A stretch of DNA of 64,000 nt from positions 5,208,001 to 5,272,000 of the forward strand of contig NZ_JACHIS010000001.1 in assembly GCF_014203365.1 (NCBI RefSeq), read 5' to 3'. This DNA comes from Actinoalloteichus hymeniacidonis (lineage in GTDB: Bacteria > Actinomycetota > Actinomycetes > Mycobacteriales > Pseudonocardiaceae). Positions 1-64,000 of the stretch are shown in pieces. The notes beneath the pieces are model-generated. The model worked only from the letters and a program-made list of their open reading frames with translations, did not search any database and had not been told where the DNA came from. Made by a program: the position numbers and the translations under genes. The stretch's first letter is position 1; every line of letters begins with the position of its first letter.

Positions 1-360
1 CTCGGCCTGACCTGCGTGCAGGCCGAGGCCCTGATGGCCCTGGACGCCCTCGGTCCGGTGACGTTGAAGCAGCTCGCCGAGCACCTGGTCGCCGAGTCCG
101 GACATCCCAGTCGGCTGATCTCCCGACTGGTCGACGACGGGCTCGTCACCCGCGCCGCCTCCGAATCGGACGGACGTGCCGTCACCCTGCTGTTGACCGA
201 GCGGGGGCGTGACCTGGCCGCCCAGGCTCGCGCCGCCCGCGCCCCACTGGTCGCCGAGTTCGCCCGTCGCCACGGCGATCGACTCGATGCGACGACCGAT
301 CTGATGCGCGAACTATGGACCGCAATGGCCGAACAGCAGGACTCTTCCCGCACTATGTGA
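1..360 (+). CDS. MarR family transcriptional regulator (5' partial)
   Basis: The frame is open to the first base of the window, so the N-terminus lies outside. The visible part is the winged helix-turn-helix of a MarR regulator: an LTCVQAEAL helix, the recognition helix SRLISRLVDDGLVTR, a wing with a conserved Asp (SESDGRAV) and the LTERG turn, followed by the C-terminal dimerisation helix. MarR proteins are dimeric DNA-binding repressors, often responding to phenolic or oxidative ligands. No ligand or target can be read here. It ends 11 bp before the convergent LysR gene, so the pair is tail to tail. The in-frame GTG at 16 lies inside the conserved domain and is not the start. Confidence 0.85.
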   Translation, partial: LGLTCVQAEALMALDALGPVTLKQLAEHLVAESGHPSRLISRLVDDGLVTRAASESDGRAVTLLLTERGRDLAAQARAARAPLVAEFARRHGDRLDATTDLMRELWTAMAEQQDSSRTM

Positions 361-370
361 TGGGTCCGCG

Positions 371-1264
371 CTACGTGATGGGACTGCCGCCAAGCCAGCC
401 GTTGCGTTGCGCGCAGCGGCGAGCGGTGTCCAGGACGGCTGCGAGGGCGGGTGCGAGATCGTTGGTGGGCCACAGGATCGAGAGGTCGGCCCGAATCGAC
501 GGATCGACGACCTCGCGGACGACGATGCTGGTGTTGGACTTCGCGACATGTTCGGCGAGCGAGGTGGGTGCCAGGCCGATCTCGCCTCGGCTGGCGAGCC
601 GGGCGAGCATGGCGCTCAACGGCGGGTCCTCGAAGGCCCGCACCTCCGGCTCGAAACCGGCTTGACGACACGCGGCGATGATGCCGTCGTAGTACATCGG
701 GGCGAGGCGCCTCGGGAACAGCAGCAGCGTCTCGTCACGCAGTTCCGCCACCGGGATCTTCGGTGCTTCGGCGAGGCGCTGGCTATCGCACAGCAGCGCG
801 GAAATGGGCTCCCGGCGGAGAATCTCGCCTGCTACCCCGTCGACCGGTGGCGGCGAGAGCGCGAGGCCGAGATCCAGATCGCCATCGCAGAGACGGCCGG
901 GAATCTCGGCGCTGAATAACTCCTGCGGGTTGACCGTGACGTCGGGGTGCTCCTCTTGGAGCGCGGTCAGCAGCGTTTTAAGTGTGTCGAAACCCGTGAC
1001 CGGGGTGTAGCCCAGCCGAATCGTCGTCACGATCCCCGACCCGACCCGTCGGGTGAGCTGCACGGCCTGCTCCAGCGCGGCCAGCGCGATCGGTGCCTCC
1101 TTGGCCAAGGTGCGACCTGCGGCGGTGAGCTGCACCCGACGGCTCGAACGCACGAAGAGCGGCGTTTCGAGCGTTTCCTCCAGCTTGCGGATCTGATGGC
1201 TCAACGACGGCTGGGAGATGTAGAGCCGCATCGCCGCGCGGCCGAAGTGGAGCTCCTCGGCCAC
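371..1264 (-). CDS. LysR family transcriptional regulator
   Basis: Typical LTTR. The N-terminal HTH (AEELHFGRAAMRLYISQPSL) is followed by a periplasmic-binding-protein-like effector domain (TTIRLGYTPV, then about 200 residues). It probably regulates the divergent isochorismatase-like hydrolase at 1545, the usual LTTR arrangement. The start is odd. The GTG at 1264 begins inside the first helix. Upstream codons in the same frame read VLRYFIA, the normal LTTR N-terminus, and stay open to a stop at 1315-1313, but contain no ATG, GTG or TTG. An ATC at 1303-1301 sits where the initiator Met would be expected. The true start is therefore either non-standard or mutated. Family assignment is secure; the N-terminus is not. 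Confidence 0.85.
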   Translation of the reverse strand: MAEELHFGRAAMRLYISQPSLSHQIRKLEETLETPLFVRSSRRVQLTAAGRTLAKEAPIALAALEQAVQLTRRVGSGIVTTIRLGYTPVTGFDTLKTLLTALQEEHPDVTVNPQELFSAEIPGRLCDGDLDLGLALSPPPVDGVAGEILRREPISALLCDSQRLAEAPKIPVAELRDETLLLFPRRLAPMYYDGIIAACRQAGFEPEVRAFEDPPLSAMLARLASRGEIGLAPTSLAEHVAKSNTSIVVREVVDPSIRADLSILWPTNDLAPALAAVLDTARRCAQRNGWLGGSPIT

Positions 1265-1299
1265 GGCTATGAAATAGCGCAGTACGCGGGGACTGATAT

Positions 1300-1318
1300 C
1301 GATAGCCGAATTCTATCG
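1300..1318. promoter_or_regulatory. Inverted repeat at the LysR 5' end
   Basis: CGATAG-N7-CTATCG is a perfect 6-bp inverted repeat (1300-1305 and 1313-1318) between the divergent LysR and isochorismatase genes. LTTRs commonly bind short dyads beside their own gene. It overlaps the codons expected for the LysR N-terminus, so it could also be a coincidence of coding sequence. Confidence 0.35.
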
Positions 1319-1544
1319 CTGCGTGCTCGGACAAGTCTTGGACGCCGAACGATCATCGACGTAGCGTCGTCCACGACACGGAGAACACCGCAAGCGTTCC
1401 CGTTGTCGCTGGTCAAGCTAGTTCTGTCCCGATCTTCCCGATCGTGCGGACCTCGCTGAAACCTGCCGGTCCACCGGGTGGCGCCGCCCGCGCACTTCTG
1501 ACTCGCACCATCGAACGTCGCACCCATTCACGCAGGAGAAGAAC

Positions 1545-2210
1545 GTGACGCGTACCGCAAAGGCCGGGCTCGAAGCACTGCTCACCCCCGAGGACAGCAT
1601 TCTGGTCCTCATCGACCACCAGCCCTTCCAGTTCGCGAACCTCAACAGCCACGACCCGGCCACGATCGTCAACAACGTGACCGGTCTGGCCAAGGCCGCG
1701 AAGGCGTTCGACGTCCCCACCGTGCTGACCACGGTCCTGGAGGAACGCGGCGGCAACATCATCAAGCAGATCCAGGACGTCTTCCCGGAGCAGACGCCGA
1801 TCAACCGGACGTGGGTCAACACCTGGCAGGACCGCAACGTCGTCGACGTGGTGGAGAAGACCGGCCGCAAGCAGCTGATCATCGCAGGCCTGTGGACCGA
1901 GGTCTGCGTCGCGATGCCCGCACTCCAGGCGTTGGGCGAGGGCTACGACGTCTTCGTCGTCACGGACGCCAGCGGTGGAGCCAGCGCGGAGTCGCACGAC
2001 ATGGCGGTGCGCCGCTTGGTGCAGGCAGGCGTGGTCCCGATCACCTGGCTCGCCGTGGCCTCTGAATGGCAGCGCGACTGGGCCCGTACGGAGACCGTCG
2101 ATGCGCTCACCGGGATGCTCACCGAGCACGGTGGCGGCACCGGGGTGGCCTTCGCCTGGGAGCTGCAGTTGCTGGCCACCACTCCGCCCGCCGGTGGCAT
2201 CGGCAGGTAG
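1545..2210 (+). CDS. Isochorismatase-like cysteine hydrolase (YcaC type)
   Basis: The 221-residue protein has the alpha/beta isochorismatase fold: an early catalytic Asp (LVLIDHQPF, Asp24), a GLWTEVCVA nucleophile loop with Cys121, and the conserved TDASGGASAESHD segment after it. The D...C pair and overall length match YcaC-like hydrolases of unknown substrate rather than the longer EntB. The usual catalytic Lys between them is not obvious; the equivalent stretch reads PINRTWVN. GTG start with GGAGAAGAA just upstream. Divergent from the LysR gene and probably controlled by it. The C-terminal 40 residues extend beyond the family core. Confidence 0.82.
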   Translation: MTRTAKAGLEALLTPEDSILVLIDHQPFQFANLNSHDPATIVNNVTGLAKAAKAFDVPTVLTTVLEERGGNIIKQIQDVFPEQTPINRTWVNTWQDRNVVDVVEKTGRKQLIIAGLWTEVCVAMPALQALGEGYDVFVVTDASGGASAESHDMAVRRLVQAGVVPITWLAVASEWQRDWARTETVDALTGMLTEHGGGTGVAFAWELQLLATTPPAGGIGR

Positions 2211-2351
2211 TTCCGACGTTTTGTCGAGTCGGGGGGTGGGTCTAGCGCACGAGTCGTGCGCTAGACCCGCTTGCCCTTCCCGGGTATACCGGCCGCCTTT
2301 CGAGGGCCGCCCTGCACCCACACCCATCGGTCCCATCGTGAAGGCGTGATC

Positions 2352-2753
2352 ATGACAACCGACACCGGCGCAGGCACCGAGAGCGATCGGGCCGAGCGCA
2401 ACACCGCGATCGTCCGCACCGCGATGCGCGAGCTCTTCGTCGATGGCGACCTCACCGCGCTGGACCGCTACTGGGCAGAGCCCTACGTGCAGCACAGCCC
2501 GCAGCTGCCCAACGGTGTGGACGCACTGCGCACGGCGGTACCCCGACTACAGGGCTTCTCGTGGGAGCCGCAACGCACCGCGGCCCAAGGCGACCTCGTG
2601 TTCACCCACAGCCTCGTCCACGGCTGGGCACCCGGGCCGGTGGTGATCGTCGACGTCTTCCGGTTGGAGAACGATCGCATCGTCGAGCACTGGGACGTCG
2701 TGCAAGACCTCACCCTGCCGGAGGCAACCGCCAACGGGAATCCGATGGTGTGA
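2352..2753 (+). CDS. SnoaL-like / NTF2-fold protein
   Basis: About 133 residues from the ATG at 2352. The pattern is that of SnoaL-like polyketide-cyclase-fold proteins: an N-terminal helix (NTAIVRTAMRELFVDGDL), the YVQHSPQLPNG segment with the family's His, and C-terminal strands containing VDVFRLENDRIVEHWDV. Members include aldol cyclases, isomerases and many of unknown role. An open frame extends upstream to 2271 but shows no homology to the fold and no ribosome site, so the ATG is preferred. It lies 140 bp after the isochorismatase-like gene on the same strand and may be co-regulated. Confidence 0.8.
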   Translation: MTTDTGAGTESDRAERNTAIVRTAMRELFVDGDLTALDRYWAEPYVQHSPQLPNGVDALRTAVPRLQGFSWEPQRTAAQGDLVFTHSLVHGWAPGPVVIVDVFRLENDRIVEHWDVVQDLTLPEATANGNPMV

Positions 2754-2934
2754 GGGAGTCCGCACGGAGTCTCCGCAGTCCAATAGCGGTTCGCTTCCCG
2801 CCATCGAGAGTGCCTCCCTTCGCCGCCTCCCCCGTGAGAGCTACCCGAATCGTCCGCTCAGCGGGGATTCCCCGCCAGCCGCGCGCTCCTAGCCTTCAAC
2901 CCGTTGGAGAGCCGGGTGACGATGGAGGTCATGG

Positions 2935-3771
2935 GTGGACGCGGATACCGCCGCACACACGGATCGCGGGATCGGGCGATTCGCCCGCATCACGCGGTCG
3001 CCAATGGGCTGGATGCTGGTCGGCATCCTCGGAATCGGCGCGGTATCGGCGCTGACCCAGGGCGGGCATCCGGTGCTGGCCATTGTCGGTGCGGTGGCTT
3101 CGGTCGCCGTCTATCGACTGGTCATGCGTCACCTGGCCCGGCGCGCAACGCCGGAGATCGCGCCGAGGCGGGCGGTGTCCCACACGGTGATCGGCGTCGT
3201 GCTCGGGGTGGTCATGATCACGGCCTCGGTGCTCATGGTGTTCACGGAGTTCTCCTTCGCCCCAGTGTCCGGCGACGTCATGGCCATCGTGGCGGGCATG
3301 GTGGTCGTCCAGCTGTGGGCGGCGGTGACCGAGGAGTTGATCTTCCGGGGCCTGTTGTTGCAGGCGTTGGAACGGTGGTGCGGCAGTGCGATCGCACTGG
3401 CGATCACCGCCGTGCTGTTCGGACTGCTGCACCTGGCCAACCCGGGCGCCACGCTGTGGAGTTCCTTCGCGATCGCCGTCGAGGCCGGGGTGCTGCTCGG
3501 TGCGGCATTCCTCTGGCGACGCAATATCTGGTTGGTCGTCGGCCTGCACTTCGCCTGGAACACCTGCGTGGCGTTACTCGGCATCCCCGTCTCCGGCCAT
3601 GAGAACGCCGGGGTGCTGGACACCCAGCCGATCGGACCGGACCTGTTGACCGGTGGTGACTTCGGTATCGAGGCGTCGATCGCCCCCATCGCCGTGAGTC
3701 TGTTGCTCGCCGTTCCCATGCTGATCGCCGCCCGCAAGCGCGGGAACCTGGTGCCCTGGCGCCGCCGCTAG
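2935..3771 (+). CDS. CPBP family intramembrane metalloprotease
   Basis: The 278-residue polytopic protein has about seven or eight hydrophobic segments and the CAAX/bacteriocin-processing signature: EELIFRG (Glu-Glu plus Arg) in one helix, FGLLHLAN (His) in the next, and HFAWN (His, Asn) in a third. These residues form the intramembrane zinc site of Abi/CPBP proteases. Bacterial members act in bacteriocin self-immunity, peptide maturation or unknown processes. It precedes the two-component pair by only 10 bp and is probably co-transcribed with it. GTG start after a GGAGGTCATGG sequence. Confidence 0.85.
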   Translation: MDADTAAHTDRGIGRFARITRSPMGWMLVGILGIGAVSALTQGGHPVLAIVGAVASVAVYRLVMRHLARRATPEIAPRRAVSHTVIGVVLGVVMITASVLMVFTEFSFAPVSGDVMAIVAGMVVVQLWAAVTEELIFRGLLLQALERWCGSAIALAITAVLFGLLHLANPGATLWSSFAIAVEAGVLLGAAFLWRRNIWLVVGLHFAWNTCVALLGIPVSGHENAGVLDTQPIGPDLLTGGDFGIEASIAPIAVSLLLAVPMLIAARKRGNLVPWRRR

Positions 3772-3781
3772 GCTACGCCGG

Positions 3782-4966
3782 GTGCTCGTTGACCCGGCAT
3801 CTCTGCGCGCCATGGTCCGGCGGCGCGACCGCCCGGTTCCCCTGCAGGACATCGCGTTGGCGGCGGGAGTCACGGTACTGGCCTTCGTCCCCACGGTGGC
3901 CCACATCGGACCGGAGATCGGTGATCTGCCGCGACAACAGGCAGGCACGTCCGGCGCGGTGCTCGGGCTGGTGTTGACGCTGACGCTGTGTCTGCCCCTG
4001 GTAGTGCGGAGCCGGTGGCCTGCCGGGTGTGTCCTGGTCATCGGCGGCGGCTTCGCGGTCAGCCAGGTGTTGGGTTATCCGGATACCTTCGCGAAAGTGG
4101 GTTTCCTGCTGGCCCTGTATGCCGCGGGAGCACACCTTGCCCGGTTCCGGCTGGTCCTGGCTGCGGTGCTGACGACGAGTTACGTGGTGCTCGCGGCCGT
4201 CCTGCACGAACTCGGGTCGCCGCAGCAATTTCTCGATTACCTCGCGTTCTATCTGTTGTTGGCGGTGGTCTGGTTGGTCGGGAGCGGGGTGCGCAGGTGG
4301 CGAGCCGAAGGGGCCGAACGCGAGCGGTTGGCTGCCGAGGTCGCCACGGCCGCCGAGCGGGCGCGCATCGCCCGCGACCTCCACGACGTGGTCACCCATC
4401 ATGTGACCGCGATGGTCGTCCAGGCCGATGCGGCGCAGTTCGTGTTCGACACCGCACCGGCAAGCGTCGAAGGCGGGCTGACCGCGATCAGCGAGACCGG
4501 ACGCCGAGCACTGACCGAGCTGCGTGCGTTACTGGACGTGCTGGAGGCGACCGGTGATTCGCCGACCCCGGCCACGACACCGACCTTGGGCAGGCTGAGC
4601 GATCTGGTGGAGCAGGCCCGACTGTCGGGGCAGCCCGTCGAACTGGTCGAGCAGGGCACCAGCGGGCCGCAGCCGGTCGACGTGGAGCTCACGGCCTATC
4701 GGGTGGTCCAAGAAACGCTGACCAACGCCATCAAATACGCGGCCGGACAACCGACCACGGTCCGCGTCCGACATGGCGACGAGCACGTCGAGATCGAGGT
4801 GACCACCACGGGAGCCGCCACCGGCACCCCGGTCGGCTCCGGCGGACGTGGCCTCAGCGGGCTGCGGGAACGGGTGCGGATGCTCGACGGCGAGCTGGTG
4901 GCCGAGCCACGCCCGGAAGGCGGATTCCGTGTCCGAGCCTTGATCCCAATGGGAAGTGCCGAATGA
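3782..4966 (+). CDS. Two-component sensor histidine kinase (NarL/DesK class)
   Basis: The N-terminal half is hydrophobic, with four or five membrane segments and no large extracellular sensor domain. A short linker then leads to the HisKA_3 box (RIARDLHDVVTHHV), where the phosphorylated His precedes Asp, and a HATPase_c domain with NAIKYAAG and GRGLSGLRERV boxes. It is the cognate partner of the response regulator it overlaps by 4 bp. The small sensor part suggests detection of a membrane or envelope signal. GTG start directly after the protease gene. Confidence 0.9.
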   Translation: MLVDPASLRAMVRRRDRPVPLQDIALAAGVTVLAFVPTVAHIGPEIGDLPRQQAGTSGAVLGLVLTLTLCLPLVVRSRWPAGCVLVIGGGFAVSQVLGYPDTFAKVGFLLALYAAGAHLARFRLVLAAVLTTSYVVLAAVLHELGSPQQFLDYLAFYLLLAVVWLVGSGVRRWRAEGAERERLAAEVATAAERARIARDLHDVVTHHVTAMVVQADAAQFVFDTAPASVEGGLTAISETGRRALTELRALLDVLEATGDSPTPATTPTLGRLSDLVEQARLSGQPVELVEQGTSGPQPVDVELTAYRVVQETLTNAIKYAAGQPTTVRVRHGDEHVEIEVTTTGAATGTPVGSGGRGLSGLRERVRMLDGELVAEPRPEGGFRVRALIPMGSAE

Positions 4967-5646
4967 CCGAGTCGATTCGTCTCCTGATCTGCGAGGATCA
5001 GGCCTTGGTTCGTACCGGGTACGTCACCATTCTCTCGACACAGCCGGATATGACGGTCGTCGGCGAGGCAGCGGACGGCCGCGAGGCGGTCGAGCTGGGC
5101 AGGCGACTGCGCCCCGACGTGGTCGTGATGGACGTCCGCATGCCGGTTCTGGACGGCATCGAGGCGACCCGGCGGCTTGCCGGTCCCGAGGTCGAGGCAC
5201 CGCCGAAGGTTCTGGTGGTCACCACCTTCAACGTCGATGCGTATGTCTTCGACGCCCTTCGCGCGGGTGCCAGCGGTTTCCTGCTCAAGGACACCCCGCC
5301 GCGCCAGCTGATCGACGGCATCCGCACGATCGCCCGGGGCGAGTCCCTATTGGCGCCCGCGGTCACCCGCACCCTGATCGGGCGCTTCGCCGAACGGCTG
5401 CGCCCCAACGACACGGCGCACCCGGAACGAGACCACGTCGTGCGGACGCTCACCCGCCGCGAACTGGAGGTTCTCGAACAGCTCGCCGCAGGCCTGTCCA
5501 ACGCCGAGATCGCCGCGCAGCTGGTCATCGCGGCGGAGACGGTGAAGACCTACGTGTCCCGAATCCTCACCAAACTCGACTTACGCGACCGGGTGCAGGC
5601 AGTCGTACTCGCCTACCGGATCGGACTGGTGCAGCCCGAGCGCTGA
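4963..5646 (+). CDS. NarL/FixJ family response regulator
   Basis: The 227-residue regulator has a receiver domain with acidic pocket (CEDQ), phospho-acceptor Asp in VVMDVRMPVLDG, conserved Thr and Lys (VVTTFN, LLKD), then a LuxR-type HTH (LTRRELEVLEQLAAGLSNAEI). It begins on the ATGA that ends the kinase gene, so translation is coupled. Target genes are not apparent; the co-transcribed CPBP protease or a membrane system are candidates by position only. Confidence 0.92.
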   Translation: MTESIRLLICEDQALVRTGYVTILSTQPDMTVVGEAADGREAVELGRRLRPDVVVMDVRMPVLDGIEATRRLAGPEVEAPPKVLVVTTFNVDAYVFDALRAGASGFLLKDTPPRQLIDGIRTIARGESLLAPAVTRTLIGRFAERLRPNDTAHPERDHVVRTLTRRELEVLEQLAAGLSNAEIAAQLVIAAETVKTYVSRILTKLDLRDRVQAVVLAYRIGLVQPER

Positions 5647-5737
5647 GCGGCAACGGCCACACGCTGCGATTCCGCTATTTCGTCGGTATCGCAGCTCGCA
5701 CCCAGGTGTCATTCGCGCTATGTCGATGGCCGTGCGT

Positions 5738-5789
5738 GAACTCGTACCGCACCGCCGGACGCTGGATTTCCGTCGGTCGGCACGAGTTC
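5738..5789 (+). terminator. Inverted repeat after the two-component operon
   Basis: GAACTCGTACCG (5738-5749) and CGGCACGAGTTC (5778-5789) form an 11 of 12 bp stem with a 28-base loop, 90 bp after the response-regulator stop and just before the convergent rpmF stop. No T-run follows, so terminator function is only suggested by position. The rest of 5647-5825 shows nothing else. Confidence 0.35.
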
Positions 5790-5825
5790 GCTTTCTCCGC
5801 ATGGGGTGGGCCTGCCCGTGCGAAG

Positions 5826-5987
5826 CTAGTTTCCGTACCGCTGGAAGTACGCCACCAGCCGACGCGGCACCAGCTGGCGTTCGCCGTTGACGACGATCGG
5901 CACCAGATCCGGCGGGGTCGTCTTGAGCCATTGAGCCCGACGCGATCGGGTGTTGGATCGCGAGGTCTTTCGCTTGGGGACCGCCAT
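5826..5987 (-). CDS. rpmF: 50S ribosomal protein L32, zinc-independent type
   Basis: The 53-residue protein is L32 throughout: [20 protein letters not shown] at the N-terminus, [10 protein letters not shown] in the middle and a basic [13 protein letters not shown] tail. There is no cysteine, so the CxxC zinc ribbon of C+ L32 is absent. Such C- paralogues replace zinc-binding ribosomal proteins under zinc starvation in actinobacteria. An AAGGAG ribosome site lies 8 bases before the ATG. The gene lies 162 bp downstream of the COG0523 gene on the same strand, as in known Zur regulons. An inverted repeat ATCGTG-N4-CACGAT lies at 6008-6023, just upstream. Confidence 0.93.
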
Positions 5988-6149
5988 GTTCGCTGCTCCT
6001 TCTGATTATCGTGTCGTCACGATTGCTCTCGCTGCCCGGCGTAAGCCATGCGGCAGCCGGGTTTCGTTCCGGGAAGTACCGGAATACGCGGCCGAGCCCC
6101 GCACCGGTCGACAGGCCCAGAACGCCACGGAATGCCAGGCCGAATAGAT

Positions 6150-7379
6150 TCAGTTATCGAATCCGCCCGTATTGCTCGCCGAGATCTCCCCGGCGGATTC
6201 GGCAGCATCGTCCGGTTCCCTGACGAAAGGATCGGGATAATGCGCCCAAGCCTCCGGTCCGTCGGCGAGTTCTTCGTCGGTCAGCAATGCATCGCGGAGG
6301 GCTTCCTCGATGTCGTGTGAGTACGCATCATGTGCGACGACGACGAACTCTTGATCACGATCGGCGAATACCGGATCCCACCGCAGCGAGGCGAAGGCCC
6401 GGCGCTCGGGAGATACGTCGTCCCACCCCGGGCCGTCCGCCGCACCGAGCCACGCGCCGAGATATCCGATGTTCAGGCCACCGCCCGCCGATTCGATCCA
6501 GAGCGCGATGTCGGGTTGGCTGGCGATCCACACCCGACCGCGAGTGCGGATCACCCCTTCCAGCAGTACGTCGAGGGCGTCGTACAAGCGCATGGGGTGG
6601 AACGGCCTGCGTGCGGAGAACGGCACGACCGTGATGCCGCAGTCGGCGTGCAAGGGCGGCTCGCCCCGCAGCAACGATCCGTGCGGGTCATCGATCTCCC
6701 CACGCCGCGCGGTTGCCTGCACAGCGTCCAGGAGCGTTCGCTCGTCAACGGTGGACAGTTCCAGGGTCACCGCCGACGGTGCCACCCGCCGCAGGACCGC
6801 CGCAGTCTTGGCGGCCGTCCACGTGTCGGTTGCCCGGCCTGCCGCGACGAGTACGTCGGCGAATTCGACCTGGGCGAGAGCGACTTGAGCGAGGGTGCGC
6901 TGGTCCCCGGGCGCTCCGAGCAGGCCACGCTCCGCCAACGTCTCGTTTCCCGAGGCATCCTCGAACCACGTTCCCTCGTCGAAGGTGGCGACGATCGCTT
7001 GGATCTCGGCGACGTCGGTGACGACACCCTCTCCGACGAGCACATTGTCCATAGCCCAGCTCACGCGCTCGGGTTCCATGGTCTCGTCGAGCTGCACCAC
7101 GATGCGTGCCACGTCCTGCCTGCCTGCGAGTTCACACAGCAGCGGGAGCAGGTCCTCCCGCAGCGTGCAGGACACACAGCCGTGGGCCAGCTCCAGCGTG
7201 GTCGAGGACTCGCGCGAGCCGATTTTCACCGTACGCAGGACCACGCCCGACGAGATCTGCCGAAGGTCGTGGTGGACCACGGCTGTGCCGTCGCCACCGA
7301 GTCGGTCCGCCAGACGCTGGTTCGCATCTCGGGAGATTCCGCAGCTCAAGATCAGTGGGGTTCGGTTCGCGTCGGTCAC
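6150..7379 (-). CDS. COG0523/CobW-like protein (Rv0106/Mrf type)
   Basis: The 409-residue protein matches the actinobacterial branch of COG0523 that includes M. tuberculosis Rv0106 and M. smegmatis Mrf. Shared signatures are ELAHGCVSCTLREDLL, FSARRPFHPMRLYDALDVLL and WLESAGGGL-like text (here WIESAGGGLNIG). The N-terminal Walker A loop of true CobW GTPases (GxxGxGKT) is missing (LILSCGISRDAN), and the usual CxCC metal motif is reduced to CVSC. Mrf recruits a hibernation factor to zinc-depleted ribosomes, and Rv0106 is Zur-regulated. The adjacent C- L32 and the Zur-like operator support the same role here. GTG start. Confidence 0.85.
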   Translation of the reverse strand: MTDANRTPLILSCGISRDANQRLADRLGGDGTAVVHHDLRQISSGVVLRTVKIGSRESSTTLELAHGCVSCTLREDLLPLLCELAGRQDVARIVVQLDETMEPERVSWAMDNVLVGEGVVTDVAEIQAIVATFDEGTWFEDASGNETLAERGLLGAPGDQRTLAQVALAQVEFADVLVAAGRATDTWTAAKTAAVLRRVAPSAVTLELSTVDERTLLDAVQATARRGEIDDPHGSLLRGEPPLHADCGITVVPFSARRPFHPMRLYDALDVLLEGVIRTRGRVWIASQPDIALWIESAGGGLNIGYLGAWLGAADGPGWDDVSPERRAFASLRWDPVFADRDQEFVVVAHDAYSHDIEEALRDALLTDEELADGPEAWAHYPDPFVREPDDAAESAGEISASNTGGFDN

Positions 7380-7401
7380 AACGCCAGACCCTAGCCGACA
7401 A

Positions 7402-7416
7402 CGACAACCGTTCTCA
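7402..7416 (-). promoter_or_regulatory. Candidate Zur operator
   Basis: Read on the minus strand, TGAGAACGGTTGTCG is a partly symmetric 15-mer that resembles the actinobacterial Zur box TGAAAATGATTTTCA (10 of 15 positions). It lies 23 bp upstream of the COG0523 start, where a zinc-responsive repressor would act. Identification rests on the match and the gene context. Confidence 0.5.
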
Positions 7417-7596
7417 ATAAGGCTGCACCGTGTCGCGTAGTAGTGCTGCCAGCACCGTCGGACCCCCGGTCGCGGCTCGGCCAGACCTGCGGCCGCGACA
7501 CCAGGACCGGGACCGCATGCCAGGGCGTCGCGGGACAGGCCAGGTTGTTGAAAGTGGGTGTGGCGCTCCCGAAATATCGACGGGCCTGCTCGTGTT

Positions 7597-7623
7597 GCAC
7601 CAGTGATCGCGGTGCACCAGTGA
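7597..7623 (+). repeat. Direct repeat upstream of the SARP gene
   Basis: GCACCAGTGA occurs at 7597-7606 and again at 7614-7623, a 17-bp period, about 55 bp before the TTG start at 7678. SARP regulators bind direct repeats, so an autoregulatory site is possible. A second small dyad, GTGCTG-C-CAGCAC, is at 7443-7455. The rest of 7417-7677 shows no gene. Confidence 0.35.
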
Positions 7624-7677
7624 GCATGGTTCGCCCGCCCGGCGGCTCAGGCACCAGAAGCGGAAGAGGGTGACGGG

Positions 7678-9507
7678 TTGCGGTTTCGGGTTCTCGGCCC
7701 TTTCGATGTGGACGAAGCCCCGGATGGTCCGGTGTCGGCGGCGATGCCGCGCCGGGTTCTGGCGATGCTTCTGGTGAACTACAACCGCCCGGTGTCGATG
7801 GGGTCGCTCATCGACGAACTGTGGGAATCCGGACCGCCTCGGCTAGCGCGCAAGACCGTCCAGACCTACGTCTACCAGATCAGGCGACAACTCGGCGATG
7901 CCGGAAAGACGCTGATCGAGTCCCGGGCCGACGGTTACGTGCTCCGCCTTGCCGAGAATGAGCTGGACCTGCAGCAGTTCGATGCCACAGTCCGCCACGC
8001 TCGTGCGGCAATGGGCGACCAGGACACGGCTGAGGCGCTGGCCATGTTCCGGGAAGCCCTGGGGTTGTGGCGCGGTCGCGCCCTGGAGGACGTCGAACCC
8101 GGCAGTGCGCTGGCTGCTCGAATCGAGCACATCGAGCGGCAGCGCACGCAGGCCCACGCGGAAGCCGTCGATGCCGCAATGAAACTCGGCAGGTACCGCG
8201 AAGTCGTAGACGACCTCGCGCTGCTGACCCGTGAGCATCCGTTCCACGAGGGTTTCCATGTCCAGTTCATGACGGCGCTGGCTGGGGTTGGGGACCGTAG
8301 CCGTGCACTCGACGTGTTCGAAGGCCTTCGCAAGCGTCTCGGTGCCGAGCTTGGGCTGGATCCCTCGGATCGGTTGTCCGATCTTCACCTTGCGCTGCTC
8401 ACGAATGCTGTTCGTCTCGCGCCGGGGAACACGTCTTCGGGGAGGACGAGGGTCCTACCGGCGGAGTTACCGGCCGTGGCTGTCACTCCCGTCGGACGAG
8501 AAGACATCCTCACCAAGCTCACCGGGCTCCGCGAAAGCCGATCGAAGTCACCGGCCGTCGCTGTCCTCACGGGGCAGACCGGGATCGGCAAGACCCTGTT
8601 AGCAGTGCGTGCAGGGCACGATCTGCGTGCCGATTTTCCCGATGGACAGTTGTTCGCCCGGCTCGGTTCGGGCGACCCCTGCACCGTGCTCGGGTCGTTC
8701 CTGCGTTCGGTGGGCATCGCCGAGCACGAGATTCCCCCGAACCTGGCGGACCGAGAGCGCCTGTACCGGAGTTCGACCGCTGACCGGCGGATACTGGTTG
8801 TGCTGGACGACGCGAGTGACGCAGCGCAGGTACGACCGCTGCTACCGGCCGGCTCGGGCTGCGCCGTCATCGTCGCCGCTCGCACGCGGCTGGCCGGCCT
8901 CGACGGGGCCTCGGTGACCACCGTCGGCCCGTTGGGCCCGACCGAGGGCGTTGCGATGCTGGCCAGCCTGCTCGGTGCGGACCGCGTTGCCCGCGAGCCC
9001 GAGACTGCGACACGTCTGGTCCAGCTCTGCGAGGGTCTGCCGTTGGCGATTCGCGCGGCGGCGGAAAAACTCCTCGCGCGTCCGCTGTGGCCGATCGACG
9101 AACTGGCAACCCGGATGGAGGACCCCGCGCGGCGACTTCAGGAACTCGTCACCGGAGACCATGATCCCGCAGAACGATTCGAGGAGGCTTTCCACAGGTT
9201 CACACCGCCGTATCGGTGGGCGTTCCGGCGGCTCGTCTCGCTCGGGACGCAACCGTTCACCGTCGAGCAATCCGCGGCGATGCTCGGCGTCGACTCAGGC
9301 AGCGCGGAGTGCCCGCTGGCGGAACTGGTCGCCGCACACGCGCTGATGGTCGTCGGGATTGGCGAGGATGGATCAACACTTTTCCGGTTTCCCGAGCTGA
9401 TGCGACTGCATGTTCTCACCCATCACGACGAGACGCGGCCGCCGGAGTGTCTCCCAACCGATGTCCGGGAGTGGACCGGAGCCAGGATTCCGGCGGCCGC
9501 CGTCTGA
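7678..9507 (+). CDS. AfsR/SARP family regulator with NB-ARC domain
   Basis: 609 residues. Domains in order: OmpR-type winged helix (about 1-95, starting RFRVLGPFDV), bacterial transcriptional activation domain (about 100-245, ELDLQQFDATV onward), then a STAND NTPase module with P-loop GQTGIGKT (299-306), Walker B ILVVLDD and a GLPLAI motif. The usual C-terminal TPR array of AfsR is missing; the protein stops about 200 residues after the NTPase core. Such regulators activate secondary-metabolite promoters, with the NTPase part gating activity. TTG start, GAGGGTGA upstream. Its target could be the neighbouring SDR/MFS pair. Confidence 0.88.
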   Translation: MRFRVLGPFDVDEAPDGPVSAAMPRRVLAMLLVNYNRPVSMGSLIDELWESGPPRLARKTVQTYVYQIRRQLGDAGKTLIESRADGYVLRLAENELDLQQFDATVRHARAAMGDQDTAEALAMFREALGLWRGRALEDVEPGSALAARIEHIERQRTQAHAEAVDAAMKLGRYREVVDDLALLTREHPFHEGFHVQFMTALAGVGDRSRALDVFEGLRKRLGAELGLDPSDRLSDLHLALLTNAVRLAPGNTSSGRTRVLPAELPAVAVTPVGREDILTKLTGLRESRSKSPAVAVLTGQTGIGKTLLAVRAGHDLRADFPDGQLFARLGSGDPCTVLGSFLRSVGIAEHEIPPNLADRERLYRSSTADRRILVVLDDASDAAQVRPLLPAGSGCAVIVAARTRLAGLDGASVTTVGPLGPTEGVAMLASLLGADRVAREPETATRLVQLCEGLPLAIRAAAEKLLARPLWPIDELATRMEDPARRLQELVTGDHDPAERFEEAFHRFTPPYRWAFRRLVSLGTQPFTVEQSAAMLGVDSGSAECPLAELVAAHALMVVGIGEDGSTLFRFPELMRLHVLTHHDETRPPECLPTDVREWTGARIPAAAV

Positions 9508-9515
9508 GGTGTTCG

Positions 9516-10250
9516 TTAGGACAGACCGCCAGAGGCGCCGATGGTCTGGCCGGTGATCCACCGCGCTTCGTCTGAGGCGAGGAACGCGACGACTTCGGCG
9601 ATGTCCTCGGGGTTTCCGATGCGCCCGAGCGGGGTCATCTGAACGATGGACTGGGCGTTCTCCCGAATCTCCGGGCGCAGGCCGTCGGTGTCGGTGAGGC
9701 CCGGCAGCACGGCGTTGACCGTCACGTCGCGTGCGCCGAGTTCCTTGGCGAGCGAGAAGGTCAGCTGCTCCACCGCCGCCTTGGTACCGGCGTAGACACC
9801 GATGAACGGCATCGTGACGCGGGTGTTTCCCGTGGAGATGTTGACGATCCGGCCGTTGTCGGACACCAGTCCGGCGGCGTGCTTCATCACCAAGAACGAG
9901 CCCTTGAAGTTCACTGCGACCGTGCGGTCGAAGTCGGCTTCGTCGGTCTCCGCGATCGGGGCGACGAGGTTGATGCCGATGTTGTTGACGACGATGTCAA
10001 GACCGCCCAGCGCTGAAGTGGTCTCGGAGAACAGTCTGCCGACGTCGGCCGCATCGCCCAGATCGGCCCGAACGGCGAACGCTGTGCCGCCGGCATCGGT
10101 GATGGACTCGACAAGTGACTCGGCGGCCTGCCGGTCCTGGTGATAGTTGATGACGACGCTGGCTCCGCGGGCGGCAAGCACCGTGGCGATGGCTCGGCCG
10201 ATCCCGCGCGAACCCGCCGTGACGAGCGCGTTCTTTCCTACAAGGTTCAT
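9516..10250 (-). CDS. SDR family oxidoreductase
   Basis: The 244-residue classical short-chain dehydrogenase is FabG-like. It has the dinucleotide-binding GSRGIGRA loop near residue 13 (VTAGSRGIGRAIA), the NNIGI motif, catalytic Ser and YxxxK (YAGTKAAVEQL), and the C-terminal ITGQTIGASGG. HQD after the second strand (INYHQDR) hints at NADP preference. The start is the ATG at 10250, where the family begins (MNLVGKNALV); 50 further upstream codons carry no homology. Divergent from the MFS gene and tail to tail with the AfsR-like gene, 8 bp apart. Confidence 0.9.
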   Translation of the reverse strand: MNLVGKNALVTAGSRGIGRAIATVLAARGASVVINYHQDRQAAESLVESITDAGGTAFAVRADLGDAADVGRLFSETTSALGGLDIVVNNIGINLVAPIAETDEADFDRTVAVNFKGSFLVMKHAAGLVSDNGRIVNISTGNTRVTMPFIGVYAGTKAAVEQLTFSLAKELGARDVTVNAVLPGLTDTDGLRPEIRENAQSIVQMTPLGRIGNPEDIAEVVAFLASDEARWITGQTIGASGGLS

Positions 10251-10442
10251 CTGTGTGGTTCTCCACTTGCTGAGGGCAGGTATTGCGCCCTCACCTTCGC
10301 GATCTGCGTTCAAGCCCCGGTCAAGGACGAACCAGTAGCCGCCGGAACAGTCGGCCGGTGCTCGGCCTTGGTCCGTCCTTGGTCGGCCCCTGGCCGACAC
10401 CCGCGATCGTCGAACCGAATGACCGACGATTGAGGAGAGCGG

Positions 10443-10511
10443 ATGACCTTGCCGCCAGCACGCACCGAGACGACGTGCCCGACGACGTACGCATCACGGG
10501 ACGAGCGGTGA
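10443..10511 (+). CDS. Leader ORF coupled to the MFS gene
   Basis: A 22-codon ORF (ATG at 10443, TGA at 10509-10511) starts with MTLPPAR and ends YASRDER. It has a strong ribosome site, GAGGAG, five bases before the ATG. Its stop overlaps the MFS start as GTGA, while that GTG has no clear ribosome site of its own. This is the layout of a translationally coupled leader peptide. Drug-efflux and resistance genes are sometimes controlled by such leaders through ribosome stalling. No function beyond coupling can be claimed. Confidence 0.55.
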   Translation: MTLPPARTETTCPTTYASRDER

Positions 10512-11680
10512 ACCGGACGATCACGGTGCTCATGCTCAGCCTGTTCACCGTCGGGAGTGCTGAGTTCGTCATCGCGGGCCTACTGCCCAGCATCGCCACC
10601 GACCTCGACGTGACCATCTACGCTGCCGGGATGCTGGTGAGCGCCTATGCGATCGCCATCGTGCTCGCCGGGCCTGCGATCACATTACTGACCGCGCGGT
10701 TCTCGCGTAGGCCGCTGATGCTCGGGTTGATGATCTTGTTTGTCGCCGGAAATGCGCTCGGTGCTATCGCGCCAACGTACGAGATTCTGCTGATCAGCCG
10801 GATCGCCAGCGCACTGACGCACTGCACCTTCTTCGCGCTCGCGCTGGTGATCGGCGCGGGCGCGGTGCCTGCTCACAAGCAGGGCGCCGCGATCGCCCGG
10901 CTGGCGATCGGCCTGAACATGGCCAATGTGCTCGGGGTCCCGCTGGGCACACTGCTTGCGGCTAGTTGGGGCTGGCGGTCCACCCTGTGGGCCGTTGCCG
11001 CCCTGGGGGCACTCGCGCTCGTGCTGGTCAGGGTGGTGATCCCCGCTCCAGAGGGAATACAGCGGACCGGGAAGGACTCCGTCGTCGGAGAACTCCGGGT
11101 ACTGCGTCGCAGGCCGGTGCTGATGGCGATCGCGATGAGCGCTCTGAGCTGCGGTGGTGTCTTCGCTGCCTACACGTTCATCGCCCCCATCCTCGAGAAT
11201 CTCAGCGGATACCCCGCGCAGGCAACCGGCGGCCTACTGCTGCTATTCGGACTCGGCGCATTCACCGGCAGCATCATCGGAGGCCGACTCACCGATCGGA
11301 CGCTTCTACCTTCGCTGACCGGCGTCCTCGCCGCCGTTCCCGTCGTGCTCGCCCTCTACGCACTGCTCGCCACCAACCGCTGGCCATCTGCGGTCGGACT
11401 GTTCGTCTTCGGCCTGTCCTTCGGCGCGATCCTTCCCGCTCTCCAGGCTCGGGTGATGCGTTCCGCCGGTTCGGACGCACCGACACTCGCACTCGCCGTC
11501 AACATCGCCGCAATGAACATCGGCATCGCCTTCGGATCCTGGCTCGGCGGAACCATCCTCGACCAGGGCCACGGCCTGCAGTTCGTCATTCTCGCTGGAG
11601 CGGTCATCGCCGCAGCAGGTTTCCTTCTCGCCCTCGCCGAGCTGCTGAAAGAGCGTCGAATCAAGGAGATGACCGGATGA
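10508..11680 (+). CDS. MFS transporter, DHA1-type efflux
   Basis: 390 residues with twelve predicted membrane segments in two halves. The first helix reads LFTVGSAEFVIAGLLP, as in AraJ/CmlR-like 12-helix drug efflux proteins, and the loop after helix 2 has RFSRRPLML. It likely exports a hydrophobic compound by proton antiport. The GTG at 10508 overlaps the stop of a 22-codon leader ORF. Frames open further upstream but lack family similarity. Located divergent from an SDR and downstream of an AfsR-like regulator, suggesting a small export or detoxification cassette. Confidence 0.87.
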   Translation: MNRTITVLMLSLFTVGSAEFVIAGLLPSIATDLDVTIYAAGMLVSAYAIAIVLAGPAITLLTARFSRRPLMLGLMILFVAGNALGAIAPTYEILLISRIASALTHCTFFALALVIGAGAVPAHKQGAAIARLAIGLNMANVLGVPLGTLLAASWGWRSTLWAVAALGALALVLVRVVIPAPEGIQRTGKDSVVGELRVLRRRPVLMAIAMSALSCGGVFAAYTFIAPILENLSGYPAQATGGLLLLFGLGAFTGSIIGGRLTDRTLLPSLTGVLAAVPVVLALYALLATNRWPSAVGLFVFGLSFGAILPALQARVMRSAGSDAPTLALAVNIAAMNIGIAFGSWLGGTILDQGHGLQFVILAGAVIAAAGFLLALAELLKERRIKEMTG

Positions 11681-11756
11681 AGGAGAGGCGCGCGGGAAGG
11701 TCGTCGTCATCACCGCCACTCACACCAGCCGGTCCGGAACGAACCGCACGAAACCC

Positions 11757-11874
11757 GCACCGTGGGGCCTGCGGGGGTCGGCCCCGCAATATCGTCGCGA
11801 AACGCACAAGGCGAGTGCTCGCCACGAGCACTCGCCATTCATGCGTGAAGCTGGGGGATCGAACCACTGACCCT
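11757..11874. repeat. tRNA-Ala 3'-flank copy with degenerate tRNA end
   Basis: This stretch repeats the region just 3' of the tRNA-Ala gene at 18338. It starts GCACCGTGGGGCCTGCGGG, keeps the terminator hairpin (GGCGAGTGCTC...GAGCACTCGCC, 11810-11837) without its A/T run, then has a decayed version of the tRNA 3' end (AGCTGGGGGATCGAACCACTG) at about 11849-11870. It is a diverged copy about 6.5 kb from the intact gene, in the same orientation. Such paired copies are usual at integration sites of mobile elements. No integrase is visible between them. Confidence 0.6.
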
Positions 11875-11883
11875 AGCTTCGGA

Positions 11884-12735
11884 TCAGAGCACTATGTCGG
11901 CCAGGCGGGTGATCTCGTCGAGGTCGTCGGTTCCTGGGCTGAGGATCAGTTCGTCGGCGCCCAGGGCCTCGAATTGCTTGACGGCGTCGCGCAGTGATTC
12001 CGCGTCGGTGTGCACGTTGTCAACGACGAGGTCCTGGAATTGGCCGGTAGCGGCGTAGTAATCGGCGATGTTGGCCCGACCTCGGTCGGGATCTCCTAGC
12101 GCGAAGTAGTTGAGGCCGATCAGCCGGGGCTGTCCCGACCGCCCGGCCGCCTGCCACGCGGCACGGGCGGCATCGAAAGCGCCGGACGCCAGGTCGGCAG
12201 GCACCGATCCGGCTATGTAACCGTCTGACGACGTGGCCATCCGGCGGAAGGCGGCCGGGGTGTTGGCGCCGAACAGCAGCGGCACCTGCCGTCCTCCGGC
12301 CGGAACTGCCGGGTTCGGGCTTCCCGGAATGGGTTCGCCTGCCCATATCGACCGGTAGGTCGCCAGGTCGCGGTCCATCCGGGCCCCCCGATCCCGGGGT
12401 CCGTGCCCGGGCACGACGAAATCGTCCTCGCGGATGCCCACCCCGAGGCCGAGAGTGAGCCGGCCGTTGGAGACCCCGTCGATCGACGCTGCCTCCTTGG
12501 CCAACAGTGCGCCCGGCCAAGTGGTCGCCACCATCACCTGGCTGAGTAGCCCGATCGTGGTGGTGGCCCCGGCGGCCGCAGCAAGGGCGACGGTGTCCAT
12601 CACACCCGGATAAGCGACCCGACCGGTGGTGCCCAGCGTGGCGAAACCCGCTTCCTCCGCTCGACGTGCCCAGGCGGGAATCACCGGGGCGTGGACGTCG
12701 CGGACCTGGTTGGGTAAACCGATGCCGATGCGCAT
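11884..12735 (-). CDS. LLM class F420-dependent oxidoreductase
   Basis: The 283-residue luciferase-like TIM barrel has MRIGIGLPN at the first strand, RAEEAGF-type helix (ARRAEEAGFATLGT), a LGLGVGIREDDF loop binding the F420 phosphate, and PLLFGANTPAAFRRM. These fit actinobacterial F420-dependent oxidoreductases acting on unknown small substrates. The ATG at 12735 starts exactly at strand 1. It is followed downstream by the decayed tRNA end and lies inside the interval bracketed by tRNA-flank repeats. Probably independent of the neighbouring AfsR-like gene (100-bp gap). Confidence 0.88.
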   Translation of the reverse strand: MRIGIGLPNQVRDVHAPVIPAWARRAEEAGFATLGTTGRVAYPGVMDTVALAAAAGATTTIGLLSQVMVATTWPGALLAKEAASIDGVSNGRLTLGLGVGIREDDFVVPGHGPRDRGARMDRDLATYRSIWAGEPIPGSPNPAVPAGGRQVPLLFGANTPAAFRRMATSSDGYIAGSVPADLASGAFDAARAAWQAAGRSGQPRLIGLNYFALGDPDRGRANIADYYAATGQFQDLVVDNVHTDAESLRDAVKQFEALGADELILSPGTDDLDEITRLADIVL

Positions 12736-12836
12736 GAAGATGCTCCTTGGCTGGTGCGGGTGTCGACGTTGCACGGGCCGTGGACCGGCTCGCCCGGTGA
12801 TCATGGCCGGACTCCTATACAGCCCGGTTACAACCG

Positions 12837-15521
12837 TCAGACAGTACGCCCCGGGCCGGTCAGGATGGCGACAGCGTCGTTGGGCGTCGGCGCCTGTGTG
12901 GGAGGAGGGCCCTCGTACCAGCCGTGCGGCACGATCGACTGGAGGTAGCGGCCGGTCGGCCGGATGCCGCTCTGTGCCTGGTGAAAATGGACGATGTTGC
13001 GAAGCAGCGCTGCACCGGCCGCGTCGCCAGCCGCATCCAGGGCCAGCGCACCGTTGTGCAGTACGGCCAGCTGGTTGCTCAGGTCACCTTCGTCGAGGAA
13101 GCGCCGCAGCGAGGTCCGCAGCAGGGGCAGCGCTTCGCCGTCCCTCGAATCGATCAGGGTCTGGGCGAGCATGAGTTCGCTGAGCGCGGCCGTCCAAACC
13201 AGCCCGGAGGCGTCGGCGAGCTGCACGGCGGCCCGCAGCCGGTGCCTGCCGTCGGTGATCCGGCCGCCGGTGACAAGGGCTGCGCCCCATGCCATCGAGG
13301 CAGCCGCGATCAGCCAGGTGGTCTGCGTCTCGGTGGCGATGGCGTGCGCCTCGGCCGCCGCGGTCAGCGCGATCACCGGGTCGCCGCCCGGTAGCTGGAC
13401 CAGCGCCTGGTAGTAGCGGACCTCGGCGAGCAGGCTGCGAAGCCCCGGGCGCAGGCTCACCGCCAGGAACGCCTCGGACAGCATGCGCCGTGCCGTGGTG
13501 ACGTCGCCGGTGTAGTACAACAGGCCGGCCGAGGAGGTCTTGGCCCGCACGACGTCGCCGAGCGGGGCGTCCGGCGCGGCGGCCAGGGCTGCGGTCAGCA
13601 CCCGGTTGCCCTCGGCGAGCAGGCCGCTGCGGATCCAGAACCACATGAGCCGCGCGGCCGTACGCAATGCCTCGACCGGGGCATGCGTCAGGTCGTGCGC
13701 GAGCCCCGCGCGCAAATTCGGCAACTCCAGACGCAGCGCCGCCATCGTGGTCGCGGACCGCACGCCCTGCAGATCCCCCACAGCCCGGGCGACGAGCTCA
13801 CGGACCCAGACGGCATGGGCGGTCCGGGTCGCCGCCGGATCTCTGTCCACGGACCGGCAGTACGCCCGGATCGTCTCCAGCATCCGGTAGCGCGCCGTGC
13901 TGCCGCCGGTCTCGGCGGTGACCACGGACTGGTCGACCAGCGAGACGAGCGCGCGGAGCCCGGCGGCGGAGGCCGCAGCCTCCAGCGGAAAGCCACCCTC
14001 ATACGGCCAGAGCTGCACCGCGAGGTCACGCTCCTCGACGGAGAGGAGATCGAAGCTCCAGGCAACGGCGTCCTGCAACGTCGCGTGCGGGGTCATCGTG
14101 CCGTGCGGGATCCGGCCCAGCACGGTGAAACGGTCGTCCAGATGCTCGATCAGCGTCCGTACACCGAAGGTCCGCACCCGCGCCGCCGCCAGTTCCAGTG
14201 CCAGCGGCAGACGGTCCAGCGCGTCGGCGAGGCGGCGCAGATCCTGGCGGTCGACGTCCTGTTCGGACCAGCTGGGCCGGCCAGCGCGGATGCGATCGGT
14301 CAGCAGCGTCACGGCGTCGTCGGCGGCCAGCGGCTCGAGTGGCAGGTTGTGCTCACCGTCAACGCCGAGCGGGCTGCGGCTGGTGGCCACCACCCGCAAC
14401 GCGGGAATCCGGTCGAGCAGGTTGACGACGAGCCGGGCCACCTCCCCGGCGAGGTGCTCGCAGTTGTCGAGCACCAAGGGTTCCCCGCGCAGGCGCAGCC
14501 GCTTGACGAGCGCCTCGTACGGATCCCCGGCGAACTCGGTGACACCGACCGCTGCGGCGACCGCAGAGACCAGGGGCGCGGGGTCGGTCACATCGGCGAG
14601 CCGGACGACGGCGTTTCGCCCGGCCCATTCCACGGCCAGGCGGGTCTTGCCCGCCCCTGCGGGTCCGACGACGGTGACGAGCCGGTGCATGCCGACGAGA
14701 CGGTCCAGCAGGGCCAGGTCGGCGTCGCGGCCGATGAACGACGACAGCGGCCGATCACCGGGCGTCGCGGCCGCGGCGCCAGTGGCCGCCAGGGCCGGGT
14801 CCTGTGCCAGGATCCGGCCTTCGAGCTGACGTAACTCTGGTCCGGGGTCGACACCCAGTTCCTCGGCGAGCAGGGTCCGGACCCGGCGCACCGCGTTCAG
14901 GGCGTCGGCCTGGCGTCCCGAACGATAGAGCGCCAGCGCCAGTAACTGCCAACGGCGTTCGCGGTACGGCGCGGCGTGCACCAGCAGCTCGAGTACGGCC
15001 ACCGCACCTGCGTGGTCGCCGGCTTCCAGCAGCGCCGCAGCACTCTCCTCCTGGGCGCTGTCGTGCTGTTCCACCAGGGCGGCACGGATCGCGGTCGTCC
15101 ACTCGTCGTCGGCCAGGTCCTCGTACGGTTCCCCGCGCCACAACCGCAGCGCCGCATCGAAGGCCTCGTGCGCATCGGCGGGGCGGTCGCCTGCCACCAA
15201 TGCACGGGCGCGAGCGAGGTGGCCGCGAAACCGTGTGACGTCGGTATCGGGGGCGAGGAGCCGATAGCCACTGGCGGAGCGCTGCAACGCCGTGCCCGGC
15301 AGCACCCGGCGCAGCCGGGAGACGTACACCTGCAGGGCGCCTGCGGAATTGCGTGGCCGACGGTCACCCCACAGTCCTTCGGCCAGGCTGTCGTCCGAGA
15401 CCGGTTGCCCTTCCGCAGCGAGCAGAATCGCCAGTAGCCTCCGAGGCAGCGGGCCCCCGACATTGATCAGCTGATCCCCCGCACGGACCTCGAATGGACC
15501 CAGCACCGCGAACGTCAGCAC
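12837..15521 (-). CDS. AfsR/SARP-like STAND regulator with TPR-type C-terminus
   Basis: 894 residues from the GTG at 15521, where homology begins (LTFAVLGPFEVRAG). It has a winged helix (1-95), BTAD (about 100-245), an NTPase core with P-loop GPAGAGKT near residue 285, LVLDNCEHL as Walker B and LPLALELAAARV, then some 400 residues of helical repeats ending in AGAALLRN and VPHGWYEG text. It resembles large ATP-binding SARP/LuxR-type pathway activators. The hemerythrin gene is divergent, 104 bp away. Upstream in-frame codons to 15746 overlap that gene on the other strand and were not used. Confidence 0.88.
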   Translation of the reverse strand: MLTFAVLGPFEVRAGDQLINVGGPLPRRLLAILLAAEGQPVSDDSLAEGLWGDRRPRNSAGALQVYVSRLRRVLPGTALQRSASGYRLLAPDTDVTRFRGHLARARALVAGDRPADAHEAFDAALRLWRGEPYEDLADDEWTTAIRAALVEQHDSAQEESAAALLEAGDHAGAVAVLELLVHAAPYRERRWQLLALALYRSGRQADALNAVRRVRTLLAEELGVDPGPELRQLEGRILAQDPALAATGAAAATPGDRPLSSFIGRDADLALLDRLVGMHRLVTVVGPAGAGKTRLAVEWAGRNAVVRLADVTDPAPLVSAVAAAVGVTEFAGDPYEALVKRLRLRGEPLVLDNCEHLAGEVARLVVNLLDRIPALRVVATSRSPLGVDGEHNLPLEPLAADDAVTLLTDRIRAGRPSWSEQDVDRQDLRRLADALDRLPLALELAAARVRTFGVRTLIEHLDDRFTVLGRIPHGTMTPHATLQDAVAWSFDLLSVEERDLAVQLWPYEGGFPLEAAASAAGLRALVSLVDQSVVTAETGGSTARYRMLETIRAYCRSVDRDPAATRTAHAVWVRELVARAVGDLQGVRSATTMAALRLELPNLRAGLAHDLTHAPVEALRTAARLMWFWIRSGLLAEGNRVLTAALAAAPDAPLGDVVRAKTSSAGLLYYTGDVTTARRMLSEAFLAVSLRPGLRSLLAEVRYYQALVQLPGGDPVIALTAAAEAHAIATETQTTWLIAAASMAWGAALVTGGRITDGRHRLRAAVQLADASGLVWTAALSELMLAQTLIDSRDGEALPLLRTSLRRFLDEGDLSNQLAVLHNGALALDAAGDAAGAALLRNIVHFHQAQSGIRPTGRYLQSIVPHGWYEGPPPTQAPTPNDAVAILTGPGRTV

Positions 15522-15624
15522 CGCACCATGTAAGCCCAATTCACTGTCGGCGGACAACTGGCGCGGTGGCCGCCCGTATCCGTGTTGTATGCGGTTTGCA
15601 AGGTGCGGCCTCGAAGCTGCGATC

Positions 15625-16299
15625 ATGAACAACGAGAAGATGGCCGACAGCCGCGACATGATCGGCGCGCACGACGCTATGCGGCGGCAGTTCGGCGCGC
15701 TGCCCAAGCTGATCGCCGGTGTGTCGGCGGGTGACGCGGACGGCACCGCCGTTGTCGCAGGCCACGTCCTGATGATGGTCGACTTCCTACACGCCCATCA
15801 CACCAGCGAGGACGACCACGTGTGGCCCCGGCTGAGGGAACGCTGCCCCGACGACGTAGGGCCCCTCATCGAGACGATGGACGAGCAGCACGCCTTCATC
15901 GACGGTGAGCTGGAGGCGCTCGCTGCGGGCGGCCGGTCTTGGTTGGCCTCCGCCGACGCCACTGACCGAGATGCCGTCGCCGCCGTCGCGGAGCGTCTGT
16001 TGCCTGCGCTGTACGAGCATCTGGCGCTGGAGGAGGAGCGGATCCTGCCGCTCATCGATCGCCACCTGACCGAACGCGAGTGGAAGGCGACCGTCGAGGC
16101 GTCCTTCGGCAAGGTGACCTTCGCGCGACGTCTGTTGATGCTGGGAATGGCCCTGCACGGAGCGAGCGAGGAGCAGGCCCAACTCCTGCGCGCCGCCGTC
16201 CCCGCCGTCGTCTGGCATGCCGGTCGCCCGCTCGGGACCCGTCTCTATCGCACCCACCGCAAGCGCCTGGCCGCCGCCAGCCGGGGTTCGGATCGCTGA
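15625..16299 (+). CDS. Hemerythrin domain-containing protein
   Basis: The 224-residue protein is a four-helix hemerythrin. Metal ligands are visible in order: His in MIGAHDAMRR, HAHHTSEDDHVW, DEQHAFIDGE, and EHLALEEERILP. Together these supply the His and acidic residues of a di-iron site. Actinobacterial cytosolic members are linked to oxygen, NO or redox sensing. The C-terminal 60 residues are an extra helical extension. The ATG at 15625 is preferred to an earlier frame start because the fold begins here. Confidence 0.88.
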   Translation: MNNEKMADSRDMIGAHDAMRRQFGALPKLIAGVSAGDADGTAVVAGHVLMMVDFLHAHHTSEDDHVWPRLRERCPDDVGPLIETMDEQHAFIDGELEALAAGGRSWLASADATDRDAVAAVAERLLPALYEHLALEEERILPLIDRHLTEREWKATVEASFGKVTFARRLLMLGMALHGASEEQAQLLRAAVPAVVWHAGRPLGTRLYRTHRKRLAAASRGSDR

Positions 16300-16959
16300 T
16301 CCTCGACCACTCGCGCGCGCGAGTTTGCGCTGCGGCTGCGATCTCGTATTGCTTCGGACGGTCGCCAGGGCCGACGTTCTTGGCCGTCAGCGCCAGAGAG
16401 CCGCCGACCGCTCCAACGCGGTGATCGGCGAGCACCAAGCCGCTTTCCGCAACCGTCTCCTCCGCTCGCTTCGGATAGGACGTCCCCACACACCTGGACA
16501 CCGCTCGGCGCGACTCTGTTCTAGGCCATCGCCGCGCTGGTGACCTGGACCCGCGAGCATCACGGGCCGGTCGTCGCGCGCGCGCCGCCGACGACGATCG
16601 GCAGAGTGGCAGCCGCAGTCCGGTTCGTCATGCGCCCCATTGCAAGCAGCAGAAGGGCCACCCGCGCGCAGCGAGTGGCCCTTTCGGCTTCCCTGTTCAA
16701 GGCATCGACGCGGGCAAGGCCCCTGCAATGCCCTCCAGGGTGGAGCCGAGGCGACTCGGGCCCCCGCACTGCCGCCGTGCGGCAATTCCCGTACTGACCG
16801 GCGAGAAAAGAAGGACATCACGTCAAACGGTGTCGCCGATTCCGGTTGCCGCAGGCAGCGGAACGCACAGCCACTCGCAGACGCCTCGGCATACTCGGCG
16901 ACAGCGCGGACGGGACGCGACCGTCGGACATCCGACCGGCCCGCCGTGGTGGGCCTGCG
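16300..16959. other. Gene-poor stretch with one hairpin
   Basis: No frame here shows recognisable homology or good codon structure. The only clear structure is a hairpin AAGGGCCAC (16653-16661) / GTGGCCCTT (16675-16683) with a 13-base loop, followed by TTCGGCTT, which could be a terminator. It may hold decayed DNA, but no parent gene could be recognised. Confidence 0.5.
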
Positions 16960-17694
16960 TCAGATCTGAGCGAAGCCGCCGTCCACGGCGAGTTCGGAGC
17001 CGTTGACGTAGCTGGACGCGTCGGAGGCGAGGAAGACCGCTGCGGCGGCGATCTCCGCTGCTTCGGCCAAGCGGCCAAGCGGAACCGACGACCCGGCGGC
17101 GGCGAGTTCCTCGGTCGAGAGCAGCTCCTGCAAACCCTGGGTGCGGGTACCACCGGGCGAGAGCACGTTGATCCGGTAGCGGCGTGTCCCGGCGTCGTGG
17201 GCGAACCCGCGAACCAGGTTGCGGATTGCAGCCTTGGTCGCCCCGTACGCGGGCAGGTTGGGCTGCGGGCGCGAGGCCGCCGTCGAACCGGTGAGGATGA
17301 TCGACGCCCCGGGCGACAGCAGTGGCAACGCCTTCTGCACGGTGAACAGCGGACCCTTGACGTTGGTGGTGAACATCGCGTCGAACTGCTCTTCGGTGAT
17401 CTCTCCCAGCGGGGCAGCAATCGCGATCCCCGCGTTGGCCACCAGGACGTCGATCCGGCCCGCCTGCTCGGCGACGGTCGCGTAGAGCGCGTCGAGGTCT
17501 TCGAGTCGACCCACGTCGCAGCGAATCCCGGTGACGTCGGGGCTTAGTTCGGCCTCGACCTCGTCGAGTTGCGCCTGGCGACGACCGGCGACGAACACCC
17601 GCGCACCCTCGGCGCGGTAGGCCCGCGCGATCGCCAACCCAATACCCGAGTTCGCCCCGGTCACAACCGCGACCTTGCCTTCGAGCACCTTCAT
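16960..17694 (-). CDS. SDR family oxidoreductase
   Basis: The 244-residue classical SDR starts MKVLEGKVAVVTG and has GANSGIGLA, NAGIAI, the catalytic STAAS serine and YGATKAAI (YxxxK), and a VNGSELAVDGGF C-terminus. AGRRQ after strand 2 suggests NADP. The ATG at 17694 is at the family's usual start; upstream codons run through the operator region. Two TetR-type operators lie directly upstream, so the gene is probably repressed by a TetR regulator, but none is encoded nearby. Confidence 0.9.
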   Translation of the reverse strand: MKVLEGKVAVVTGANSGIGLAIARAYRAEGARVFVAGRRQAQLDEVEAELSPDVTGIRCDVGRLEDLDALYATVAEQAGRIDVLVANAGIAIAAPLGEITEEQFDAMFTTNVKGPLFTVQKALPLLSPGASIILTGSTAASRPQPNLPAYGATKAAIRNLVRGFAHDAGTRRYRINVLSPGGTRTQGLQELLSTEELAAAGSSVPLGRLAEAAEIAAAAVFLASDASSYVNGSELAVDGGFAQI

Positions 17695-17711
17695 GACAGC
17701 TCCCATCCAAA

Positions 17712-17763
17712 TTATTGACCGTGCGGTCCATAATGTTCCCCATCTGGACCGAGCGGTCAATAA
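17712..17763. promoter_or_regulatory. Pair of TetR-type operators
   Basis: Two similar dyads share the core GACCG-N2-CGGTC. The first, TTATTGACCGTGCGGTCCAT plus AA (17712-17733), has arms matching at 9 of 10 positions. The second is centred on GACCGAGCGGTC (17747-17758) and ends in CAATAA. Their centres are 30 bp apart, about three helical turns. The core is typical of TetR-family autoregulatory operators in actinomycetes. The SDR at 16960 starts 18 bp away. Confidence 0.7.
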
Positions 17764-18107
17764 CCTAGGAAGCACTGTGTCGTGCACCACTGCAACAGGG
17801 TGCTCGGGTGCAGTTCAGAAGCACGGCGAACCGTTCATACGCCGCCAGGTCCACGCCCACACGCTCAGGGACCTTCGAAGTGGAGCAGCTTCGCGACGGC
17901 GGCGTCCTATCAGGAGATCAGGGCCACCGGTTTAGTCAGGTTGAGATGGATACCGGGCAGCGGTTCACCGAGTAGCTCCGCACGAACAATTGCCAGCCCT
18001 CAAACCGAATCCGGCGCTGGTCAACACCCCACCAACCACGCGGAGATCGCAACAAGCCAGCACCGTGGGGCCTGCGGGGCTCGGCCCCGCAACATCATCG
18101 CGAAACA

Positions 18108-18142
18108 CAAAAAAGGCGAGTGCTCACCACCAGCACTCGCCT
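18108..18142 (-). terminator. Orphan copy of the tRNA-Ala terminator
   Basis: AGGCGAGTGCT (18114-18124) and AGCACTCGCCT (18132-18142) form an 11-bp stem with a 7-base loop. On the minus strand it is followed by six T residues. It has no gene directly in front and belongs to the duplicated tRNA flank. Confidence 0.7.
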
Positions 18143-18295
18143 CCTCGTATGGAAAACCGAACGCCCACCACGGAAACCAAACCACGGCTCGCCCAAACCC
18201 CGCGCTGGTCAACACCCCACCAACCACGCGGAGATCGCAACAAGCCAGCACCGTGGGGCCTGCGGGGCTCGGCCCCGCAACATCATCGCGGAACA

Positions 18296-18329
18296 CAAAA
18301 AGGCGAGTGCTCATTACGAGCACTCGCCT
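18296..18329 (-). terminator. Intrinsic terminator of tRNA-Ala
   Basis: AGGCGAGTGCTC (18301-18312) and GAGCACTCGCCT (18318-18329) form a perfect 12-bp stem with loop ATTAC, followed on the minus strand by five T residues. It lies 8 bp beyond the tRNA 3' end. Confidence 0.9.
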
Positions 18330-18337
18330 CCTATGTG

Positions 18338-18410
18338 TGGAGCTGAGGGGACTCGAACCCCTGACCCTCACACTGCCAGTGTGATGCGCTACCAGCTGCG
18401 CCACAGCCCC
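18338..18410 (-). tRNA. tRNA-Ala (anticodon GGC)
   Basis: A 73-nt cloverleaf. The acceptor stem GGGGCTG/CAGCTCC pairs with one G-T wobble. The D-arm is GCGCAGCTGGTAGCGC, the anticodon stem TCACA/TGTGA encloses loop CTGGCAG with anticodon GGC, and the T-loop contains GGTTCGAGT. CCA is not encoded; the discriminator A is followed by CAC. An intrinsic terminator follows. Its 3' flank exists in two further copies (18014 and 11757), so the gene has probably served as an integration target. Confidence 0.95.
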
Positions 18411-18526
18411 GCATCGGCTTGGGCTTCCCCGTGCCGTGCGATGCATACAGTACAACACCCTCGAACCAGGTCTGAAATCGGGGGTCGTGTTCCGATCAAC
18501 GACGCGGCCGAGACGGCTCTACCAGC

Positions 18527-18561
18527 GAAAACGGGGCGCCCTTCATGCGGAAGGGCGCCCC
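18527..18561 (-). terminator. Intrinsic terminator after the DsbA-like gene
   Basis: GGGGCGCCCTTC (18533-18544) and GAAGGGCGCCCC (18550-18561) form a perfect 12-bp stem with a 5-base loop, followed on the minus strand by GTTTTCG. It lies 22 bp after the stop of the DsbA-like gene and upstream of the tRNA. Confidence 0.85.
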
Positions 18562-18583
18562 GGGGCTACGCGTGCGATTCGGC

Positions 18584-19375
18584 TCAGCTTCCCGAGGCGA
18601 TCGCCTTGTTCAGCCACTCGGAGTCGCGGAAGTCGAAGCGCTCACCGTCCACCGAGATCAGCGGGGTGCCCGCGAAGCGGCCCTCCTCGTTCTGGAGGTG
18701 TTCGGTGGCGTCGGCGGTGACGAGTTCCTCGGTCACCTGGCTGGCGTTCTCGCCGTTGCGGACACAGACCGGGAACTCCGGGGAGTCGATGCCCAGTTCC
18801 TCACCGAGGGCGATGAGCTGGTCGTCGTTCCACACCGTGCTGCCGGAGCCGGGCTGGGCCGCGAAGAGGCTGGCGTGGTAGTTGACGAACTGGTCCTCGT
18901 CGGCGGCGCACAGCGTGGCGTTGGCGGCCCGCATCGAGTAGCCGGGTGCCGCGTCCGAGTCGTTGAGCATCGGGAGCATGTGGTACCTGACCTGGATGGA
19001 GCCGTCGGCCAGTGCCGAGTCGATCTGGTCGGCGTAGATCTCTTCGAACTGTGCGCAGCCGGGGCAGAGGAAGTCCTCGTAGAGGTCGATGACGACCCCG
19101 GCGTCCTCCTGTCCGACCAGCACCGCGCCCGCTTCCCGGGTGACGGGGTGATCGCCGTGCTCGACGACCGGGATGGTGTCGGCCGCCTGTTCCTCTTCCC
19201 TGTCCTGGGTCAGTAGTACCCCGCCGATCACTGCGATGGCGATGACCACGATCACCACCACGCCGATCAGCACGGGGTTCTTCTTCCCACCACCGTCCGA
19301 CTTCAATGCCTTGGCCGCCGCAGCCTGGGTCTGCTGCTGCCGAATCTTTCGAGCACTGCGCTCCGCGCCGCCCAC
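18584..19375 (-). CDS. Membrane-anchored DsbA-like thiol oxidoreductase
   Basis: 263 residues. A charged Gln/Ala-rich cytoplasmic N-terminus precedes a single membrane helix (about 34-56, VLIGVVVIVVIAIAVIGGVL), then an extracytoplasmic thioredoxin_4/DsbA domain. The redox motif is FLCPGC (Cys104, Cys107), and the cis-Pro loop is AGTPLI. An internal Cys pair (TLCAAD, FPVCVR) may add a structural disulfide. Actinobacterial proteins of this type introduce or shuffle disulfides in exported proteins. The GTG at 19375 starts the conserved GGAERSARKIRQQ segment; a longer start is possible. Confidence 0.88.
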   Translation of the reverse strand: MGGAERSARKIRQQQTQAAAAKALKSDGGGKKNPVLIGVVVIVVIAIAVIGGVLLTQDREEEQAADTIPVVEHGDHPVTREAGAVLVGQEDAGVVIDLYEDFLCPGCAQFEEIYADQIDSALADGSIQVRYHMLPMLNDSDAAPGYSMRAANATLCAADEDQFVNYHASLFAAQPGSGSTVWNDDQLIALGEELGIDSPEFPVCVRNGENASQVTEELVTADATEHLQNEEGRFAGTPLISVDGERFDFRDSEWLNKAIASGS

Positions 19376-19616
19376 CGTCCACGTCCTTCCTGCACCTGCG
19401 AGGTCCGGCACGCCCATCGCACGGAGGATCGTCGCGGAGTCGGTGCGCGCCCTTCGGGGCGACCGCCTCGTCGACGGGGATTTCGCCGACGAGGACGCCG
19501 ATCACGCCGGGTGATGGTCCGGATCAGGATGGCGAGCGTACCGAGCCAAGCTGAAAACAAGCTTAGGACGTAGCCCGCGCGTCCCGTGCCGACAAGCCAT
19601 CGAGACCGACGGTCAC

Positions 19617-19634
19617 GATGTGTGATCACACATC
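19617..19634. promoter_or_regulatory. Perfect 18-bp palindrome
   Basis: GATGTGTGATCACACATC is fully self-complementary and spans the stop codon of the MFS gene at 19626. It lacks a loop and T-run, so it is a poor terminator; a protein-binding site is possible. Role unknown. Confidence 0.4.
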
Positions 19635-20981
19635 CGGTTGGTCCGGTTTGCCGCCGACCCGCTCGCCCACGGGCGGTTCGGGCGCCTCGGACAGGATTCC
19701 CGACTCCGGGGCCAGCTCGGTTGCCGTTCCCGGCTCCTCGTCGGCGGTGGTGACCGGGCGGGGCAACGTCTCGGGGGCGGGCACCCAGAAGAACACGGCG
19801 AGCAAGGTGATGAGTCCCGTCACGCCGAAGGCCGCTCCGTAGGAGAAGCTGTCGGCCAGCAGACCGGCGACCAGCGGGCCGATGATCGCGCCGACGTCGG
19901 CGGCCATCTGGAAGCCTGCCAGCACCGGGCCACCCTTGCCCTTGTTGCCGATGATGTCGGCGACGACGGCGCTCTGCGGCGGGCTGAGCAGACCCGATCC
20001 GATGCCTGCCACCACGGAGGCGATCAGGAACATCGTCACCGAATCGGTGAAGCCCAGCCACACGGTGCCGCCACCGGAGACCAGCAGCCCGGCCAGTGCC
20101 AGCGGTTTGCGGCCGATCCGGTCGGCCAGCCTGCCGGAGAAGGTCAAGGCGATGGCGTTGCCCGCGGCGAAGACCGCGAGCGAGATGCCCGCCATGCTCT
20201 CCCGCTCGCGCAACACCTCGACGACGAACAGTGGCAGCAGCGAGATCCGCACGCCGAACACGGCCCAGCCGTTGCCGAAGTTCGAGGCCAGCGCCGCCCG
20301 GTAGGTGGGGTGTCGAAGCGCGTCGCGCACTCGCAGCGGCGTGACGTCGGCGTCGTCGTTGCCTCGGTCGGCGAGCGTGGAGTTCCGCAGGAAGATCAGC
20401 GAGACGAAGGCCGCGAGCAGGACGGCGACGCCGTAGACCAGGAACGGCAGTCGGATCGAGATCTCGACCAGGCCGCCGCCGATGAGCGGGCCGGTGATGT
20501 TGCCGAGCAGGAAGGACGTCGCCCACAGGCCGGAGGCCCGGCCGCGCATCGCCGGCGGGGCGAGTCGGATGAGCATGGCGACGCCGGAGACGGTGAACAT
20601 GGTGGAGCCGATGCCGCCGATCGAGCGGAACAACAACAGCTGCCAGTACTCGGTGGCGAAGCCGCAGACCGCGGTGCCGACCGCGACGATGATCAGCCCC
20701 CAGAAATACACCTTGCGCTCGCCCCAGCGGGTGACGAGACGGCCGCTGGTGGGGGCGAAGAGCAGCCGCATGAACGCGAAGGCACTGACGGTGAGCGAGA
20801 CCGCCGTGACGCCGACGTCGAAGCTGGCCGCGAAGGTCGGAAGCGCCGGGGCGAGGATGCCGAACCCGACCGCGATGATGAATCCGCAGATGACCAGGAT
20901 CCAGATCTCGATCGGAAATCGGGTGTCGTCCCGTCTTGGCGGGTTGGTCGATTGCTGGTCCGTCCCGGCCGACGATGACAC
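19626..20981 (-). CDS. MFS transporter
   Basis: The 451-residue transporter has twelve membrane helices. The first helix, VICGFIIAVGFGILAPALP, and the loop GRLVTRWGERKVYF (motif A) resemble DHA1 multidrug-type exporters of actinomycetes. The C-terminal 50 residues are an acidic Pro-rich cytoplasmic tail. A perfect dyad, TTCTTAGC-N3-GCTAAGAA, lies 20 bp before the start and probably controls it. Substrate unknown. Convergent with nothing; the DsbA-like gene follows on the same strand after 250 bp with only a palindrome between. Confidence 0.88.
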   Translation of the reverse strand: MSSSAGTDQQSTNPPRRDDTRFPIEIWILVICGFIIAVGFGILAPALPTFAASFDVGVTAVSLTVSAFAFMRLLFAPTSGRLVTRWGERKVYFWGLIIVAVGTAVCGFATEYWQLLLFRSIGGIGSTMFTVSGVAMLIRLAPPAMRGRASGLWATSFLLGNITGPLIGGGLVEISIRLPFLVYGVAVLLAAFVSLIFLRNSTLADRGNDDADVTPLRVRDALRHPTYRAALASNFGNGWAVFGVRISLLPLFVVEVLRERESMAGISLAVFAAGNAIALTFSGRLADRIGRKPLALAGLLVSGGGTVWLGFTDSVTMFLIASVVAGIGSGLLSPPQSAVVADIIGNKGKGGPVLAGFQMAADVGAIIGPLVAGLLADSFSYGAAFGVTGLITLLAVFFWVPAPETLPRPVTTADEEPGTATELAPESGILSEAPEPPVGERVGGKPDQPDV

Positions 20982-21001
20982 CCTGTGTCCTCCCTCTCAT
21001 T

Positions 21002-21020
21002 TTCTTAGCAGCGCTAAGAA
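21002..21020. promoter_or_regulatory. Operator-like palindrome upstream of the MFS gene
   Basis: TTCTTAGC (21002-21009), spacer AGC, GCTAAGAA (21013-21020): perfect 8-bp arms. It is 20 bp upstream of the MFS ATG, where a TetR- or PadR-type repressor would block transcription. No regulator gene is adjacent. A second dyad, TAGTTACC-N3-GGTGACTA (21111-21129, one mismatch), lies nearer hrpB. Confidence 0.6.
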
Positions 21021-21245
21021 TACCGGCGAACCAGGCAGTTGGGAAACCATTTCAGGTACGGCCGTGCAGGTGCTTCTCGCAGCCTGCGGGTACGCCGGAG
21101 GGCGCTTTAATAGTTACCCACGGTGACTAGAATTTCGGTGGACGGCCGCCGCCCAGCAGTACCCGGATCGCCGCCGCGGACACCTTCGGCGCCCCCGGAG
21201 TCCGGTCGAATGCCGTCCCGAAACCGGCCCTTCTACGGTGTCGAC

Positions 21246-23735
21246 ATGACTGCAGGAGGCGGCGCCCTTCCCACCGAACTGCCCGCGCTGCCCATCCGCG
21301 AGGTGCTCGACGAGGTACTCGCGGCCATGTCCGACCGGGGCGTCGCGGTACTCAGCGCACCGCCGGGCACCGGCAAGACCACGCTGGTGCCGCTCGCGCT
21401 AGCCGCCGCCGGGCTACGTGTGTTGGTGGCCGAACCGAGGCGGCTGGCCACCCGCGCCGCGGCCGCCCGGATGGCCGAGCTGTGTGGCGACCCGGTCGGC
21501 GGGATCGTCGGCTATTCGGTGCGGGGTGACCGCAAACGCTCGGCGGCCACCCGCGTCGAGGTCGTCACCAGCGGCCTCTTGGTACGCAGGCTGCAATCCG
21601 ACCCGGAGTTGACCAGTGTCGACGTCGTCCTACTCGACGAGTGCCACGAACGGCACCTGGACGCCGATCTGGCCTTGGCGCTGCTGCTGGACGCGCGCGC
21701 CGGGCTGCGCCCCGATCTCCGGCTGCTCGCGGCATCGGCGACGGTCGACACCGACCGGCTGACCCGGCTACTCGATGACGCACCGGTCATCCACGCGACC
21801 GCCCGCACCTTCCCGGTCCAGACGCACTACGTCGCGCCGGTCCGTCGCGAACACATCGAGGGCACCGTGGCCAGGGCGGTGCGCACCGCCCTGGCGGAGA
21901 ACACCGACGACGTCCTGGTGTTCCTGCCCGGCGCGGGCGAGATCCGCCGGGTGACCGGACTGCTCGCCGGACTGCCCGACGTGGATGTGCTGCCCCTGCA
22001 CGGCAGGCTGCCCACCGAGCAGCAGGATCGCGCGTTGCGGATCGGCGCCCGCCGTCGAGTCGTGCTGGCCACCTCGGTGGCCGAATCCAGCCTCACCGTG
22101 CCCGGAGTGCGGACCGTGGTGGACTCGGGGCTGGCGCGAACCGCCCGCACCGATCACCGCCGGGGCCTGTCCGGCCTGGTCACCGGCCGTGTCTCGGCCG
22201 CCGTCGCCGAGCAGCGTGCCGGTCGGGCCGGCCGCCAGGGGCCGGGGCGGGTCTACCGCTGCTGGCCCGAACACGAGCATTCGACACTGCCCCGATATCC
22301 GGACCCGGAGGTCCGCACCGCCGACCTCACCCGGCTGGCCCTGGAGCTGGCCTGCTGGGGCACCCCGGACGGCACCGCGCTGCGGTGGTGGGACACGCCG
22401 CCTGCGGGCCCGTTGGCGGCGGGGCGGGCGGTGCTGACCGCGATCGGCGCGTTGGACGCCTCGGGATCGGTGACGCCCCGGGGAAGTCGGTTCGCCGGTC
22501 TCGGCCTGCATCCCCGGTTGGCCAGGGCGCTGTGGGACGGCGCCGCGCTGGTGGGGGCCGAGGCCGCCGCCGAGGTGGTCGCGCTGCTGGACGAGGAGCC
22601 CACCGGCCAAGCCGACCTGTCGGACGCGCTTCGGCAGGCCCGCAACGACCGTGGCGGCTCGGCTCGACTACGTCGCGAGACCACCAGGCTCGCCCGGCTG
22701 GCGGCCCAGGCCCAAGCCCAAGCCGGGGCCGACGGCGGAGCGGGGCGCAGAGCGGATTCGAGGCGCGGCACCGACGCGGCCGCGTTGATCGTCGGGTTGG
22801 CCTTCCCGGAACGGCTGGCCCGTCGCCGAGGCACCTCGGGATCGACCTATCTGATGGCGGGCGGCACCGCCGTCGAACTGCCTGCGGGCAGTTCGCTGAC
22901 CGGCGCGGGCTGGCTCGCCGTCGCGGTCGCCGATCGCTCGCCCGGTCAGACCCACGCCATGGTCCGGCTCGCGGCCCGCGCCGATGTCGACCTCGCGACA
23001 GCGGCGGCTCCGGCGCTGCTGTCGGACGCCGAGGAGATCGGCTGGGTGGACGGTGATGTCCGGGCCCGCCGCGTGCGCAAGCTCGGTGCGATCGTGCTGC
23101 GCGAACGCGAGCTGCCCGATCCCGACCACGCCGAGGTGCACGGCGCGATCCTGGCCGGGCTGCGTCAGGAGGGCCTCGGCTTGCTCCGGTGGGACCCTGC
23201 GGCGGAAGCGCTGCGCAACCGCATGGCGTTCCTGCATCGGACGCTGGGCGACCCGTGGCCCTCGGTGGACGAGGCCGAGCTGATGGCGGGTCTCGACGAC
23301 TGGCTCGGACCGGCGTTGGGTCGGGCCCGTCGACGCGCCGATCTGGCGAGCATCGACACCGCGGCAGCGCTGCGCAGGCTGCTGCCCTGGCAGGTGGCGG
23401 GACGGTTGGACGAGTTGGCGCCGGAGCGCATCGAGGTGCCCTCCGGTTCGAAGGTCCGGCTGGACTACCGGGCCGATCGGCCCGTGCTCCCGGTGAAGGT
23501 TCAGGAGGCCTTCGGCTGGACGCGGACGCCCCGGTTGGCCGATGGCCGGGTGCCGGTGTTGCTGCATCTGCTCTCCCCCGCAGGCCGACCCGCGGCCGTC
23601 ACCGACGATCTGGAGTCGTTCTGGCGTACCGGGTATCCACAGGTGCGTTCCGAGCTGCGCGGTCGCTATCCGAAGCATCCGTGGCCGGACGATCCGACCA
23701 CCGCGACGCCGACCCGGCGGACGCGACCACGCTGA
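21246..23735 (+). CDS. hrpB: ATP-dependent helicase HrpB
   Basis: 829 residues, close to the 809 of E. coli HrpB. It has P-loop SAPPGTGKTT, Walker B DECH (DEAH-box class), the SAT motif (LLAASATVDT), the QRAGRAGR motif VI, an HA2 domain, and the C-terminal HrpB domain with LPWQVAGRLDELAPERIEVPSGS. HrpB is a DEAH-box RNA helicase-like ATPase of uncertain role. The ATG at 21246 is chosen because homology starts at LPIREVLDEVL; the frame is open to 21123, but those 41 codons are low-complexity and begin within a dyad. Confidence 0.93.
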   Translation: MTAGGGALPTELPALPIREVLDEVLAAMSDRGVAVLSAPPGTGKTTLVPLALAAAGLRVLVAEPRRLATRAAAARMAELCGDPVGGIVGYSVRGDRKRSAATRVEVVTSGLLVRRLQSDPELTSVDVVLLDECHERHLDADLALALLLDARAGLRPDLRLLAASATVDTDRLTRLLDDAPVIHATARTFPVQTHYVAPVRREHIEGTVARAVRTALAENTDDVLVFLPGAGEIRRVTGLLAGLPDVDVLPLHGRLPTEQQDRALRIGARRRVVLATSVAESSLTVPGVRTVVDSGLARTARTDHRRGLSGLVTGRVSAAVAEQRAGRAGRQGPGRVYRCWPEHEHSTLPRYPDPEVRTADLTRLALELACWGTPDGTALRWWDTPPAGPLAAGRAVLTAIGALDASGSVTPRGSRFAGLGLHPRLARALWDGAALVGAEAAAEVVALLDEEPTGQADLSDALRQARNDRGGSARLRRETTRLARLAAQAQAQAGADGGAGRRADSRRGTDAAALIVGLAFPERLARRRGTSGSTYLMAGGTAVELPAGSSLTGAGWLAVAVADRSPGQTHAMVRLAARADVDLATAAAPALLSDAEEIGWVDGDVRARRVRKLGAIVLRERELPDPDHAEVHGAILAGLRQEGLGLLRWDPAAEALRNRMAFLHRTLGDPWPSVDEAELMAGLDDWLGPALGRARRRADLASIDTAAALRRLLPWQVAGRLDELAPERIEVPSGSKVRLDYRADRPVLPVKVQEAFGWTRTPRLADGRVPVLLHLLSPAGRPAAVTDDLESFWRTGYPQVRSELRGRYPKHPWPDDPTTATPTRRTRPR

Positions 23736-23745
23736 GGACGACGAA

Positions 23746-23780
23746 CGGGCGGCCGGGACCTCGTGGGTCCCGGCCGCCCG
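23746..23780. terminator. Bidirectional terminator
   Basis: CGGGCGGCCGGGACC (23746-23760) and GGTCCCGGCCGCCCG (23766-23780) form a perfect 15-bp stem with a 5-base loop, followed by GTTTGC. It lies between the convergent hrpB and 5'-nucleotidase genes. Confidence 0.85.
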
Positions 23781-23802
23781 GTTTGCGTAACGCTGGTCGT
23801 AC

Positions 23803-25659
23803 TCAGCCGATCGCGGTGATCCGGCCCTCGCCACCCACCGGGTACTGCTCGGCGCTGATCGCACCGGACAGCCCATCGCGCAGGTACTCGTTGAAGGCCT
23901 GCTGATAGGTCTTGCCGACCGGGGTGAAGTCCAGGCCGCCCAGCGGGTAGCCGTCGCCGCCGCGCGCCGAGAAGTCGTTGGTGACGACCGAGATCGGTTC
24001 GCCCGCCACGACCTCGCCGTCGGCGACCAGCACGGTGCCGTCGTCGAGGACGATGCTGCGGACCCGCTCGCCCGGCGTCAGGATCTCACCGGTGTTGGCG
24101 TCGATCTCCTGAGCGACCTGGGTCGCGTCGTACTCGAAGCGCAGTCCGGCGACCTGGATGAACTGCCCGGCAGCGCCCGGCGCGCCCGCGACACCGCGTT
24201 CGAGCAGCTGACGCAGGGTGTCCCTGGGAACCTCGGGCAGCACCGAGACGAAGTTCGCGAACGGCGCCACGTCGTAGGTGTTCAGCTCGGTGACCGCGCC
24301 CGCCGGGATCGTCGAGTCGTTGCGGATGCCGCCACCGTTCTGGATGCCGACCTGGGGTGCGGGCACCCCGTACTCCTCGGCCTGCTGGGTGCCGGACCAC
24401 TTGATGGCGTCGGCCAGCAGGTTGCCGAGGTTGGTCTCGCGGGTACGCACCGCGTCGCGCACGCCGTCCAGCGGCACCTCGCTCTGGGCGACCGTGGTCT
24501 CGGCCAGCCCCGCGATGTACTCCTCGACCGGCTCCTCGACGGTGCGCTGCACCCGACGGTCCGGGCGGACCGCGTCATCGCCGACGCCCGAGACCCGCAC
24601 CGGCTCGCTCTTGTCGTCGTCGTAGCCCAGCAGGTTGCCCTGTCGGTCGAAGTGCAGCACCAACCGGCCGATGTACTTGTAGTTGCCGGTCGTGGTCACC
24701 ACCGGCACGTCGCGCCCATCGCGGTCCTGTGCCACCAGCGGGAACTCCCGCTCGGCCGCGTCGCCGGGGATGAGCTCGACGTCGGAGTCGGCGAGGATCT
24801 CGCCACCGCCCGCGCCGACGATCGCGTCGATGCCGGAGAGCTCCGGTGCCAGGGCCAACTCGTTGTCGATGTCCTGGAGGTGCGAGAGCAGCACCACCTG
24901 GTCGACGCCGCGTGCCTCGAACTCCTCGGCCAGCCCGTTGGCGATCCCGGCGAGGTCGTCACGCACCTCGACACCGCGCGGGCTCGACAGCGAGGGCAGG
25001 TCGGGGGTGGTCAGCCCGATGATGCCGACCGGCTTGCCCGCCTGCCACGAGACGTGACTGGACACCAGGGTCCCGTTCTCGGTGTAGGCGGTCAGCGAGG
25101 GTTCGGCGGAGACATCGAGATTGGACCCGACGAACTTGGTCACGTTCCGGAAGGTGCTCATGAACTCGGCGAGGACCTCGGGGCCGAAGTCGAACTCGTG
25201 GTTGCCGATGGCGCTGGCGTCATAACGCATCGCCTTGAAGGCCAGGGCGTCGTAGTAGGGCGCGCCCTTGTCGGTGCTGGCGGCGAACTCCGGCCCCGGC
25301 AGGTAGTTGTCGCCGCCGGAGACGACGAGCACGCCCCGGCGCAGCGCGGTATCGGGGCCGACCCGACCGGAGATCGCGTCCCGGCGCAGGTCGTCCATGA
25401 GGGTCTTGTTCCTGGCCACACCGCCGAAGGAGCGTTGCTCGTCCGGGGCGATGGTGCCGTCGCCGTCGATGTCGGCGTCGACGCCTAAGAGCTGCGACTC
25501 GCCGTCGTTGGTGAACAGCACGGTCAGGCTGTAGGCGGGGCGATCCCGCCAGCGGTCCGCGCTGGCCGGGGCGGCAACGGCGGCCATGGTCAGTGCGGCG
25601 AGCGAGGTCGCGATCAAAGCTCTGCCAGCGCGGTTGCGCACAGGGCGTGGGAGGTGCAC
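23803..25659 (-). CDS. Exported 5'-nucleotidase / 2',3'-cyclic phosphodiesterase (UshA family)
   Basis: 618 residues. A signal peptide (RNRAGRALIATSLAALTMAA, then APASA) directs export. The metallophosphatase domain carries FTNDGESQ, GGDNYLPG, GNHEFDFG and SHLQDIDNE metal-site motifs; the usual TNDxHG is TNDGES, so one ligand may differ. The 5'-nucleotidase C-terminal domain has NLGNLLADA, QNGGGIRND and DVAPFANFV, which bind the nucleotide. It should release phosphate from nucleotides outside the cell. GTG start with GAAGGAG 5 bases before. It follows the choice-of-anchor gene on the same strand and may share phosphate control. Confidence 0.9.
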   Translation of the reverse strand: MHLPRPVRNRAGRALIATSLAALTMAAVAAPASADRWRDRPAYSLTVLFTNDGESQLLGVDADIDGDGTIAPDEQRSFGGVARNKTLMDDLRRDAISGRVGPDTALRRGVLVVSGGDNYLPGPEFAASTDKGAPYYDALAFKAMRYDASAIGNHEFDFGPEVLAEFMSTFRNVTKFVGSNLDVSAEPSLTAYTENGTLVSSHVSWQAGKPVGIIGLTTPDLPSLSSPRGVEVRDDLAGIANGLAEEFEARGVDQVVLLSHLQDIDNELALAPELSGIDAIVGAGGGEILADSDVELIPGDAAEREFPLVAQDRDGRDVPVVTTTGNYKYIGRLVLHFDRQGNLLGYDDDKSEPVRVSGVGDDAVRPDRRVQRTVEEPVEEYIAGLAETTVAQSEVPLDGVRDAVRTRETNLGNLLADAIKWSGTQQAEEYGVPAPQVGIQNGGGIRNDSTIPAGAVTELNTYDVAPFANFVSVLPEVPRDTLRQLLERGVAGAPGAAGQFIQVAGLRFEYDATQVAQEIDANTGEILTPGERVRSIVLDDGTVLVADGEVVAGEPISVVTNDFSARGGDGYPLGGLDFTPVGKTYQQAFNEYLRDGLSGAISAEQYPVGGEGRITAIG

Positions 25660-25898
25660 AGCACTCCTTCTTGATCTCTGAGTCGAGCGTCTGCGGAAGC
25701 TCTTCGGCAGGCGGACGCCCGCGCCTACCGGGAGCGGCGAGCAGGTGCAAAGATTCCGGACTCGGCCGAATACCGGCCCCTCACCTGCGTAGACACAGGC
25801 GATCGGGTCGCTTCGGCGCCGAGGTCGAGTAGAGGCTACCGCCGCCGAGCGGCGGCCCATCGGCGAATTCGCCGCCGGGCCGCCATCGATCGGCCTGT

Positions 25899-27857
25899 TC
25901 AGGCGGATCGGCGTCGCCTGCCGAACAACCACAGCGCGGCGCCACCGCCGAGGAGCAGCAGGCCCGCGAGCACGGCCAGCCCCACGTCGGCTCCGGTGTC
26001 GGCGAGGTCGTCGGGGGTCGGAGCGGCACTGTCGTCGTCCCCACCGTCGGCGCCGGGAACGCTCGGCGTGGTGGTCTCGGATTCGGTGGGCTGAGGTGGG
26101 TCGGTCGGGTCGGTCGTCTCCGGCGGAGTACTCGGGTCCGGGTCGCCCGGCTCACCAGGCCCGTCCGAGTCGCTGCTGCCGATCTCGAAGAGCGTGGTGG
26201 TTCCGGAGACCTCGTTGGCGACCACGAGCACGGGTGTGCCGGGCACGGGGCTGTTGGCCTCGGCGATGAAGGTCAGTCCCTCCGCGCCGAGGTCGCCCGC
26301 CTGCTGCCACTGGTCGGATTCGGGGTCGCCGTCGAAGTTCCGGTTGTTGACGTACTGCACGAACTCCGGCGCCGTCGGGTCGGAGACGTCGTAGATCATG
26401 ACGCCGCCGATCCGCTCCAGGCCGATGAACGCGTAGGTCCGGCCGTCGACCTCGCCCAGCGTGATGCCCTCGGGCTCGGGGCCCTTGTCGTCGCTGCGGT
26501 TGTCGAAGGTGTTCTCCGTGTGGTTGCTGTTGAACATCTCCGGGTACAGCTCGGCGGTGATGCGCTCGAAGTCCGAGCCGGAATCGAAGACCTGCTCGCC
26601 GTCGGTGGTCCACACCGAGAAGGAGCGGGCGCCGAAGGAGTGCAGCTCCTCGTAACACGGTTCGTCGCCATCGCGCAGTCCGTTCGCGGCGGTGACGTTG
26701 AGCCTGCCGAGGTTCTCCTCGGCGATCAGGGCGTCGGTGCCGCCGGGGAAGTCGGCGAAGGCGTCCTGGCACAGCGGGGCGACCTCGGTGACCAGGTCGG
26801 CTACGCGGTACTCCTCGCCGTAGGCCTCCCAGTCCCGCGAGTCACCCTCGTTGGCGGTGACCAGGTAGGTCGAGCCGGCTGCCTGGAAGGCGGCCATCCC
26901 GTCGGGCTGGTACATGCCCTTGATCGGCCACGACTTCAGCGCGATCTCGTCGTCCTTGTTGGAGACGTCCAGCTCGTTGCCCGGCAGCAGGTGGTCCTTC
27001 TGGCCCAGCGGGAGGATGTCGAGGACCTCGGCGGCGGCGATGTCGACGACCGCGATGGCGTTGGCCTCCTGCAATGCCGCGTAGGCGCGGGTGCCGTCGG
27101 CGTCGACCGCGATGTACTCGGGTTCGAGGTTCTCCGAGACGCGGGCCGCAGGGTCGGTGTTGGGGCCGAAGACCCGCACGTCGGCGGGCAGTTCACGGTC
27201 GCCGCCCGCGTCCCAGGCGTGGAAGTCGGCGGTTCGGACGGACTCTTGGCCGATGCTCTCGATGTCTCCCGAGACGTCGACGACGGCGATGGAGCCCTCC
27301 GGGTCGACGGAGTAGTCCTCGGCGGGCTCGCCCTCGTTGGCGATGAGCAGCGTGCCGCCGTCCTCGGTGAAGGTGAGCATGTCGGGCAGCGAACCGACCC
27401 GTAGCGCCGAGAGCCGCGCGCCGTCGGTGTCGTAGAAGACGACCCAGCCCGGGTCGGTCTTCGGGTCGGCCTCCACGGCCACCGCGACCACGCCGTCGGC
27501 GCGGACCGCGACGGAATTGACCACCGCACCCGCCCCCACCTGTGAGCCGTCGGCGGCGGGGATTCCCACCGTGTCGAGGCTCTCGACGAGGCTCGGCCGG
27601 GTCGGGTCCGCGATGTCGAGCACGTCGATCTGCGCTGCGGCCGCATTGACCACGAAGAGGTGCTGGGTCTGTGGGTCGTGCGCGACGATCTCCGCGGCGC
27701 TGGCGTCGAAGACACCGGTCTCGTGGGTGCCGAGGACCGACAACTCCAGCGGACCCGGACCGATGGCACCGGGCTCGGCGGACTGCGCGAACACGGGCGG
27801 TGCGGCGAGCGCCGCGATGGTGGTCACGGCCAGTGCCGCGACTGCATGACGTCGCAT
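25899..27857 (-). CDS. Cell-wall-anchored choice-of-anchor I family protein
   Basis: 652 residues. A signal peptide (ALAVTTIAALAAPPVFAQSA) is followed by a beta-propeller-like choice-of-anchor I region with repeated DVSG, VADPTRP-type and ITLGEVDGRTYAFIGLERIG text, a Ser/Thr/Pro-rich wall-spanning stretch (about 555-620), and a sorting signal LADTG, hydrophobic helix and RRRRSA tail. LAxTG signals are recognised by class E sortases of high-GC actinobacteria. The enzymatic role is unknown; relatives are often grouped with phytase- or phosphatase-like propellers. PHO-box-like heptamers lie upstream. Confidence 0.85.
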   Translation of the reverse strand: MRRHAVAALAVTTIAALAAPPVFAQSAEPGAIGPGPLELSVLGTHETGVFDASAAEIVAHDPQTQHLFVVNAAAAQIDVLDIADPTRPSLVESLDTVGIPAADGSQVGAGAVVNSVAVRADGVVAVAVEADPKTDPGWVVFYDTDGARLSALRVGSLPDMLTFTEDGGTLLIANEGEPAEDYSVDPEGSIAVVDVSGDIESIGQESVRTADFHAWDAGGDRELPADVRVFGPNTDPAARVSENLEPEYIAVDADGTRAYAALQEANAIAVVDIAAAEVLDILPLGQKDHLLPGNELDVSNKDDEIALKSWPIKGMYQPDGMAAFQAAGSTYLVTANEGDSRDWEAYGEEYRVADLVTEVAPLCQDAFADFPGGTDALIAEENLGRLNVTAANGLRDGDEPCYEELHSFGARSFSVWTTDGEQVFDSGSDFERITAELYPEMFNSNHTENTFDNRSDDKGPEPEGITLGEVDGRTYAFIGLERIGGVMIYDVSDPTAPEFVQYVNNRNFDGDPESDQWQQAGDLGAEGLTFIAEANSPVPGTPVLVVANEVSGTTTLFEIGSSDSDGPGEPGDPDPSTPPETTDPTDPPQPTESETTTPSVPGADGGDDDSAAPTPDDLADTGADVGLAVLAGLLLLGGGAALWLFGRRRRSA

Positions 27858-27936
27858 CAGAGGGACTCCAGATTCGATGGGCGCACCCATCACAGGTCAG
27901 CCACATGAGGCTCACGTGGAACACACATGTCCGGCC

Positions 27937-27965
27937 GGTGAGCGCTGACCATCCGCTGGGTGAAC
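27937..27965 (-). promoter_or_regulatory. PHO-box-like heptamers
   Basis: On the minus strand GTTCACC (27965-27959) and GCTCACC (27943-27937) are spaced 22 bp, two 11-bp PhoP repeat units, upstream of the choice-of-anchor and nucleotidase genes. The intermediate unit (GGATGGT) does not match, so the call is tentative. It also lies in the divergent promoter region of the histidine kinase gene. Confidence 0.35.
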
Positions 27966-28076
27966 AGCCGTGGATCTTGCCCGACTTGCGGAAATACGCT
28001 CGCATTCCCGCCACAGGCTGCGGCCGATTCGCCGCAATCGGTATCGGCGCGGGCTCGGCCGGCTAGCGTGTAGCCC

Positions 28077-29285
28077 GTGATGACCAGGCACCCGGACGAC
28101 GGCACGCAGCTCAATGCTCCGACGTCGGCCCAGGCGCTGACCCCAACCGTCCTCGGCCTCGTCGCGAGCACAAGCCGGCGGACGGGCAAGCTGCTTCTCG
28201 GCATCCTCCTGGGAGCCAAAACGTCCCTTATGGGACTGGCCTTCCTACTGGTCGCCGCCACGATCTTGCTTGCTTCCCGAGTCCACGCCGTGCCACCGGA
28301 CTGGACGCCCGCGATGGCGCGCCGACTCGTCGGGATCGAACAACGCAGGCTACGGCATTTCTTCGACATCGCACCCGCCGAACGCGATGCCGATGAACGC
28401 CTCGTGCGGTACCTGGCGGCGCGAATCCCCATCGGACTGCTCGGTGGGGCGGTGCTGTTCCTGCTGTTCTGGGGCTTGGTGAGCGCGGCGGTATGGGCCC
28501 AGGAACTGCTACTGGGCCATAGCACGACGGCAAGGGTGTTATCCCAGGTCCTCGCAGGCGTCGTGCTGTTGTTCCTGGCGGTCCAGGGAATGCTGGGGAT
28601 TGTCGCGGGCGAGGAACGCATCGTTCGCCGGTTCTTGCATCCGAGCGAGCGGGAGTTGTTGCACCGCCGGATCACCGAGTTGGCCGACAGCCGGGCGGGC
28701 ATCGTCGCCGCCGTGGACGCCGAACGTCGACGCATCGAACGAGACCTGCACGATGGCGTGCAACAACGGGTGGTCGCCCTGGCGATGCTGCTCGGCCGGG
28801 CAGGCCGAGGCAAGGACCCGGCGCGCCGCGACGACCTCCTCCACCAGGCACATGCGGAGTCTCAACGTCTGTTGGTCGAACTGCGGGAGGTCTCCTGGCA
28901 GGTCTACCCGACCGCGTTGGACGAACTCGGGTTGGCCGAGGCGTTACAGGAGGTCGCTGCGCGCTCCGCCGTGCCGGTGCGGCTGCGGCTGGCGGACACC
29001 GAGGGCTTGCCGCCGACCGTGCAGACGGCCGCCTACTTCGTGGTGCGGGAGGCCGTGACCAATGCCGCGAAGCATTCCGGCGCCCGGTCGATCGACGTGT
29101 CGGTACACCGACAGGAGACGATGCTGGTCGTGCGGATCGACGATGACGGCCGGGGCGGCGCCGACGCGGACGGCGGTGGCTTGGCGGGCCTGGCCAGACG
29201 GGTGGCTGCGGTGGATGGCGATTTCACGGTGCACAGCCCGATGGGCGGGCCCACGACGATCGGAGCCGACCTGCCATGCGCGTGA
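28077..29285 (+). CDS. Two-component sensor histidine kinase
   Basis: 402 residues. The N-terminal part has membrane helices near 45-65, 120-145 and 165-185 with a short extracytoplasmic segment between the first two. The HisKA_3 box RRRIERDLHDGVQQRV carries the phospho-His, and HATPase boxes are NAAKHSGA and DDDGRGGADADGGGLAGL. It overlaps the response-regulator gene by 10 bp, marking the cognate pair. The start is GTG 28077 or ATG 28080. The signal is not evident; the divergent neighbour is a wall-anchored protein. Confidence 0.9.
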   Translation: MMTRHPDDGTQLNAPTSAQALTPTVLGLVASTSRRTGKLLLGILLGAKTSLMGLAFLLVAATILLASRVHAVPPDWTPAMARRLVGIEQRRLRHFFDIAPAERDADERLVRYLAARIPIGLLGGAVLFLLFWGLVSAAVWAQELLLGHSTTARVLSQVLAGVVLLFLAVQGMLGIVAGEERIVRRFLHPSERELLHRRITELADSRAGIVAAVDAERRRIERDLHDGVQQRVVALAMLLGRAGRGKDPARRDDLLHQAHAESQRLLVELREVSWQVYPTALDELGLAEALQEVAARSAVPVRLRLADTEGLPPTVQTAAYFVVREAVTNAAKHSGARSIDVSVHRQETMLVVRIDDDGRGGADADGGGLAGLARRVAAVDGDFTVHSPMGGPTTIGADLPCA

Positions 29286-29920
29286 TCCTGGCCGAGGATT
29301 CGACACTGCTGCGCGAGGGCCTGGTCCGGCTGTTGACCGAGGAGGGCCACCAGGTGCTCGCGGCGGTGGGCGACGGTGCCGCGCTGCTCGACGCGGTCGG
29401 GCGGGACACGCCGGATGTCGTGGTGGCCGATGTGCGGATGCCGCCGACCCATACCGATGAGGGGCTGCTCGCAGCCCTGGAGATCCGCCGACGTGATCCC
29501 GGGATCGGCGTCCTGGTGTTGTCGCAGTATGTCGAACGCCGGTACGCGACCGAGCTGATCGCCGAGGGCACCGAGGGAATCGGCTATCTACTCAAGGATC
29601 GGGTGGCCCAGGTCGACGAATTCCTGGCGGCCCTCGATCAGGTGGGCGCGGGCGGGACCGCCCTGGACCCCGAGGTGGTGCGCAGACTGCTGGCGAGCAG
29701 CAGCCGAACCGATCCGTTGAGCACCCTGTCCGCGCGGGAGCAGGAAGTGCTCCATCAGATGGCACAGGGCCGGACGAACGCCTCGATCGCCGCCGCCCTG
29801 CATGTCTCGCAGAGCGCGGTGGAGAAACACGTCAACTCGGTCTTCGCCAAGTTGGGGCTGTTCGAGAGCACCGGATACAACCGACGGGTGTTGGCGATCC
29901 TGCGCTATCTCCAGTCCTGA
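29276..29920 (+). CDS. NarL/LuxR family response regulator
   Basis: 214 residues: receiver with LAEDSTLLREGL acidic pocket, phospho-Asp in VVVADVRMPPTHTDEG, LVLSQYV and YLLKD (Lys), then LuxR HTH LSAREQEVLHQMAQGRTNAS. The MPPTHTDEG loop is typical of the actinobacterial subgroup paired with HisKA_3 kinases. Targets unknown. A strong bidirectional terminator follows. Confidence 0.92.
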   Translation: MRVILAEDSTLLREGLVRLLTEEGHQVLAAVGDGAALLDAVGRDTPDVVVADVRMPPTHTDEGLLAALEIRRRDPGIGVLVLSQYVERRYATELIAEGTEGIGYLLKDRVAQVDEFLAALDQVGAGGTALDPEVVRRLLASSSRTDPLSTLSAREQEVLHQMAQGRTNASIAAALHVSQSAVEKHVNSVFAKLGLFESTGYNRRVLAILRYLQS

Positions 29921-29929
29921 GAAGCCGAA

Positions 29930-29959
29930 CGGGGCCCGTCCCGATTGGGACGGACCCCG
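29930..29959. terminator. Bidirectional terminator
   Basis: CGGGGCCCGTCCC and GGGACGGACCCCG form a 12-bp stem with one mismatch and loop GATT. It sits between the convergent response-regulator and DedA genes. Confidence 0.75.
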
Positions 29960-29976
29960 CCGACGATCGAAGCGTC

Positions 29977-30732
29977 TCAGTTGTCGCGGTAGCGCTGGAT
30001 CTGCTGGGTGCTGTCGTCTGCGGTGATGATCTGGGTGCGTTCCGGGTCGTTCTCCTCGGCGGCCGGGTCGATGCCCTGCGCCTTGAGCCGACGATTCTTC
30101 AGGATTCGCAGCGTCACGAAGGTGACGAGCGCGAGCAGGACGATGATGACCACGGCACGGGAGAACACTCCGGCGTACTCGTCGACGACATGCCAGTTCT
30201 CACCGAGCTGATAACCGGCCACCACGAAGATGGTGTTCCAGATAGCGCTGCCCAGCGTGGTGAACAGGATGAACGTCGGCATCGACATCTTCTCGACGCC
30301 TGCGGGAATCGAGATGAAGCTGCGGAAGATCGGAATCATCCGGCCGAAGAACACGGCTTTCACACCGTGCTTGAGGAACCATGCCTCCGTCTTCTCGATA
30401 TCCTGGATCTTGACCAGGGGTAGCCGTTTGGCGATGGCGATGGTGCGCTCGCGGCCGAGCATGGCACCGATGTAGTAGAGGACGATCGCACCGACGAGAG
30501 AGCCGATCGTGGTCCAGATGAGGGCACCGACCAGGCTCATGTCGCCCTGGCTGGCGGTGAAGCCTGCCAAGGGCAAGATCACCTCGCTCGGCAGCGGCGG
30601 GAAGATGTTCTCCGCTGCGATGGCAAGCCCCGCGCCGGGTCCGCCGAGCGCCTCCATCAGGCCGATGGCCCATCCGGCGAGCCCTCCCGGCGACTCGGAC
30701 GTGGCCTCTGCCGCCAGGGCGGTGAGATTCAT
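29977..30732 (-). CDS. DedA family membrane protein
   Basis: The 251-residue protein has about six hydrophobic segments and the DedA/SNARE-associated signatures: ENIFPPLPSEVILPLAG near the N-terminus and FFGRMIPIFRSFISIPAGV, with the conserved Arg residues of the re-entrant region. DedA proteins take part in lipid carrier flipping (undecaprenyl phosphate or phosphatidylethanolamine) and membrane homeostasis. The C-terminal 40 residues form an acidic cytoplasmic tail. ATG preceded by GAAGGAG. Divergent from the ArsR gene. Confidence 0.9.
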   Translation of the reverse strand: MNLTALAAEATSESPGGLAGWAIGLMEALGGPGAGLAIAAENIFPPLPSEVILPLAGFTASQGDMSLVGALIWTTIGSLVGAIVLYYIGAMLGRERTIAIAKRLPLVKIQDIEKTEAWFLKHGVKAVFFGRMIPIFRSFISIPAGVEKMSMPTFILFTTLGSAIWNTIFVVAGYQLGENWHVVDEYAGVFSRAVVIIVLLALVTFVTLRILKNRRLKAQGIDPAAEENDPERTQIITADDSTQQIQRYRDN

Positions 30733-30941
30733 GCATGACTCCTTCGGCTCATGCTGGGAAACGCTAAGAGATCAACCGGCTGGGAAACATGGGGGCCACC
30801 ATCGTATTACCGAGGACCACACCGCAGCGCCGAGCTGTGGTTCTCCACAGTAGTCGGACACACAGTGTCATTCGGGCACACCGCCCCCTGGCGCATTCAA
30901 GGCGGGCACGCTGCTGCCTGGCGACGATTGGAGCGCATATT

Positions 30942-30967
30942 CCATTCTGACTATATTCCGAGAATGG
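30942..30967 (+). promoter_or_regulatory. Inverted repeat at the ArsR start
   Basis: CCATTCT (30942-30948) and AGAATGG (30961-30967) are perfect 7-bp arms with a 12-bp spacer. The right arm covers the ATG at 30964. ArsR repressors often autoregulate through such long dyads. Confidence 0.5.
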
Positions 30968-31293
30968 CAAGTGCATTCGAGGTGCTGGCGGAGCCACGCA
31001 GACGCGAGATCCTCGACCTCCTCCGAGCCGGTGAACGCCCCGTCGGCTACCTCGTCGACCGGCTCCGGCTCAGTCAGCCCGCCGTCTCCAAGCACCTCAA
31101 GGTGCTGCGGGAAGCGGGCCTGGTGGAGGTGCGGCACGATGCCCAACGTCGTTGGTATCGGCTGCGGCCCGGACCGCTGGCCGAGATCGACGCCTGGCTA
31201 GACCCCTATCGACGGCACTGGAGCGAACGACTGGACGCGTTGGAGAGCCGACTCGACGCCATGCCCGACGAGCCGAACACGCCCGATCCCTGA
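30964..31293 (+). CDS. ArsR family transcriptional regulator
   Basis: The 109-residue winged helix is of the ArsR type: FEVLAEPRRREILDLLRAGE, a recognition helix QPAVSKHLKVLREAGLVEVR and a wing with DAQRRWYRL. The C-terminal part PLAEIDAWLDPYRRHWSERL is typical of the non-metal subgroup often found with SRPBCC or AHSA1 proteins. It has no metal-binding Cys. The open frame begins at 30751, but those codons are non-homologous. It may regulate itself and the FAD oxidoreductase gene 120 bp downstream. Confidence 0.88.
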   Translation: MASAFEVLAEPRRREILDLLRAGERPVGYLVDRLRLSQPAVSKHLKVLREAGLVEVRHDAQRRWYRLRPGPLAEIDAWLDPYRRHWSERLDALESRLDAMPDEPNTPDP

Positions 31294-31414
31294 TTCGACG
31301 ACGGAGATCACCCTCCGCTGCAACACCGACTCCCATCGTATCGCTGTCACACCTTCCGCCCCCGTCTCGTCCACCTTGGCGAAGCACCACATCGGCCGAG
31401 GAGAGGGACCGGAG

Positions 31415-32575
31415 ATGACCAGAGAGATCACCGTCGTCGGCGGCGGGCTCGCGGGCTTGACCGCCGCGATCACCTGCGCGGAACAGGGCGCCGTCGTCAC
31501 CCTGCACGAGGCGCATCGGGAGCTGGGCGGCCGAGGCAGAGCCACCGACGGCCCCTATGTGGCGCACGACGGCCCGCACGTCTTCTACGCCGATGGCCCG
31601 CACTGGAACTGGCTGGCCGATCGCAGTCTCACCGGACGGCTCGGCACACCGCCCGCCCGCGCCTGGCTGCATGCGGGACTGCGTTACCAAGGCCGGATCG
31701 GACGCCGACTGCCCGCGGGTTTCCTGCGGATGATCCTGCAACGCCGCCGCCCCGCCCCGGTGGATCGGGACTTCCTCGGCTGGGCGAGCGAGCACTTCGG
31801 CGAACAGGCCGCCCGCGCCGCCGCGAACGCCATCAGCGTGGTCACCTACGACGCCGACACCGGCAGGCTGTCCGCCGCCTTCGTCTGGGAACTGCTGCAC
31901 CGGGTCTTCGCTCCGAAGCCCCCGGCGGTTCGCTGGGTCGTCGGCGGTTGGCAGGCCGTGATCGATCGGCTCGCCGACCGCGCCCGCGAACTGGGCGTCC
32001 GCATCGAACTCGGTTCGCGGGTGCGGGAACTGGACGGCCGACCGACCATCGTGGCCACCGAGTTGAGTTCGGCCCGCGTACTGCTCGACGATCCTTCGCT
32101 GCACTGGGAGAGCGGCCATTGCCAGAGCCTCGACCTCGCCGTGCGACAGGATCCCCGCCGCGACTGGTTCGTCGTGTTCGACCTCGATGAGGGCGGCTTC
32201 CACGAGTGCTACTCGGCACAGGATCCGACGGTGGCACCCGAGGGCGAGTCGCTGTTCCAACTCGACATACCGGTGCGCGCCGGCGAGTCCACCCGGGAGG
32301 CACGCGACCGGCTGGTCGCCTTCGCCGACCTCACGGTGCCGGGCTGGCGCGATCGGCTGAGCTGGCGGCGCAACACCACCGCGCGCGGCCGGACCGGTGC
32401 CATCGATCTCCCCGGCACCACCTGGCGAGACCGGCCGAGGATCGACCGGGGCGACGACGTCTGGCTGGCCGGTGACATGGTCGCCGCGCCCGGAATGCGC
32501 GGTGAGATCGCCATGAACAGCGCGGTCGCTGCCGCGCGGGGCGCCCTCGCCTCGGTCGGTGTCCGGTCGTCCTGA
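31415..32575 (+). CDS. FAD-dependent oxidoreductase (phytoene-desaturase/amine-oxidase-like)
   Basis: 386 residues. The N-terminal Rossmann motif VVGGGLAGLTAAITCAEQG with a terminal acidic residue (LHEAHRELGGRGR) binds FAD, and the C-terminal DDVWLAGDMVAAPGMRGEI segment is the second FAD contact of the family. The middle part is poorly conserved. Substrate unknown. ATG at 31415 preceded by GAGGAGAGGGA. It is tail to tail with the LLM oxidoreductase, the two stop codons being adjacent. Confidence 0.85.
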   Translation: MTREITVVGGGLAGLTAAITCAEQGAVVTLHEAHRELGGRGRATDGPYVAHDGPHVFYADGPHWNWLADRSLTGRLGTPPARAWLHAGLRYQGRIGRRLPAGFLRMILQRRRPAPVDRDFLGWASEHFGEQAARAAANAISVVTYDADTGRLSAAFVWELLHRVFAPKPPAVRWVVGGWQAVIDRLADRARELGVRIELGSRVRELDGRPTIVATELSSARVLLDDPSLHWESGHCQSLDLAVRQDPRRDWFVVFDLDEGGFHECYSAQDPTVAPEGESLFQLDIPVRAGESTREARDRLVAFADLTVPGWRDRLSWRRNTTARGRTGAIDLPGTTWRDRPRIDRGDDVWLAGDMVAAPGMRGEIAMNSAVAAARGALASVGVRSS

Positions 32576-33535
32576 TCAGCGATTGGCGATCCGCAGCACG
32601 TCCTCCAGCGCCGCCGAGGCCACGTCGACATCCGGCGGCGGGAACAGTCCGATGCTGTGCACGCCCGCCTCTTCCAGGGCCGCGATGTGGGTCAGCGCGT
32701 CCTCGTGGGTGCCGACCGGACCCAGTTCCATCCACCACTCCGGCGGCATTCCGACCAGGCCGTCGACACCGTCCTTGGCGAACAGTTCCACGAGTTCGCC
32801 GAAGAACGGCAGCACCGTGAGCCCGGGGGTCTGCTCCGTGATCTTCGTGGCCAACCACGGTGCCATCCGGCGATAGGCGGTTCTGCGGTCCTCGGCGATG
32901 CCCAGGAAGGAGAAGACCGTGACCTGGAAGTCGTCGGGGGCCGCCGCCTGCGCCAGGGCAGCACGTACATAAGAGGGACTGGTCGGCTCGGCCAACACGA
33001 TTCCACCTGCGGCCCGACCCGCCAACGCCAGCGACTTCGGCCCCTGCACCCCGGCCAACAACGGCGGCGGGTCGGCAGGTGGCTGGTCCAGCTTGACGCG
33101 GTCCAGCTTGACGTAGCGCCCGTCCACGGTGACCTCTTCACCGGCCAACAGGCGGTTGACCGCCGTGAGCACCTCTTCCAACGCGGTCAGCGGCGAGGCG
33201 GGTCGGACACCCATCTGACGCATCCAGGACTGCACGCCGTGTCCGATACCGGGCAGCACCCGACCGGGCGCCAGCCCACACAGCGTGGCGATCTCCATCG
33301 CGGTGATCGCGGGGTTCCTGGCCACCGCAGGCAGAATGCCGATGCCCACCTTCAACCGCTCGGTGACGGCCAGCGCCGTGGCGGTCAGGCTGACGCCCGC
33401 TGTGTAGAAACAGTCCTCGATAATCCACAGCTGATCGGCACCGCCCGCCTCCAGACGTCGGGCGAACTCCACGACCCGACCTGGGGCGAAAGTCCGGTCG
33501 AAACACATCCCGATGTCCGCACGGCGTGTCGTCAT
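32576..33535 (-). CDS. LLM class F420-dependent oxidoreductase
   Basis: The 319-residue luciferase-like protein has DIGMCFDRTFAPGRVVEFA at strand 1, GIGILPAVARNPAITAMEIA in the barrel core, GRVLPGIGHGVQSWMRQMG as the cofactor phosphate loop and PPLLAGVQGPKSLALAGRAAGG. It is close to methylenetetrahydromethanopterin reductase-like actinobacterial proteins. Substrate unknown. The ATG at 33535 follows a GTG two codons earlier; either may start. Confidence 0.87.
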   Translation of the reverse strand: MTTRRADIGMCFDRTFAPGRVVEFARRLEAGGADQLWIIEDCFYTAGVSLTATALAVTERLKVGIGILPAVARNPAITAMEIATLCGLAPGRVLPGIGHGVQSWMRQMGVRPASPLTALEEVLTAVNRLLAGEEVTVDGRYVKLDRVKLDQPPADPPPLLAGVQGPKSLALAGRAAGGIVLAEPTSPSYVRAALAQAAAPDDFQVTVFSFLGIAEDRRTAYRRMAPWLATKITEQTPGLTVLPFFGELVELFAKDGVDGLVGMPPEWWMELGPVGTHEDALTHIAALEEAGVHSIGLFPPPDVDVASAALEDVLRIANR

Positions 33536-33622
33536 GATCACACCCTAGACGTCGCAAACCCGGGTCGAAACCGCCTGCGAGACGCAGGATCGGGCCCACC
33601 GCGCGGGACGGCCTCCGGTCGA

Positions 33623-33964
33623 TCAGCCGCGTCCCAGGGAACGACGGATCTCGTCGAGCTTCGCCCGGCCGGCCTCCTCGCGCTTCTCCCACTGCTCGTT
33701 CAACGAGTCGGCGCTGGGCCTCGAGCCGCCGAGACCGGCCAGCTCGATCGAGCCCACCGCCGTGTTCGACCGGTTCTCGATCTTGTCGCGGACGTAGTCG
33801 AAGCTGGGGACGCCGCCGGTGGTGTAGTCCGTGGCAGGCGCCGCGACGGGCGGCACCGATGTCGACGGCGTGGCGGGTACGGGCGCTGCCGACCCGGAGG
33901 TGCCTGGTTCGTCGACGATCTCGGCGTCCACCACGTTCGGATCGTTCTGCTGGGGCCCGCTCAT
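33623..33964 (-). CDS. Hypothetical acidic protein
   Basis: 113 residues, not assigned to a known function. Residues 1-50 are acidic and then Pro/Ala/Thr-rich without membrane segments. The C-terminal half (VPSFDYVRDKIENRSN, then NEQWEKREEAGRAKL) is charged and helical. A truncated copy of its 3' end lies at 37641-37687, and the CHAT gene's 3' end precedes it in duplicated form at 34023-34120. This suggests that it originally followed the CHAT gene directly and may belong to that system. Confidence 0.7.
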   Translation of the reverse strand: MSGPQQNDPNVVDAEIVDEPGTSGSAAPVPATPSTSVPPVAAPATDYTTGGVPSFDYVRDKIENRSNTAVGSIELAGLGGSRPSADSLNEQWEKREEAGRAKLDEIRRSLGRG

Positions 33965-34022
33965 TACTGCCTCCCGGCGTCGGCTGTCGCTTCCTCGACC
34001 CTACTTGGGGCCCAGGACCGCA

Positions 34023-34120
34023 GGCACTCGATCGCGGGGGCATCGGCAGCGGCGCACGGACAGCGCGAACCTCCGCTCACGGTCCCGAGTGGATATGGGC
34101 GGCCCAGATCGACGGGTCGC
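34023..34120. repeat. 98-bp direct repeat, left copy
   Basis: Identical at 97 of 98 positions to 37701-37798 (difference at 34095). It contains the last codons of the CHAT gene (PSIWAAHIHSGP and stop, minus strand) plus the following intergenic DNA. The two copies flank the HEPN-methylase pair in direct orientation, 3678 bp apart. Confidence 0.95.
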
Positions 34121-34192
34121 TGGGCGCGCAGGCGCACTGGGTCCGCCTCATCGAGTTGATCAGACCTCGGGTGCAAACTCGGGTCGATCCGG

Positions 34193-36505
34193 TCAGACCC
34201 TTTCGGCAGGTAGTTCTGGAATCAGTCGCGATGCCAAGCCGGACCGGACCGATTCGACGGCGATCTCGCTGGTGGCGTACAGCTGGCTCTCCGCGTCCAG
34301 CAGTCCCAACAGTGCTCCGATCTCCCGTTGGCTGGACAGATCGGGCAGCATCAGGGGCATTCGGGCCAGGGTTCGTTGGCTGACATTCTTGATCGCCGAT
34401 CCTGTCGCGTTGCGTTGCAACCATGCGAGCGCCGAAGTACTACTCAAATAGTAGGTGAGATAACCGGGATCGACACGCTGCATATCCGGACGGAGTCGCA
34501 AGCAGCCCGACCCGAGTAGCCATCGTCCTGTGGCCTCGACCAACGCATAGCGCCCGAGATCTCCGGTGCGGGTACAGACGATGTCGCCGGGCCGAAGTCG
34601 ATATCTCGGATGCTGATCGGCGAAGGCGTCTGCGACGAACATATCGAGAGTCAGCAGGCGGTGGTGCCTGATGTTACGAGGTAGGACAAGCCGCACCGCG
34701 TCCGCAGAATCCGCACCGCCTGCCCGCGTGACGGTTGCGGGCCCTGAGATCAGCTCGCACACATCGCCAAGGCTCGCCTCGGTCGCTCGTATGTCAGCGC
34801 CCGTCTGCTCCATCAGTCCCGAAAGCCGCGACTCGATATCAGCATGCGTCTGCACTATGTCTGCTCGGAGTTTCGCCAATCTGGATCGTTGTTCGGTTAC
34901 TTCCGCCAGAACCCGGTGATGGTTCACCGTCACGGGTCGACGCTGTACGTAGCTGAGCGGATTGAGTAGGTATTGCTTCGATCTGATCTCGTCGTAACTC
35001 CCCGTCCTCGCGAAGCCGTCCGCGCTGGAACGCTGCCGAGAAACACGCTGCGTCGCCCACGAGAGGTAGGTCTCGATGATGCGGTCGGTGTCGTCCTCGG
35101 ACAACACCCGTTGGACGCGGTCGACCATCGTGCCCAGTTCGGTGGCATCGATGAAGAGCACTTCCCTGTCATGACTTTCGCGCTTCGAACCCAGGAGCCA
35201 CAACGACACCGGAACTCCAGTGGTGTGAAACAGCCGAGGCGGCATCGCCACAATGCAGCGGACTACGCCCGCCTCGATCATCCGCTTGCGGATCTCCACT
35301 TCTGCACGGTGCTCCGAGCTCGTGGTTAGATTCGGCATCAGTACGGCCGCGCTTCCACCAGTTTCGATCTTGCTAATCGCATGCTGCAACCAGGCGAAAT
35401 TCGCGTTGTGCGCGGGTGGTTCGCCATAAGGCCAGGCACGCGGCCCGCCGGACAATGGTGGATTGGGTGCGTTGAACGGCGGGTTCGCGAGGACAACCCG
35501 GAACTTCCTACCCCGATGCAAGTCCTGTTGTAGCGAGTTCGCGGCTCTGTCACCGAGGTCGACCGAAGCTCCGTGCAGCTCCGCCCGCAGTTTGGTCAGG
35601 TCTCTGGACCGTTCGGTCGTTGCCTGTCCGACGACCTGCGAGTGTGCGGGTCCGGATTTGTCGACAGCCGCAATGACGAGTTCCCCTGCACCGCAGAAGG
35701 GGTCGTATACCGTGTCTGACGCATCCAGCCTGGTCAGGCCCGTCATACAGCGAACGAGCGATGGAGGGGTGACATGAACCCAGTAATGCGAGCCGAGGGC
35801 ATGTTGCGCTCGCAGGAGCAGCCGATCGGCTAGCTCAGCAGCGGTCTCCCCGGGTCCCGCCCCGTCAGGCAGTGCGACATCGTCTATTACCTCGACCAAA
35901 ACGGACAACGATGTCGGATCGGAATCAACCCAACGAGACAACTGTGGATACTGGGTAGATCCAGCCTGTCGCGGCGTATCGGATTCCGGTTGGCCGATGG
36001 CTGCGACCACGGAGCCTGCGGCTTTGGAATCGACGAGGAGGCGCCACATTTCCGGCTGACGTGACCGCAGGTGCCACAGCTCCAGTATCAGCTCGATGGT
36101 GGTTTCCGACGTGGGAGGGACACCTGCCCCGGCGAGGTTCCGCCACAACCGATCCACCGTCTCGGTGAGTGCCTGCTGCCGGATCTCCTCCTCAGTCGGC
36201 TCAGCGGCCGCTTTCGAGTACGCAGCGCGACGGAACCTCAGTCCATAGGTCGTGCCTGGTATCTCATCGTCGAGGAGCCCGTTCTTCGCGATCCGCCGTT
36301 CATCCAACCAGCGAACGATCTCGGTAACCGTGAAGCGCTCCCGACCGCCCGTACGTTGGGGCTTGGGGAAATCGGGATGGCGCTTGCGCCAGTTGCTGAC
36401 GGTCGTCACTCCCACGCCGATGAGATCAGCCAATTGCTTCGCGGTCAAACGCTCACCGACTCGGCGTACAGTCGCACCGACGGTGGTCGTCGTCTCGCCG
36501 CTCAC
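34193..36505 (-). CDS. HTH-N6 adenine DNA methylase-specificity domain fusion
   Basis: 770 residues. An N-terminal helix-turn-helix with wing (about 18-70, KQLADLIGVGVTTVSNWRKR) precedes a helical region, then a type I HsdM-like N6-adenine methylase with SAM motif DPFCGAGE (268-275) and catalytic NPPF (341-344). The C-terminal 200 residues resemble an HsdS target-recognition half with YRLRPGDIVCTRTGDLG and SQREIGALLGLLDA. Modification and specificity are thus in one chain, and no HsdR restriction subunit is in the window. Its GTG start overlaps the stop of the HEPN gene by 4 bp, so the two are made together. Possible roles are a protective methylase or a DNA sensor for the HEPN toxin. Confidence 0.88.
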   Translation of the reverse strand: MSGETTTTVGATVRRVGERLTAKQLADLIGVGVTTVSNWRKRHPDFPKPQRTGGRERFTVTEIVRWLDERRIAKNGLLDDEIPGTTYGLRFRRAAYSKAAAEPTEEEIRQQALTETVDRLWRNLAGAGVPPTSETTIELILELWHLRSRQPEMWRLLVDSKAAGSVVAAIGQPESDTPRQAGSTQYPQLSRWVDSDPTSLSVLVEVIDDVALPDGAGPGETAAELADRLLLRAQHALGSHYWVHVTPPSLVRCMTGLTRLDASDTVYDPFCGAGELVIAAVDKSGPAHSQVVGQATTERSRDLTKLRAELHGASVDLGDRAANSLQQDLHRGRKFRVVLANPPFNAPNPPLSGGPRAWPYGEPPAHNANFAWLQHAISKIETGGSAAVLMPNLTTSSEHRAEVEIRKRMIEAGVVRCIVAMPPRLFHTTGVPVSLWLLGSKRESHDREVLFIDATELGTMVDRVQRVLSEDDTDRIIETYLSWATQRVSRQRSSADGFARTGSYDEIRSKQYLLNPLSYVQRRPVTVNHHRVLAEVTEQRSRLAKLRADIVQTHADIESRLSGLMEQTGADIRATEASLGDVCELISGPATVTRAGGADSADAVRLVLPRNIRHHRLLTLDMFVADAFADQHPRYRLRPGDIVCTRTGDLGRYALVEATGRWLLGSGCLRLRPDMQRVDPGYLTYYLSSTSALAWLQRNATGSAIKNVSQRTLARMPLMLPDLSSQREIGALLGLLDAESQLYATSEIAVESVRSGLASRLIPELPAERV

Positions 36506-37164
36506 CGTTCCACCTCCCGTCGAAGGGTGTCCTCGACACGGTCCACCTCGGCCAGCATTTCGACCATCATCGGCGATATGTAGCCGAGCAGGCGAAGGAT
36601 CTTCGTGTGGTCCGCAGCCAGATCACGGTGGTGAACGGGCTCGTGGTGCATGATGCGGTTGCGCAGCAGCAACATCGCGGTCAGGTTGTCGTGCAACTGA
36701 GCACGACCACCCCGGTAATGCGGGAACGCCTTGTGCAGCGCAGGCACCCACAGCGTCCTGTCATAGGCCGCGCCCCTGCTGACCAGCGATACCCAGAAGC
36801 CGAAGGTCAACTGCGCAACGATGTCATCGGCGCTGTGGTCCTTGCCTGCACGACCCCGTACCTTTCGATGTGCTTCCTCGAGGTTCCGGCTGCCCTGCGC
36901 GGTCAGCTGCACTGCGACCCACCAGTCCGACCGGGCGAACCGCTCACGGAGCCGTGAGTTCAGAGCGTTGCGCAGCGCCAACTCCAGGCAGTGCAATGGC
37001 GTGTAGAACGCCTCAGAGACTCGGACGTTCCACCAGTACAGCCTGACTGCTGCCTCGTGGTCCGAACCCGCAGCTTCCAGGTAGGGCGTGAAGCGAGGAA
37101 TCGAGAGCGTTGCGGAGACCCATGAAGGAAGGTCAGCGGGCATTCGGTCAACGAAGTCGGCCAT
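36502..37164 (-). CDS. HEPN / Abi-like protein (putative RNase toxin)
   Basis: The 220-residue all-helical protein is similar to the Abi (abortive infection) family. The HEPN catalytic motif Rx4-6H is present as RNRIMH (Arg168, Asn169, His173), and an earlier LELALRNALNSRL helix is typical of the fold. Such proteins are metal-independent RNases in abortive infection and toxin-antitoxin systems. It is translated from an ATG at 37164 after AGGAGAGAAG and is coupled (GTGA) to the methylase gene. Both lie between 98-bp direct repeats, suggesting acquisition as a cassette. No antitoxin of known type is adjacent. Confidence 0.8.
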   Translation of the reverse strand: MADFVDRMPADLPSWVSATLSIPRFTPYLEAAGSDHEAAVRLYWWNVRVSEAFYTPLHCLELALRNALNSRLRERFARSDWWVAVQLTAQGSRNLEEAHRKVRGRAGKDHSADDIVAQLTFGFWVSLVSRGAAYDRTLWVPALHKAFPHYRGGRAQLHDNLTAMLLLRNRIMHHEPVHHRDLAADHTKILRLLGYISPMMVEMLAEVDRVEDTLRREVER

Positions 37165-37215
37165 TGGTCTTCTCTCCTGGCGTGAAGGAGTGGGCATGGT
37201 AGGGTGGCCGAGTAA

Positions 37216-37264
37216 GCCCCGGGTTCGCCTCTGCTTCGGCATGCCACCCGGGGCACGGCTTTTT
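37216..37264 (+). terminator. Terminator-like hairpin upstream of the HEPN gene
   Basis: GCCCCGGGT (37216-37224) and ACCCGGGGC (37246-37254) form a 9-bp stem, followed on the plus strand by ACGGCTTTTT. It points away from the HEPN gene, 52 bp upstream of its ATG, so it would end a plus-strand (antisense) transcript. No plus-strand gene precedes it. Confidence 0.5.
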
Positions 37265-37640
37265 CCAGCGGCAACTCGGGATGAACTCACCCTTGCCAGC
37301 TAGCCAGCCCTCGTGCTCGTTGATCGTCACCCTAGCGACACACAAGACCCTTCTGCCAGAAGAATAGTACTCATTATTCGTGGAGAGAAGGAGCAGCAGG
37401 TCAACTTCGCCAAGCCGAAATCAGCCATACGTGCAGTTCAAGCGAACACTATCCGGTCAACACCAGCACCGAAGCAGTCCAGAATTTTCAATAGTGAACA
37501 AAACTGTGAACTTTCTGATTAGGGTAGTCAGCGGATATGCGTGTACCCCGGTGAGCGGGAGGTTGGCGCGTACTGCTGTATGGGAGGTGCGCTCGGACCC
37601 CAAGGCAGCTCGCGGCGGGACGGCGACCCACCCTATCCGC
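37265..37640. other. Promoter region of the HEPN-methylase pair
   Basis: No gene found. The stretch 37340-37540 is visibly richer in A+T than its surroundings (for example AAGAATAGTACTCATTATTC and AATTTTCAATAGTGAAC), as expected for promoter DNA of a recently acquired cassette. No clear palindrome for a regulator was found. Confidence 0.4.
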
Positions 37641-37687
37641 GAGCTTGGCCCGGCCCGCCTCCTCGCGCTTCCCCCACTGCTCGTTCA
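37641..37687 (-). pseudogene. 3' remnant of the hypothetical gene at 33623
   Basis: 47 bp matching 33656-33702 at 44 positions. In the minus-strand frame it reads LNEQWGKREEAGRAKL, against LNEQWEKREEAGRAKL in the intact gene. The rest of that gene is missing; the remnant is joined almost directly to the CHAT 3' intergenic repeat (37701-37798). Confidence 0.8.
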
Positions 37688-37700
37688 GCACGAAACCGCC

Positions 37701-37798
37701 GGCACTCGATCGCGGGGGCATCGGCAGCGGCGCACGGACAGCGCGAACCTCCGCTCACGGTCCCGAGTGGATGTGGGCGGCCCAGATCGACGGGTCGC
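37701..37798. repeat. 98-bp direct repeat, right copy
   Basis: Second copy of 34023-34120, here containing the true 3' end of the CHAT gene (stop at 37755) and its downstream intergenic DNA. Confidence 0.95.
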
Positions 37799-40700
37799 GC
37801 GGAGCGGCGGACCGCAGGGCGCGCACGGCGTCGTGCAGCACGCGCGCGGTGTCGCGTAAACGAAGTCCGCCGGAATCCCGCAACGCGGTGTAGAGCGTTG
37901 CCGTCACCTCCGGTGCGGTGCGGTCGGGAATGTTCCACAGGGTCGCGATCACGTGCCGGTATCCCGCGAGTTGGAGTGCGGCGGCCAGGTGAATGGCCTC
38001 GTCGGGCAGCGTTGTGCCGCCCGTCGCGGTGCTACAGGCCGACAGATAGGCGAGTTCGGCACGTTCCAGACGTAGCTCGGCGACGTCGAGCACCGTCAAC
38101 GGCCCGTCCCACAGGTGCAGTGCACCGGTCGACGGATCGCGAGGGTCATGACCGCCGTGGCAGGCGAAATGCGCGTAGGCGTGGGTCTGCAGATCGACGG
38201 TGATCGCGGCGCGCGTGGCGGTGTCGGCGGTGCGCAGCGTGTGCCCGTTCGGGAAGGCGGTTCGGAAGAACTCGGCCTCCGTCCGGGCGCCGGGCAGTGG
38301 GGCCAGAGCCGCCTGTCCCGGGCGGGCCGGAATGTCCGGCAGGCTGACGACCAGTACTCGTCCATCGACAGGCGCAGGCGGGTTCGCCGTGTTCGCCCGA
38401 GCCAGCCCGCGCAGGGTCGGCGTGTACGAGGACACGACACGGTCCAGCACCGTGCGTCCGGCGGGGCCATCGGCCGGATCGTGGTAGCCGGCGGCGTGCA
38501 GGGGCAGCAGGGTCAGCAGGCCGGTCGGACACCACCAGAGTCGCGGCAGCGGGTCGTCGGCGCCGGTCATGCCGAGGCTGCCGAGCACTGGTTCGGCGAT
38601 GGTGTCCCACAGCCATTCCAGCGTGGCATGCAGCGTCTGCCGTGCTCCGATGGCAGTCAGTCCGCCGGAACCGCCGGAACGCTCCCACACCCGCAGGGCC
38701 TCGCCGTAGGCGCGGGCCCGGTTCACGACCTCGGCTTGGGACAGCGCGGGCAACGGGACGTGCTCGACGGCGCGATCGCGGCGGACGATCAGTGCATCAC
38801 AGCGCGATCGCTCGATGTTGATCAGGACGACGGGACCGTCGGGCAGCTCCGCGCGCAGCGTCGAGATCGGCGGGATCCGCAGCAGGTACTGCAATCCGGG
38901 CAGCGCACGGGCCTCGGCGAGCAGACGATCCCAGTCCTGGGCCAGGCGGATGCGGTCGAATCGGTCCTGGTGGCCACGGTCGGCCCACGGCTCGCTCATG
39001 ATGCCGCTCTCGGGCACGTCGATCTGCGTCGTGGCCGACAGCCTCGTGGCCACGGCCCGAAGCCGATCGTGCAGCGCGGCGTCCCGCTCCCGTAGTACCG
39101 AGAAGTCGTCCCGCGTCTGCAACGCCTGAGACCACAGCATCGACCGTCCCTGTTCGAGCAGCTCCACAGCGCGCTCCGGATCGCCCGCCGACAACGCCGC
39201 AGCGGCGGCCTCGGTGGCCAGCCCCTCCCAGGTCCGCAGCCTGCGCTCCCGCGCGCCCCGTTCGATGCCGTGCCAGGCCAGCTGGGGCAGTTCGGCGACG
39301 GCTACGGCGAAGGCCGCCGTCGCCTCGGACCATCTCCGAAGCCGGACGGCCGTCTCGGCCCACAGCCGTGCCGCGACGGCGCGAACCAGCGGGGCGGCGG
39401 CGGGCGATTCGGCCGCCGTGCGGTAGGCCTGTGCTGCGGCTTCGTCCTCTTGTCGTTGTTCGTGCAGTGTGCCGACCACCCATACGGCCGCGGCCGATCT
39501 GGGGTCGCCCGCATCGAGACCCTCGATCGCCCGTTCCGCCCGTTCGATCGCCTCGATTCGATCCTCCTCCCGGCCATCGCGGGCGTAGCGGTCCCGCAGC
39601 GTCATGGCGAAGGAGAATTCGACCAGCGGGGCAAGCGGGTGGGTTGCGTCGCAGGCAGCCCGTGCCTCGCTGAGCAGTTCGACGGCGCGGCTCAGATCGT
39701 CCGATTCCGACCTTCGACGACGACGGGTTCGCAGTACCTGGGCCAGGTTGACCAGGATCAGCGTTCGATCCCGTGTCCCCGGACCGCTGCGCGCGAGTGC
39801 CTGCGACATGACGGTGATCGCCGCCTCGCCGTCCCTGCCGTCTCGTTTCTCCTGCGCGCGAACAGTGAGCGCAGCTCCGAGGTTCATCAGTAACAACGGC
39901 GCCCTCGAATAGTCCGATGGCGCGGCGTCGACAGCGGCCCGCCCTGCCTCGACTGCGGCGTCGAGGTCGCTGGTGGAGCCCAGATGCGCCGCCCGCGTGC
40001 GCAGCGCATTGGAGAGATCGGTCAGCAGGACGGGTCGCATGGTGTGTGCGGCATGGGCGATGCGCGCTGCTTCCCGCAGGATCTCGATGGCATCGTGGAG
40101 GTCGGTGACATTCCCGGTTCGGTCGAAGCGGACCGAGAGCGCCGTCCCCAGAGTGGACAGGGTGATCACACCGCTCACGCGTGCATTGGGCGCTGCCGCC
40201 GCCTCGCGGCAATGATCGATGGCCGCATTCAGGTCGTCGAGGTCGCCGGCCCGCAGGAAGCGCATCACCAGGCCACTCGCCAGTGCTGTGCGGTGCATGG
40301 CCCGTTCGGATGGGCCTGAGGTAATGATGGACAGGCCGCGTTCGGCGACGGCGATCACCTCGTCCGGATTCCCGCTTTCGGTCAGGATCAGCTGCCGGGC
40401 GCGGAGGGCGTTGGCCAGCTCGATCAGTGCGGAGGCCGTCATCGGCTGCGTACTCGCAGTACTCACGGCGCGAGTCAGTACCGCGACGGCCTCGGCGATG
40501 ACGGTGGCAGTCCCCGTGCGATCGAACCGCAGGGTCGACAGCGTGCCCAGCAGGACCAGCGCGTGGGTGTGGTTGAGGTGTCCCTCGGGAAGGACTTCGA
40601 TCAGGTTTCGGGCGATCCGAATCGCCTCGGTAAGCAGCTCGGGATCGCCGGAATCCAGGAAGCGCAGGTGCAGTGCGTTCGCCGCGACGATGTCGGCGCT

Positions 40701-43472
40701 GGTCCGCAGTACGTCCAGCCCCGACGCTCCGTCGATGGCACGGGCCAGGTCACCCGCTTCGACCAGCGCGTCCTGATCATCCGACCAACGCCCCCGCTGC
40801 AGCAGCGCCTCCGCCAACATCAGTTGCCCGGTGTGGTCCTCGCCGAACTGTTTCGCAATGACGAGGCCAGCTCGCAGTAGCTCGATCGCTTCGGCCAGGT
40901 CGGCGAGCTGAGTCGTGTTCCGGAAGCGAGTGAGCAGGGCTTGGCCGAGGAAGAGTCGGAACGTCCAGGAGATCGGTGCGTCGCTCGCAACGGTCCGGAG
41001 CGCGGATCGCAGCGTGGTGATGGCCTCGACGATGTCGGCGGGGTCCCGGGTTGCCCCGTACCGGTCGCTGCGGGCGGCGGCCACCTGCGCGGCCAGCATC
41101 ACCGTATCCGGCACGCCCGGTGTTGCCTCTTCGAGAACGGACCGGCCCAGGTGGATCGCCTCGGTGAGGTCGCCGACAACACCGCCCCGCCAGAAGCTGC
41201 TCCGCAACGCCACGACCAGGCCGATGGCCGAGGCGGTCCCGCTGGGTCCCGCAACGCGCGCTGCGGTGAGGCGGCGCAGGATGGGCAACGCCGCTGCCAG
41301 ATCAGCGGTGTCACCCGTGATCTCGGCGCGCACCGCCAGCGCACGACCGAGGATGCCCGCGACAGACTCCGGAGGAAAACCTCCCTCCGGAGTCATGGCG
41401 CGGCACACGTCGATGGCCTCGGTCAAGCCCGCCACGTCTCGGGACGGGATGGCCACCACCATGAGGGCGGCAGCCAGGATGCCCCGTATCTCGTCCCGAT
41501 GGGGGTGCTCGTCGCCGGCAGCGGCGACCGCGCGCCGCGCCATTGTTCTCGCGCGCGCCAAATCATCGAATCCGCCTCGGATTTCGAACCGGCGCAGCAG
41601 GGCGAGCGCGGCGTCGGCCTGGACAGCGGACAGGGCGGGGTCGTCCTCGGGAAGCAACTCCACGAGGCGGCAGCGGATGGTGGCGATCTCATCGTGGTCG
41701 GACGGATTCCAGGTCCGTTCGGTTCGAGCGCTCAATGCGTTGGCGAGCACGGACAGACACTGGAAGAGCGCGGTCTCGTGCTGCGCCAACGGGGCTGCGG
41801 TACGCAGGACTGCGATCTGCTCGTCCAGATCCTCGAATCGCCGCGTGTGCTCGAAGCGCATAGCCAGCAGTTCCGCCAACTGCCACAGCTGTCCGCCGCG
41901 AACCACGTCGCTGGGCAGGTCGTCGATGACGGCGCGGGTCGTCTCGATGGCCTCGTCGAGAAGGTCGGCCCTGTCGTCGAGGACATCCGAACGCCGGAGC
42001 GCCTCGGACAACGCCATCGAGAAGGCCGTCAGCACGGGTGTCCGGCCGAGCGGGCCTGCCGTTCCGGCCTCCGTCGCGGCACGCAGGACCTCCACCGCCT
42101 CGCGCAGCATCTCCTGCTCGCCGGTGTGCTGGTGCCGGACACGGAGCGCGTTACCAAGCGAGAACAACGCGGTTCCTCGGTAGGGCGAGCCCGGCGGCAG
42201 CCCGGCCAGCACCGCTCGTGCCGCCCGGATCGCGCCGTCGGGGTCGGTACCGGTCTCGGTCGAATCGGAGTCGGCATCCGACACGGTCAACACGCTCGCC
42301 AGCATCACGTCGACGGCCGAACGACTCGGGTGATCCCGGGGAACGGCCACATCGAGCCGCCGAACGAGCGCGAGAGCCTCCGCGTGCTCGGCTGGGTCCG
42401 CGCCACCGGAATCACCGTGCGCGCGGGCGATGCCGAACTTGGCTTCGAGCGCCCGGACAAGGACGAGTCGTGCGGACACGGCGAGCTCGTGATCCTCGGG
42501 GACTCCTGCCACCGCCGCACGCCCACATCGGATGCTCTCCTCGATATCGGCAGGCTCGCCATCGCGAAGGAACCGGGCGCGCAGCGCGTCGCAGCGCAAC
42601 GCCAGGGCCTCCCCGCGCGCTAGTCCGTCGAGCCCGTCGATCGCACCGAGTGCCTCGGTCACGGCGACGTATTCCGTGGTGAAAGCCGGCGGAGCGCCCA
42701 GGTCGCAGCGGATCTGCAAGGCGGCGGCGAGCTGCCCGAGGCAAGCCGCGTACTCCGGTTGGTCGGGCGGGAGGGAGACCGCCGCCGCTCGCAGTTGGTC
42801 GATGCCCTCGGTTAGATCGTGCTCACCACCGCGCAGCCCGAATCGGGTGACCAACGCGAGTCCGAGCTGTAGGCGGATCGGCGCGGCGGAACCGGTCGAT
42901 GTGTCTTCTTCGACGGCGAGCAGTGACATCACCGCAGCAGCACCCGCCGCGATGCCCTCATCCAGATCGGTGTCCTCATTCGTGGTCTCGAGCCGCCGAA
43001 GCGACAGAACGAGAAGGTTGTATCGGTGTGCGAGACGATCCACCGTTGGACTCAGCCGTATCGCGGCACGGCAGGAATCGATCGCCAGTCCGATCAGGAT
43101 TGCATTCGACGACGTCAACGCGACAGCGGCGACCACGGTCGCGTAGAAGGAACCGATCTCCGCGCAAGTCGGTTCCGCAGCGGGGTTGGTGCGAAACCAC
43201 TGCAGTAGCTCGGGAGGCAACGCGGTGGGGAATTCGACCACGAGCCCGGCGAACAACTCCATACAGACTTGGAGATCGGGGCCGTCATCGACACCGAGGG
43301 TGTGATAGCGCAACCAGTGCAGATAGGCGACGTCGCGCAGGTGCTCGGGCGGCAGGCTTCCGCCGATGGCGGGCAGCATCACGCGAGCAGCTTCGACGAG
43401 CGCGTCGTCGGCGAGGACTCCCGTGAAGTCACCGTGCTCTGCCGCACGAATCAGGTCCCCCAGCGAAGTCAA
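37755..43472 (-). CDS. TPR-CHAT protein (caspase-like effector)
   Basis: 1905 residues. Most of the length is a repeat array with recurring text such as LSVRFDRTGNVTDLHDAIEI and LRTRAAHLGSTSDLDAAVEA, that is, degenerate tetratricopeptide repeats of about 40-50 residues. The C-terminal 350 residues are a CHAT peptidase with HFACHGGHD (His1772) and YLSACSTATGG (Cys1813), the caspase-type dyad. TPR-CHAT proteins are effectors in bacterial conflict systems such as the Craspase of gRAMP CRISPR. The TTG at 43472 has GGAGGA five bases upstream and is preferred to longer frames that overlap the divergent gene. Two small genes are divergent from it; the defence cassette follows. Confidence 0.9.
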   Translation of the reverse strand: MTSLGDLIRAAEHGDFTGVLADDALVEAARVMLPAIGGSLPPEHLRDVAYLHWLRYHTLGVDDGPDLQVCMELFAGLVVEFPTALPPELLQWFRTNPAAEPTCAEIGSFYATVVAAVALTSSNAILIGLAIDSCRAAIRLSPTVDRLAHRYNLLVLSLRRLETTNEDTDLDEGIAAGAAAVMSLLAVEEDTSTGSAAPIRLQLGLALVTRFGLRGGEHDLTEGIDQLRAAAVSLPPDQPEYAACLGQLAAALQIRCDLGAPPAFTTEYVAVTEALGAIDGLDGLARGEALALRCDALRARFLRDGEPADIEESIRCGRAAVAGVPEDHELAVSARLVLVRALEAKFGIARAHGDSGGADPAEHAEALALVRRLDVAVPRDHPSRSAVDVMLASVLTVSDADSDSTETGTDPDGAIRAARAVLAGLPPGSPYRGTALFSLGNALRVRHQHTGEQEMLREAVEVLRAATEAGTAGPLGRTPVLTAFSMALSEALRRSDVLDDRADLLDEAIETTRAVIDDLPSDVVRGGQLWQLAELLAMRFEHTRRFEDLDEQIAVLRTAAPLAQHETALFQCLSVLANALSARTERTWNPSDHDEIATIRCRLVELLPEDDPALSAVQADAALALLRRFEIRGGFDDLARARTMARRAVAAAGDEHPHRDEIRGILAAALMVVAIPSRDVAGLTEAIDVCRAMTPEGGFPPESVAGILGRALAVRAEITGDTADLAAALPILRRLTAARVAGPSGTASAIGLVVALRSSFWRGGVVGDLTEAIHLGRSVLEEATPGVPDTVMLAAQVAAARSDRYGATRDPADIVEAITTLRSALRTVASDAPISWTFRLFLGQALLTRFRNTTQLADLAEAIELLRAGLVIAKQFGEDHTGQLMLAEALLQRGRWSDDQDALVEAGDLARAIDGASGLDVLRTSADIVAANALHLRFLDSGDPELLTEAIRIARNLIEVLPEGHLNHTHALVLLGTLSTLRFDRTGTATVIAEAVAVLTRAVSTASTQPMTASALIELANALRARQLILTESGNPDEVIAVAERGLSIITSGPSERAMHRTALASGLVMRFLRAGDLDDLNAAIDHCREAAAAPNARVSGVITLSTLGTALSVRFDRTGNVTDLHDAIEILREAARIAHAAHTMRPVLLTDLSNALRTRAAHLGSTSDLDAAVEAGRAAVDAAPSDYSRAPLLLMNLGAALTVRAQEKRDGRDGEAAITVMSQALARSGPGTRDRTLILVNLAQVLRTRRRRRSESDDLSRAVELLSEARAACDATHPLAPLVEFSFAMTLRDRYARDGREEDRIEAIERAERAIEGLDAGDPRSAAAVWVVGTLHEQRQEDEAAAQAYRTAAESPAAAPLVRAVAARLWAETAVRLRRWSEATAAFAVAVAELPQLAWHGIERGARERRLRTWEGLATEAAAAALSAGDPERAVELLEQGRSMLWSQALQTRDDFSVLRERDAALHDRLRAVATRLSATTQIDVPESGIMSEPWADRGHQDRFDRIRLAQDWDRLLAEARALPGLQYLLRIPPISTLRAELPDGPVVLINIERSRCDALIVRRDRAVEHVPLPALSQAEVVNRARAYGEALRVWERSGGSGGLTAIGARQTLHATLEWLWDTIAEPVLGSLGMTGADDPLPRLWWCPTGLLTLLPLHAAGYHDPADGPAGRTVLDRVVSSYTPTLRGLARANTANPPAPVDGRVLVVSLPDIPARPGQAALAPLPGARTEAEFFRTAFPNGHTLRTADTATRAAITVDLQTHAYAHFACHGGHDPRDPSTGALHLWDGPLTVLDVAELRLERAELAYLSACSTATGGTTLPDEAIHLAAALQLAGYRHVIATLWNIPDRTAPEVTATLYTALRDSGGLRLRDTARVLHDAVRALRSAAPRDPSIWAAHIHSGP

Positions 43473-43572
43473 TTCTTCCTCCCGATTGCGCGGACAATTG
43501 GTTTCCAACCGGAGAGCAGTACTGACTACGATTCTGCGCAGGGAGTCGGGGTGGCACAAGAAAGGCGGCGCA

Positions 43573-43965
43573 ATGGCGGAATTCAGCGAAGGAGACGCCC
43601 TGGTCTTATGGTGCGCGATGTTGCCGGATCTGCGCCGCGTGGCCGCTGCGGGCAGTTGGAGCGAACGTCTCGAACGCGCCGCGACCCGGGTCCGCGATGG
43701 GGGCGCGGCCTTGGATGCCTGCCGACAGTTCGACCTCGTGGACGCCGCAGCCGCCTCGGAACCGACGAGGAGCACGGACGGCTCCGGCGCCCTACCGATC
43801 TATCCGACGACGCGGAGCCCGCTCTCGCCGAGAACCGGCCGTGGCGACTACCGCTGTCCTCGGGGCCGGTGTGCACGCCGGGATCGTCGCAACGCTGCCG
43901 GACACCCGCCGGTATGCGCCTTGTTCGACGACGAGCCGATGTTGCCGACGGGTGCCACCCCGTGA
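43573..43965 (+). CDS. Small Cys/His-rich CHAT-associated protein
   Basis: 130 residues. The N-terminal 60 are helical (FSEGDALVLWCAMLPDLRRV). A low-complexity linker leads to a C-terminal YRCPRGRC ... HPPVC motif; Cys95, Cys100, His111 and Cys115 could bind zinc. The ending PVCALFDDEPM resembles small proteins found beside CHAT/TPR or STAND effectors in actinomycetes, a group Aravind and colleagues describe as predicted conflict systems; that match is from memory. It is divergent from the CHAT gene (100-bp shared promoter region) and overlaps the membrane protein gene by 4 bp (GTGA). Confidence 0.65.
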   Translation: MAEFSEGDALVLWCAMLPDLRRVAAAGSWSERLERAATRVRDGGAALDACRQFDLVDAAAASEPTRSTDGSGALPIYPTTRSPLSPRTGRGDYRCPRGRCARRDRRNAAGHPPVCALFDDEPMLPTGATP

Positions 43966-44777
43966 ACCAGTTCCTCTCCACCGTCAGCGGCAAGCTCGCC
44001 GAACGGTGGGTGACGACCCTGGTGCTACCGGGCGTGTTCTTCCTGCTGGCGGTGTTGTGCGCGGTTCGTCTGGGCCACGAGCAGGCTTTCGACATCGCCT
44101 CGGTGGCCGACTGGCTCGCCGCGCACGCCGACAGCGCCCCGATCGCACTCGCGGCCGTGGCGGTACTGCTGGGCGCGTCGGCAACGGCGATCGCCGCGCA
44201 GTCACTCGGCGGACTGGCCGAGGCGATCTGGACCCGGCCATGGCGCGGCCCGGCAGCCTGGATCGCGCGACCGCTGGTGTTCCTGCGCGGCAGGCGGTTC
44301 GACCGTGCGGCGGCGCGGGCCGAGGTGGACCCCGTCGCCGTCTACCGTCCCCGGCACCCGATGTGGGTCGGCGAACGGTTCCGACTTCTCGACACACGCA
44401 TCGCCGCGCAGTACCACGGTCTACGGCTCGGGCCGCTGTGGCCACGGCTCTGGCTGCTCCTGCCGGATACCGTCCGTGCCCCGGTGCAGGCGGCCGAATC
44501 GCGGCTGGTCGCGGCGCGCACGCTTTTCGGCTGGGGTGTGCTCTACCTCGGTCTTGGCGCATGGTGGTATCCGGCGGCGATCCTCGGTCTCGTCGCCGCC
44601 GTACTGGGGTGGGCGCGAACCCGAGCGGCCGTGGTCGCGGTCACCACCTGGATCGAGGCCACAGTGGACACCCATCTCGGCATGGTGTGCGAGGCACTCG
44701 GCCATGCCGTGCCCGAGTCGGGTATCACCAGGGAATTCGCCGCGTTGATCAATGATCGGCTGACCAAGGGCGACTGA
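43962..44777 (+). CDS. Membrane protein of the CHAT cluster
   Basis: 271 residues, not assigned to a named family. Hydrophobic segments are near 19-38 (VTTLVLPGVFFLLAVLCAV), 50-72 (PIALAAVAVLLGASATAIAA) and a pair at about 190-225 (LFGWGVLYLGLGAWWYPAAI onward). Between them is a basic cytoplasmic region with YRPRHPMWVGERF. The GTG start overlaps the stop of the Cys/His-rich protein gene, so the two are co-expressed opposite the TPR-CHAT gene. It may be a membrane effector or sensor for that system; this is inference from position. Confidence 0.7.
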   Translation: MNQFLSTVSGKLAERWVTTLVLPGVFFLLAVLCAVRLGHEQAFDIASVADWLAAHADSAPIALAAVAVLLGASATAIAAQSLGGLAEAIWTRPWRGPAAWIARPLVFLRGRRFDRAAARAEVDPVAVYRPRHPMWVGERFRLLDTRIAAQYHGLRLGPLWPRLWLLLPDTVRAPVQAAESRLVAARTLFGWGVLYLGLGAWWYPAAILGLVAAVLGWARTRAAVVAVTTWIEATVDTHLGMVCEALGHAVPESGITREFAALINDRLTKGD

Positions 44778-44917
44778 GCCCGGGCCCGTCGAAGTGGCCG
44801 CGTGACGGGCGCGGGCCACGCCATCGCCGCATCGAAGCGTTGTGCGATCGCAGTCCCGTCCGACCCAACAGTCGTCAGGCTCCTCGATTCCCTGTTCTAT
44901 CTACCGATCCACCGAAG

Positions 44918-44950
44918 TTGACCTTGACTTGGGTTGAGGTTCCACCATGT
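44918..44950 (+). promoter_or_regulatory. MerR-type promoter
   Basis: A -35-like TTGACC (44918-44923) is followed by the dyad ACCTTGACTTGGGTTGAGGT (44921-44940), with ACCT/AGGT ends and inner AC/GT matches, then TTCCACCAT. The long (about 19 bp) spacing between TTGACC and the putative -10 and the ACCT...AGGT dyad are typical of MerR/SoxR-family activated promoters. It drives the NTF2-like gene at 44955; no MerR gene is in the window. Confidence 0.6.
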
Positions 44951-44954
44951 CGGT

Positions 44955-45377
44955 ATGAACCCTGCGGACGAGCAAGAGATCCGGAACATTCTGGCCAGGT
45001 ACACCGGCCTGTGGATCGAGCATGAGATGGCGGGGTGGGGCCGGTTGTTCAGCGCGAACTCCGATTTCATCACCCATCGCGGGGTTTGGTGGCGGTCGCG
45101 CAGCGAGAACGTGGCGGGACATCAGGACATACCCGCCGCCGTGATTGCGCAGAAGGCGAGCTATCAACAGGAGATCGTGAGTCTGCGCGCCATCACCGCC
45201 GATGTCGCGATCGTCCACACCGAGTGGAGCTGGCCGAATCACGTTCCCATCGACGGCACAGAACCCGAAGACCGCCGTGGACTCATCACCTTGGTGCTGG
45301 CACGAGGTCAAGGCGGCTGGCTGATCGAGGCAGCCCACAACACCCGCCTGGACGGGCTGGAAACTCGTTCCGACTAA
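44955..45377 (+). CDS. SgcJ/EcaC-like NTF2-fold protein
   Basis: 140 residues. The NTF2-like fold of the SgcJ family is visible as EIRNILARYTGLWIEHEMAGWGRLF at the first helix, the FITHRGVWWRSR core, and IVHTEWSW followed by LITLVLARGQGGWLIEAAHN. The family includes cyclase- and isomerase-like proteins in antibiotic clusters and many stand-alone proteins. The MerR-type promoter just upstream suggests induction by a small molecule or redox signal. The ATG at 44955 begins the fold. A hairpin follows. Confidence 0.8.
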   Translation: MNPADEQEIRNILARYTGLWIEHEMAGWGRLFSANSDFITHRGVWWRSRSENVAGHQDIPAAVIAQKASYQQEIVSLRAITADVAIVHTEWSWPNHVPIDGTEPEDRRGLITLVLARGQGGWLIEAAHNTRLDGLETRSD

Positions 45378-45388
45378 GACGACGAGCA

Positions 45389-45422
45389 ACCCTGCGAGCG
45401 CGTGCCCGTGGTCGCAGGGTTC
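45389..45422. terminator. Terminator-like hairpin between convergent genes
   Basis: AACCCTGCGA (45389-45398) and TCGCAGGGTT (45413-45422) form a perfect 10-bp stem with a 14-base loop. It lies after the NTF2-like gene and before the convergent end of the biosynthetic operon. No T-run. Confidence 0.5.
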
Positions 45423-45514
45423 GACGTCAGCCGCCCGCCAACCCGACTTCTCCAGGTCCCTTCCCTGCGGTGCTGGCGTGTGGGTGTCGGCGACCGTCGT
45501 GGATCAGGCGCGCG

Positions 45515-45799
45515 TCACATCGCATCCTTCGTGGCTTCAGCCAGCACGCGGGAGAGGCCGCCCGCCGTCGGGTTCTCCAGGATGGTGCGCACCGGCACCC
45601 GCAGTCCCAGCTCGCTCCGCAATCTCGCCGCCATCCGAACCGCGAGCATCGAATGCCCGCCCAGCGCGAAGAAGTCGGCGTCGGCATCGACCCGCGGCAC
45701 GCCGAAGAGCTCGCACCAGACCGAGGCGACAACGGTCGCGACCTCGGCGGATCGGGTTTCGCTATCGGAGGTCACGATGTTCTCCTCGGGTGCGCTCAC
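45515..45799 (-). CDS. Peptidyl carrier protein
   Basis: 94 residues with the carrier fold. The phosphopantetheine serine is in DFFALGGHSMLAVRM. The GGHS core is of the peptidyl carrier type. It is the last gene of the operon and overlaps the C-PCP gene by 4 bp (ATGA). As the lone A domain gene (47583) has no carrier of its own, this or the carrier of the C-PCP protein is its likely acceptor. The HTH-free acidic N-terminus is about 15 residues. Confidence 0.92.
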   Translation of the reverse strand: MSAPEENIVTSDSETRSAEVATVVASVWCELFGVPRVDADADFFALGGHSMLAVRMAARLRSELGLRVPVRTILENPTAGGLSRVLAEATKDAM

Positions 45800-47586
45800 T
45801 CGCCGGTCCCCTGTCTGTTCCGTCGTTGCTGCAACCGGTTCCGGCGGTCACGCAGCCGCGCTCGTGCCTGGTTCGCCGGTTCCGCCACCGGTTGTTCCGG
45901 GCGGGAGCCGCCTGCCAGTTGTCGCGCGAGTGCGGTGATCGTCGGGAACTCCAGCAGGGACACCAGCGAGGTCCGCACCCCGATCCGAGCACCGATCAGG
46001 GTGTGCACGGTGGCCAGTGCGAACGAGGTGCCACCGAGATCGAAGAAGTTCTCGTCGAGGCCGACGTCCTCGCGGGCCAGTACCTCACGCCAGATCCGGG
46101 CGAGGTTCTGCTCCATCTCGGCGAGGTCCGACGCCGGGAGATCAAGATGGGCGGCCGGCGTCGGTGTCGGGGCCTGCGGCGGAGGTGGCACCGGTTGCGG
46201 TGGGCGCGCGGCCGGACCGGGCAAGGTTCGGATCGGCGTCGCCGGGTCCGCGACCGCCCCGACGAGCAGCTGTACGAATCCCTCGGCCATCCCGGCGATC
46301 GTGGTCGGATCGAACAGGTCGGTCCGGTAGGTGATCGTCAGATCGAAGTCGTCGGGGGCCTCGGGCGACCGGAAGATCATCAGGTCGATGTCGACCTTCG
46401 CCCCGGTCGGCGGCAGATCGATTGGAGTGGCGCGCAGCCCGGAGAGGTGTGGGCGCACGATCGGATCCGGTTCGAAGGAGAAGAACGTCTGGACCAGCGG
46501 GGCGTGGCCGGGATCGCGGTCGGGCGCGAGTTCCTCGGCGAGCTGCTCCATCGTGACGTCCCGGTAGGTCAGGATGTCCAGCAGCTCCGACTGGACCGAC
46601 CGGCAGAGCTCGGCGAAACTTCGGTCCCCGTGCGCCTCGACGAGAACCGGGAGGGTGGTGGCGAAGAACCCGATCATGCTGTCCAACTCGGCGCGGTCGC
46701 GGGCACTCACCGGGACGCCGACCAGCACGTCCGCAACGCCCGCCAAGCGCGAGAGGAGCACGCCGTAGGCGCTGAGGGCCAGCACGAACGGCGTCACCCG
46801 CAGCTCCTGCGCCAAGCGCAGGGCCGGACCCATCACCGCCGCGCCGAGCACCTGCCGATGGTTGCCGCCGTGCGAACCGGCGACCGCCGGACGGGGCCGG
46901 TCGGTCGGCAGACGCAGCACGGTCGGAATCCCGGACAACCGCTCCCGCCACCGGTCGAGCTGTTCGGTGTCCACTGGTCGGGTTCGCTGCCAGCTTGCGT
47001 AGTCGACGAACCGCAGGGCAGGCGCCGCGCATTCGGGGGCACCGGTGTATCCCTCGGCCAGTTCGTCGAAGAAGACCTGGAGCGACGGACCGTCCGAGAC
47101 CAGTTGGTGCATCGTGACGACCAGCAGGTGTCTCTCGGGCTCCACGACGAGTAACCGGGTGCGCAGCAGCGGCCCGCGCTCCAGATCGAAGGGCTCGTCG
47201 GCCCACGCCTGAGCGCGTCGCAGCGCCTCGGCGTCGGCCGGTTCCTCAGCGGCCGGTTCGGCGGTACCCAGCGCGACGACCGGTAACGCGATATCCGGAT
47301 CGCCGATCCGTTGGACCGGTTCGAACGGCGGCTCGGTGTTGGGTGCGAAGGTCGTCCGCAGCGCAGCGTGCCGCGTGACGACCCGCGTGATGGCGCGGCG
47401 CAGTGCCTGCACGTCGAGCGGGCCCTCCAGCCGGACGGCCACCGTGATGTTGTACATCGGAGTGCCCGGTTGCAGCAGTTCCGCCAGGTACAGCGCCCGC
47501 TGAGCACCGGACAGCGGTAGTCCTACCGCCGCCCCGCCCAGCGCCGGGATGCTGTCCGATCCCGCCGGGACGACCCTTTCGATCAC
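45796..47586 (-). CDS. NRPS condensation domain-PCP protein with altered active site
   Basis: 596 residues. The condensation domain (about 20-455) starts LSGAQRALYLAELLQPGTPM and has the DFG-region equivalent and GFFATTLPVLV latch. The catalytic HHxxxDG motif reads HQLVSDG (His160, Gln161, Gly166): the second, catalytic His is Gln. A Pro-rich linker leads to a PCP with intact NFFDLGGTSF. Without the His, peptide-bond formation by the usual route is doubtful. It overlaps the A domain gene upstream and the PCP gene downstream by 4 bp each. Confidence 0.9.
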   Translation of the reverse strand: MIERVVPAGSDSIPALGGAAVGLPLSGAQRALYLAELLQPGTPMYNITVAVRLEGPLDVQALRRAITRVVTRHAALRTTFAPNTEPPFEPVQRIGDPDIALPVVALGTAEPAAEEPADAEALRRAQAWADEPFDLERGPLLRTRLLVVEPERHLLVVTMHQLVSDGPSLQVFFDELAEGYTGAPECAAPALRFVDYASWQRTRPVDTEQLDRWRERLSGIPTVLRLPTDRPRPAVAGSHGGNHRQVLGAAVMGPALRLAQELRVTPFVLALSAYGVLLSRLAGVADVLVGVPVSARDRAELDSMIGFFATTLPVLVEAHGDRSFAELCRSVQSELLDILTYRDVTMEQLAEELAPDRDPGHAPLVQTFFSFEPDPIVRPHLSGLRATPIDLPPTGAKVDIDLMIFRSPEAPDDFDLTITYRTDLFDPTTIAGMAEGFVQLLVGAVADPATPIRTLPGPAARPPQPVPPPPQAPTPTPAAHLDLPASDLAEMEQNLARIWREVLAREDVGLDENFFDLGGTSFALATVHTLIGARIGVRTSLVSLLEFPTITALARQLAGGSRPEQPVAEPANQARARLRDRRNRLQQRRNRQGTGE

Positions 47587-49169
47587 GCTGCTCCCCCGCC
47601 CGCTGCCGACACCTGTTCCTCGGCGACCAAGGCGAGCCGGTCGACCTTCCCGCTGGGCGTGCGCGGCAGGGAATCGACGACGTCGACCCGCACCGGAACC
47701 ATGTAGGCGGGCAGCCGGTCGCGCAGCTGCGCGAGCAGACCCGCTGTCCAGGTCGAGGTGTCGGCGGGCGCCGATTTCGGAATGAGGAACGCACGCAGGT
47801 TCCGATCCTCGGCAGCGGAGCCCGCGACCACCACCACGGCCTGCGCCACCGAGGGGTCGGCGGCCAGTGCGCTCTCGATCTCGCCGAGCTCGATACGGAA
47901 ACCCCGCACCTTGACCTGGGTGTCCTGTCGACCGAGGAATTCCAGAAGACCGTCGGGCAGAACGCGGCCGAGATCACCGCTGCGATAGGCGGGCACGGCC
48001 GGATCCAGCGGATCGGTGCGGTAGCTGAGCGCCGTTCGCTCGGGGAGGTTGAGATAGCCGGGTCCGACGGCGGCGCCGGTGATCCACAGTTCACCCACCT
48101 CGCCGTCCGGAACCGGCGTGCCATCGGGGTCACACACCCGGATGCCGGTGTCGGTGATCGGCCGACCGATCGAGGGCAGGTCCGGCCAGCCGGCCACGTC
48201 GGCGGGCAACTCGTGCCAGGTGGCGACGTGGGTCTCGGTGGTGCCCCACTGGTTGACCAGCCTGCAGTCCGGCAGCCGGGTGAACATCGCCCGGATCGTC
48301 GCCGTCGACTGCACCTGCTCCCCCGAGGTGAGGATCTCGCGCAACGGATGTCGTTGCGGGGTCACCTCGTCGGCGAAGAGCGCGAGCGACTGGATCATCA
48401 CGAAGGGCACGAAGAGCCGGTTGATCCGTTCGCGTTCGATGAGATCCCAGAGCAGCTGCGGATCCAGGCGCTCGTCCTCGTCGCAGCAGATCACCGTGCC
48501 GCCCGCGCCGAGGGTGGGCAGCACCTCCTGATAGGTCACATCGAAGGAGGCCGGGGCGAACTGCAGCGTCCGGTCGCCCGCGCCGCAACCGCTGGCCTCG
48601 GTCTGCCAGGACACCAGGTTGGCCAGGTTGCGATGGGTATAACGCACGCCCTTGGGGCGGCCGGTGGATCCGGAGGTGTAGACGAGGTATGCGTCCGCGT
48701 CCTCGTTCACCTCCGGAGCCTCGAAGGGTGCGAGGGGCGCCGGTTGCAGTGCGGTTCGGGCGCAGGCATAGCCCAACCTCCGATCGGTGAGGACGGTGGT
48801 GAAACCGCCCAGCCGGTCGAGAGGACCCTGATGGCCGATCACCAGCCCCACCCCGGCGTCGGCACACATGAACCGCAGCCGCTCGGCCGGATATCCGACG
48901 TCCAGCGGAACGGCGACGCAACCGGACCGCAGCAGTCCCACCAGCGTCACGATCAGATCCACCGACCGCTCCAGGTGGACGCCGACGGCTGTGCCGCCGA
49001 CGGCGCCGAGCTGGACGACCCGCGCCGCGACCTGCGCGGACCGCTCCCACAGGGTGCGATAGTCGATGGCCTCGTCTGCCGAACGCACCGCCTCGGCCTC
49101 CGGGGTCCGACGCACTCGCTCGGCGACCGCACGCAGCTCGGGCACCGTCGGGTCGGGGTCGGGACTCAT
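47583..49169 (-). CDS. Stand-alone NRPS adenylation domain
   Basis: 528 residues. Core motifs are intact: A3 YTSGSTGRPKGV, A4 FDVTYQEV, A5 NQWGTTETHV, A7 YRSGDLGRV, A8 GRQDTQVKVRGFRIELGEIE and A10 PRTPSGKVDR with its Lys. A4 supplies the Asp expected for an alpha-amino group, and positions 235, 236 and 239 read D, V, Q; the substrate is not predicted here. No carrier domain is fused, so it loads one of the two following PCPs in trans. ATG at 49169 in ATGA overlap with the upstream gene. Confidence 0.92.
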   Translation of the reverse strand: MSPDPDPTVPELRAVAERVRRTPEAEAVRSADEAIDYRTLWERSAQVAARVVQLGAVGGTAVGVHLERSVDLIVTLVGLLRSGCVAVPLDVGYPAERLRFMCADAGVGLVIGHQGPLDRLGGFTTVLTDRRLGYACARTALQPAPLAPFEAPEVNEDADAYLVYTSGSTGRPKGVRYTHRNLANLVSWQTEASGCGAGDRTLQFAPASFDVTYQEVLPTLGAGGTVICCDEDERLDPQLLWDLIERERINRLFVPFVMIQSLALFADEVTPQRHPLREILTSGEQVQSTATIRAMFTRLPDCRLVNQWGTTETHVATWHELPADVAGWPDLPSIGRPITDTGIRVCDPDGTPVPDGEVGELWITGAAVGPGYLNLPERTALSYRTDPLDPAVPAYRSGDLGRVLPDGLLEFLGRQDTQVKVRGFRIELGEIESALAADPSVAQAVVVVAGSAAEDRNLRAFLIPKSAPADTSTWTAGLLAQLRDRLPAYMVPVRVDVVDSLPRTPSGKVDRLALVAEEQVSAAGGGAA

Positions 49170-50560
49170 TTGCGCCACTCCTCGGTTGTCGCCCGGCACA
49201 ACGTGATCCGGTGCGGTCGCTCCGCGCGCAGCAGGACGCGGTTGAGCTCGTGCTCGATCTCGGCCGCCTGCCTCGGCCCTGGTTCGTCCACCGCGACGTT
49301 CAACCCGTAGCGCAGTTCGTTGCGGTCGTCGCGATAGACGGTGGTGGCGGCGTGCCGCACGCCGGGCACGCCTGCGGCGATCCGGCGGATGGAGGGCAGC
49401 CAGATCTTCTCGCCGCCGATGACGACCGAATCGCCCGAGCGGCCCCGGAAGAAGTGGTAGCCCTCGTCGTCGATATCGAAGCGGTCGCCGGTGCCGACGG
49501 TGCCCTCGGTGTTGGGTGCGCCGCCGGGAAGTCGTCGGCGCAGCACGGTGTCTGACTCGACGACGAGTTCGGCGCCCGGTCCGTCGCCCGCGAAGTCACG
49601 TAGGTAGGTGCGCACGCCCGGTAGGGGCACTCCGACGGAACCCCAGCGGTGGGCGGGCTCGCGGTGGGCGGCCAACGTCGTGACCCTCGGACCGGCCTCG
49701 GTGAGGCCGTAGGTGAGGTAGAGCTCTTGCTGCGGACCGTCGGCCAGCAGCGCACCGACGTGGGTCGGTTCCAGGGCATCGCCGCCGACGGTGAGCACCC
49801 GCAGGTCGACCGGCCCGTCGAGCGGTTCCCCCGCGAGCCGCACCGCCGCGCTGGGAGTCAGTGCGGACACCGTGACGTCGTGGCCGCGAATGGTCTCTGC
49901 GAAGGATCGGGGTGTGAACGGCGGTCCGGAGACGACCAGCCGCGAACCCCGCACGAATGCGGCCAAAGCCTGCGCGACCAGACCATAGGAGTAGTACAGC
50001 GGCAGCGACACCAGGACGGTGTCATCCGCGCGTTGGCCGATGGCGGCGGCGTGCCGCTCGGCGTTGCGCAGCAGCGCGTCGACGCCGTGCAGGCAGCCGG
50101 TGCCGATTCCGGAGGTGCCGGAGGTCATCAGGACGACCTCGCCCGGCTGGTAGCGCGTGGCCGTGGCCCACTCCCGGCCCGGGAGCACCGCCTCGCAGCG
50201 GCCGCCGAGTGGATGTGTCGTCGTCGCGTCGTATCGCGCCGGGTCGATTCGGGGCGCGATCAGGGCCGCGCCGCCGAGCCTGCCGCCGATCTCGGTGATC
50301 CGCCGCGCGCCCGCGCCCGGTGGGAGCAACACCGGAACCGCGCCCGCGAGCAGCACGCCGAAGAAGGCGGCGAGGGTGATCTCGCTGTTGGGCATGGCGA
50401 TCAGCACCGGCGAACCGGGCGGCAGCCCCAGCGCGGCGATCGCGTCCACGACGGCCTCGCAGTCGGAGGTGCCCGCGCCCGGCTCGACGGCGGAAACAGA
50501 GCCGTTCAGAAAGGCCAGTACCTCGGCGCGGTCCGGGATACCGGTCCCGGTCGGCCTCAC
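49166..50560 (-). CDS. Acyl-ligase-like (ANL) protein lacking catalytic Lys
   Basis: 464 residues of the acyl-CoA/AMP-ligase superfamily, recognisable by PGSPVLIAMPNS, LMTSGTSGIGTGCL, SLPLYYSYGL, LTYGLTEAGPRV, TGDRFDI and the FRGRSGDSVVIGGEKI hinge. Two key elements are changed. The A3 loop lacks the PKG lysine, and the C-terminus reads LCRATTEEWRK where active enzymes have a pattern like LPRTSTGKWRR, so the A10 Lys is Glu. Adenylation activity is doubtful. GTG start in GTGA overlap with the gene upstream; longer frames overlap two other genes and were rejected. Confidence 0.82.
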   Translation of the reverse strand: MRPTGTGIPDRAEVLAFLNGSVSAVEPGAGTSDCEAVVDAIAALGLPPGSPVLIAMPNSEITLAAFFGVLLAGAVPVLLPPGAGARRITEIGGRLGGAALIAPRIDPARYDATTTHPLGGRCEAVLPGREWATATRYQPGEVVLMTSGTSGIGTGCLHGVDALLRNAERHAAAIGQRADDTVLVSLPLYYSYGLVAQALAAFVRGSRLVVSGPPFTPRSFAETIRGHDVTVSALTPSAAVRLAGEPLDGPVDLRVLTVGGDALEPTHVGALLADGPQQELYLTYGLTEAGPRVTTLAAHREPAHRWGSVGVPLPGVRTYLRDFAGDGPGAELVVESDTVLRRRLPGGAPNTEGTVGTGDRFDIDDEGYHFFRGRSGDSVVIGGEKIWLPSIRRIAAGVPGVRHAATTVYRDDRNELRYGLNVAVDEPGPRQAAEIEHELNRVLLRAERPHRITLCRATTEEWRK

Positions 50561-51129
50561 CGCCCCGCTCCCGCCGGACGCAGTCCCCGGGCCGCCTCGA
50601 TCAGGACGCCGTGCACGTGGTGTCCCCGCTGCGGATCGTGGTCGTGCACGGCGAGCACGACGTGGCTCACCGAAGCGGTCCGCAGCCAGTGTCGGGCCAT
50701 CGTCACCGCTGCGGGCACTCCCTCGGCCGGTTCGGTGGTGAGCACGAGGGTGGGCCCGCGCAGGCCGTGCACCATACAGACCAGGCTCAGCGGGCCGCCC
50801 GCGTTCGCCCCGGCGAACCGCAATGGAGAGACACGTCCGCTCGGTACCGCAGCGGCGATCGCCGACATCGTCGACACGGTGCTGTACGTGCTGATCAGGA
50901 TCAGGGCGGTGGTTCGGGCTGCCTGCAGCACATCGGGACGACCCTCGATCAATCGGTCGACGGCGGCGAGCACCGTCCAGGACGCCGGATCGGCGTAGAA
51001 GGAGGGAATCCGCCGGGGCGGGGGCGCCGTGGCGGGTCGGGTGAGCCGCACCGTGCCCAAGGTGGTCAGCGTGTCCTGCGATCGCGCCAGCAGTTCCTCG
51101 ATCGACGTCGACTCGTGGGGGTGTGTCAC
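50557..51129 (-). CDS. Half-length ketosynthase-like protein without Cys
   Basis: The 190-residue protein matches only the N-terminal half of beta-ketoacyl synthases or chain-length factors: SPLRFAGANAGGPLSLVCMV and LRGPTLVLTTEPAEGVPAAV, where active KSs have a TACSS nucleophile after the GP motif. No Cys stands there, and the His-containing C-terminal half is absent. It may partner the full KS encoded directly upstream (4-bp overlap, GTGA), like a chain-length factor or the KS-like proteins of coronafacic acid-type clusters. Confidence 0.7.
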   Translation of the reverse strand: MTHPHESTSIEELLARSQDTLTTLGTVRLTRPATAPPPRRIPSFYADPASWTVLAAVDRLIEGRPDVLQAARTTALILISTYSTVSTMSAIAAAVPSGRVSPLRFAGANAGGPLSLVCMVHGLRGPTLVLTTEPAEGVPAAVTMARHWLRTASVSHVVLAVHDHDPQRGHHVHGVLIEAARGLRPAGAGR

Positions 51130-52259
51130 GCGGGAACCTCCAGCGCGAGGCAGGTGGTGAAGCCACCGAAGCCGAGCGTGATGCTGAGACCCACCTCGCC
51201 GGTGTCCGGCAGTGGCGTGGCGGCGGTCGGCACCGGCAGCGGGAACTCCGGCGATACCGTGCGCAGACCCGGTATCGGTGGCACCCGCCGGTCCCGCAGG
51301 GCCAACAGCACGGCGATGGCCTCCAGGGCCCCGGTGGCGCCCAGGGTGTGGCCGAAGTTGCCCTTGGTGGCGAACACGATGGGGCCCGTCTCACCGGGGA
51401 AGGTGCGCGCCAGACCGCGACTCTCGGCCTCGTCGTTGACCGGCGTGCCGGAGCCGTGCGCGTTGACCACCACTACCTCGTCGATGCCTCGGCCTGCGGT
51501 GGAAAGCGCGGCGGTGACGGCTTGCACGATGGTGTCGCCGTCCGGATCCGGTGCCGTCGGGCCCGCGGCGTCGTTCGCCGATCCGGCGCCTGCCACTCGA
51601 CCTCGCACGCGAGCGGATCGGGCTCGGGCCGAGCCGGCTCGCTCCAACACGAGGAAGGCGGCTCCCTCGCCGAGGATCGTGCCGTCGTGGTCGGCGTCGA
51701 AGGCCCGCAGGGCGTGCGGCGACATGGTGCCGAGCGCGGAATGTCCGAGCCGTTTGGCCGGTGTCAGCACGTCCGCACCGCCGACGACGCAGCGATCCAA
51801 CTCGCCCTCGGCGATCAACGCGGCGCCGAGCAGGATCGCATCGGAGGCCGCCGAGCAGGCGGTGTTCACCAGCAGGGGCCTGCGCGCCATGCCCGACTCC
51901 GCCGCGAGTCCGATGCCCCAGCGGTCCAGCCGTTCGGGCGGGACGTCCAGGTGTGATCCGTAGCTGGTGCCCGCCACCAGCTGTAGCCCTGGATCGGTGA
52001 GGTCGAGTCCGGCGTCGGCCACCGCCGCCCGCAGGGCCCGCGCACCGAGTTCGTGCTGACGCCGTTCGGGACCGAGGTCCATCGGCAGGTCCGACAGGAT
52101 CGCCGCGTGGTCGTTGCGCAGTCGATGTTGGCTGGGCACCGGGATCATCCCCGTCGTACCGGCCAGCAGCGCCCGCCACACCTGATCCAGATCGGAGCCC
52201 AGCGCCGTGGACCAGGCCATTCCGGTGATCAGCACATCGTCGTCGCCGGTCACCACCAC
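51126..52259 (-). CDS. Beta-ketoacyl synthase (KAS II-like)
   Basis: 377 residues with the complete thiolase-fold triad: NTACSAAS (Cys135), NAHGSGTPVND (His268) and KGNFGHTLGATG (Lys299, His304). It should perform decarboxylative condensation on the cluster's ACP. It begins with GTG codons overlapping the stop of the FabZ-like gene (52259, 52256 or 52253; the last gives the GTGA overlap common in this operon). The half-length KS-like gene follows with overlap, so the pair may act as a heterodimer. Confidence 0.92.
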   Translation of the reverse strand: MVVTGDDDVLITGMAWSTALGSDLDQVWRALLAGTTGMIPVPSQHRLRNDHAAILSDLPMDLGPERRQHELGARALRAAVADAGLDLTDPGLQLVAGTSYGSHLDVPPERLDRWGIGLAAESGMARRPLLVNTACSAASDAILLGAALIAEGELDRCVVGGADVLTPAKRLGHSALGTMSPHALRAFDADHDGTILGEGAAFLVLERAGSARARSARVRGRVAGAGSANDAAGPTAPDPDGDTIVQAVTAALSTAGRGIDEVVVVNAHGSGTPVNDEAESRGLARTFPGETGPIVFATKGNFGHTLGATGALEAIAVLLALRDRRVPPIPGLRTVSPEFPLPVPTAATPLPDTGEVGLSITLGFGGFTTCLALEVPA

Positions 52260-52768
52260 TGCGGCCCCAGGTCGGCTGCCTTGCGCCGGACGAGGTTGGC
52301 ACGGAAGGCCGCGACCGGCGTCGAATCGACGGCCGCCCGACCGGAGAAGAAGAAGGTGTTGTCGATGAGCCGGTCGACCGTGACCGTGATCGTCACCGTG
52401 TCGCCTGGCGCGATGATCCGGAAGTACCGCGAGTTCATCGCGCCGACCAGCGTGAGCTCGTCCTCGGCCAGCGGCGAGGTGCTGAGCTGGAACAGGATGA
52501 TCCCGGACTGCGCGAACGCCTGGCTCAGGTGGCTGGCGGGGTAGATCGCGCGTTCCGGGAAGTGTCCGGCGATCGCGTCCAGCTGTCCCGACGCCGAGAG
52601 TCGGCTGACCAGCCGGACACCGGGTTCGTAGTCGAGCACGCGGTCGAGGTAGAGCATCGGGTGCCGGTGCCGCAGCCAGTTCTTGATCTCGGTGAAGCCC
52701 ATCGACCGGCCCGGAACGGGCGCGGCGGGGTCGGCCGGGGCAACCATGGCGGTGTCATCGGCGGGCAT
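52250..52768 (-). CDS. FabZ-like hotdog protein with Glu-to-Gln active site
   Basis: 172 residues in the FabZ/FabA hotdog fold: LRHRHPMLYLDRVLDYEPG, GHFPERAIYPASHLSQAFAQ and FRIIAPGDTVTITV. In FabZ the catalytic pair is the His of GHFPG and a Glu 14 residues later. Here His69 is present but position 83 is Gln (LSQAFAQ instead of the EAxAQ pattern). Dehydratase activity is therefore questionable; a binding or non-canonical role is possible. GAGGAG precedes the ATG at 52768, which overlaps the thioesterase gene end. Confidence 0.85.
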   Translation of the reverse strand: MPADDTAMVAPADPAAPVPGRSMGFTEIKNWLRHRHPMLYLDRVLDYEPGVRLVSRLSASGQLDAIAGHFPERAIYPASHLSQAFAQSGIILFQLSTSPLAEDELTLVGAMNSRYFRIIAPGDTVTITVTVDRLIDNTFFFSGRAAVDSTPVAAFRANLVRRKAADLGPQWW

Positions 52769-53207
52769 CGGAGCGGCTCTCCTCGAGGATGGCGTGCAAG
52801 GCGGGGTGAAGCGCGCAGGGGGCACCGGTGGCGCGGTCGGTCACGGCGATCAGCAGGGAACCCGTGGCGAGTTCGGTGTCCTCGTTGCGGCGGCGGATCG
52901 TCGTGTCGATTCGGGCTCTGGCCGCCCCGAGGTGTCCGACGGTGGGTGCCAGGACCAGTTCGTCCGGATAGCGGGCCGGGGAGCGGTATTGCGTCCTGAC
53001 CTCGGTGACGACCAGGTCCAGTCCGTCGCGGGCGAGCACGGCGAGGCCCGCCCCGAGGCGTTCGAGGTTGGCCAGCAGTGCGGTTTCCAGCAGGACGGGG
53101 TACCGGGCGAAGTGCATGACGCCGGACGCATCGGTGTCGGCGTGTTCGACGCGTCGGTGGACCGGCAGCAGCCGCGAGTCCGAGTTCGCCGACGGGGTGG
53201 CCGTCAT
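52755..53207 (-). CDS. YbgC/4HBT-like thioesterase
   Basis: The 150-residue hotdog thioesterase has HADTDASGVMHFARYPVLLE near the N-terminus; the second Asp of DTD (Asp26) aligns with the catalytic Asp of YbgC and 4-hydroxybenzoyl-CoA thioesterase. It is followed by LDLVVTEVRTQYRSPARYPD and the RRRNEDTELATG strands. It could hydrolyse acyl-ACP or CoA intermediates and release or edit the chain; the cluster shows no type I thioesterase domain. ATG in ATGA overlap with the aminotransferase stop. Confidence 0.88.
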   Translation of the reverse strand: MTATPSANSDSRLLPVHRRVEHADTDASGVMHFARYPVLLETALLANLERLGAGLAVLARDGLDLVVTEVRTQYRSPARYPDELVLAPTVGHLGAARARIDTTIRRRNEDTELATGSLLIAVTDRATGAPCALHPALHAILEESRSDARR

Positions 53208-54595
53208 GCCGAGAGCTTCCGCACCGCGCGGGAGCCCTCGACCAGGCGGTCCACGATCTCCGCCGCCTGTCCGGCGGTGACCACCAGGGGCGGGGCCACC
53301 CGCATCGTCGGGTACAGATAGCGCAGTCCGCGCGAACGACGGCCCGCACCGGACATGAACTCCACGTAGACGCCGCTGCGGATCATGCAGGTGCGCAACT
53401 CGCCGATACGGGTGGCGGCGGTCTCGGTCAGCTCGATCCCGTGCAGCAGCCCCACTCCCCTGGACTCCTGGTAGAGGTCCGGGAACTGCGCCACCAAGCG
53501 GTCGCGGAGCAGGTCGCCCAGGTGCGTGCCCACCTCGGCGGAGCGTTCCACCAGCCCTTCCGCGACGATGTGGGCGAGACCGGCCCGGATCACCGCGCAG
53601 GTGAGCGGGCGCAGGTCCGAGGTGGACACGGTTCCGGTCGGACGCACCCCGAGTTCCCGGCGGGCGATCACCATCGAGGTGGACAGCACGCCCATGCCGA
53701 GGCTCTTGCCGATGACGGTGATGTCGGTGCTGATCGGGCCCTCGTCGTCGGACATCGCGAAGAATCGGCCGGTCTTGGCGAAGGTCAGGACCTCGTCCGC
53801 GATCAGCACGGCGCCGTGACGCTTGGCGAGCGCGGCCAACTCGCGCAGGTAGCCGGGCGGCGGCACCAGGATTCCCGCGTCGCCCTGGACCGGTTCGACC
53901 ACCACGGCCAACACCCGATCCCCGTTGCGGGCGAACCACTCCTCGGCCGCCTCGCGATCGCCGAAGGGAATGTGGTCGGTGCTGAAACCGAACGGCTCCG
54001 GCGCGATCCCGGGCAGGCCGACCCGGTAGTGGCGGCGGTTGACCAAGGGCAGCAGCCCACCCGACCAGCCGTGCCACGCCCCTTCGAAGGCGAGCACCAG
54101 GTCACGTTGCTCGGCGCCTGCGGCAACCCGCATCCGACGTCGGTCGAAGCGCGATTCCAGGGCAAGCCGCAGGGCGAGTTCCACCCCCTCGGAACCCGAG
54201 TTCCGGCCGCTGACCCGGTACTCCGTCGCGGGGAACCGGTCGGCGAACAGCCCGCCGGTGCCGAACAGACCCGCCAGCAGTGTCGAACGCTGCGCGGAGG
54301 CGATCTCGTCGGTCACATAGCCGACCTCCCGCACCGCGTCCGCCAGCGCCGTGGCGATCACGGGCGATCCCGCACCGAGACAGGCGGATCCATAGCCGCC
54401 GCTGGCATCCAACACCTCGAAGGAACGTCCGGCCTGGTCGCCCGACAACTCGACGAAGTGTTGGACGATGCCGTTCGCCCCGGTGCAGCCGAACGGCAGC
54501 GGATCGCCGCCGTAATGGTCGAACTGGACGTCACGGTCGAACCAGGGCCGGTCCGCTTCCCTTCCGGGGAGTCCGATCACCTCGGCGGCTGACAT
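53204..54595 (-). CDS. Class III PLP-dependent aminotransferase
   Basis: 463 residues of the glutamate-1-semialdehyde/class III family. GRNSGSEGVELALRLA is the phosphate-binding region, FEGAWHGWSGG is the cofactor-stacking segment, ADEVLTF has the Asp to the pyridine nitrogen (Asp267), and IGKSLGMG has the Schiff-base Lys297. In polyketide-peptide clusters such enzymes aminate beta-keto or aldehyde thioesters. Here it could introduce the amino group of a beta-amino or omega-amino acyl unit made by the KS genes; this is inference. It follows the ACP gene after 51 bp and overlaps the thioesterase gene. Confidence 0.9.
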   Translation of the reverse strand: MSAAEVIGLPGREADRPWFDRDVQFDHYGGDPLPFGCTGANGIVQHFVELSGDQAGRSFEVLDASGGYGSACLGAGSPVIATALADAVREVGYVTDEIASAQRSTLLAGLFGTGGLFADRFPATEYRVSGRNSGSEGVELALRLALESRFDRRRMRVAAGAEQRDLVLAFEGAWHGWSGGLLPLVNRRHYRVGLPGIAPEPFGFSTDHIPFGDREAAEEWFARNGDRVLAVVVEPVQGDAGILVPPPGYLRELAALAKRHGAVLIADEVLTFAKTGRFFAMSDDEGPISTDITVIGKSLGMGVLSTSMVIARRELGVRPTGTVSTSDLRPLTCAVIRAGLAHIVAEGLVERSAEVGTHLGDLLRDRLVAQFPDLYQESRGVGLLHGIELTETAATRIGELRTCMIRSGVYVEFMSGAGRRSRGLRYLYPTMRVAPPLVVTAGQAAEIVDRLVEGSRAVRKLSA

Positions 54596-54646
54596 GGATG
54601 TGTCCTTTCGGCGGAGCTGGTCAGGGGCCGTAGACGTCCGGGGCGG

Positions 54647-54916
54647 TCAGTCGCCCGCGACCGACGTCTTGCTCTGCAGGGAGCGGACGAGACCGGCGAC
54701 GGTGCCGATGCTGGTGAAGTTCTCCGGGGTGAAATCGGCGTCGGAGATGGTGACGCCGAAGGTGTTCTCGCACTGGACGCGCAACTCGACGAAGCCCAGG
54801 GAGTCCAGTCCGAGATCGCCACGCAACCGGTCATCGGGGTTCATCCGGTCCTCCGGGACCTCGACGAACAGGTCGGCGGCCAGCATGGAGCCGATGGCTC
54901 GCTCGATGTCGTTCAC
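54647..54916 (-). CDS. Acyl carrier protein
   Basis: 89 residues with the ACP signature DLGLDSLGFVEL; the Ser carries phosphopantetheine. The acidic helix composition is FAS/PKS-like rather than PCP-like. GTG start in GTGA overlap with the KS-AT gene. It is the natural partner of the two KSs, the aminotransferase and the thioesterase. Confidence 0.92.
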   Translation of the reverse strand: MNDIERAIGSMLAADLFVEVPEDRMNPDDRLRGDLGLDSLGFVELRVQCENTFGVTISDADFTPENFTSIGTVAGLVRSLQSKTSVAGD

Positions 54917-57243
54917 GGAAGACGTTCTCCTTCGGTCGAGGGACTGACGTGGTGGGTGGCGGCGAAGGTCGGATGCGGCACCAGATAGGGGCGCCGCTCG
55001 AACGGGTAGGTGGGCAGCTCGACGCGGCGCCGCCGTTCACCCGCGTGCAGGGCCGCGAAGTCGACGGCTGCCCCGGCCACCCAGACTCGGCCTGCGGCGG
55101 CCAACGCCGTCCGATAACCGGTAGGCGTCCGGTCGGGCGCGTCGCGGACGTCGACGAAGACCGACTGGCCGAGGTCGGGCGCGGGCGCCTCGGTCTGCCG
55201 GGCCCCGAGGTGCACGAGGAGTCGGCCGGGTTCGGCTGCCAACGCCGCCTGCACGTCGCAGAGCCGAGGTCGGTCGGACCGGACCTGCGCCTCGGCGGCG
55301 TGGTCGGCATCGGGAGCGCGTCGGGGTTCGGGCCGGGCCGCCGTGCCGAGGCTGCGGGCGAAATCGGCCGCACTCGCGCCCGAGGCGATCGCCTCGGCGC
55401 AGTGGGAGCCGAGGCCCTGCCCGGCGACGAGGTCGGGCTGCAGTCCCCAGGACATCAGCAGCTGCGCCGTGGCGTACTGCACGGCCAGCTGTGCCACGGG
55501 CGTACTCGCCGAGCCGGGCTCAGTGAGTAGGTGATCGCGCAGGTCGTAGCCGAGATGGGGCTGCGCGGCCTCGGCGATCTCGTCCAGCCGGGCGCGGAAC
55601 ACCGCCTCGGCGGCGTGGATCGCGGCGAGGGAACCTGTGGTGTCGTCGCCGTCGGGCTGGGGCTCGGCGAAGAGGAAGACGGTGCGCGGTCGATGGGCTC
55701 GGTCGGCGGCCGGTCCGCCCGACGACGGGCAGGCCCGTAGTGCCGCGATCGCCTCCGGCAGGTTTGAGGCCAGCACGAAGCGACGTTCGGTGTGCCGGGT
55801 TCGGCCCGTCTGCAACGTCCAGGCGACGTCGGCCAGGTCGGTTTCCGGGTGCCGTTCCAGGTGATCGGCGAGCGAGTGAGCGAGGTCGCCGAGCGCGGAT
55901 TCGGTCCGGGCCGAGAGAACCAACAGCTGGGTGGGACGACCGGGGCTGGTCGGCGGCGCGGCGGGCGGCTCGGCCAGCACGGCGTGTGCGTTGGTTCCGC
56001 CGTAGGCCAGCACGTTCGTGGCGCCGATCCGAGGGCGGCCCTCGGTCTCCCACGGCACGGTCCGGTCGTTGACGACGAACGGGGTGGCCGCGAGATCGAT
56101 CGCCGGGTTCGGCTCGCGGAAGTTCACCGTGGCCGGGAGGACACCGCGTTCCACGCACAGCACGGTCTTGATCAGGCCGACGATGCCTGCGGCCGCGTCG
56201 GCGTGGCCGATGTTGCCCTTGACCGAGCCGAGCCTGCAGTACCCCGTTCGATCGGTGCTCTGTCGAAACGCCTTGGTCAATCCCGCGACCTCGATCGGGT
56301 CGCCGAGCGCGGTGCCCGTGCCGTGCGCCTCGACGTAGCCGATCTCGTCGGCATCGACATCGGCCACCAGCGCGGCGGTGCGGGCCGCCCCGGCCGAACC
56401 GGGCACGCTGGGGGCGTGGAAGCCCATCTTGCGTCTGCCGTCGTTGTTCACGGCGGTGCCCCGGATGACCGCGTGCACGTGGTCGCCGTCGTCGAGGGCG
56501 TCGGCGAGTGGGCGCAGCACCACCAAGCCGACCGCGCTGGCCCGCACGGTGCCTCGACCGTGCGCGTCGAACGGACGACACCGCCCGTCGTCGGCGAAGA
56601 TGTCGTCCGGATCGTGTTGCAGCGGCGGGATCGCGGCCAGTACCGAGGCGCCGCCCGCGATCGCCATCTCACAGTCGCCTGCGAGTAGGGCACCGATGGC
56701 GACGTGCACGGCCACCAGGGACGAGGAGCAGGCCGACTGCACCGCCATGGCAGGCCCGGTCAGGCCCAGCTTGTAGGCGACCCGGGTGGCGAGGAAATCG
56801 ACGTCGTTGCCTTGTTGGACACGGGAGTCCGAGATAGGAGCGCCGCGCCTGCGCCCCCAGTCCCGGACGAACGCGGCGTGGTCGGTGACCGATCCGCCGA
56901 CGAACACGCCGGTCGATCGGCTCTCCGGGCCGCCGTGCCCGGCTCGTTCGAGGGCCTCGTGGGCGCACTCCAGCAGCAGTCTGTGCTGCGGGTCCAGAAT
57001 CAGGGCGTCCTCGGCCGAGTAATCGAAGTAGTCGGCGTCGAAGAGGTCGGCACCACTCAGTAGTCCGTAGGACGGCACGTACCCGGCGGGAGCCGTCGAC
57101 AGTTGGTCGGACAGTACCGAAACGGATTCCCGACCGTTGCAGAGGTTGTCCCAGAATTGCTCGACATCCGCTGCCCCCGGGAAACGACCGGCCATCGCAG
57201 TGACGGCAATGAAACCGCTGTCGCCAACGTCTTCGGTACTCAT
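54913..57243 (-). CDS. PKS ketosynthase with vestigial acyltransferase
   Basis: 776 residues. The KS (about 5-425) is complete: SACSSS (Cys172), EAHGTG (His307) and KGNIGH (His347). After it a shortened AT-like part (about 440-690) keeps LARTESAL-type and LAVQYATAQLLMSWGLQPD text, but the GQGxQ entry motif is FLFAEPQP and the GHSxGE nucleophile elbow is GQGLGSHCAE, so the Ser is lost. It ends with the post-AT linker LPTYPFERRPYL. It should condense but not select extender units. ATG at 57243, GAGG four bases upstream; start of the downstream part of the operon. Confidence 0.9.
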   Translation of the reverse strand: MSTEDVGDSGFIAVTAMAGRFPGAADVEQFWDNLCNGRESVSVLSDQLSTAPAGYVPSYGLLSGADLFDADYFDYSAEDALILDPQHRLLLECAHEALERAGHGGPESRSTGVFVGGSVTDHAAFVRDWGRRRGAPISDSRVQQGNDVDFLATRVAYKLGLTGPAMAVQSACSSSLVAVHVAIGALLAGDCEMAIAGGASVLAAIPPLQHDPDDIFADDGRCRPFDAHGRGTVRASAVGLVVLRPLADALDDGDHVHAVIRGTAVNNDGRRKMGFHAPSVPGSAGAARTAALVADVDADEIGYVEAHGTGTALGDPIEVAGLTKAFRQSTDRTGYCRLGSVKGNIGHADAAAGIVGLIKTVLCVERGVLPATVNFREPNPAIDLAATPFVVNDRTVPWETEGRPRIGATNVLAYGGTNAHAVLAEPPAAPPTSPGRPTQLLVLSARTESALGDLAHSLADHLERHPETDLADVAWTLQTGRTRHTERRFVLASNLPEAIAALRACPSSGGPAADRAHRPRTVFLFAEPQPDGDDTTGSLAAIHAAEAVFRARLDEIAEAAQPHLGYDLRDHLLTEPGSASTPVAQLAVQYATAQLLMSWGLQPDLVAGQGLGSHCAEAIASGASAADFARSLGTAARPEPRRAPDADHAAEAQVRSDRPRLCDVQAALAAEPGRLLVHLGARQTEAPAPDLGQSVFVDVRDAPDRTPTGYRTALAAAGRVWVAGAAVDFAALHAGERRRRVELPTYPFERRPYLVPHPTFAATHHVSPSTEGERLP

Positions 57244-57875
57244 ACCTCGGTCTTTCATGGAATCGATCTGAGCGCAGACACAACGAAAGGAACGCGAATA
57301 GCCACTGCCTCTGACTGCGTGGGTGGGTGACGGTCGGTGGAGCATAATCACACGTCAGCACACGCGAAGGGGGGCACCGAGTGAACAACAGTAAAACTTT
57401 CAACGAAGCTGGAGCATTACGCCTGATACATTCCCCATTCCTATGATTCAAGCCCCAAGGCCACTACTGTCCACAGAAGATCCGGGCGGCCGAACTCGCC
57501 CCCGGCCGCCCGGCTTGACAACCACGCAAACGACTGGGTCTACTGAGATCGGCCAGCTTATGCGAACGCCATACAGGCCACCATGCGTGCAATCAAGAAC
57601 GCCGATATAGTCGGTCCGCGCAGCCAGTCGAGGAGACGTTTGTCCCGCAATTCCCGCAACCGTCGGGTATTCGCGCCCGCATTCCACTCGCGGCACGATT
57701 CGCGCGCCGGAGTCGACCGGACCGCCCCACGGCATGGTTCGCCGCACGCGCCATGGACCAGCCCCGCTCGCCGCCACCGCCCGCAGGCGCCCGCGTCCGC
57801 AAGCGCCGTCGTCGGCCGAGCCTGCGAAACCGCTCCGCCAGCCTGACGATCACCACTCATCGCGAAGGAAGACCA
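57244..57875. other. Divergent promoter region with GC hairpin
   Basis: No gene recognised between the KS-AT and MFS genes. The first 200 bp is comparatively A+T-rich (for example GTAAAACTTTCAACG) and probably holds the operon promoter. A strong hairpin CCGGGCGGCCG (57482-57492) / CGGCCGCCCGG (57503-57513) follows; its role is unknown. Small frames in 57560-57860 are Arg/Pro-rich shadows. Confidence 0.5.
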
Positions 57876-59159
57876 ATGCCCAAGACGACCGGATGGCGGT
57901 CGGGCCTGCGCCGGAGCCTGTGGGGCGTCGCGGATTACCGCAACCTCTGGATGTCCCAGACCGTCAGCCTGTTCGGCACCGGCATCACCCTGCTGGCGCT
58001 GCCGCTGATCGCGTTGTCCCTGTTGGAAGCAACGCCCTTCGAGATCGGCCTGCTCTGGGCGTTCGAGTACCTGGCCATCCTGCTGATCGGTCTGCCCGCC
58101 GGCGTCTGGGTGGAGCGGTTACCCCTGCGGGCGGTGCTGGTGGGCGCAGATCTGATCCGGGCGGTGGCGCTGCTCACCGTGCCGATCGCGTTGCTGCTTG
58201 GCGTGCTCAGCATGCCGCTGCTCTACCTCGTCGCATTCCTGATCGGCCTCGGCGCACTGTTCTACGACGTCGCACAGTTGTCGATGTTGCCGGTGCTGGT
58301 CGCCGAGGACCGCCTCGTCGACGCCAACGGGAAGTTGGAGCTCTCCCGTTCCGTGGCGCAGATCGGCAGCCCGGCAGTCGGTGGTTTCACGGTGCAGCTG
58401 CTCACCGCCCCGTTCGCGGTGCTCGCCGATGCGGTGACGTACCTGGCGTCGGCGTTCTACGCGTTGCGGATTCGCAAGCCTGCGCCGGTCGCCCAACCGG
58501 TCGAACGCAGTAGCCTGCGCAAGGAGATCCGCGAAGGCGTGCGGTTCGTCTTCGGGCACTCGCTGATGCGCCCGCTGCTGTTGTGCGCCACGTTGGGCGA
58601 ACTCTCCTCGGCGATCATCCTCGCCATGCAGGTGGTCTTCGCCACCGAAGCGCTGTTCATGACGCCTGCGGTGATCGGTATCGCCTTGGCCGCAGGCAAC
58701 GGTGGCGGCGTGGTCGGGGCACTGGTCGCGGAGCCCTTCGCGCGCCGGTTCGGCACCGGAACCGCCTTCATGGTCTCGATCGTGCTGTTCACCGCAGGTT
58801 CGGCGATCCTGCCGATGTCCACCGGCCCGGTGACCTTCGCGTTCGGAATGTTCGTCGCCTATCTCGGCGCGTTCATCTTCAATGTGCTGCAGGTCAGCCT
58901 GTGCCAGGCCGTCACCCCGCCACACATGCTGGGCCGGATGAACTCGGTCTTCCGATTCGCAACCTGGGGCGTCATCCCGCTGGGCGCCGCAGGCGGTGGT
59001 CTGCTCGTCGATTACATCGGCCTGGCAGGGGTCTTCTGGTTGGCCGCCGCACTCAACGCCCTGTCGTTCCTGCCGCCGCTGTTCTCCGCGCTCCCCAGGC
59101 TCCGCGAGATCCCGCACCACAGCGTGGCGCCGGACGGGCCCTCGACAGGTCAGCGGTAA
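57876..59159 (+). CDS. MFS transporter of the biosynthetic cluster
   Basis: 427 residues, twelve helices, starting WGVADYRNLWMSQTVSLFGT, the pattern of the MFS_3 (EntS/TetV-like) exporter family. Motif-A-like text is GVWVERLPLRAVLVGADLIR. It is the only plus-strand gene within the cluster, placed between the NRPS and the PKS operon and convergent with the NRPS gene. It likely exports the product or confers self-resistance. The ATG at 57876 has GAAGGAAG before it; an earlier in-frame ATG at 57753 adds an Arg/Pro-rich stretch without homology. Confidence 0.88.
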   Translation: MPKTTGWRSGLRRSLWGVADYRNLWMSQTVSLFGTGITLLALPLIALSLLEATPFEIGLLWAFEYLAILLIGLPAGVWVERLPLRAVLVGADLIRAVALLTVPIALLLGVLSMPLLYLVAFLIGLGALFYDVAQLSMLPVLVAEDRLVDANGKLELSRSVAQIGSPAVGGFTVQLLTAPFAVLADAVTYLASAFYALRIRKPAPVAQPVERSSLRKEIREGVRFVFGHSLMRPLLLCATLGELSSAIILAMQVVFATEALFMTPAVIGIALAAGNGGGVVGALVAEPFARRFGTGTAFMVSIVLFTAGSAILPMSTGPVTFAFGMFVAYLGAFIFNVLQVSLCQAVTPPHMLGRMNSVFRFATWGVIPLGAAGGGLLVDYIGLAGVFWLAAALNALSFLPPLFSALPRLREIPHHSVAPDGPSTGQR

Positions 59160-59191
59160 CGACGCAAGGCACCATCCGCGCGATTCGTGGC

Positions 59192-62100
59192 TCAGCGATC
59201 GCCGACGGCATCGACCCCTCCGGCCGATCGCACGGCGGCGCGGCGACGGTTCAGGCGAGCCCGGCCCACACCGCGTCGCACCGCTCGCTCGGACTCGGCG
59301 GCATCCCGGCCCGCATCCCCGGCACGATCGTCCAGGAACCGGGCCAGATCGTGGATCGTCGGATACTCGAAGAACGTCACGATCGACAGCTCGTGCCCCC
59401 GCGCGGCCAGCTCCCGCTGCACCGAGGCCAACAGCAACGAGTGGCCGCCGATATCGAAGAAGTTCTCATCGAGCCCGACTCGATCCAGCCCCAACACGGT
59501 GCACCAGACCTCGGCGAGCCAGCGTTGGGTCCCGGTGTCCGGCGCCCGGAAGTCGAGAGCACGCTCGGCGGGCCCCGGTGCGGGCAGCGCACGCTCGTCC
59601 ACCTTGCCGTTCCGGTTCAGCGGCAGGGAATCCAACAGCACGAAGTCGGCGGGGACCATGTATCTGGGGAGTCGATCGGCGAGGTGTTCCCGCACCTGCT
59701 GCCGCAACATCGGACGGTCCACCGCCTCCAGATAGGCGACGAGGCGCTTCTCGCCTGCCCCATCGGCCGTGGCCAGCACCACCGCGTCGACGATCTCGGG
59801 GTGCGCGCGCAGCGCCTCGACGATCTCCGCCGGTTCGATCCGGTAGCCCCGGAGTTTGATCTGTCGATCCCGCCTCCCGAGGAAGGCGATCCTGCCGTCG
59901 GGCAGATGCCGGGCGAGATCGCCGGTGCGATACATCCGACGCCCCGGCACGGCGGCGAACGGGTCGGGGACGAACCGCTCCGAGGTGATCGCGGCCGCAC
60001 CGTGATAGCCCCTGGCCACCCCGACGCCGCCGATCCAGAGCTCACCGGTCACGCCGGGCGGGACCGGCCTGCGCCACGCGTCGAGAAGGTAACCCGCGAC
60101 ACCGGTGATCGGACGACCGATATCGGGCGGGCCCTGTCCGACTCCGACAGGCTCGATTTCGCCTGCCGTCGCCGTCGCGGTGGCCTCCGAGGGGCCGTAC
60201 TCGTTGAGCACCCGGAAGGACAGGTCGGCGGCGGGCCGCACCCGCAGCCGGTCGCCACCGGTGATCAGCGTCCGCATGGCGGGCCCGGCGGGCCAGGGCA
60301 GGGTCAGCACCCGCTCGGCCAGTGCGGTCGGCAACTCGGTGACGGTGATGCGCTCGTCGACCAGCCAGGTCCGCAGCCGCTCCGGATCCAGGCGCGTGTC
60401 CTGATCGGGCACGTAGAGCGTCGCGCCGGAGACCAGGGTGGGCCAGATGTCCATCACCGAGGTGTCGAAGCCGGGCGAGGCGACCTGGGCGATCCGGTCG
60501 GTCGTCCCCAGCTCGCACCGCCGACAGCGCCAGGCGACCGCGTTGGTCAGCGAGCCATGCTCGATCATCACGATCTTCGGCTGCCCGGTCGAACCGGAGG
60601 TCGCGATCAGGTAGGCGAGGTCGTCGGGTGTCGTCGCATCCGGTGGGGCGTCCTCGACCGCCTGGGCGGCGATCGGCAGCCGGTCCATCGACAATCGACG
60701 CAGATCACCGGGCAGGCGATCGGCGACGACGCTGTCGGTGATGATGAGGACGGCATCGGCGGCGGCGTACTGGTCCGCCATCCGGGCGGGCGGATTCTCC
60801 GGGTCCAGGGGCAGATAGGCCGCCCCGGCGAAGAGCACGGCGAGTTCGGCGATCACCAGATCCGCGCCCCTGGGCAGGCACACGCCCACCACGGTCCGGG
60901 GCCGGACGCCTCGATCGCGCAGGATCACCGCCAGCGAGTCGGCCCGCTGGACCAATTCGGCGTAGCCGACCTCCCGGACGCCCTCGCGAATGGCCGGGGC
61001 ATCCGGAGTGCGCCGAGCCTGCGCGCGGACCGCGTGATGGACGAGCGGACCGTCGTCGGTCGGTTGATCGCGTTCGGGGTTCCATTCGTCCAGGACCAGA
61101 ACACGGTCCTGTGGGCTGAGCACGGCCAGTTCGAACAGGGGTGCCGTCGGCCGGGTGATCGCATCGGTCAGCAGCCGCTGCCAACTGTCGGCCATCCGCC
61201 GAACGGTTGCCGGGTCGAACAGATCGGCGGCGTACTCCCAGAGCATGGTGATCCGGTCATCGGCGGACTCGGCCCCGGCTGCCGGATCCGGCCCGCTCGG
61301 AAGCACCCTGACGTTGAGATCCATCTTCGTCGAGCCGTTGCCATGCTCGGTGCTGATTCCCGTCGCCCCAGCGAGATCGAGCTGCGGCAGCGGCGAGTCG
61401 TCCATGCTGAAGAAGACGTCGGTCAACGGGTTACGGCCGGCTTCCCTGGCCGGGTTGAGCACCCGGATCAACTCCGTGAACGGCAGCAGCTCGTTGGCCT
61501 TCGCGTCCTGCACCCCGGCACGCACCTTGGCAACCAGGTCTCGGAAACCCAGGGTGGCGTCGACCTCGCACCGCAACAGCACCGTGTTGACGAAGCGGCC
61601 GAGCAGTTCCTCGGTACCGGGTGTTTCCCGGCCGGGGAACCAGGATCCGACGCAGAGGTCACGCTGCCCGGTGTAGCGGTAGAGCAGCGTGTAGAACGCC
61701 GCGAGCATGACCTCGAACGGGGTGGCCCGCTGTGCCGCACAGAACGCACGTATTCCGGCGGCGATCTCGGTTGGCAACTCCACGCGCAGCGTCTCGCCTC
61801 GGAAACTCTGGGCGGCGGGCCTCGGGTGGTCCATCGGCAGGTCCAGCAGCGGCGGGAGATCCGCGAGCCGCTCCCGCCAGTAGGCGAGTTGGGCGCCGAG
61901 GGCCGAGGTGGCCAGTGCGGCGCGTTGCCAGCGTGCGAAGTCCCGGTACTGGCCGGGCGGCATGGCTGTCCGCTGTTCGATCTCAATGCCCTGGGCATCG
62001 GCGTTGTACAGCGCCGTGAACTCGCGCAGCAACAACGCGAAGGATCGGCCGTCGTCCAGCAGGTCGCTGCGCACCACGATGAGCTCGTGTTCGGTGTCCG

Positions 62101-62551
62101 CCAGCCGCACCACGGTCCAGCGCAGCAACGGCAGCTCGGTGATGCGAAACGGCCTGCGCAGCTCCTGGGCCACGATGTCGGCCAACGCCTCGGATCGCCC
62201 GTCCCGGACATCGCCGATGTCGAACCGCGTCGCCCGGACCGGTTGTGGCGGGTGCACCACCTGGCGTGGTTCGCCACCGACCTCCGGATAACCGGTGCGC
62301 AGGATCTCGTGTCGACGGCCGAGCTCGGTGCAGGCCCGGTCGAGTCGGTCGAGGTCGAAGGCACCGGTGATCCGGATCGTCGCCAGCGCGTGGTGCGCGA
62401 CGCTCTCCGGCGCGAGTCGATGCAGGAACCAGATCTGTTCCTGTTGCAGTGACAGGGCGCTCTCGGCCGCCGCGGCCGGTTCGGCGATCAATGGCGGAAG
62501 TGCCGGTTCGCATCGCGCCGAGTGCGACCCGCCTGCGGTGTCGTCGGTCAT
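59192..62551 (-). CDS. NRPS module C-A-PCP with altered condensation site
   Basis: 1119 residues. C domain (about 30-460), A domain (about 490-985), PCP (about 1000-1075), basic tail. The C domain lacks both histidines of HHxxxDG: the aligned text is SDLLDDG (Ser162, Asp163, Gly168). The A domain is intact: ATSGSTGQPKIV, FDTSVMDIW, NEYGPSEAT, YRTGDLARH, KLRGYRIEPAEI and NRNGKVDE. The PCP has NFFDIGGHSLLL. Specificity positions 235, 236 and 239 read D, T, M; no substrate is predicted. No thioesterase or terminal reductase follows. Overlaps the SET gene by 4 bp. Confidence 0.93.
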   Translation of the reverse strand: MTDDTAGGSHSARCEPALPPLIAEPAAAAESALSLQQEQIWFLHRLAPESVAHHALATIRITGAFDLDRLDRACTELGRRHEILRTGYPEVGGEPRQVVHPPQPVRATRFDIGDVRDGRSEALADIVAQELRRPFRITELPLLRWTVVRLADTEHELIVVRSDLLDDGRSFALLLREFTALYNADAQGIEIEQRTAMPPGQYRDFARWQRAALATSALGAQLAYWRERLADLPPLLDLPMDHPRPAAQSFRGETLRVELPTEIAAGIRAFCAAQRATPFEVMLAAFYTLLYRYTGQRDLCVGSWFPGRETPGTEELLGRFVNTVLLRCEVDATLGFRDLVAKVRAGVQDAKANELLPFTELIRVLNPAREAGRNPLTDVFFSMDDSPLPQLDLAGATGISTEHGNGSTKMDLNVRVLPSGPDPAAGAESADDRITMLWEYAADLFDPATVRRMADSWQRLLTDAITRPTAPLFELAVLSPQDRVLVLDEWNPERDQPTDDGPLVHHAVRAQARRTPDAPAIREGVREVGYAELVQRADSLAVILRDRGVRPRTVVGVCLPRGADLVIAELAVLFAGAAYLPLDPENPPARMADQYAAADAVLIITDSVVADRLPGDLRRLSMDRLPIAAQAVEDAPPDATTPDDLAYLIATSGSTGQPKIVMIEHGSLTNAVAWRCRRCELGTTDRIAQVASPGFDTSVMDIWPTLVSGATLYVPDQDTRLDPERLRTWLVDERITVTELPTALAERVLTLPWPAGPAMRTLITGGDRLRVRPAADLSFRVLNEYGPSEATATATAGEIEPVGVGQGPPDIGRPITGVAGYLLDAWRRPVPPGVTGELWIGGVGVARGYHGAAAITSERFVPDPFAAVPGRRMYRTGDLARHLPDGRIAFLGRRDRQIKLRGYRIEPAEIVEALRAHPEIVDAVVLATADGAGEKRLVAYLEAVDRPMLRQQVREHLADRLPRYMVPADFVLLDSLPLNRNGKVDERALPAPGPAERALDFRAPDTGTQRWLAEVWCTVLGLDRVGLDENFFDIGGHSLLLASVQRELAARGHELSIVTFFEYPTIHDLARFLDDRAGDAGRDAAESERAVRRGVGRARLNRRRAAVRSAGGVDAVGDR

Positions 62552-63126
62552 CGGCCCTGCCGGGGCGCTTGAGCACCGGCCTCCACCGGCTGCAGGGCCG
62601 CGAGCACCGAGTCAGACGACTCGGGTGCAGGCTCGCTCAGGTAGCCGGCCAGGTGGCTGGGCTGCCAGGATGGGTCGGCGCTTCGGTAGCGGTAGCCCCG
62701 AATCACCGATCGACAGCCGGTCGCGCCGCAGAGGCACCGGGAGACGGCGATGCTCACGTACTCGCTCGTCTCGTAATCCCAGGTGATCTCTTCGTCCGGC
62801 CCGATCTCCCGAAGCGCGATGAAGTCGAATCCACCCCGGTCGTTGTCCCGAATCCCGGTGTTGGGATCGCAGGAGTGGTTGATGTCCCGAGCTGGTGTGG
62901 TCAGGTCGACATGGGAGTCCCAGCCGACCTGGAAAGAATGGGTGGTGCGAGTCGGCACGATTCGCTCGACATCGCCGACGACCACGGTCTGACCGATCGC
63001 GAATTCCGAGGTGGAAACGACACAGCGACCTTTATCCGGATCCACCACGATCTGCAACCCAGCACCGTCGATGTTACCCGTGATACGCGCTTCACCTGCA
63101 CCGACGCCAGAATCCCGCTGTCGCAA
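62548..63126 (-). CDS. SET domain protein in the NRPS operon
   Basis: 192 residues. SET motifs are NHSCDPN (83-89) and EEITWDY (112-118), with a post-SET CLCGATGC zinc-type cluster (Cys131, Cys133, Cys138). SET proteins are SAM-dependent lysine methyltransferases, so this may methylate a carrier/NRPS protein, another protein or a small amine substrate. It is translationally coupled (ATGA) to the NRPS module. TTG start with GGAAGGA seven bases before; an in-frame GTG is seven codons downstream. Confidence 0.87.
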   Translation of the reverse strand: MRQRDSGVGAGEARITGNIDGAGLQIVVDPDKGRCVVSTSEFAIGQTVVVGDVERIVPTRTTHSFQVGWDSHVDLTTPARDINHSCDPNTGIRDNDRGGFDFIALREIGPDEEITWDYETSEYVSIAVSRCLCGATGCRSVIRGYRYRSADPSWQPSHLAGYLSEPAPESSDSVLAALQPVEAGAQAPRQGR

Positions 63127-63244
63127 CGCACGTTCCTTCCGTAGTGTCTTCCACCCCGAGGTCCGACTCGATCAACCCCCGAATTGTGTACCGCTACGGC
63201 ACAGCTCTCGGGACAATCGAAACTGAACGATCGAGGTCTCGAAT

Positions 63245-63346
63245 ATGAACGGTGACCAGAACTTCCCCGCCGACCACCGGCGGTTCGACGAATCCGCGAA
63301 CCCGGTGATCGGCTATCTCGTTGTCGCCCCGAAAGGCGGCGAATAG
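63245..63346 (+). CDS. Possible 33-codon small ORF
   Basis: ATG at 63245 with GAGG eight bases upstream, stop TAG at 63344-63346. The peptide begins MNGDQNFPADHRRF and ends VVAPKGGE. It lies alone on the plus strand in the 300-bp space between the SET gene and the partial MFS gene. No homology is recognised; it may be chance. The rest of 63127-63428 shows nothing else. Confidence 0.25.
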   Translation: MNGDQNFPADHRRFDESANPVIGYLVVAPKGGE

Positions 63347-63428
63347 CCGAGGCCGAAACGCGCCTACCCGCGCTCGGCGAATCCACTTCGGCAGCATTCG
63401 GCGGCGACCACGGACCGTCATCCGCCCA

Positions 63429-64000
63429 TCAGGCGCCCTCCGAGGGAGTCGACGGATGGCGACCCAGCGCCTGGAGCCCGATCACGTCGTCGGGGGTGGC
63501 GTCCGGGCTGTCGTCCATGAGCCGGGCCAGCCCCGAGGTCGACGCCACCGCCGCCAGCAGCGCGATGGCCGCCGCGACCAGCAGGTATGCCAGAGCGATT
63601 CCCCGACCCGGTCCCATCCCGATGACCGCGCCGACGGTCGATGCCAGTCCTGCACCGGGAGCCTGCAGCGGCTCGAAGGCCGCCGCGCAGGCCGCGATCA
63701 GCGCAACGCCGATCGGGATCGCCGCCCACCCACGCACCGTGTCCATCGCGAGGACCCCCGGCCGGAACCGCTCCGGCACCTTGATCTCCACGATCGCGGC
63801 GTGCAGGCCACGGAGCATGGTCAACCACAGTGAGGTGCCGAACACGCCGATCCCGATCGTCAACGGGTCCGCACGCACACCGGTCAGCAGGACGAAACCG
63901 GCCAGCAAGAGCGTGCACAACAGCACGCTGCGCATCCGACGGCGAGGCGGGCCACCCCACACCGCCATGGCGAGGCCGCCCAACACACCGGCGGACGCCG
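63429..64000 (-). CDS. MFS transporter, C-terminal part (5' partial)
   Basis: The frame is open to the window end, so the N-terminal part is missing. About 190 residues with six hydrophobic segments are visible: LLCTLLLAGFVLLTGV, IGIGVFGTSLWLTML and RGIALAYLLVAAAIALLAAV among them. The motif VPERFRPGVLAMDTVRGWAAIPIG resembles the second half of MFS_3-type (EntS-like) exporters, where this loop follows helix 10. It probably continues the export functions of the cluster. The space to the SET gene is 302 bp. Confidence 0.75.
   Translation of the reverse strand, partial: ASAGVLGGLAMAVWGGPPRRRMRSVLLCTLLLAGFVLLTGVRADPLTIGIGVFGTSLWLTMLRGLHAAIVEIKVPERFRPGVLAMDTVRGWAAIPIGVALIAACAAAFEPLQAPGAGLASTVGAVIGMGPGRGIALAYLLVAAAIALLAAVASTSGLARLMDDSPDATPDDVIGLQALGRHPSTPSEGA

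Follow-up and report, generated by a model that had tools for sequence, protein, structure and literature searches.

The locus at positions 45515 to 63126 of the window (the whole 64,000-nucleotide stretch that was analysed) appears to be a hybrid NRPS-PKS cluster of antibiotic type, arranged around a complete cispentacin cassette. Altered catalytic residues in the locus sort into three classes: those of specialised amc enzymes, that of a condensation (C) domain carrying HQxxxDG, and those of a second C domain (C*) and two AT domains that seem to be eroding. The best overall explanation (probability roughly 0.6, judged from sequence) is that a cispentacin cassette and an active, retuned HQ C domain would work together with relic C* and AT domains in one hybrid cluster. 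The preliminary description, which saw an operon using altered folds as scaffolds or for other chemistry, was thus right in part: other chemistry, much of it already known, is mixed with domain decay.

Cluster layout and the cispentacin cassette

The features of the cluster are as follows.

45515..45799, minus strand: stand-alone PCP (PF00550)
45796..47586, minus strand: C(HQ)-PCP, condensation domain with HQxxxDG plus carrier (PF00668, PF00550)
47583..49199, minus strand: stand-alone A domain, code DVQFLSQVAK by alignment, proposed cispentacin activator (PF00501)
49166..50560, minus strand: AmcH, 2-oxoglutaryl-ACP ligase, the acyl-ligase-like protein (NF058661; start assumed)
50557..51129, minus strand: AmcG, cyclisation factor, the half-length KS (NF058659)
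51126..52259, minus strand: AmcF, ketosynthase (NF058662)
52250..52768, minus strand: AmcE, hot-dog decarboxylase, the FabZ-like protein (NF058663; start assumed)
52755..53207, minus strand: AmcD-like 4HBT thioesterase (PF13279, PF03061, place in cassette; start assumed)
53204..54595, minus strand: AmcC, class III aminotransferase (NF058664)
54647..54916, minus strand: AmcB-like acyl carrier protein (PF00550, place in cassette)
54913..57351, minus strand: KSAT1, intact KS plus AT remnant (PF00109, PF02801, partial PF00698, orthologs; start uncertain)
57753..59159, plus strand: MFS transporter (PF07690)
59192..62551, minus strand: C*-A-PCP, C domain SDLLDDG (relic), A code DTMEIGEATK, carrier
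62548..63126, minus strand: SET-domain protein, 192 aa (PF00856)
63429..64000 and on to G000:C1:5276852, minus strand: C-A(Cys)-PCP-TE(Cys)-MFS
G000:C1:5276860-5279706, beyond the window, after C-A(Cys)-PCP-TE(Cys)-MFS: KSAT2, KS-AT-PCP

The cluster had been supposed to stop at 63126, but the last two proteins carry it 7.7 kb beyond the window, to G000:C1:5279706. Nor is it one overlapping operon set: two minus-strand gene sets are divided by the plus-strand MFS gene. The frames are open as described, but uniform 4-bp overlaps were not found (amcH/A, 34 bp; amcF/E, 10 bp; amcE/D, 14 bp; these lengths depend on assumed gene starts), and a 51-bp gap separates amcB from amcC. The SET-domain gene sits within the operon and, among related clusters, occurs otherwise in G905 only. 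All residue changes listed for both C domains and the FabZ-like, ligase-like, AT and half-KS parts are present in the sequence, and the parts listed as intact (KSs, aminotransferase, thioesterase, A domains and four carriers) keep their motifs.

The seven genes amcB-H occur together, in the published order. Five of the proteins exceeded the cut-offs of NCBIfam equivalog models: AmcH (NF058661, 620.8 bits against 370), AmcG (NF058659, 197.3 against 80), AmcF (NF058662, 562.4 against 325), AmcE (NF058663, 258.9 against 140) and AmcC (NF058664, 793 against 600). AmcB and AmcD were assigned via Pfam, gene order and homology to other cassettes, not through an equivalog model; the top NCBIfam matches of the AmcD-like protein were YbgC-type and below cut-off. 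AmcE has Gln instead of Glu (SQAFAQ), the A3 region of AmcH is without PKG, and a Pfam search with AmcG returned no match. The AmcE and AmcH changes are common to all 13 of 13 cispentacin-type clusters. The idea of folds put to other chemistry therefore holds for AmcE, AmcG and AmcH, although that chemistry belongs to the amc cispentacin pathway already published in 2023 (Hibi et al. 2023, PMC10698177). An origin of the half-KS from an aryl-polyene chain-length factor was dropped once the AmcG match (NF058659) appeared. The cassette resembles that of amipurimycin (PMC10698177) in holding amcB-H in the same order, with five proteins above the equivalog cut-offs, a likeness that covers the amc cassette only; as a difference, the present cluster combines amcB-H with NRPS and KS modules, a DVQ-type stand-alone A domain and an HQ C domain.

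Probable erosion of the C* and AT domains

C* has SDLLDDG in place of the canonical HHxxxDG, and across four orthologs the motif reads SDLLDDG, NHLLRDR, SQLLFDG and SHLLHDG. Its dN/dS was 0.49, compared with 0.30 for the canonical C domain. Because the motif differs between orthologs and dN/dS is raised, we conclude that C* is probably eroding within an open frame. The two AT domains follow the same pattern. A malonyl acyltransferase has GHSxG with Ser and a small subdomain with His, a combination found in neither protein: the KSAT1 AT is shortened, reads GQGLG without Ser and is missing the small subdomain, while the KSAT2 AT, also degenerate, keeps GHSVG and is missing both the small subdomain and the catalytic His. 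The AT at the KSAT2 position is canonical in five of nine related clusters, and KSAT2 ATs form a decay series from canonical through Ser-less to truncated, which makes domain loss from assembly lines directly testable. The dN/dS of the two ATs was 0.52 and 0.40, and values for C* and the ATs were 1.5-2.7 times those of adjacent domains. With drifting motifs, raised dN/dS and relatives whose ATs are canonical or absent, the AT remnants likewise seem to be degrading although their frames stay open, and the idea of folds put to other chemistry finds no support for C* or for the ATs. An apparent fusion of MFS to KS-AT in G689 was not counted, since the two matches lie in different frames and Pfam found no MFS in the long frame.

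Less probably, the AT remnants are no relics but still work as platforms on which a trans-acting AT docks, in the manner of trans-AT PKSs. The motifs of the neighbouring KS and carrier domains are intact, the four full-layout clusters retain the large subdomain of the AT and the linker behind it, and FabD has been suggested to load AmcB (Hibi 2023, PMC10698177), all of which is consistent with docking. However, the ATs show dN/dS 1.5 to 2.7 times that of their own KS, the KSAT1 AT is missing from G903 and G908, and none of the cluster's genes was recognised as a free-standing AT, frames of single-domain size with an AT match being located elsewhere in the genome.

The HQ condensation domain and selection across the cluster

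In the C-PCP protein, the C domain reads HQLVSDG, that is, HQxxxDG for the canonical HHxxxDG. HQ is fixed in all nine clusters found with this domain (motif His, Gln, Asp and Gly invariant in 9/9); the profile search also brought up 24 further loci, and all 24 have HH. On the tree, the HQ domains form one clade (99/97) whose sister clade consists of HH domains from clusters with the same backbone genes; no amc genes were found in these sister clusters within the 40 kb fetched. Between related backbones that have the cispentacin cassette and those that lack it, one C domain differs at its second His; such clusters provide natural before/after sets, and the debated role of this His becomes directly testable. 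The association of HQ with cispentacin counts as one observation, since HQ arose only once on the tree and the code of the adjoining A domain changes too; two cispentacin-type clusters that also contain NRPS genes, G225 and G297, have HH in their C domains (3/3). The dN/dS of C(HQ) was 0.34 (0.27-0.42) against 0.30 (0.23-0.37) for the canonical C domain, and exceeded it in 814 of 1000 bootstraps; C(HQ) is constrained about as strongly as the canonical domain.

On the best reading, by analogy, C(HQ) would be active and have become adapted to a beta-amino acid; the suggestion of other chemistry is plausible for this domain. The precedent is streptothricin ORF18, which, according to a review (PMC11546977), is active with HQxxxDM and is weakened by Gln to Ala. 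As described there, the ORF18/ORF19 system likewise has a C-PCP protein in which Gln takes the place of the second His, together with stand-alone A genes and a beta-amino acid substrate, but ORF18 carries HQxxxDM and joins a beta-lysine oligopeptide to an aminoglycoside; the likeness is drawn from that description. A dead HQ domain, retained only to dock and align carriers as a scaffold, with amide formation left to the stand-alone A domain or to another enzyme, seems rather improbable. The second His of HHxxxDG is generally regarded as the main catalytic residue, and a streptothricin stand-alone A domain forms amide bonds, to go by the title of Maruyama 2012. Set against this are the invariant motif residues, a dN/dS close to that of the canonical C domain and the activity data for ORF18.

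Three relatives, Nonomuraea candida, G1003 (up to the contig end) and G905, share the layout except for the SET gene; the HQ, AmcE and AmcH changes are conserved across relatives and the C* and AT motifs are not. Selection divides the cluster in the same way, with dN/dS of 0.16 to 0.39 for amc proteins, A domains, KSs and C(HQ). The refuting observations named beforehand, orthologs with canonical residues or relaxed selection, were made for C* and the ATs only. Plain decay of a dying pathway, in which every altered residue marks loss of function, fits the drifting motifs and raised dN/dS of C* and both ATs, but is very improbable given the open frames, the shared layout, purifying selection on most domains and AmcE and AmcH changes that are those of a working pathway (PMC10698177). 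The preliminary view that this is not plain decay stands for the operon overall and fails for C* and the ATs, for which a reading of each loss as new chemistry was likewise rejected.

Proposed pathway and product

On sequence evidence, the cluster appears to produce the cyclic amino acid cispentacin and to incorporate it in a small peptide. By homology to enzymes reconstituted elsewhere, AmcH would load 2-oxoglutarate onto AmcB, AmcF-AmcG would extend it by one malonate unit and form the five-membered ring, AmcE would decarboxylate and host FabI then reduce, AmcC would aminate, and AmcD would release cispentacin. We propose that cispentacin is activated and placed on a carrier by the stand-alone A domain, whose aligned code belongs to the DVQ type for ring amino acids, and that the HQ C domain, in which Gln replaces the second His, links this beta-amino acid with a neighbouring unit. 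With C* and both ATs as relics, C*-A-PCP might serve for loading; the KSs and carriers that are intact could receive malonyl in trans (e.g. from FabD) or simply pass the chain on. The final Cys-coded module with its cysteine thioesterase would release the product. No description of the cluster was found among the listed open-licence papers on cispentacin, HQxxxDG or aminocyclopentane NRPS, although the supplementary lists of Hibi 2023 may include it; the family of cispentacin peptides is apparently undescribed.

The A domain of the final module, beyond the window, has the Cys-type code DLYNMSLIWK (by alignment). Among solved structures, its thioesterase best matches ObiF1 (1e-20; next match, 2.5e-10), the beta-lactone-forming NRPS thioesterase of obafluorin. 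Both have the GHC nucleophile of ObiF1/SulM-type thioesterases (GHCGVG in four of four orthologs here) and an Asp in a GxxDP loop after beta 7 (position II), where GEHDP aligns with GGQDP of ObiF1, a match by alignment; type II thioesterases have the same Asp position. Unlike ObiF1, this thioesterase lies behind a Cys-coded A domain and continues into an MFS domain fused to it. It is a long shot that HQxxxDG marks a class of C domains specialised for beta-amino acids, which would be cispentacin in this cluster and beta-lysine in the streptothricin pathway, and that the product is a small cispentacin peptide whose terminal Cys would be closed by the ObiF1-like thioesterase into a strained beta-thiolactone warhead.

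Layout of the cluster and its relatives

With flanking stretches added to the window and genes re-called by a simple composition score, the biosynthetic cluster occupies the minus strand between window position 45.5 kb and G000:C1:5279706 (contig NZ_JACHIS010000001.1), 7.7 kb beyond the window (G000:C1:5208001-5272000), in a genome of 6.3 Mb on a single contig that holds 23 condensation (C)-domain matches. The genes are listed 5′ to 3′ (minus strand unless stated; NCBIfam bit score and model cut-off in brackets).

G000:C1:5276860-5279706, KS-AT-PCP (KSAT2)
G000:C1:5271429-5276852 (window from 63429), C-A-PCP-TE-MFS
62548-63126, SET-domain protein
59192-62551, C-A-PCP
MFS, plus strand
54913-57351, KS-AT (KSAT1)
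AmcB place, ACP
AmcC, aminotransferase (793 bits; 600)
AmcD place, 4HBT thioesterase
AmcE, FabZ-like protein (258.9 bits; 140)
AmcF, KS (562.4 bits; 325)
AmcG, half-length KS (197.3 bits; 80)
AmcH, ligase-like protein (620.8 bits; 370)
Stand-alone A
45796-47586, C-PCP
Stand-alone PCP

No NCBIfam equivalog model was matched by the ACP or the 4HBT thioesterase occupying the AmcB and AmcD places of the cassette. Next to the cluster, 37755-43775 encodes a protein of 2006 aa whose C-terminus carries a CHAT protease domain, and a small DUF4440/SnoaL-like protein (44934-45377, plus strand) lies next to the stand-alone PCP gene.

When named genomes were scanned for AmcG, a single relative emerged: the cluster of Nonomuraea candida NRRL B-24552, which is syntenic with that of the query. 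The AmcG family exceeded its cut-off in the query genome only within the genus (3 genomes), in 7 of 397 genomes of the order and 17 of 390 of the family (query counted in both), and in 13 of 341 genomes of the family of N. candida (N. candida counted). Weak AmcG-profile matches of 26.7 to 28 bits occurred in long frames of all three genus genomes, possibly as part of ordinary KSs; one weak match, below the cut-off of 80, lies at G000:C1:5113222-5113578. The query layout was also found in N. candida and in genomes G1003 (whose contig stops within C-PCP) and G905, with protein identity mostly 62-87% (falling to 55-56% in G1003 and G905 over the C-terminal piece of KSAT2). More distant variants with rearranged modules were found in G903 and G908, and also in G781, G711 and G689.

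Altered residues of the cispentacin cassette

The roles of the motifs HHxxxDG, GHSxG and A3 are general background beyond the passages cited here. The preliminary description proposed that several enzymes of the operon lack catalytic residues and use their folds as scaffolds or for other chemistry. Conservation of the altered residues in relatives was borne out for AmcE and AmcH, in which Gln for Glu and the lack of PKG in the A3 region, respectively, were identical in 13/13 cispentacin-type clusters compared (query included), and for the C domain of C-PCP (9/9), but not for the C domain of C-A-PCP or the AT domains, whose motifs vary between clusters. Passages of Hibi et al. 2023 (PMC10698177) describe reconstitution of seven Amc proteins: AmcH loads AmcB with 2-oxoglutarate, AmcF-AmcG carries out a single elongation and cyclization, AmcE is a hot-dog decarboxylase, FabI performs the reduction, AmcC the amination, and AmcD releases cispentacin. 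Given this pathway and the 13 concordant clusters, the AmcE and AmcH alterations are therefore known chemistry.

The HQ condensation domain and adenylation codes

In the C domain of C-PCP, HQxxxDG replaces HHxxxDG in all nine clusters that have this domain (identity down to 49%), which are nine of the 13 cispentacin-type clusters compared; the C-domain motif counts leave out amc-type clusters G113, G120, G008 and G010. Among the other four, no C domain was found within the 40 kb fetched for G690 and G683, and G225 and G297 had HH in 3/3 C domains, with no DVQF-type A domain found. A profile built from the nine HQ domains matched 301 of 390 family genomes at 1e-75; among the best loci of 30 of these, the six from amc clusters were HQ and the other 24 HH. 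Among 41 C domains placed in a tree, those with HQ formed a single clade (support 99/97) whose sister was four HH domains (joint fork 100/99). These four clusters (G791, G787, G785 and G790; L110-L117) have the same C-A-T, MFS, KS-AT-T and A-T genes, with neither amc cassette nor stand-alone DVQF A found in the 40 kb fetched, and are absent from the 17 AmcG genomes of the family; thus, within one backbone type, HQ accompanies the amc cassette, an association that amounts to one event on the tree. Their opposite strand carries other A and C genes instead of amc genes. The A code beside the C domain also shifts (DAESIGSVTK or DVENVGAVTK with HQ; DIEISG..NK with HH).

By a simple Nei-Gojobori-type count over four orthologs, dN/dS of the HQ domain was 0.34 (bootstrap 0.27-0.42) and that of canonical C domains of the same clusters 0.30 (0.23-0.37), the former being higher in 814/1000 bootstraps. 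According to passages of PMC11546977, the role of the second His of HHxxxDG is debated, and the C-PCP ORF18 of streptothricin biosynthesis, whose substrates are beta-lysine oligopeptides, carries HQxxxDM and loses activity in part on Gln to Ala exchange. The query protein shares with ORF18 the C-PCP architecture and Gln at the second His, but has HQxxxDG. From sequence and by this analogy, we infer that the HQ domain is probably active and adapted to cispentacin.

The stand-alone A code is DVQFLSQVAK, with DVQF..QVAK in 7/9 clusters (query included) and exceptions in G781 (DVQFLTQVSK) and G908 (DIQFLAQVAK). In the signature survey of PMC12283262, Val236/Gln239 occurs frequently in codes for proline, and azetidine carboxylic acid is assigned DVQCLSEVTK and DMQLVSQQVK. 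The substrate may reasonably be guessed to be a small-ring amino acid, for example cispentacin. The C-A-PCP protein has the code DTMEIGEATK. The SET protein carries NHSCxPN and post-SET Cys motifs; among related clusters compared, its gene was found only in the query and G905 (75% identical; 17262-17744 of joined stretch L074+L075), not in N. candida or G1003. Both clusters with it have DTMEIGEATK, and of the two lacking it one has DTTEIGEATK and the other DPTEIGEATK, a coincidence over four clusters that may be chance.

Probable eroding domains and the release module

The C domain of C-A-PCP reads SDLLDDG in the query, NHLLRDR in N. candida, SQLLFDG in G1003 and SHLLHDG in G905; the first His is gone in 4/4 and the second retained in 2/4. 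These four domains sit on a long stem (1.18) in the 41-domain tree. Their dN/dS, 0.49 (0.41-0.59), exceeded that of the A domain of the same protein (0.24) and of canonical C domains in 1000/1000 bootstraps each, and of the HQ domain in 998/1000. We read this C domain as a probable relic on a loading module. The closest protein in G903 and G908 is an A-T lacking a C domain (36% identity), perhaps not an ortholog.

In KSAT1 the AT Ser is missing in 4/4 and the small subdomain is absent, and only the post-AT linker remains in G903 and G908, while the KS Cys is retained in 6/6. The KSAT2 AT is full length with GHSLG and AAHS in 5/9 clusters (G903, G908, G781, G711 and G689) and full length with AAHS in G905 (GYSLG) and G1003 (GYGLG); N. 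candida has GYGPG and AAHS with the small subdomain deleted, and the query retains GHSVG with small subdomain and His absent. The cluster's three AT pieces rank 52nd, 54th and 55th by score among the genome's 55 AT matches (the 53rd is a partial match elsewhere). The view that the locus is not plain decay was qualified by dN/dS, which was raised in AT over KS (KSAT1, 0.52 versus 0.19, 1000/1000 bootstraps; KSAT2, 0.40 versus 0.26, 991/1000) and in the C domain of C-A-PCP over canonical C, compared with 0.34 versus 0.30 for HQ. High dN/dS by itself is no proof of function loss, because the MFS domain fused in frame C-terminal to the NRPS thioesterase module, present in 4/4 full-layout clusters, has 0.71. 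The AT state can be read as domain loss in progress within open frames. Because the KSs are intact, extension with malonyl supplied in trans is possible; alternatively, they may have a pass-through role.

In the terminal module, which lies outside the window, the A code is DLYNMSLIWK in 4/4, a code named in the survey section of PMC12283262 on cysteine-activating domains. Its TE carries GHCGVG in 4/4 and Asp in the GxxDP loop; the best solved structure was ObiF1 (1e-20), followed by 6vap 'Thioesterase' (2.5e-10) and RifR. Passages of PMC11298585 place Asp at this loop position, among NRPS TEs, only in ObiF1 and SulTE, which both have a Cys nucleophile and form four-membered rings, and also in some type II thioesterases. 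The TE resembles ObiF1 in nucleophile and loop Asp. The boldest reading of these motifs is that the product would be a cysteine beta-thiolactone; hydrolysis or macrocyclization are possible alternatives. The G903 and G908 clusters end differently, in KS-AT-T-TE with a Ser TE.
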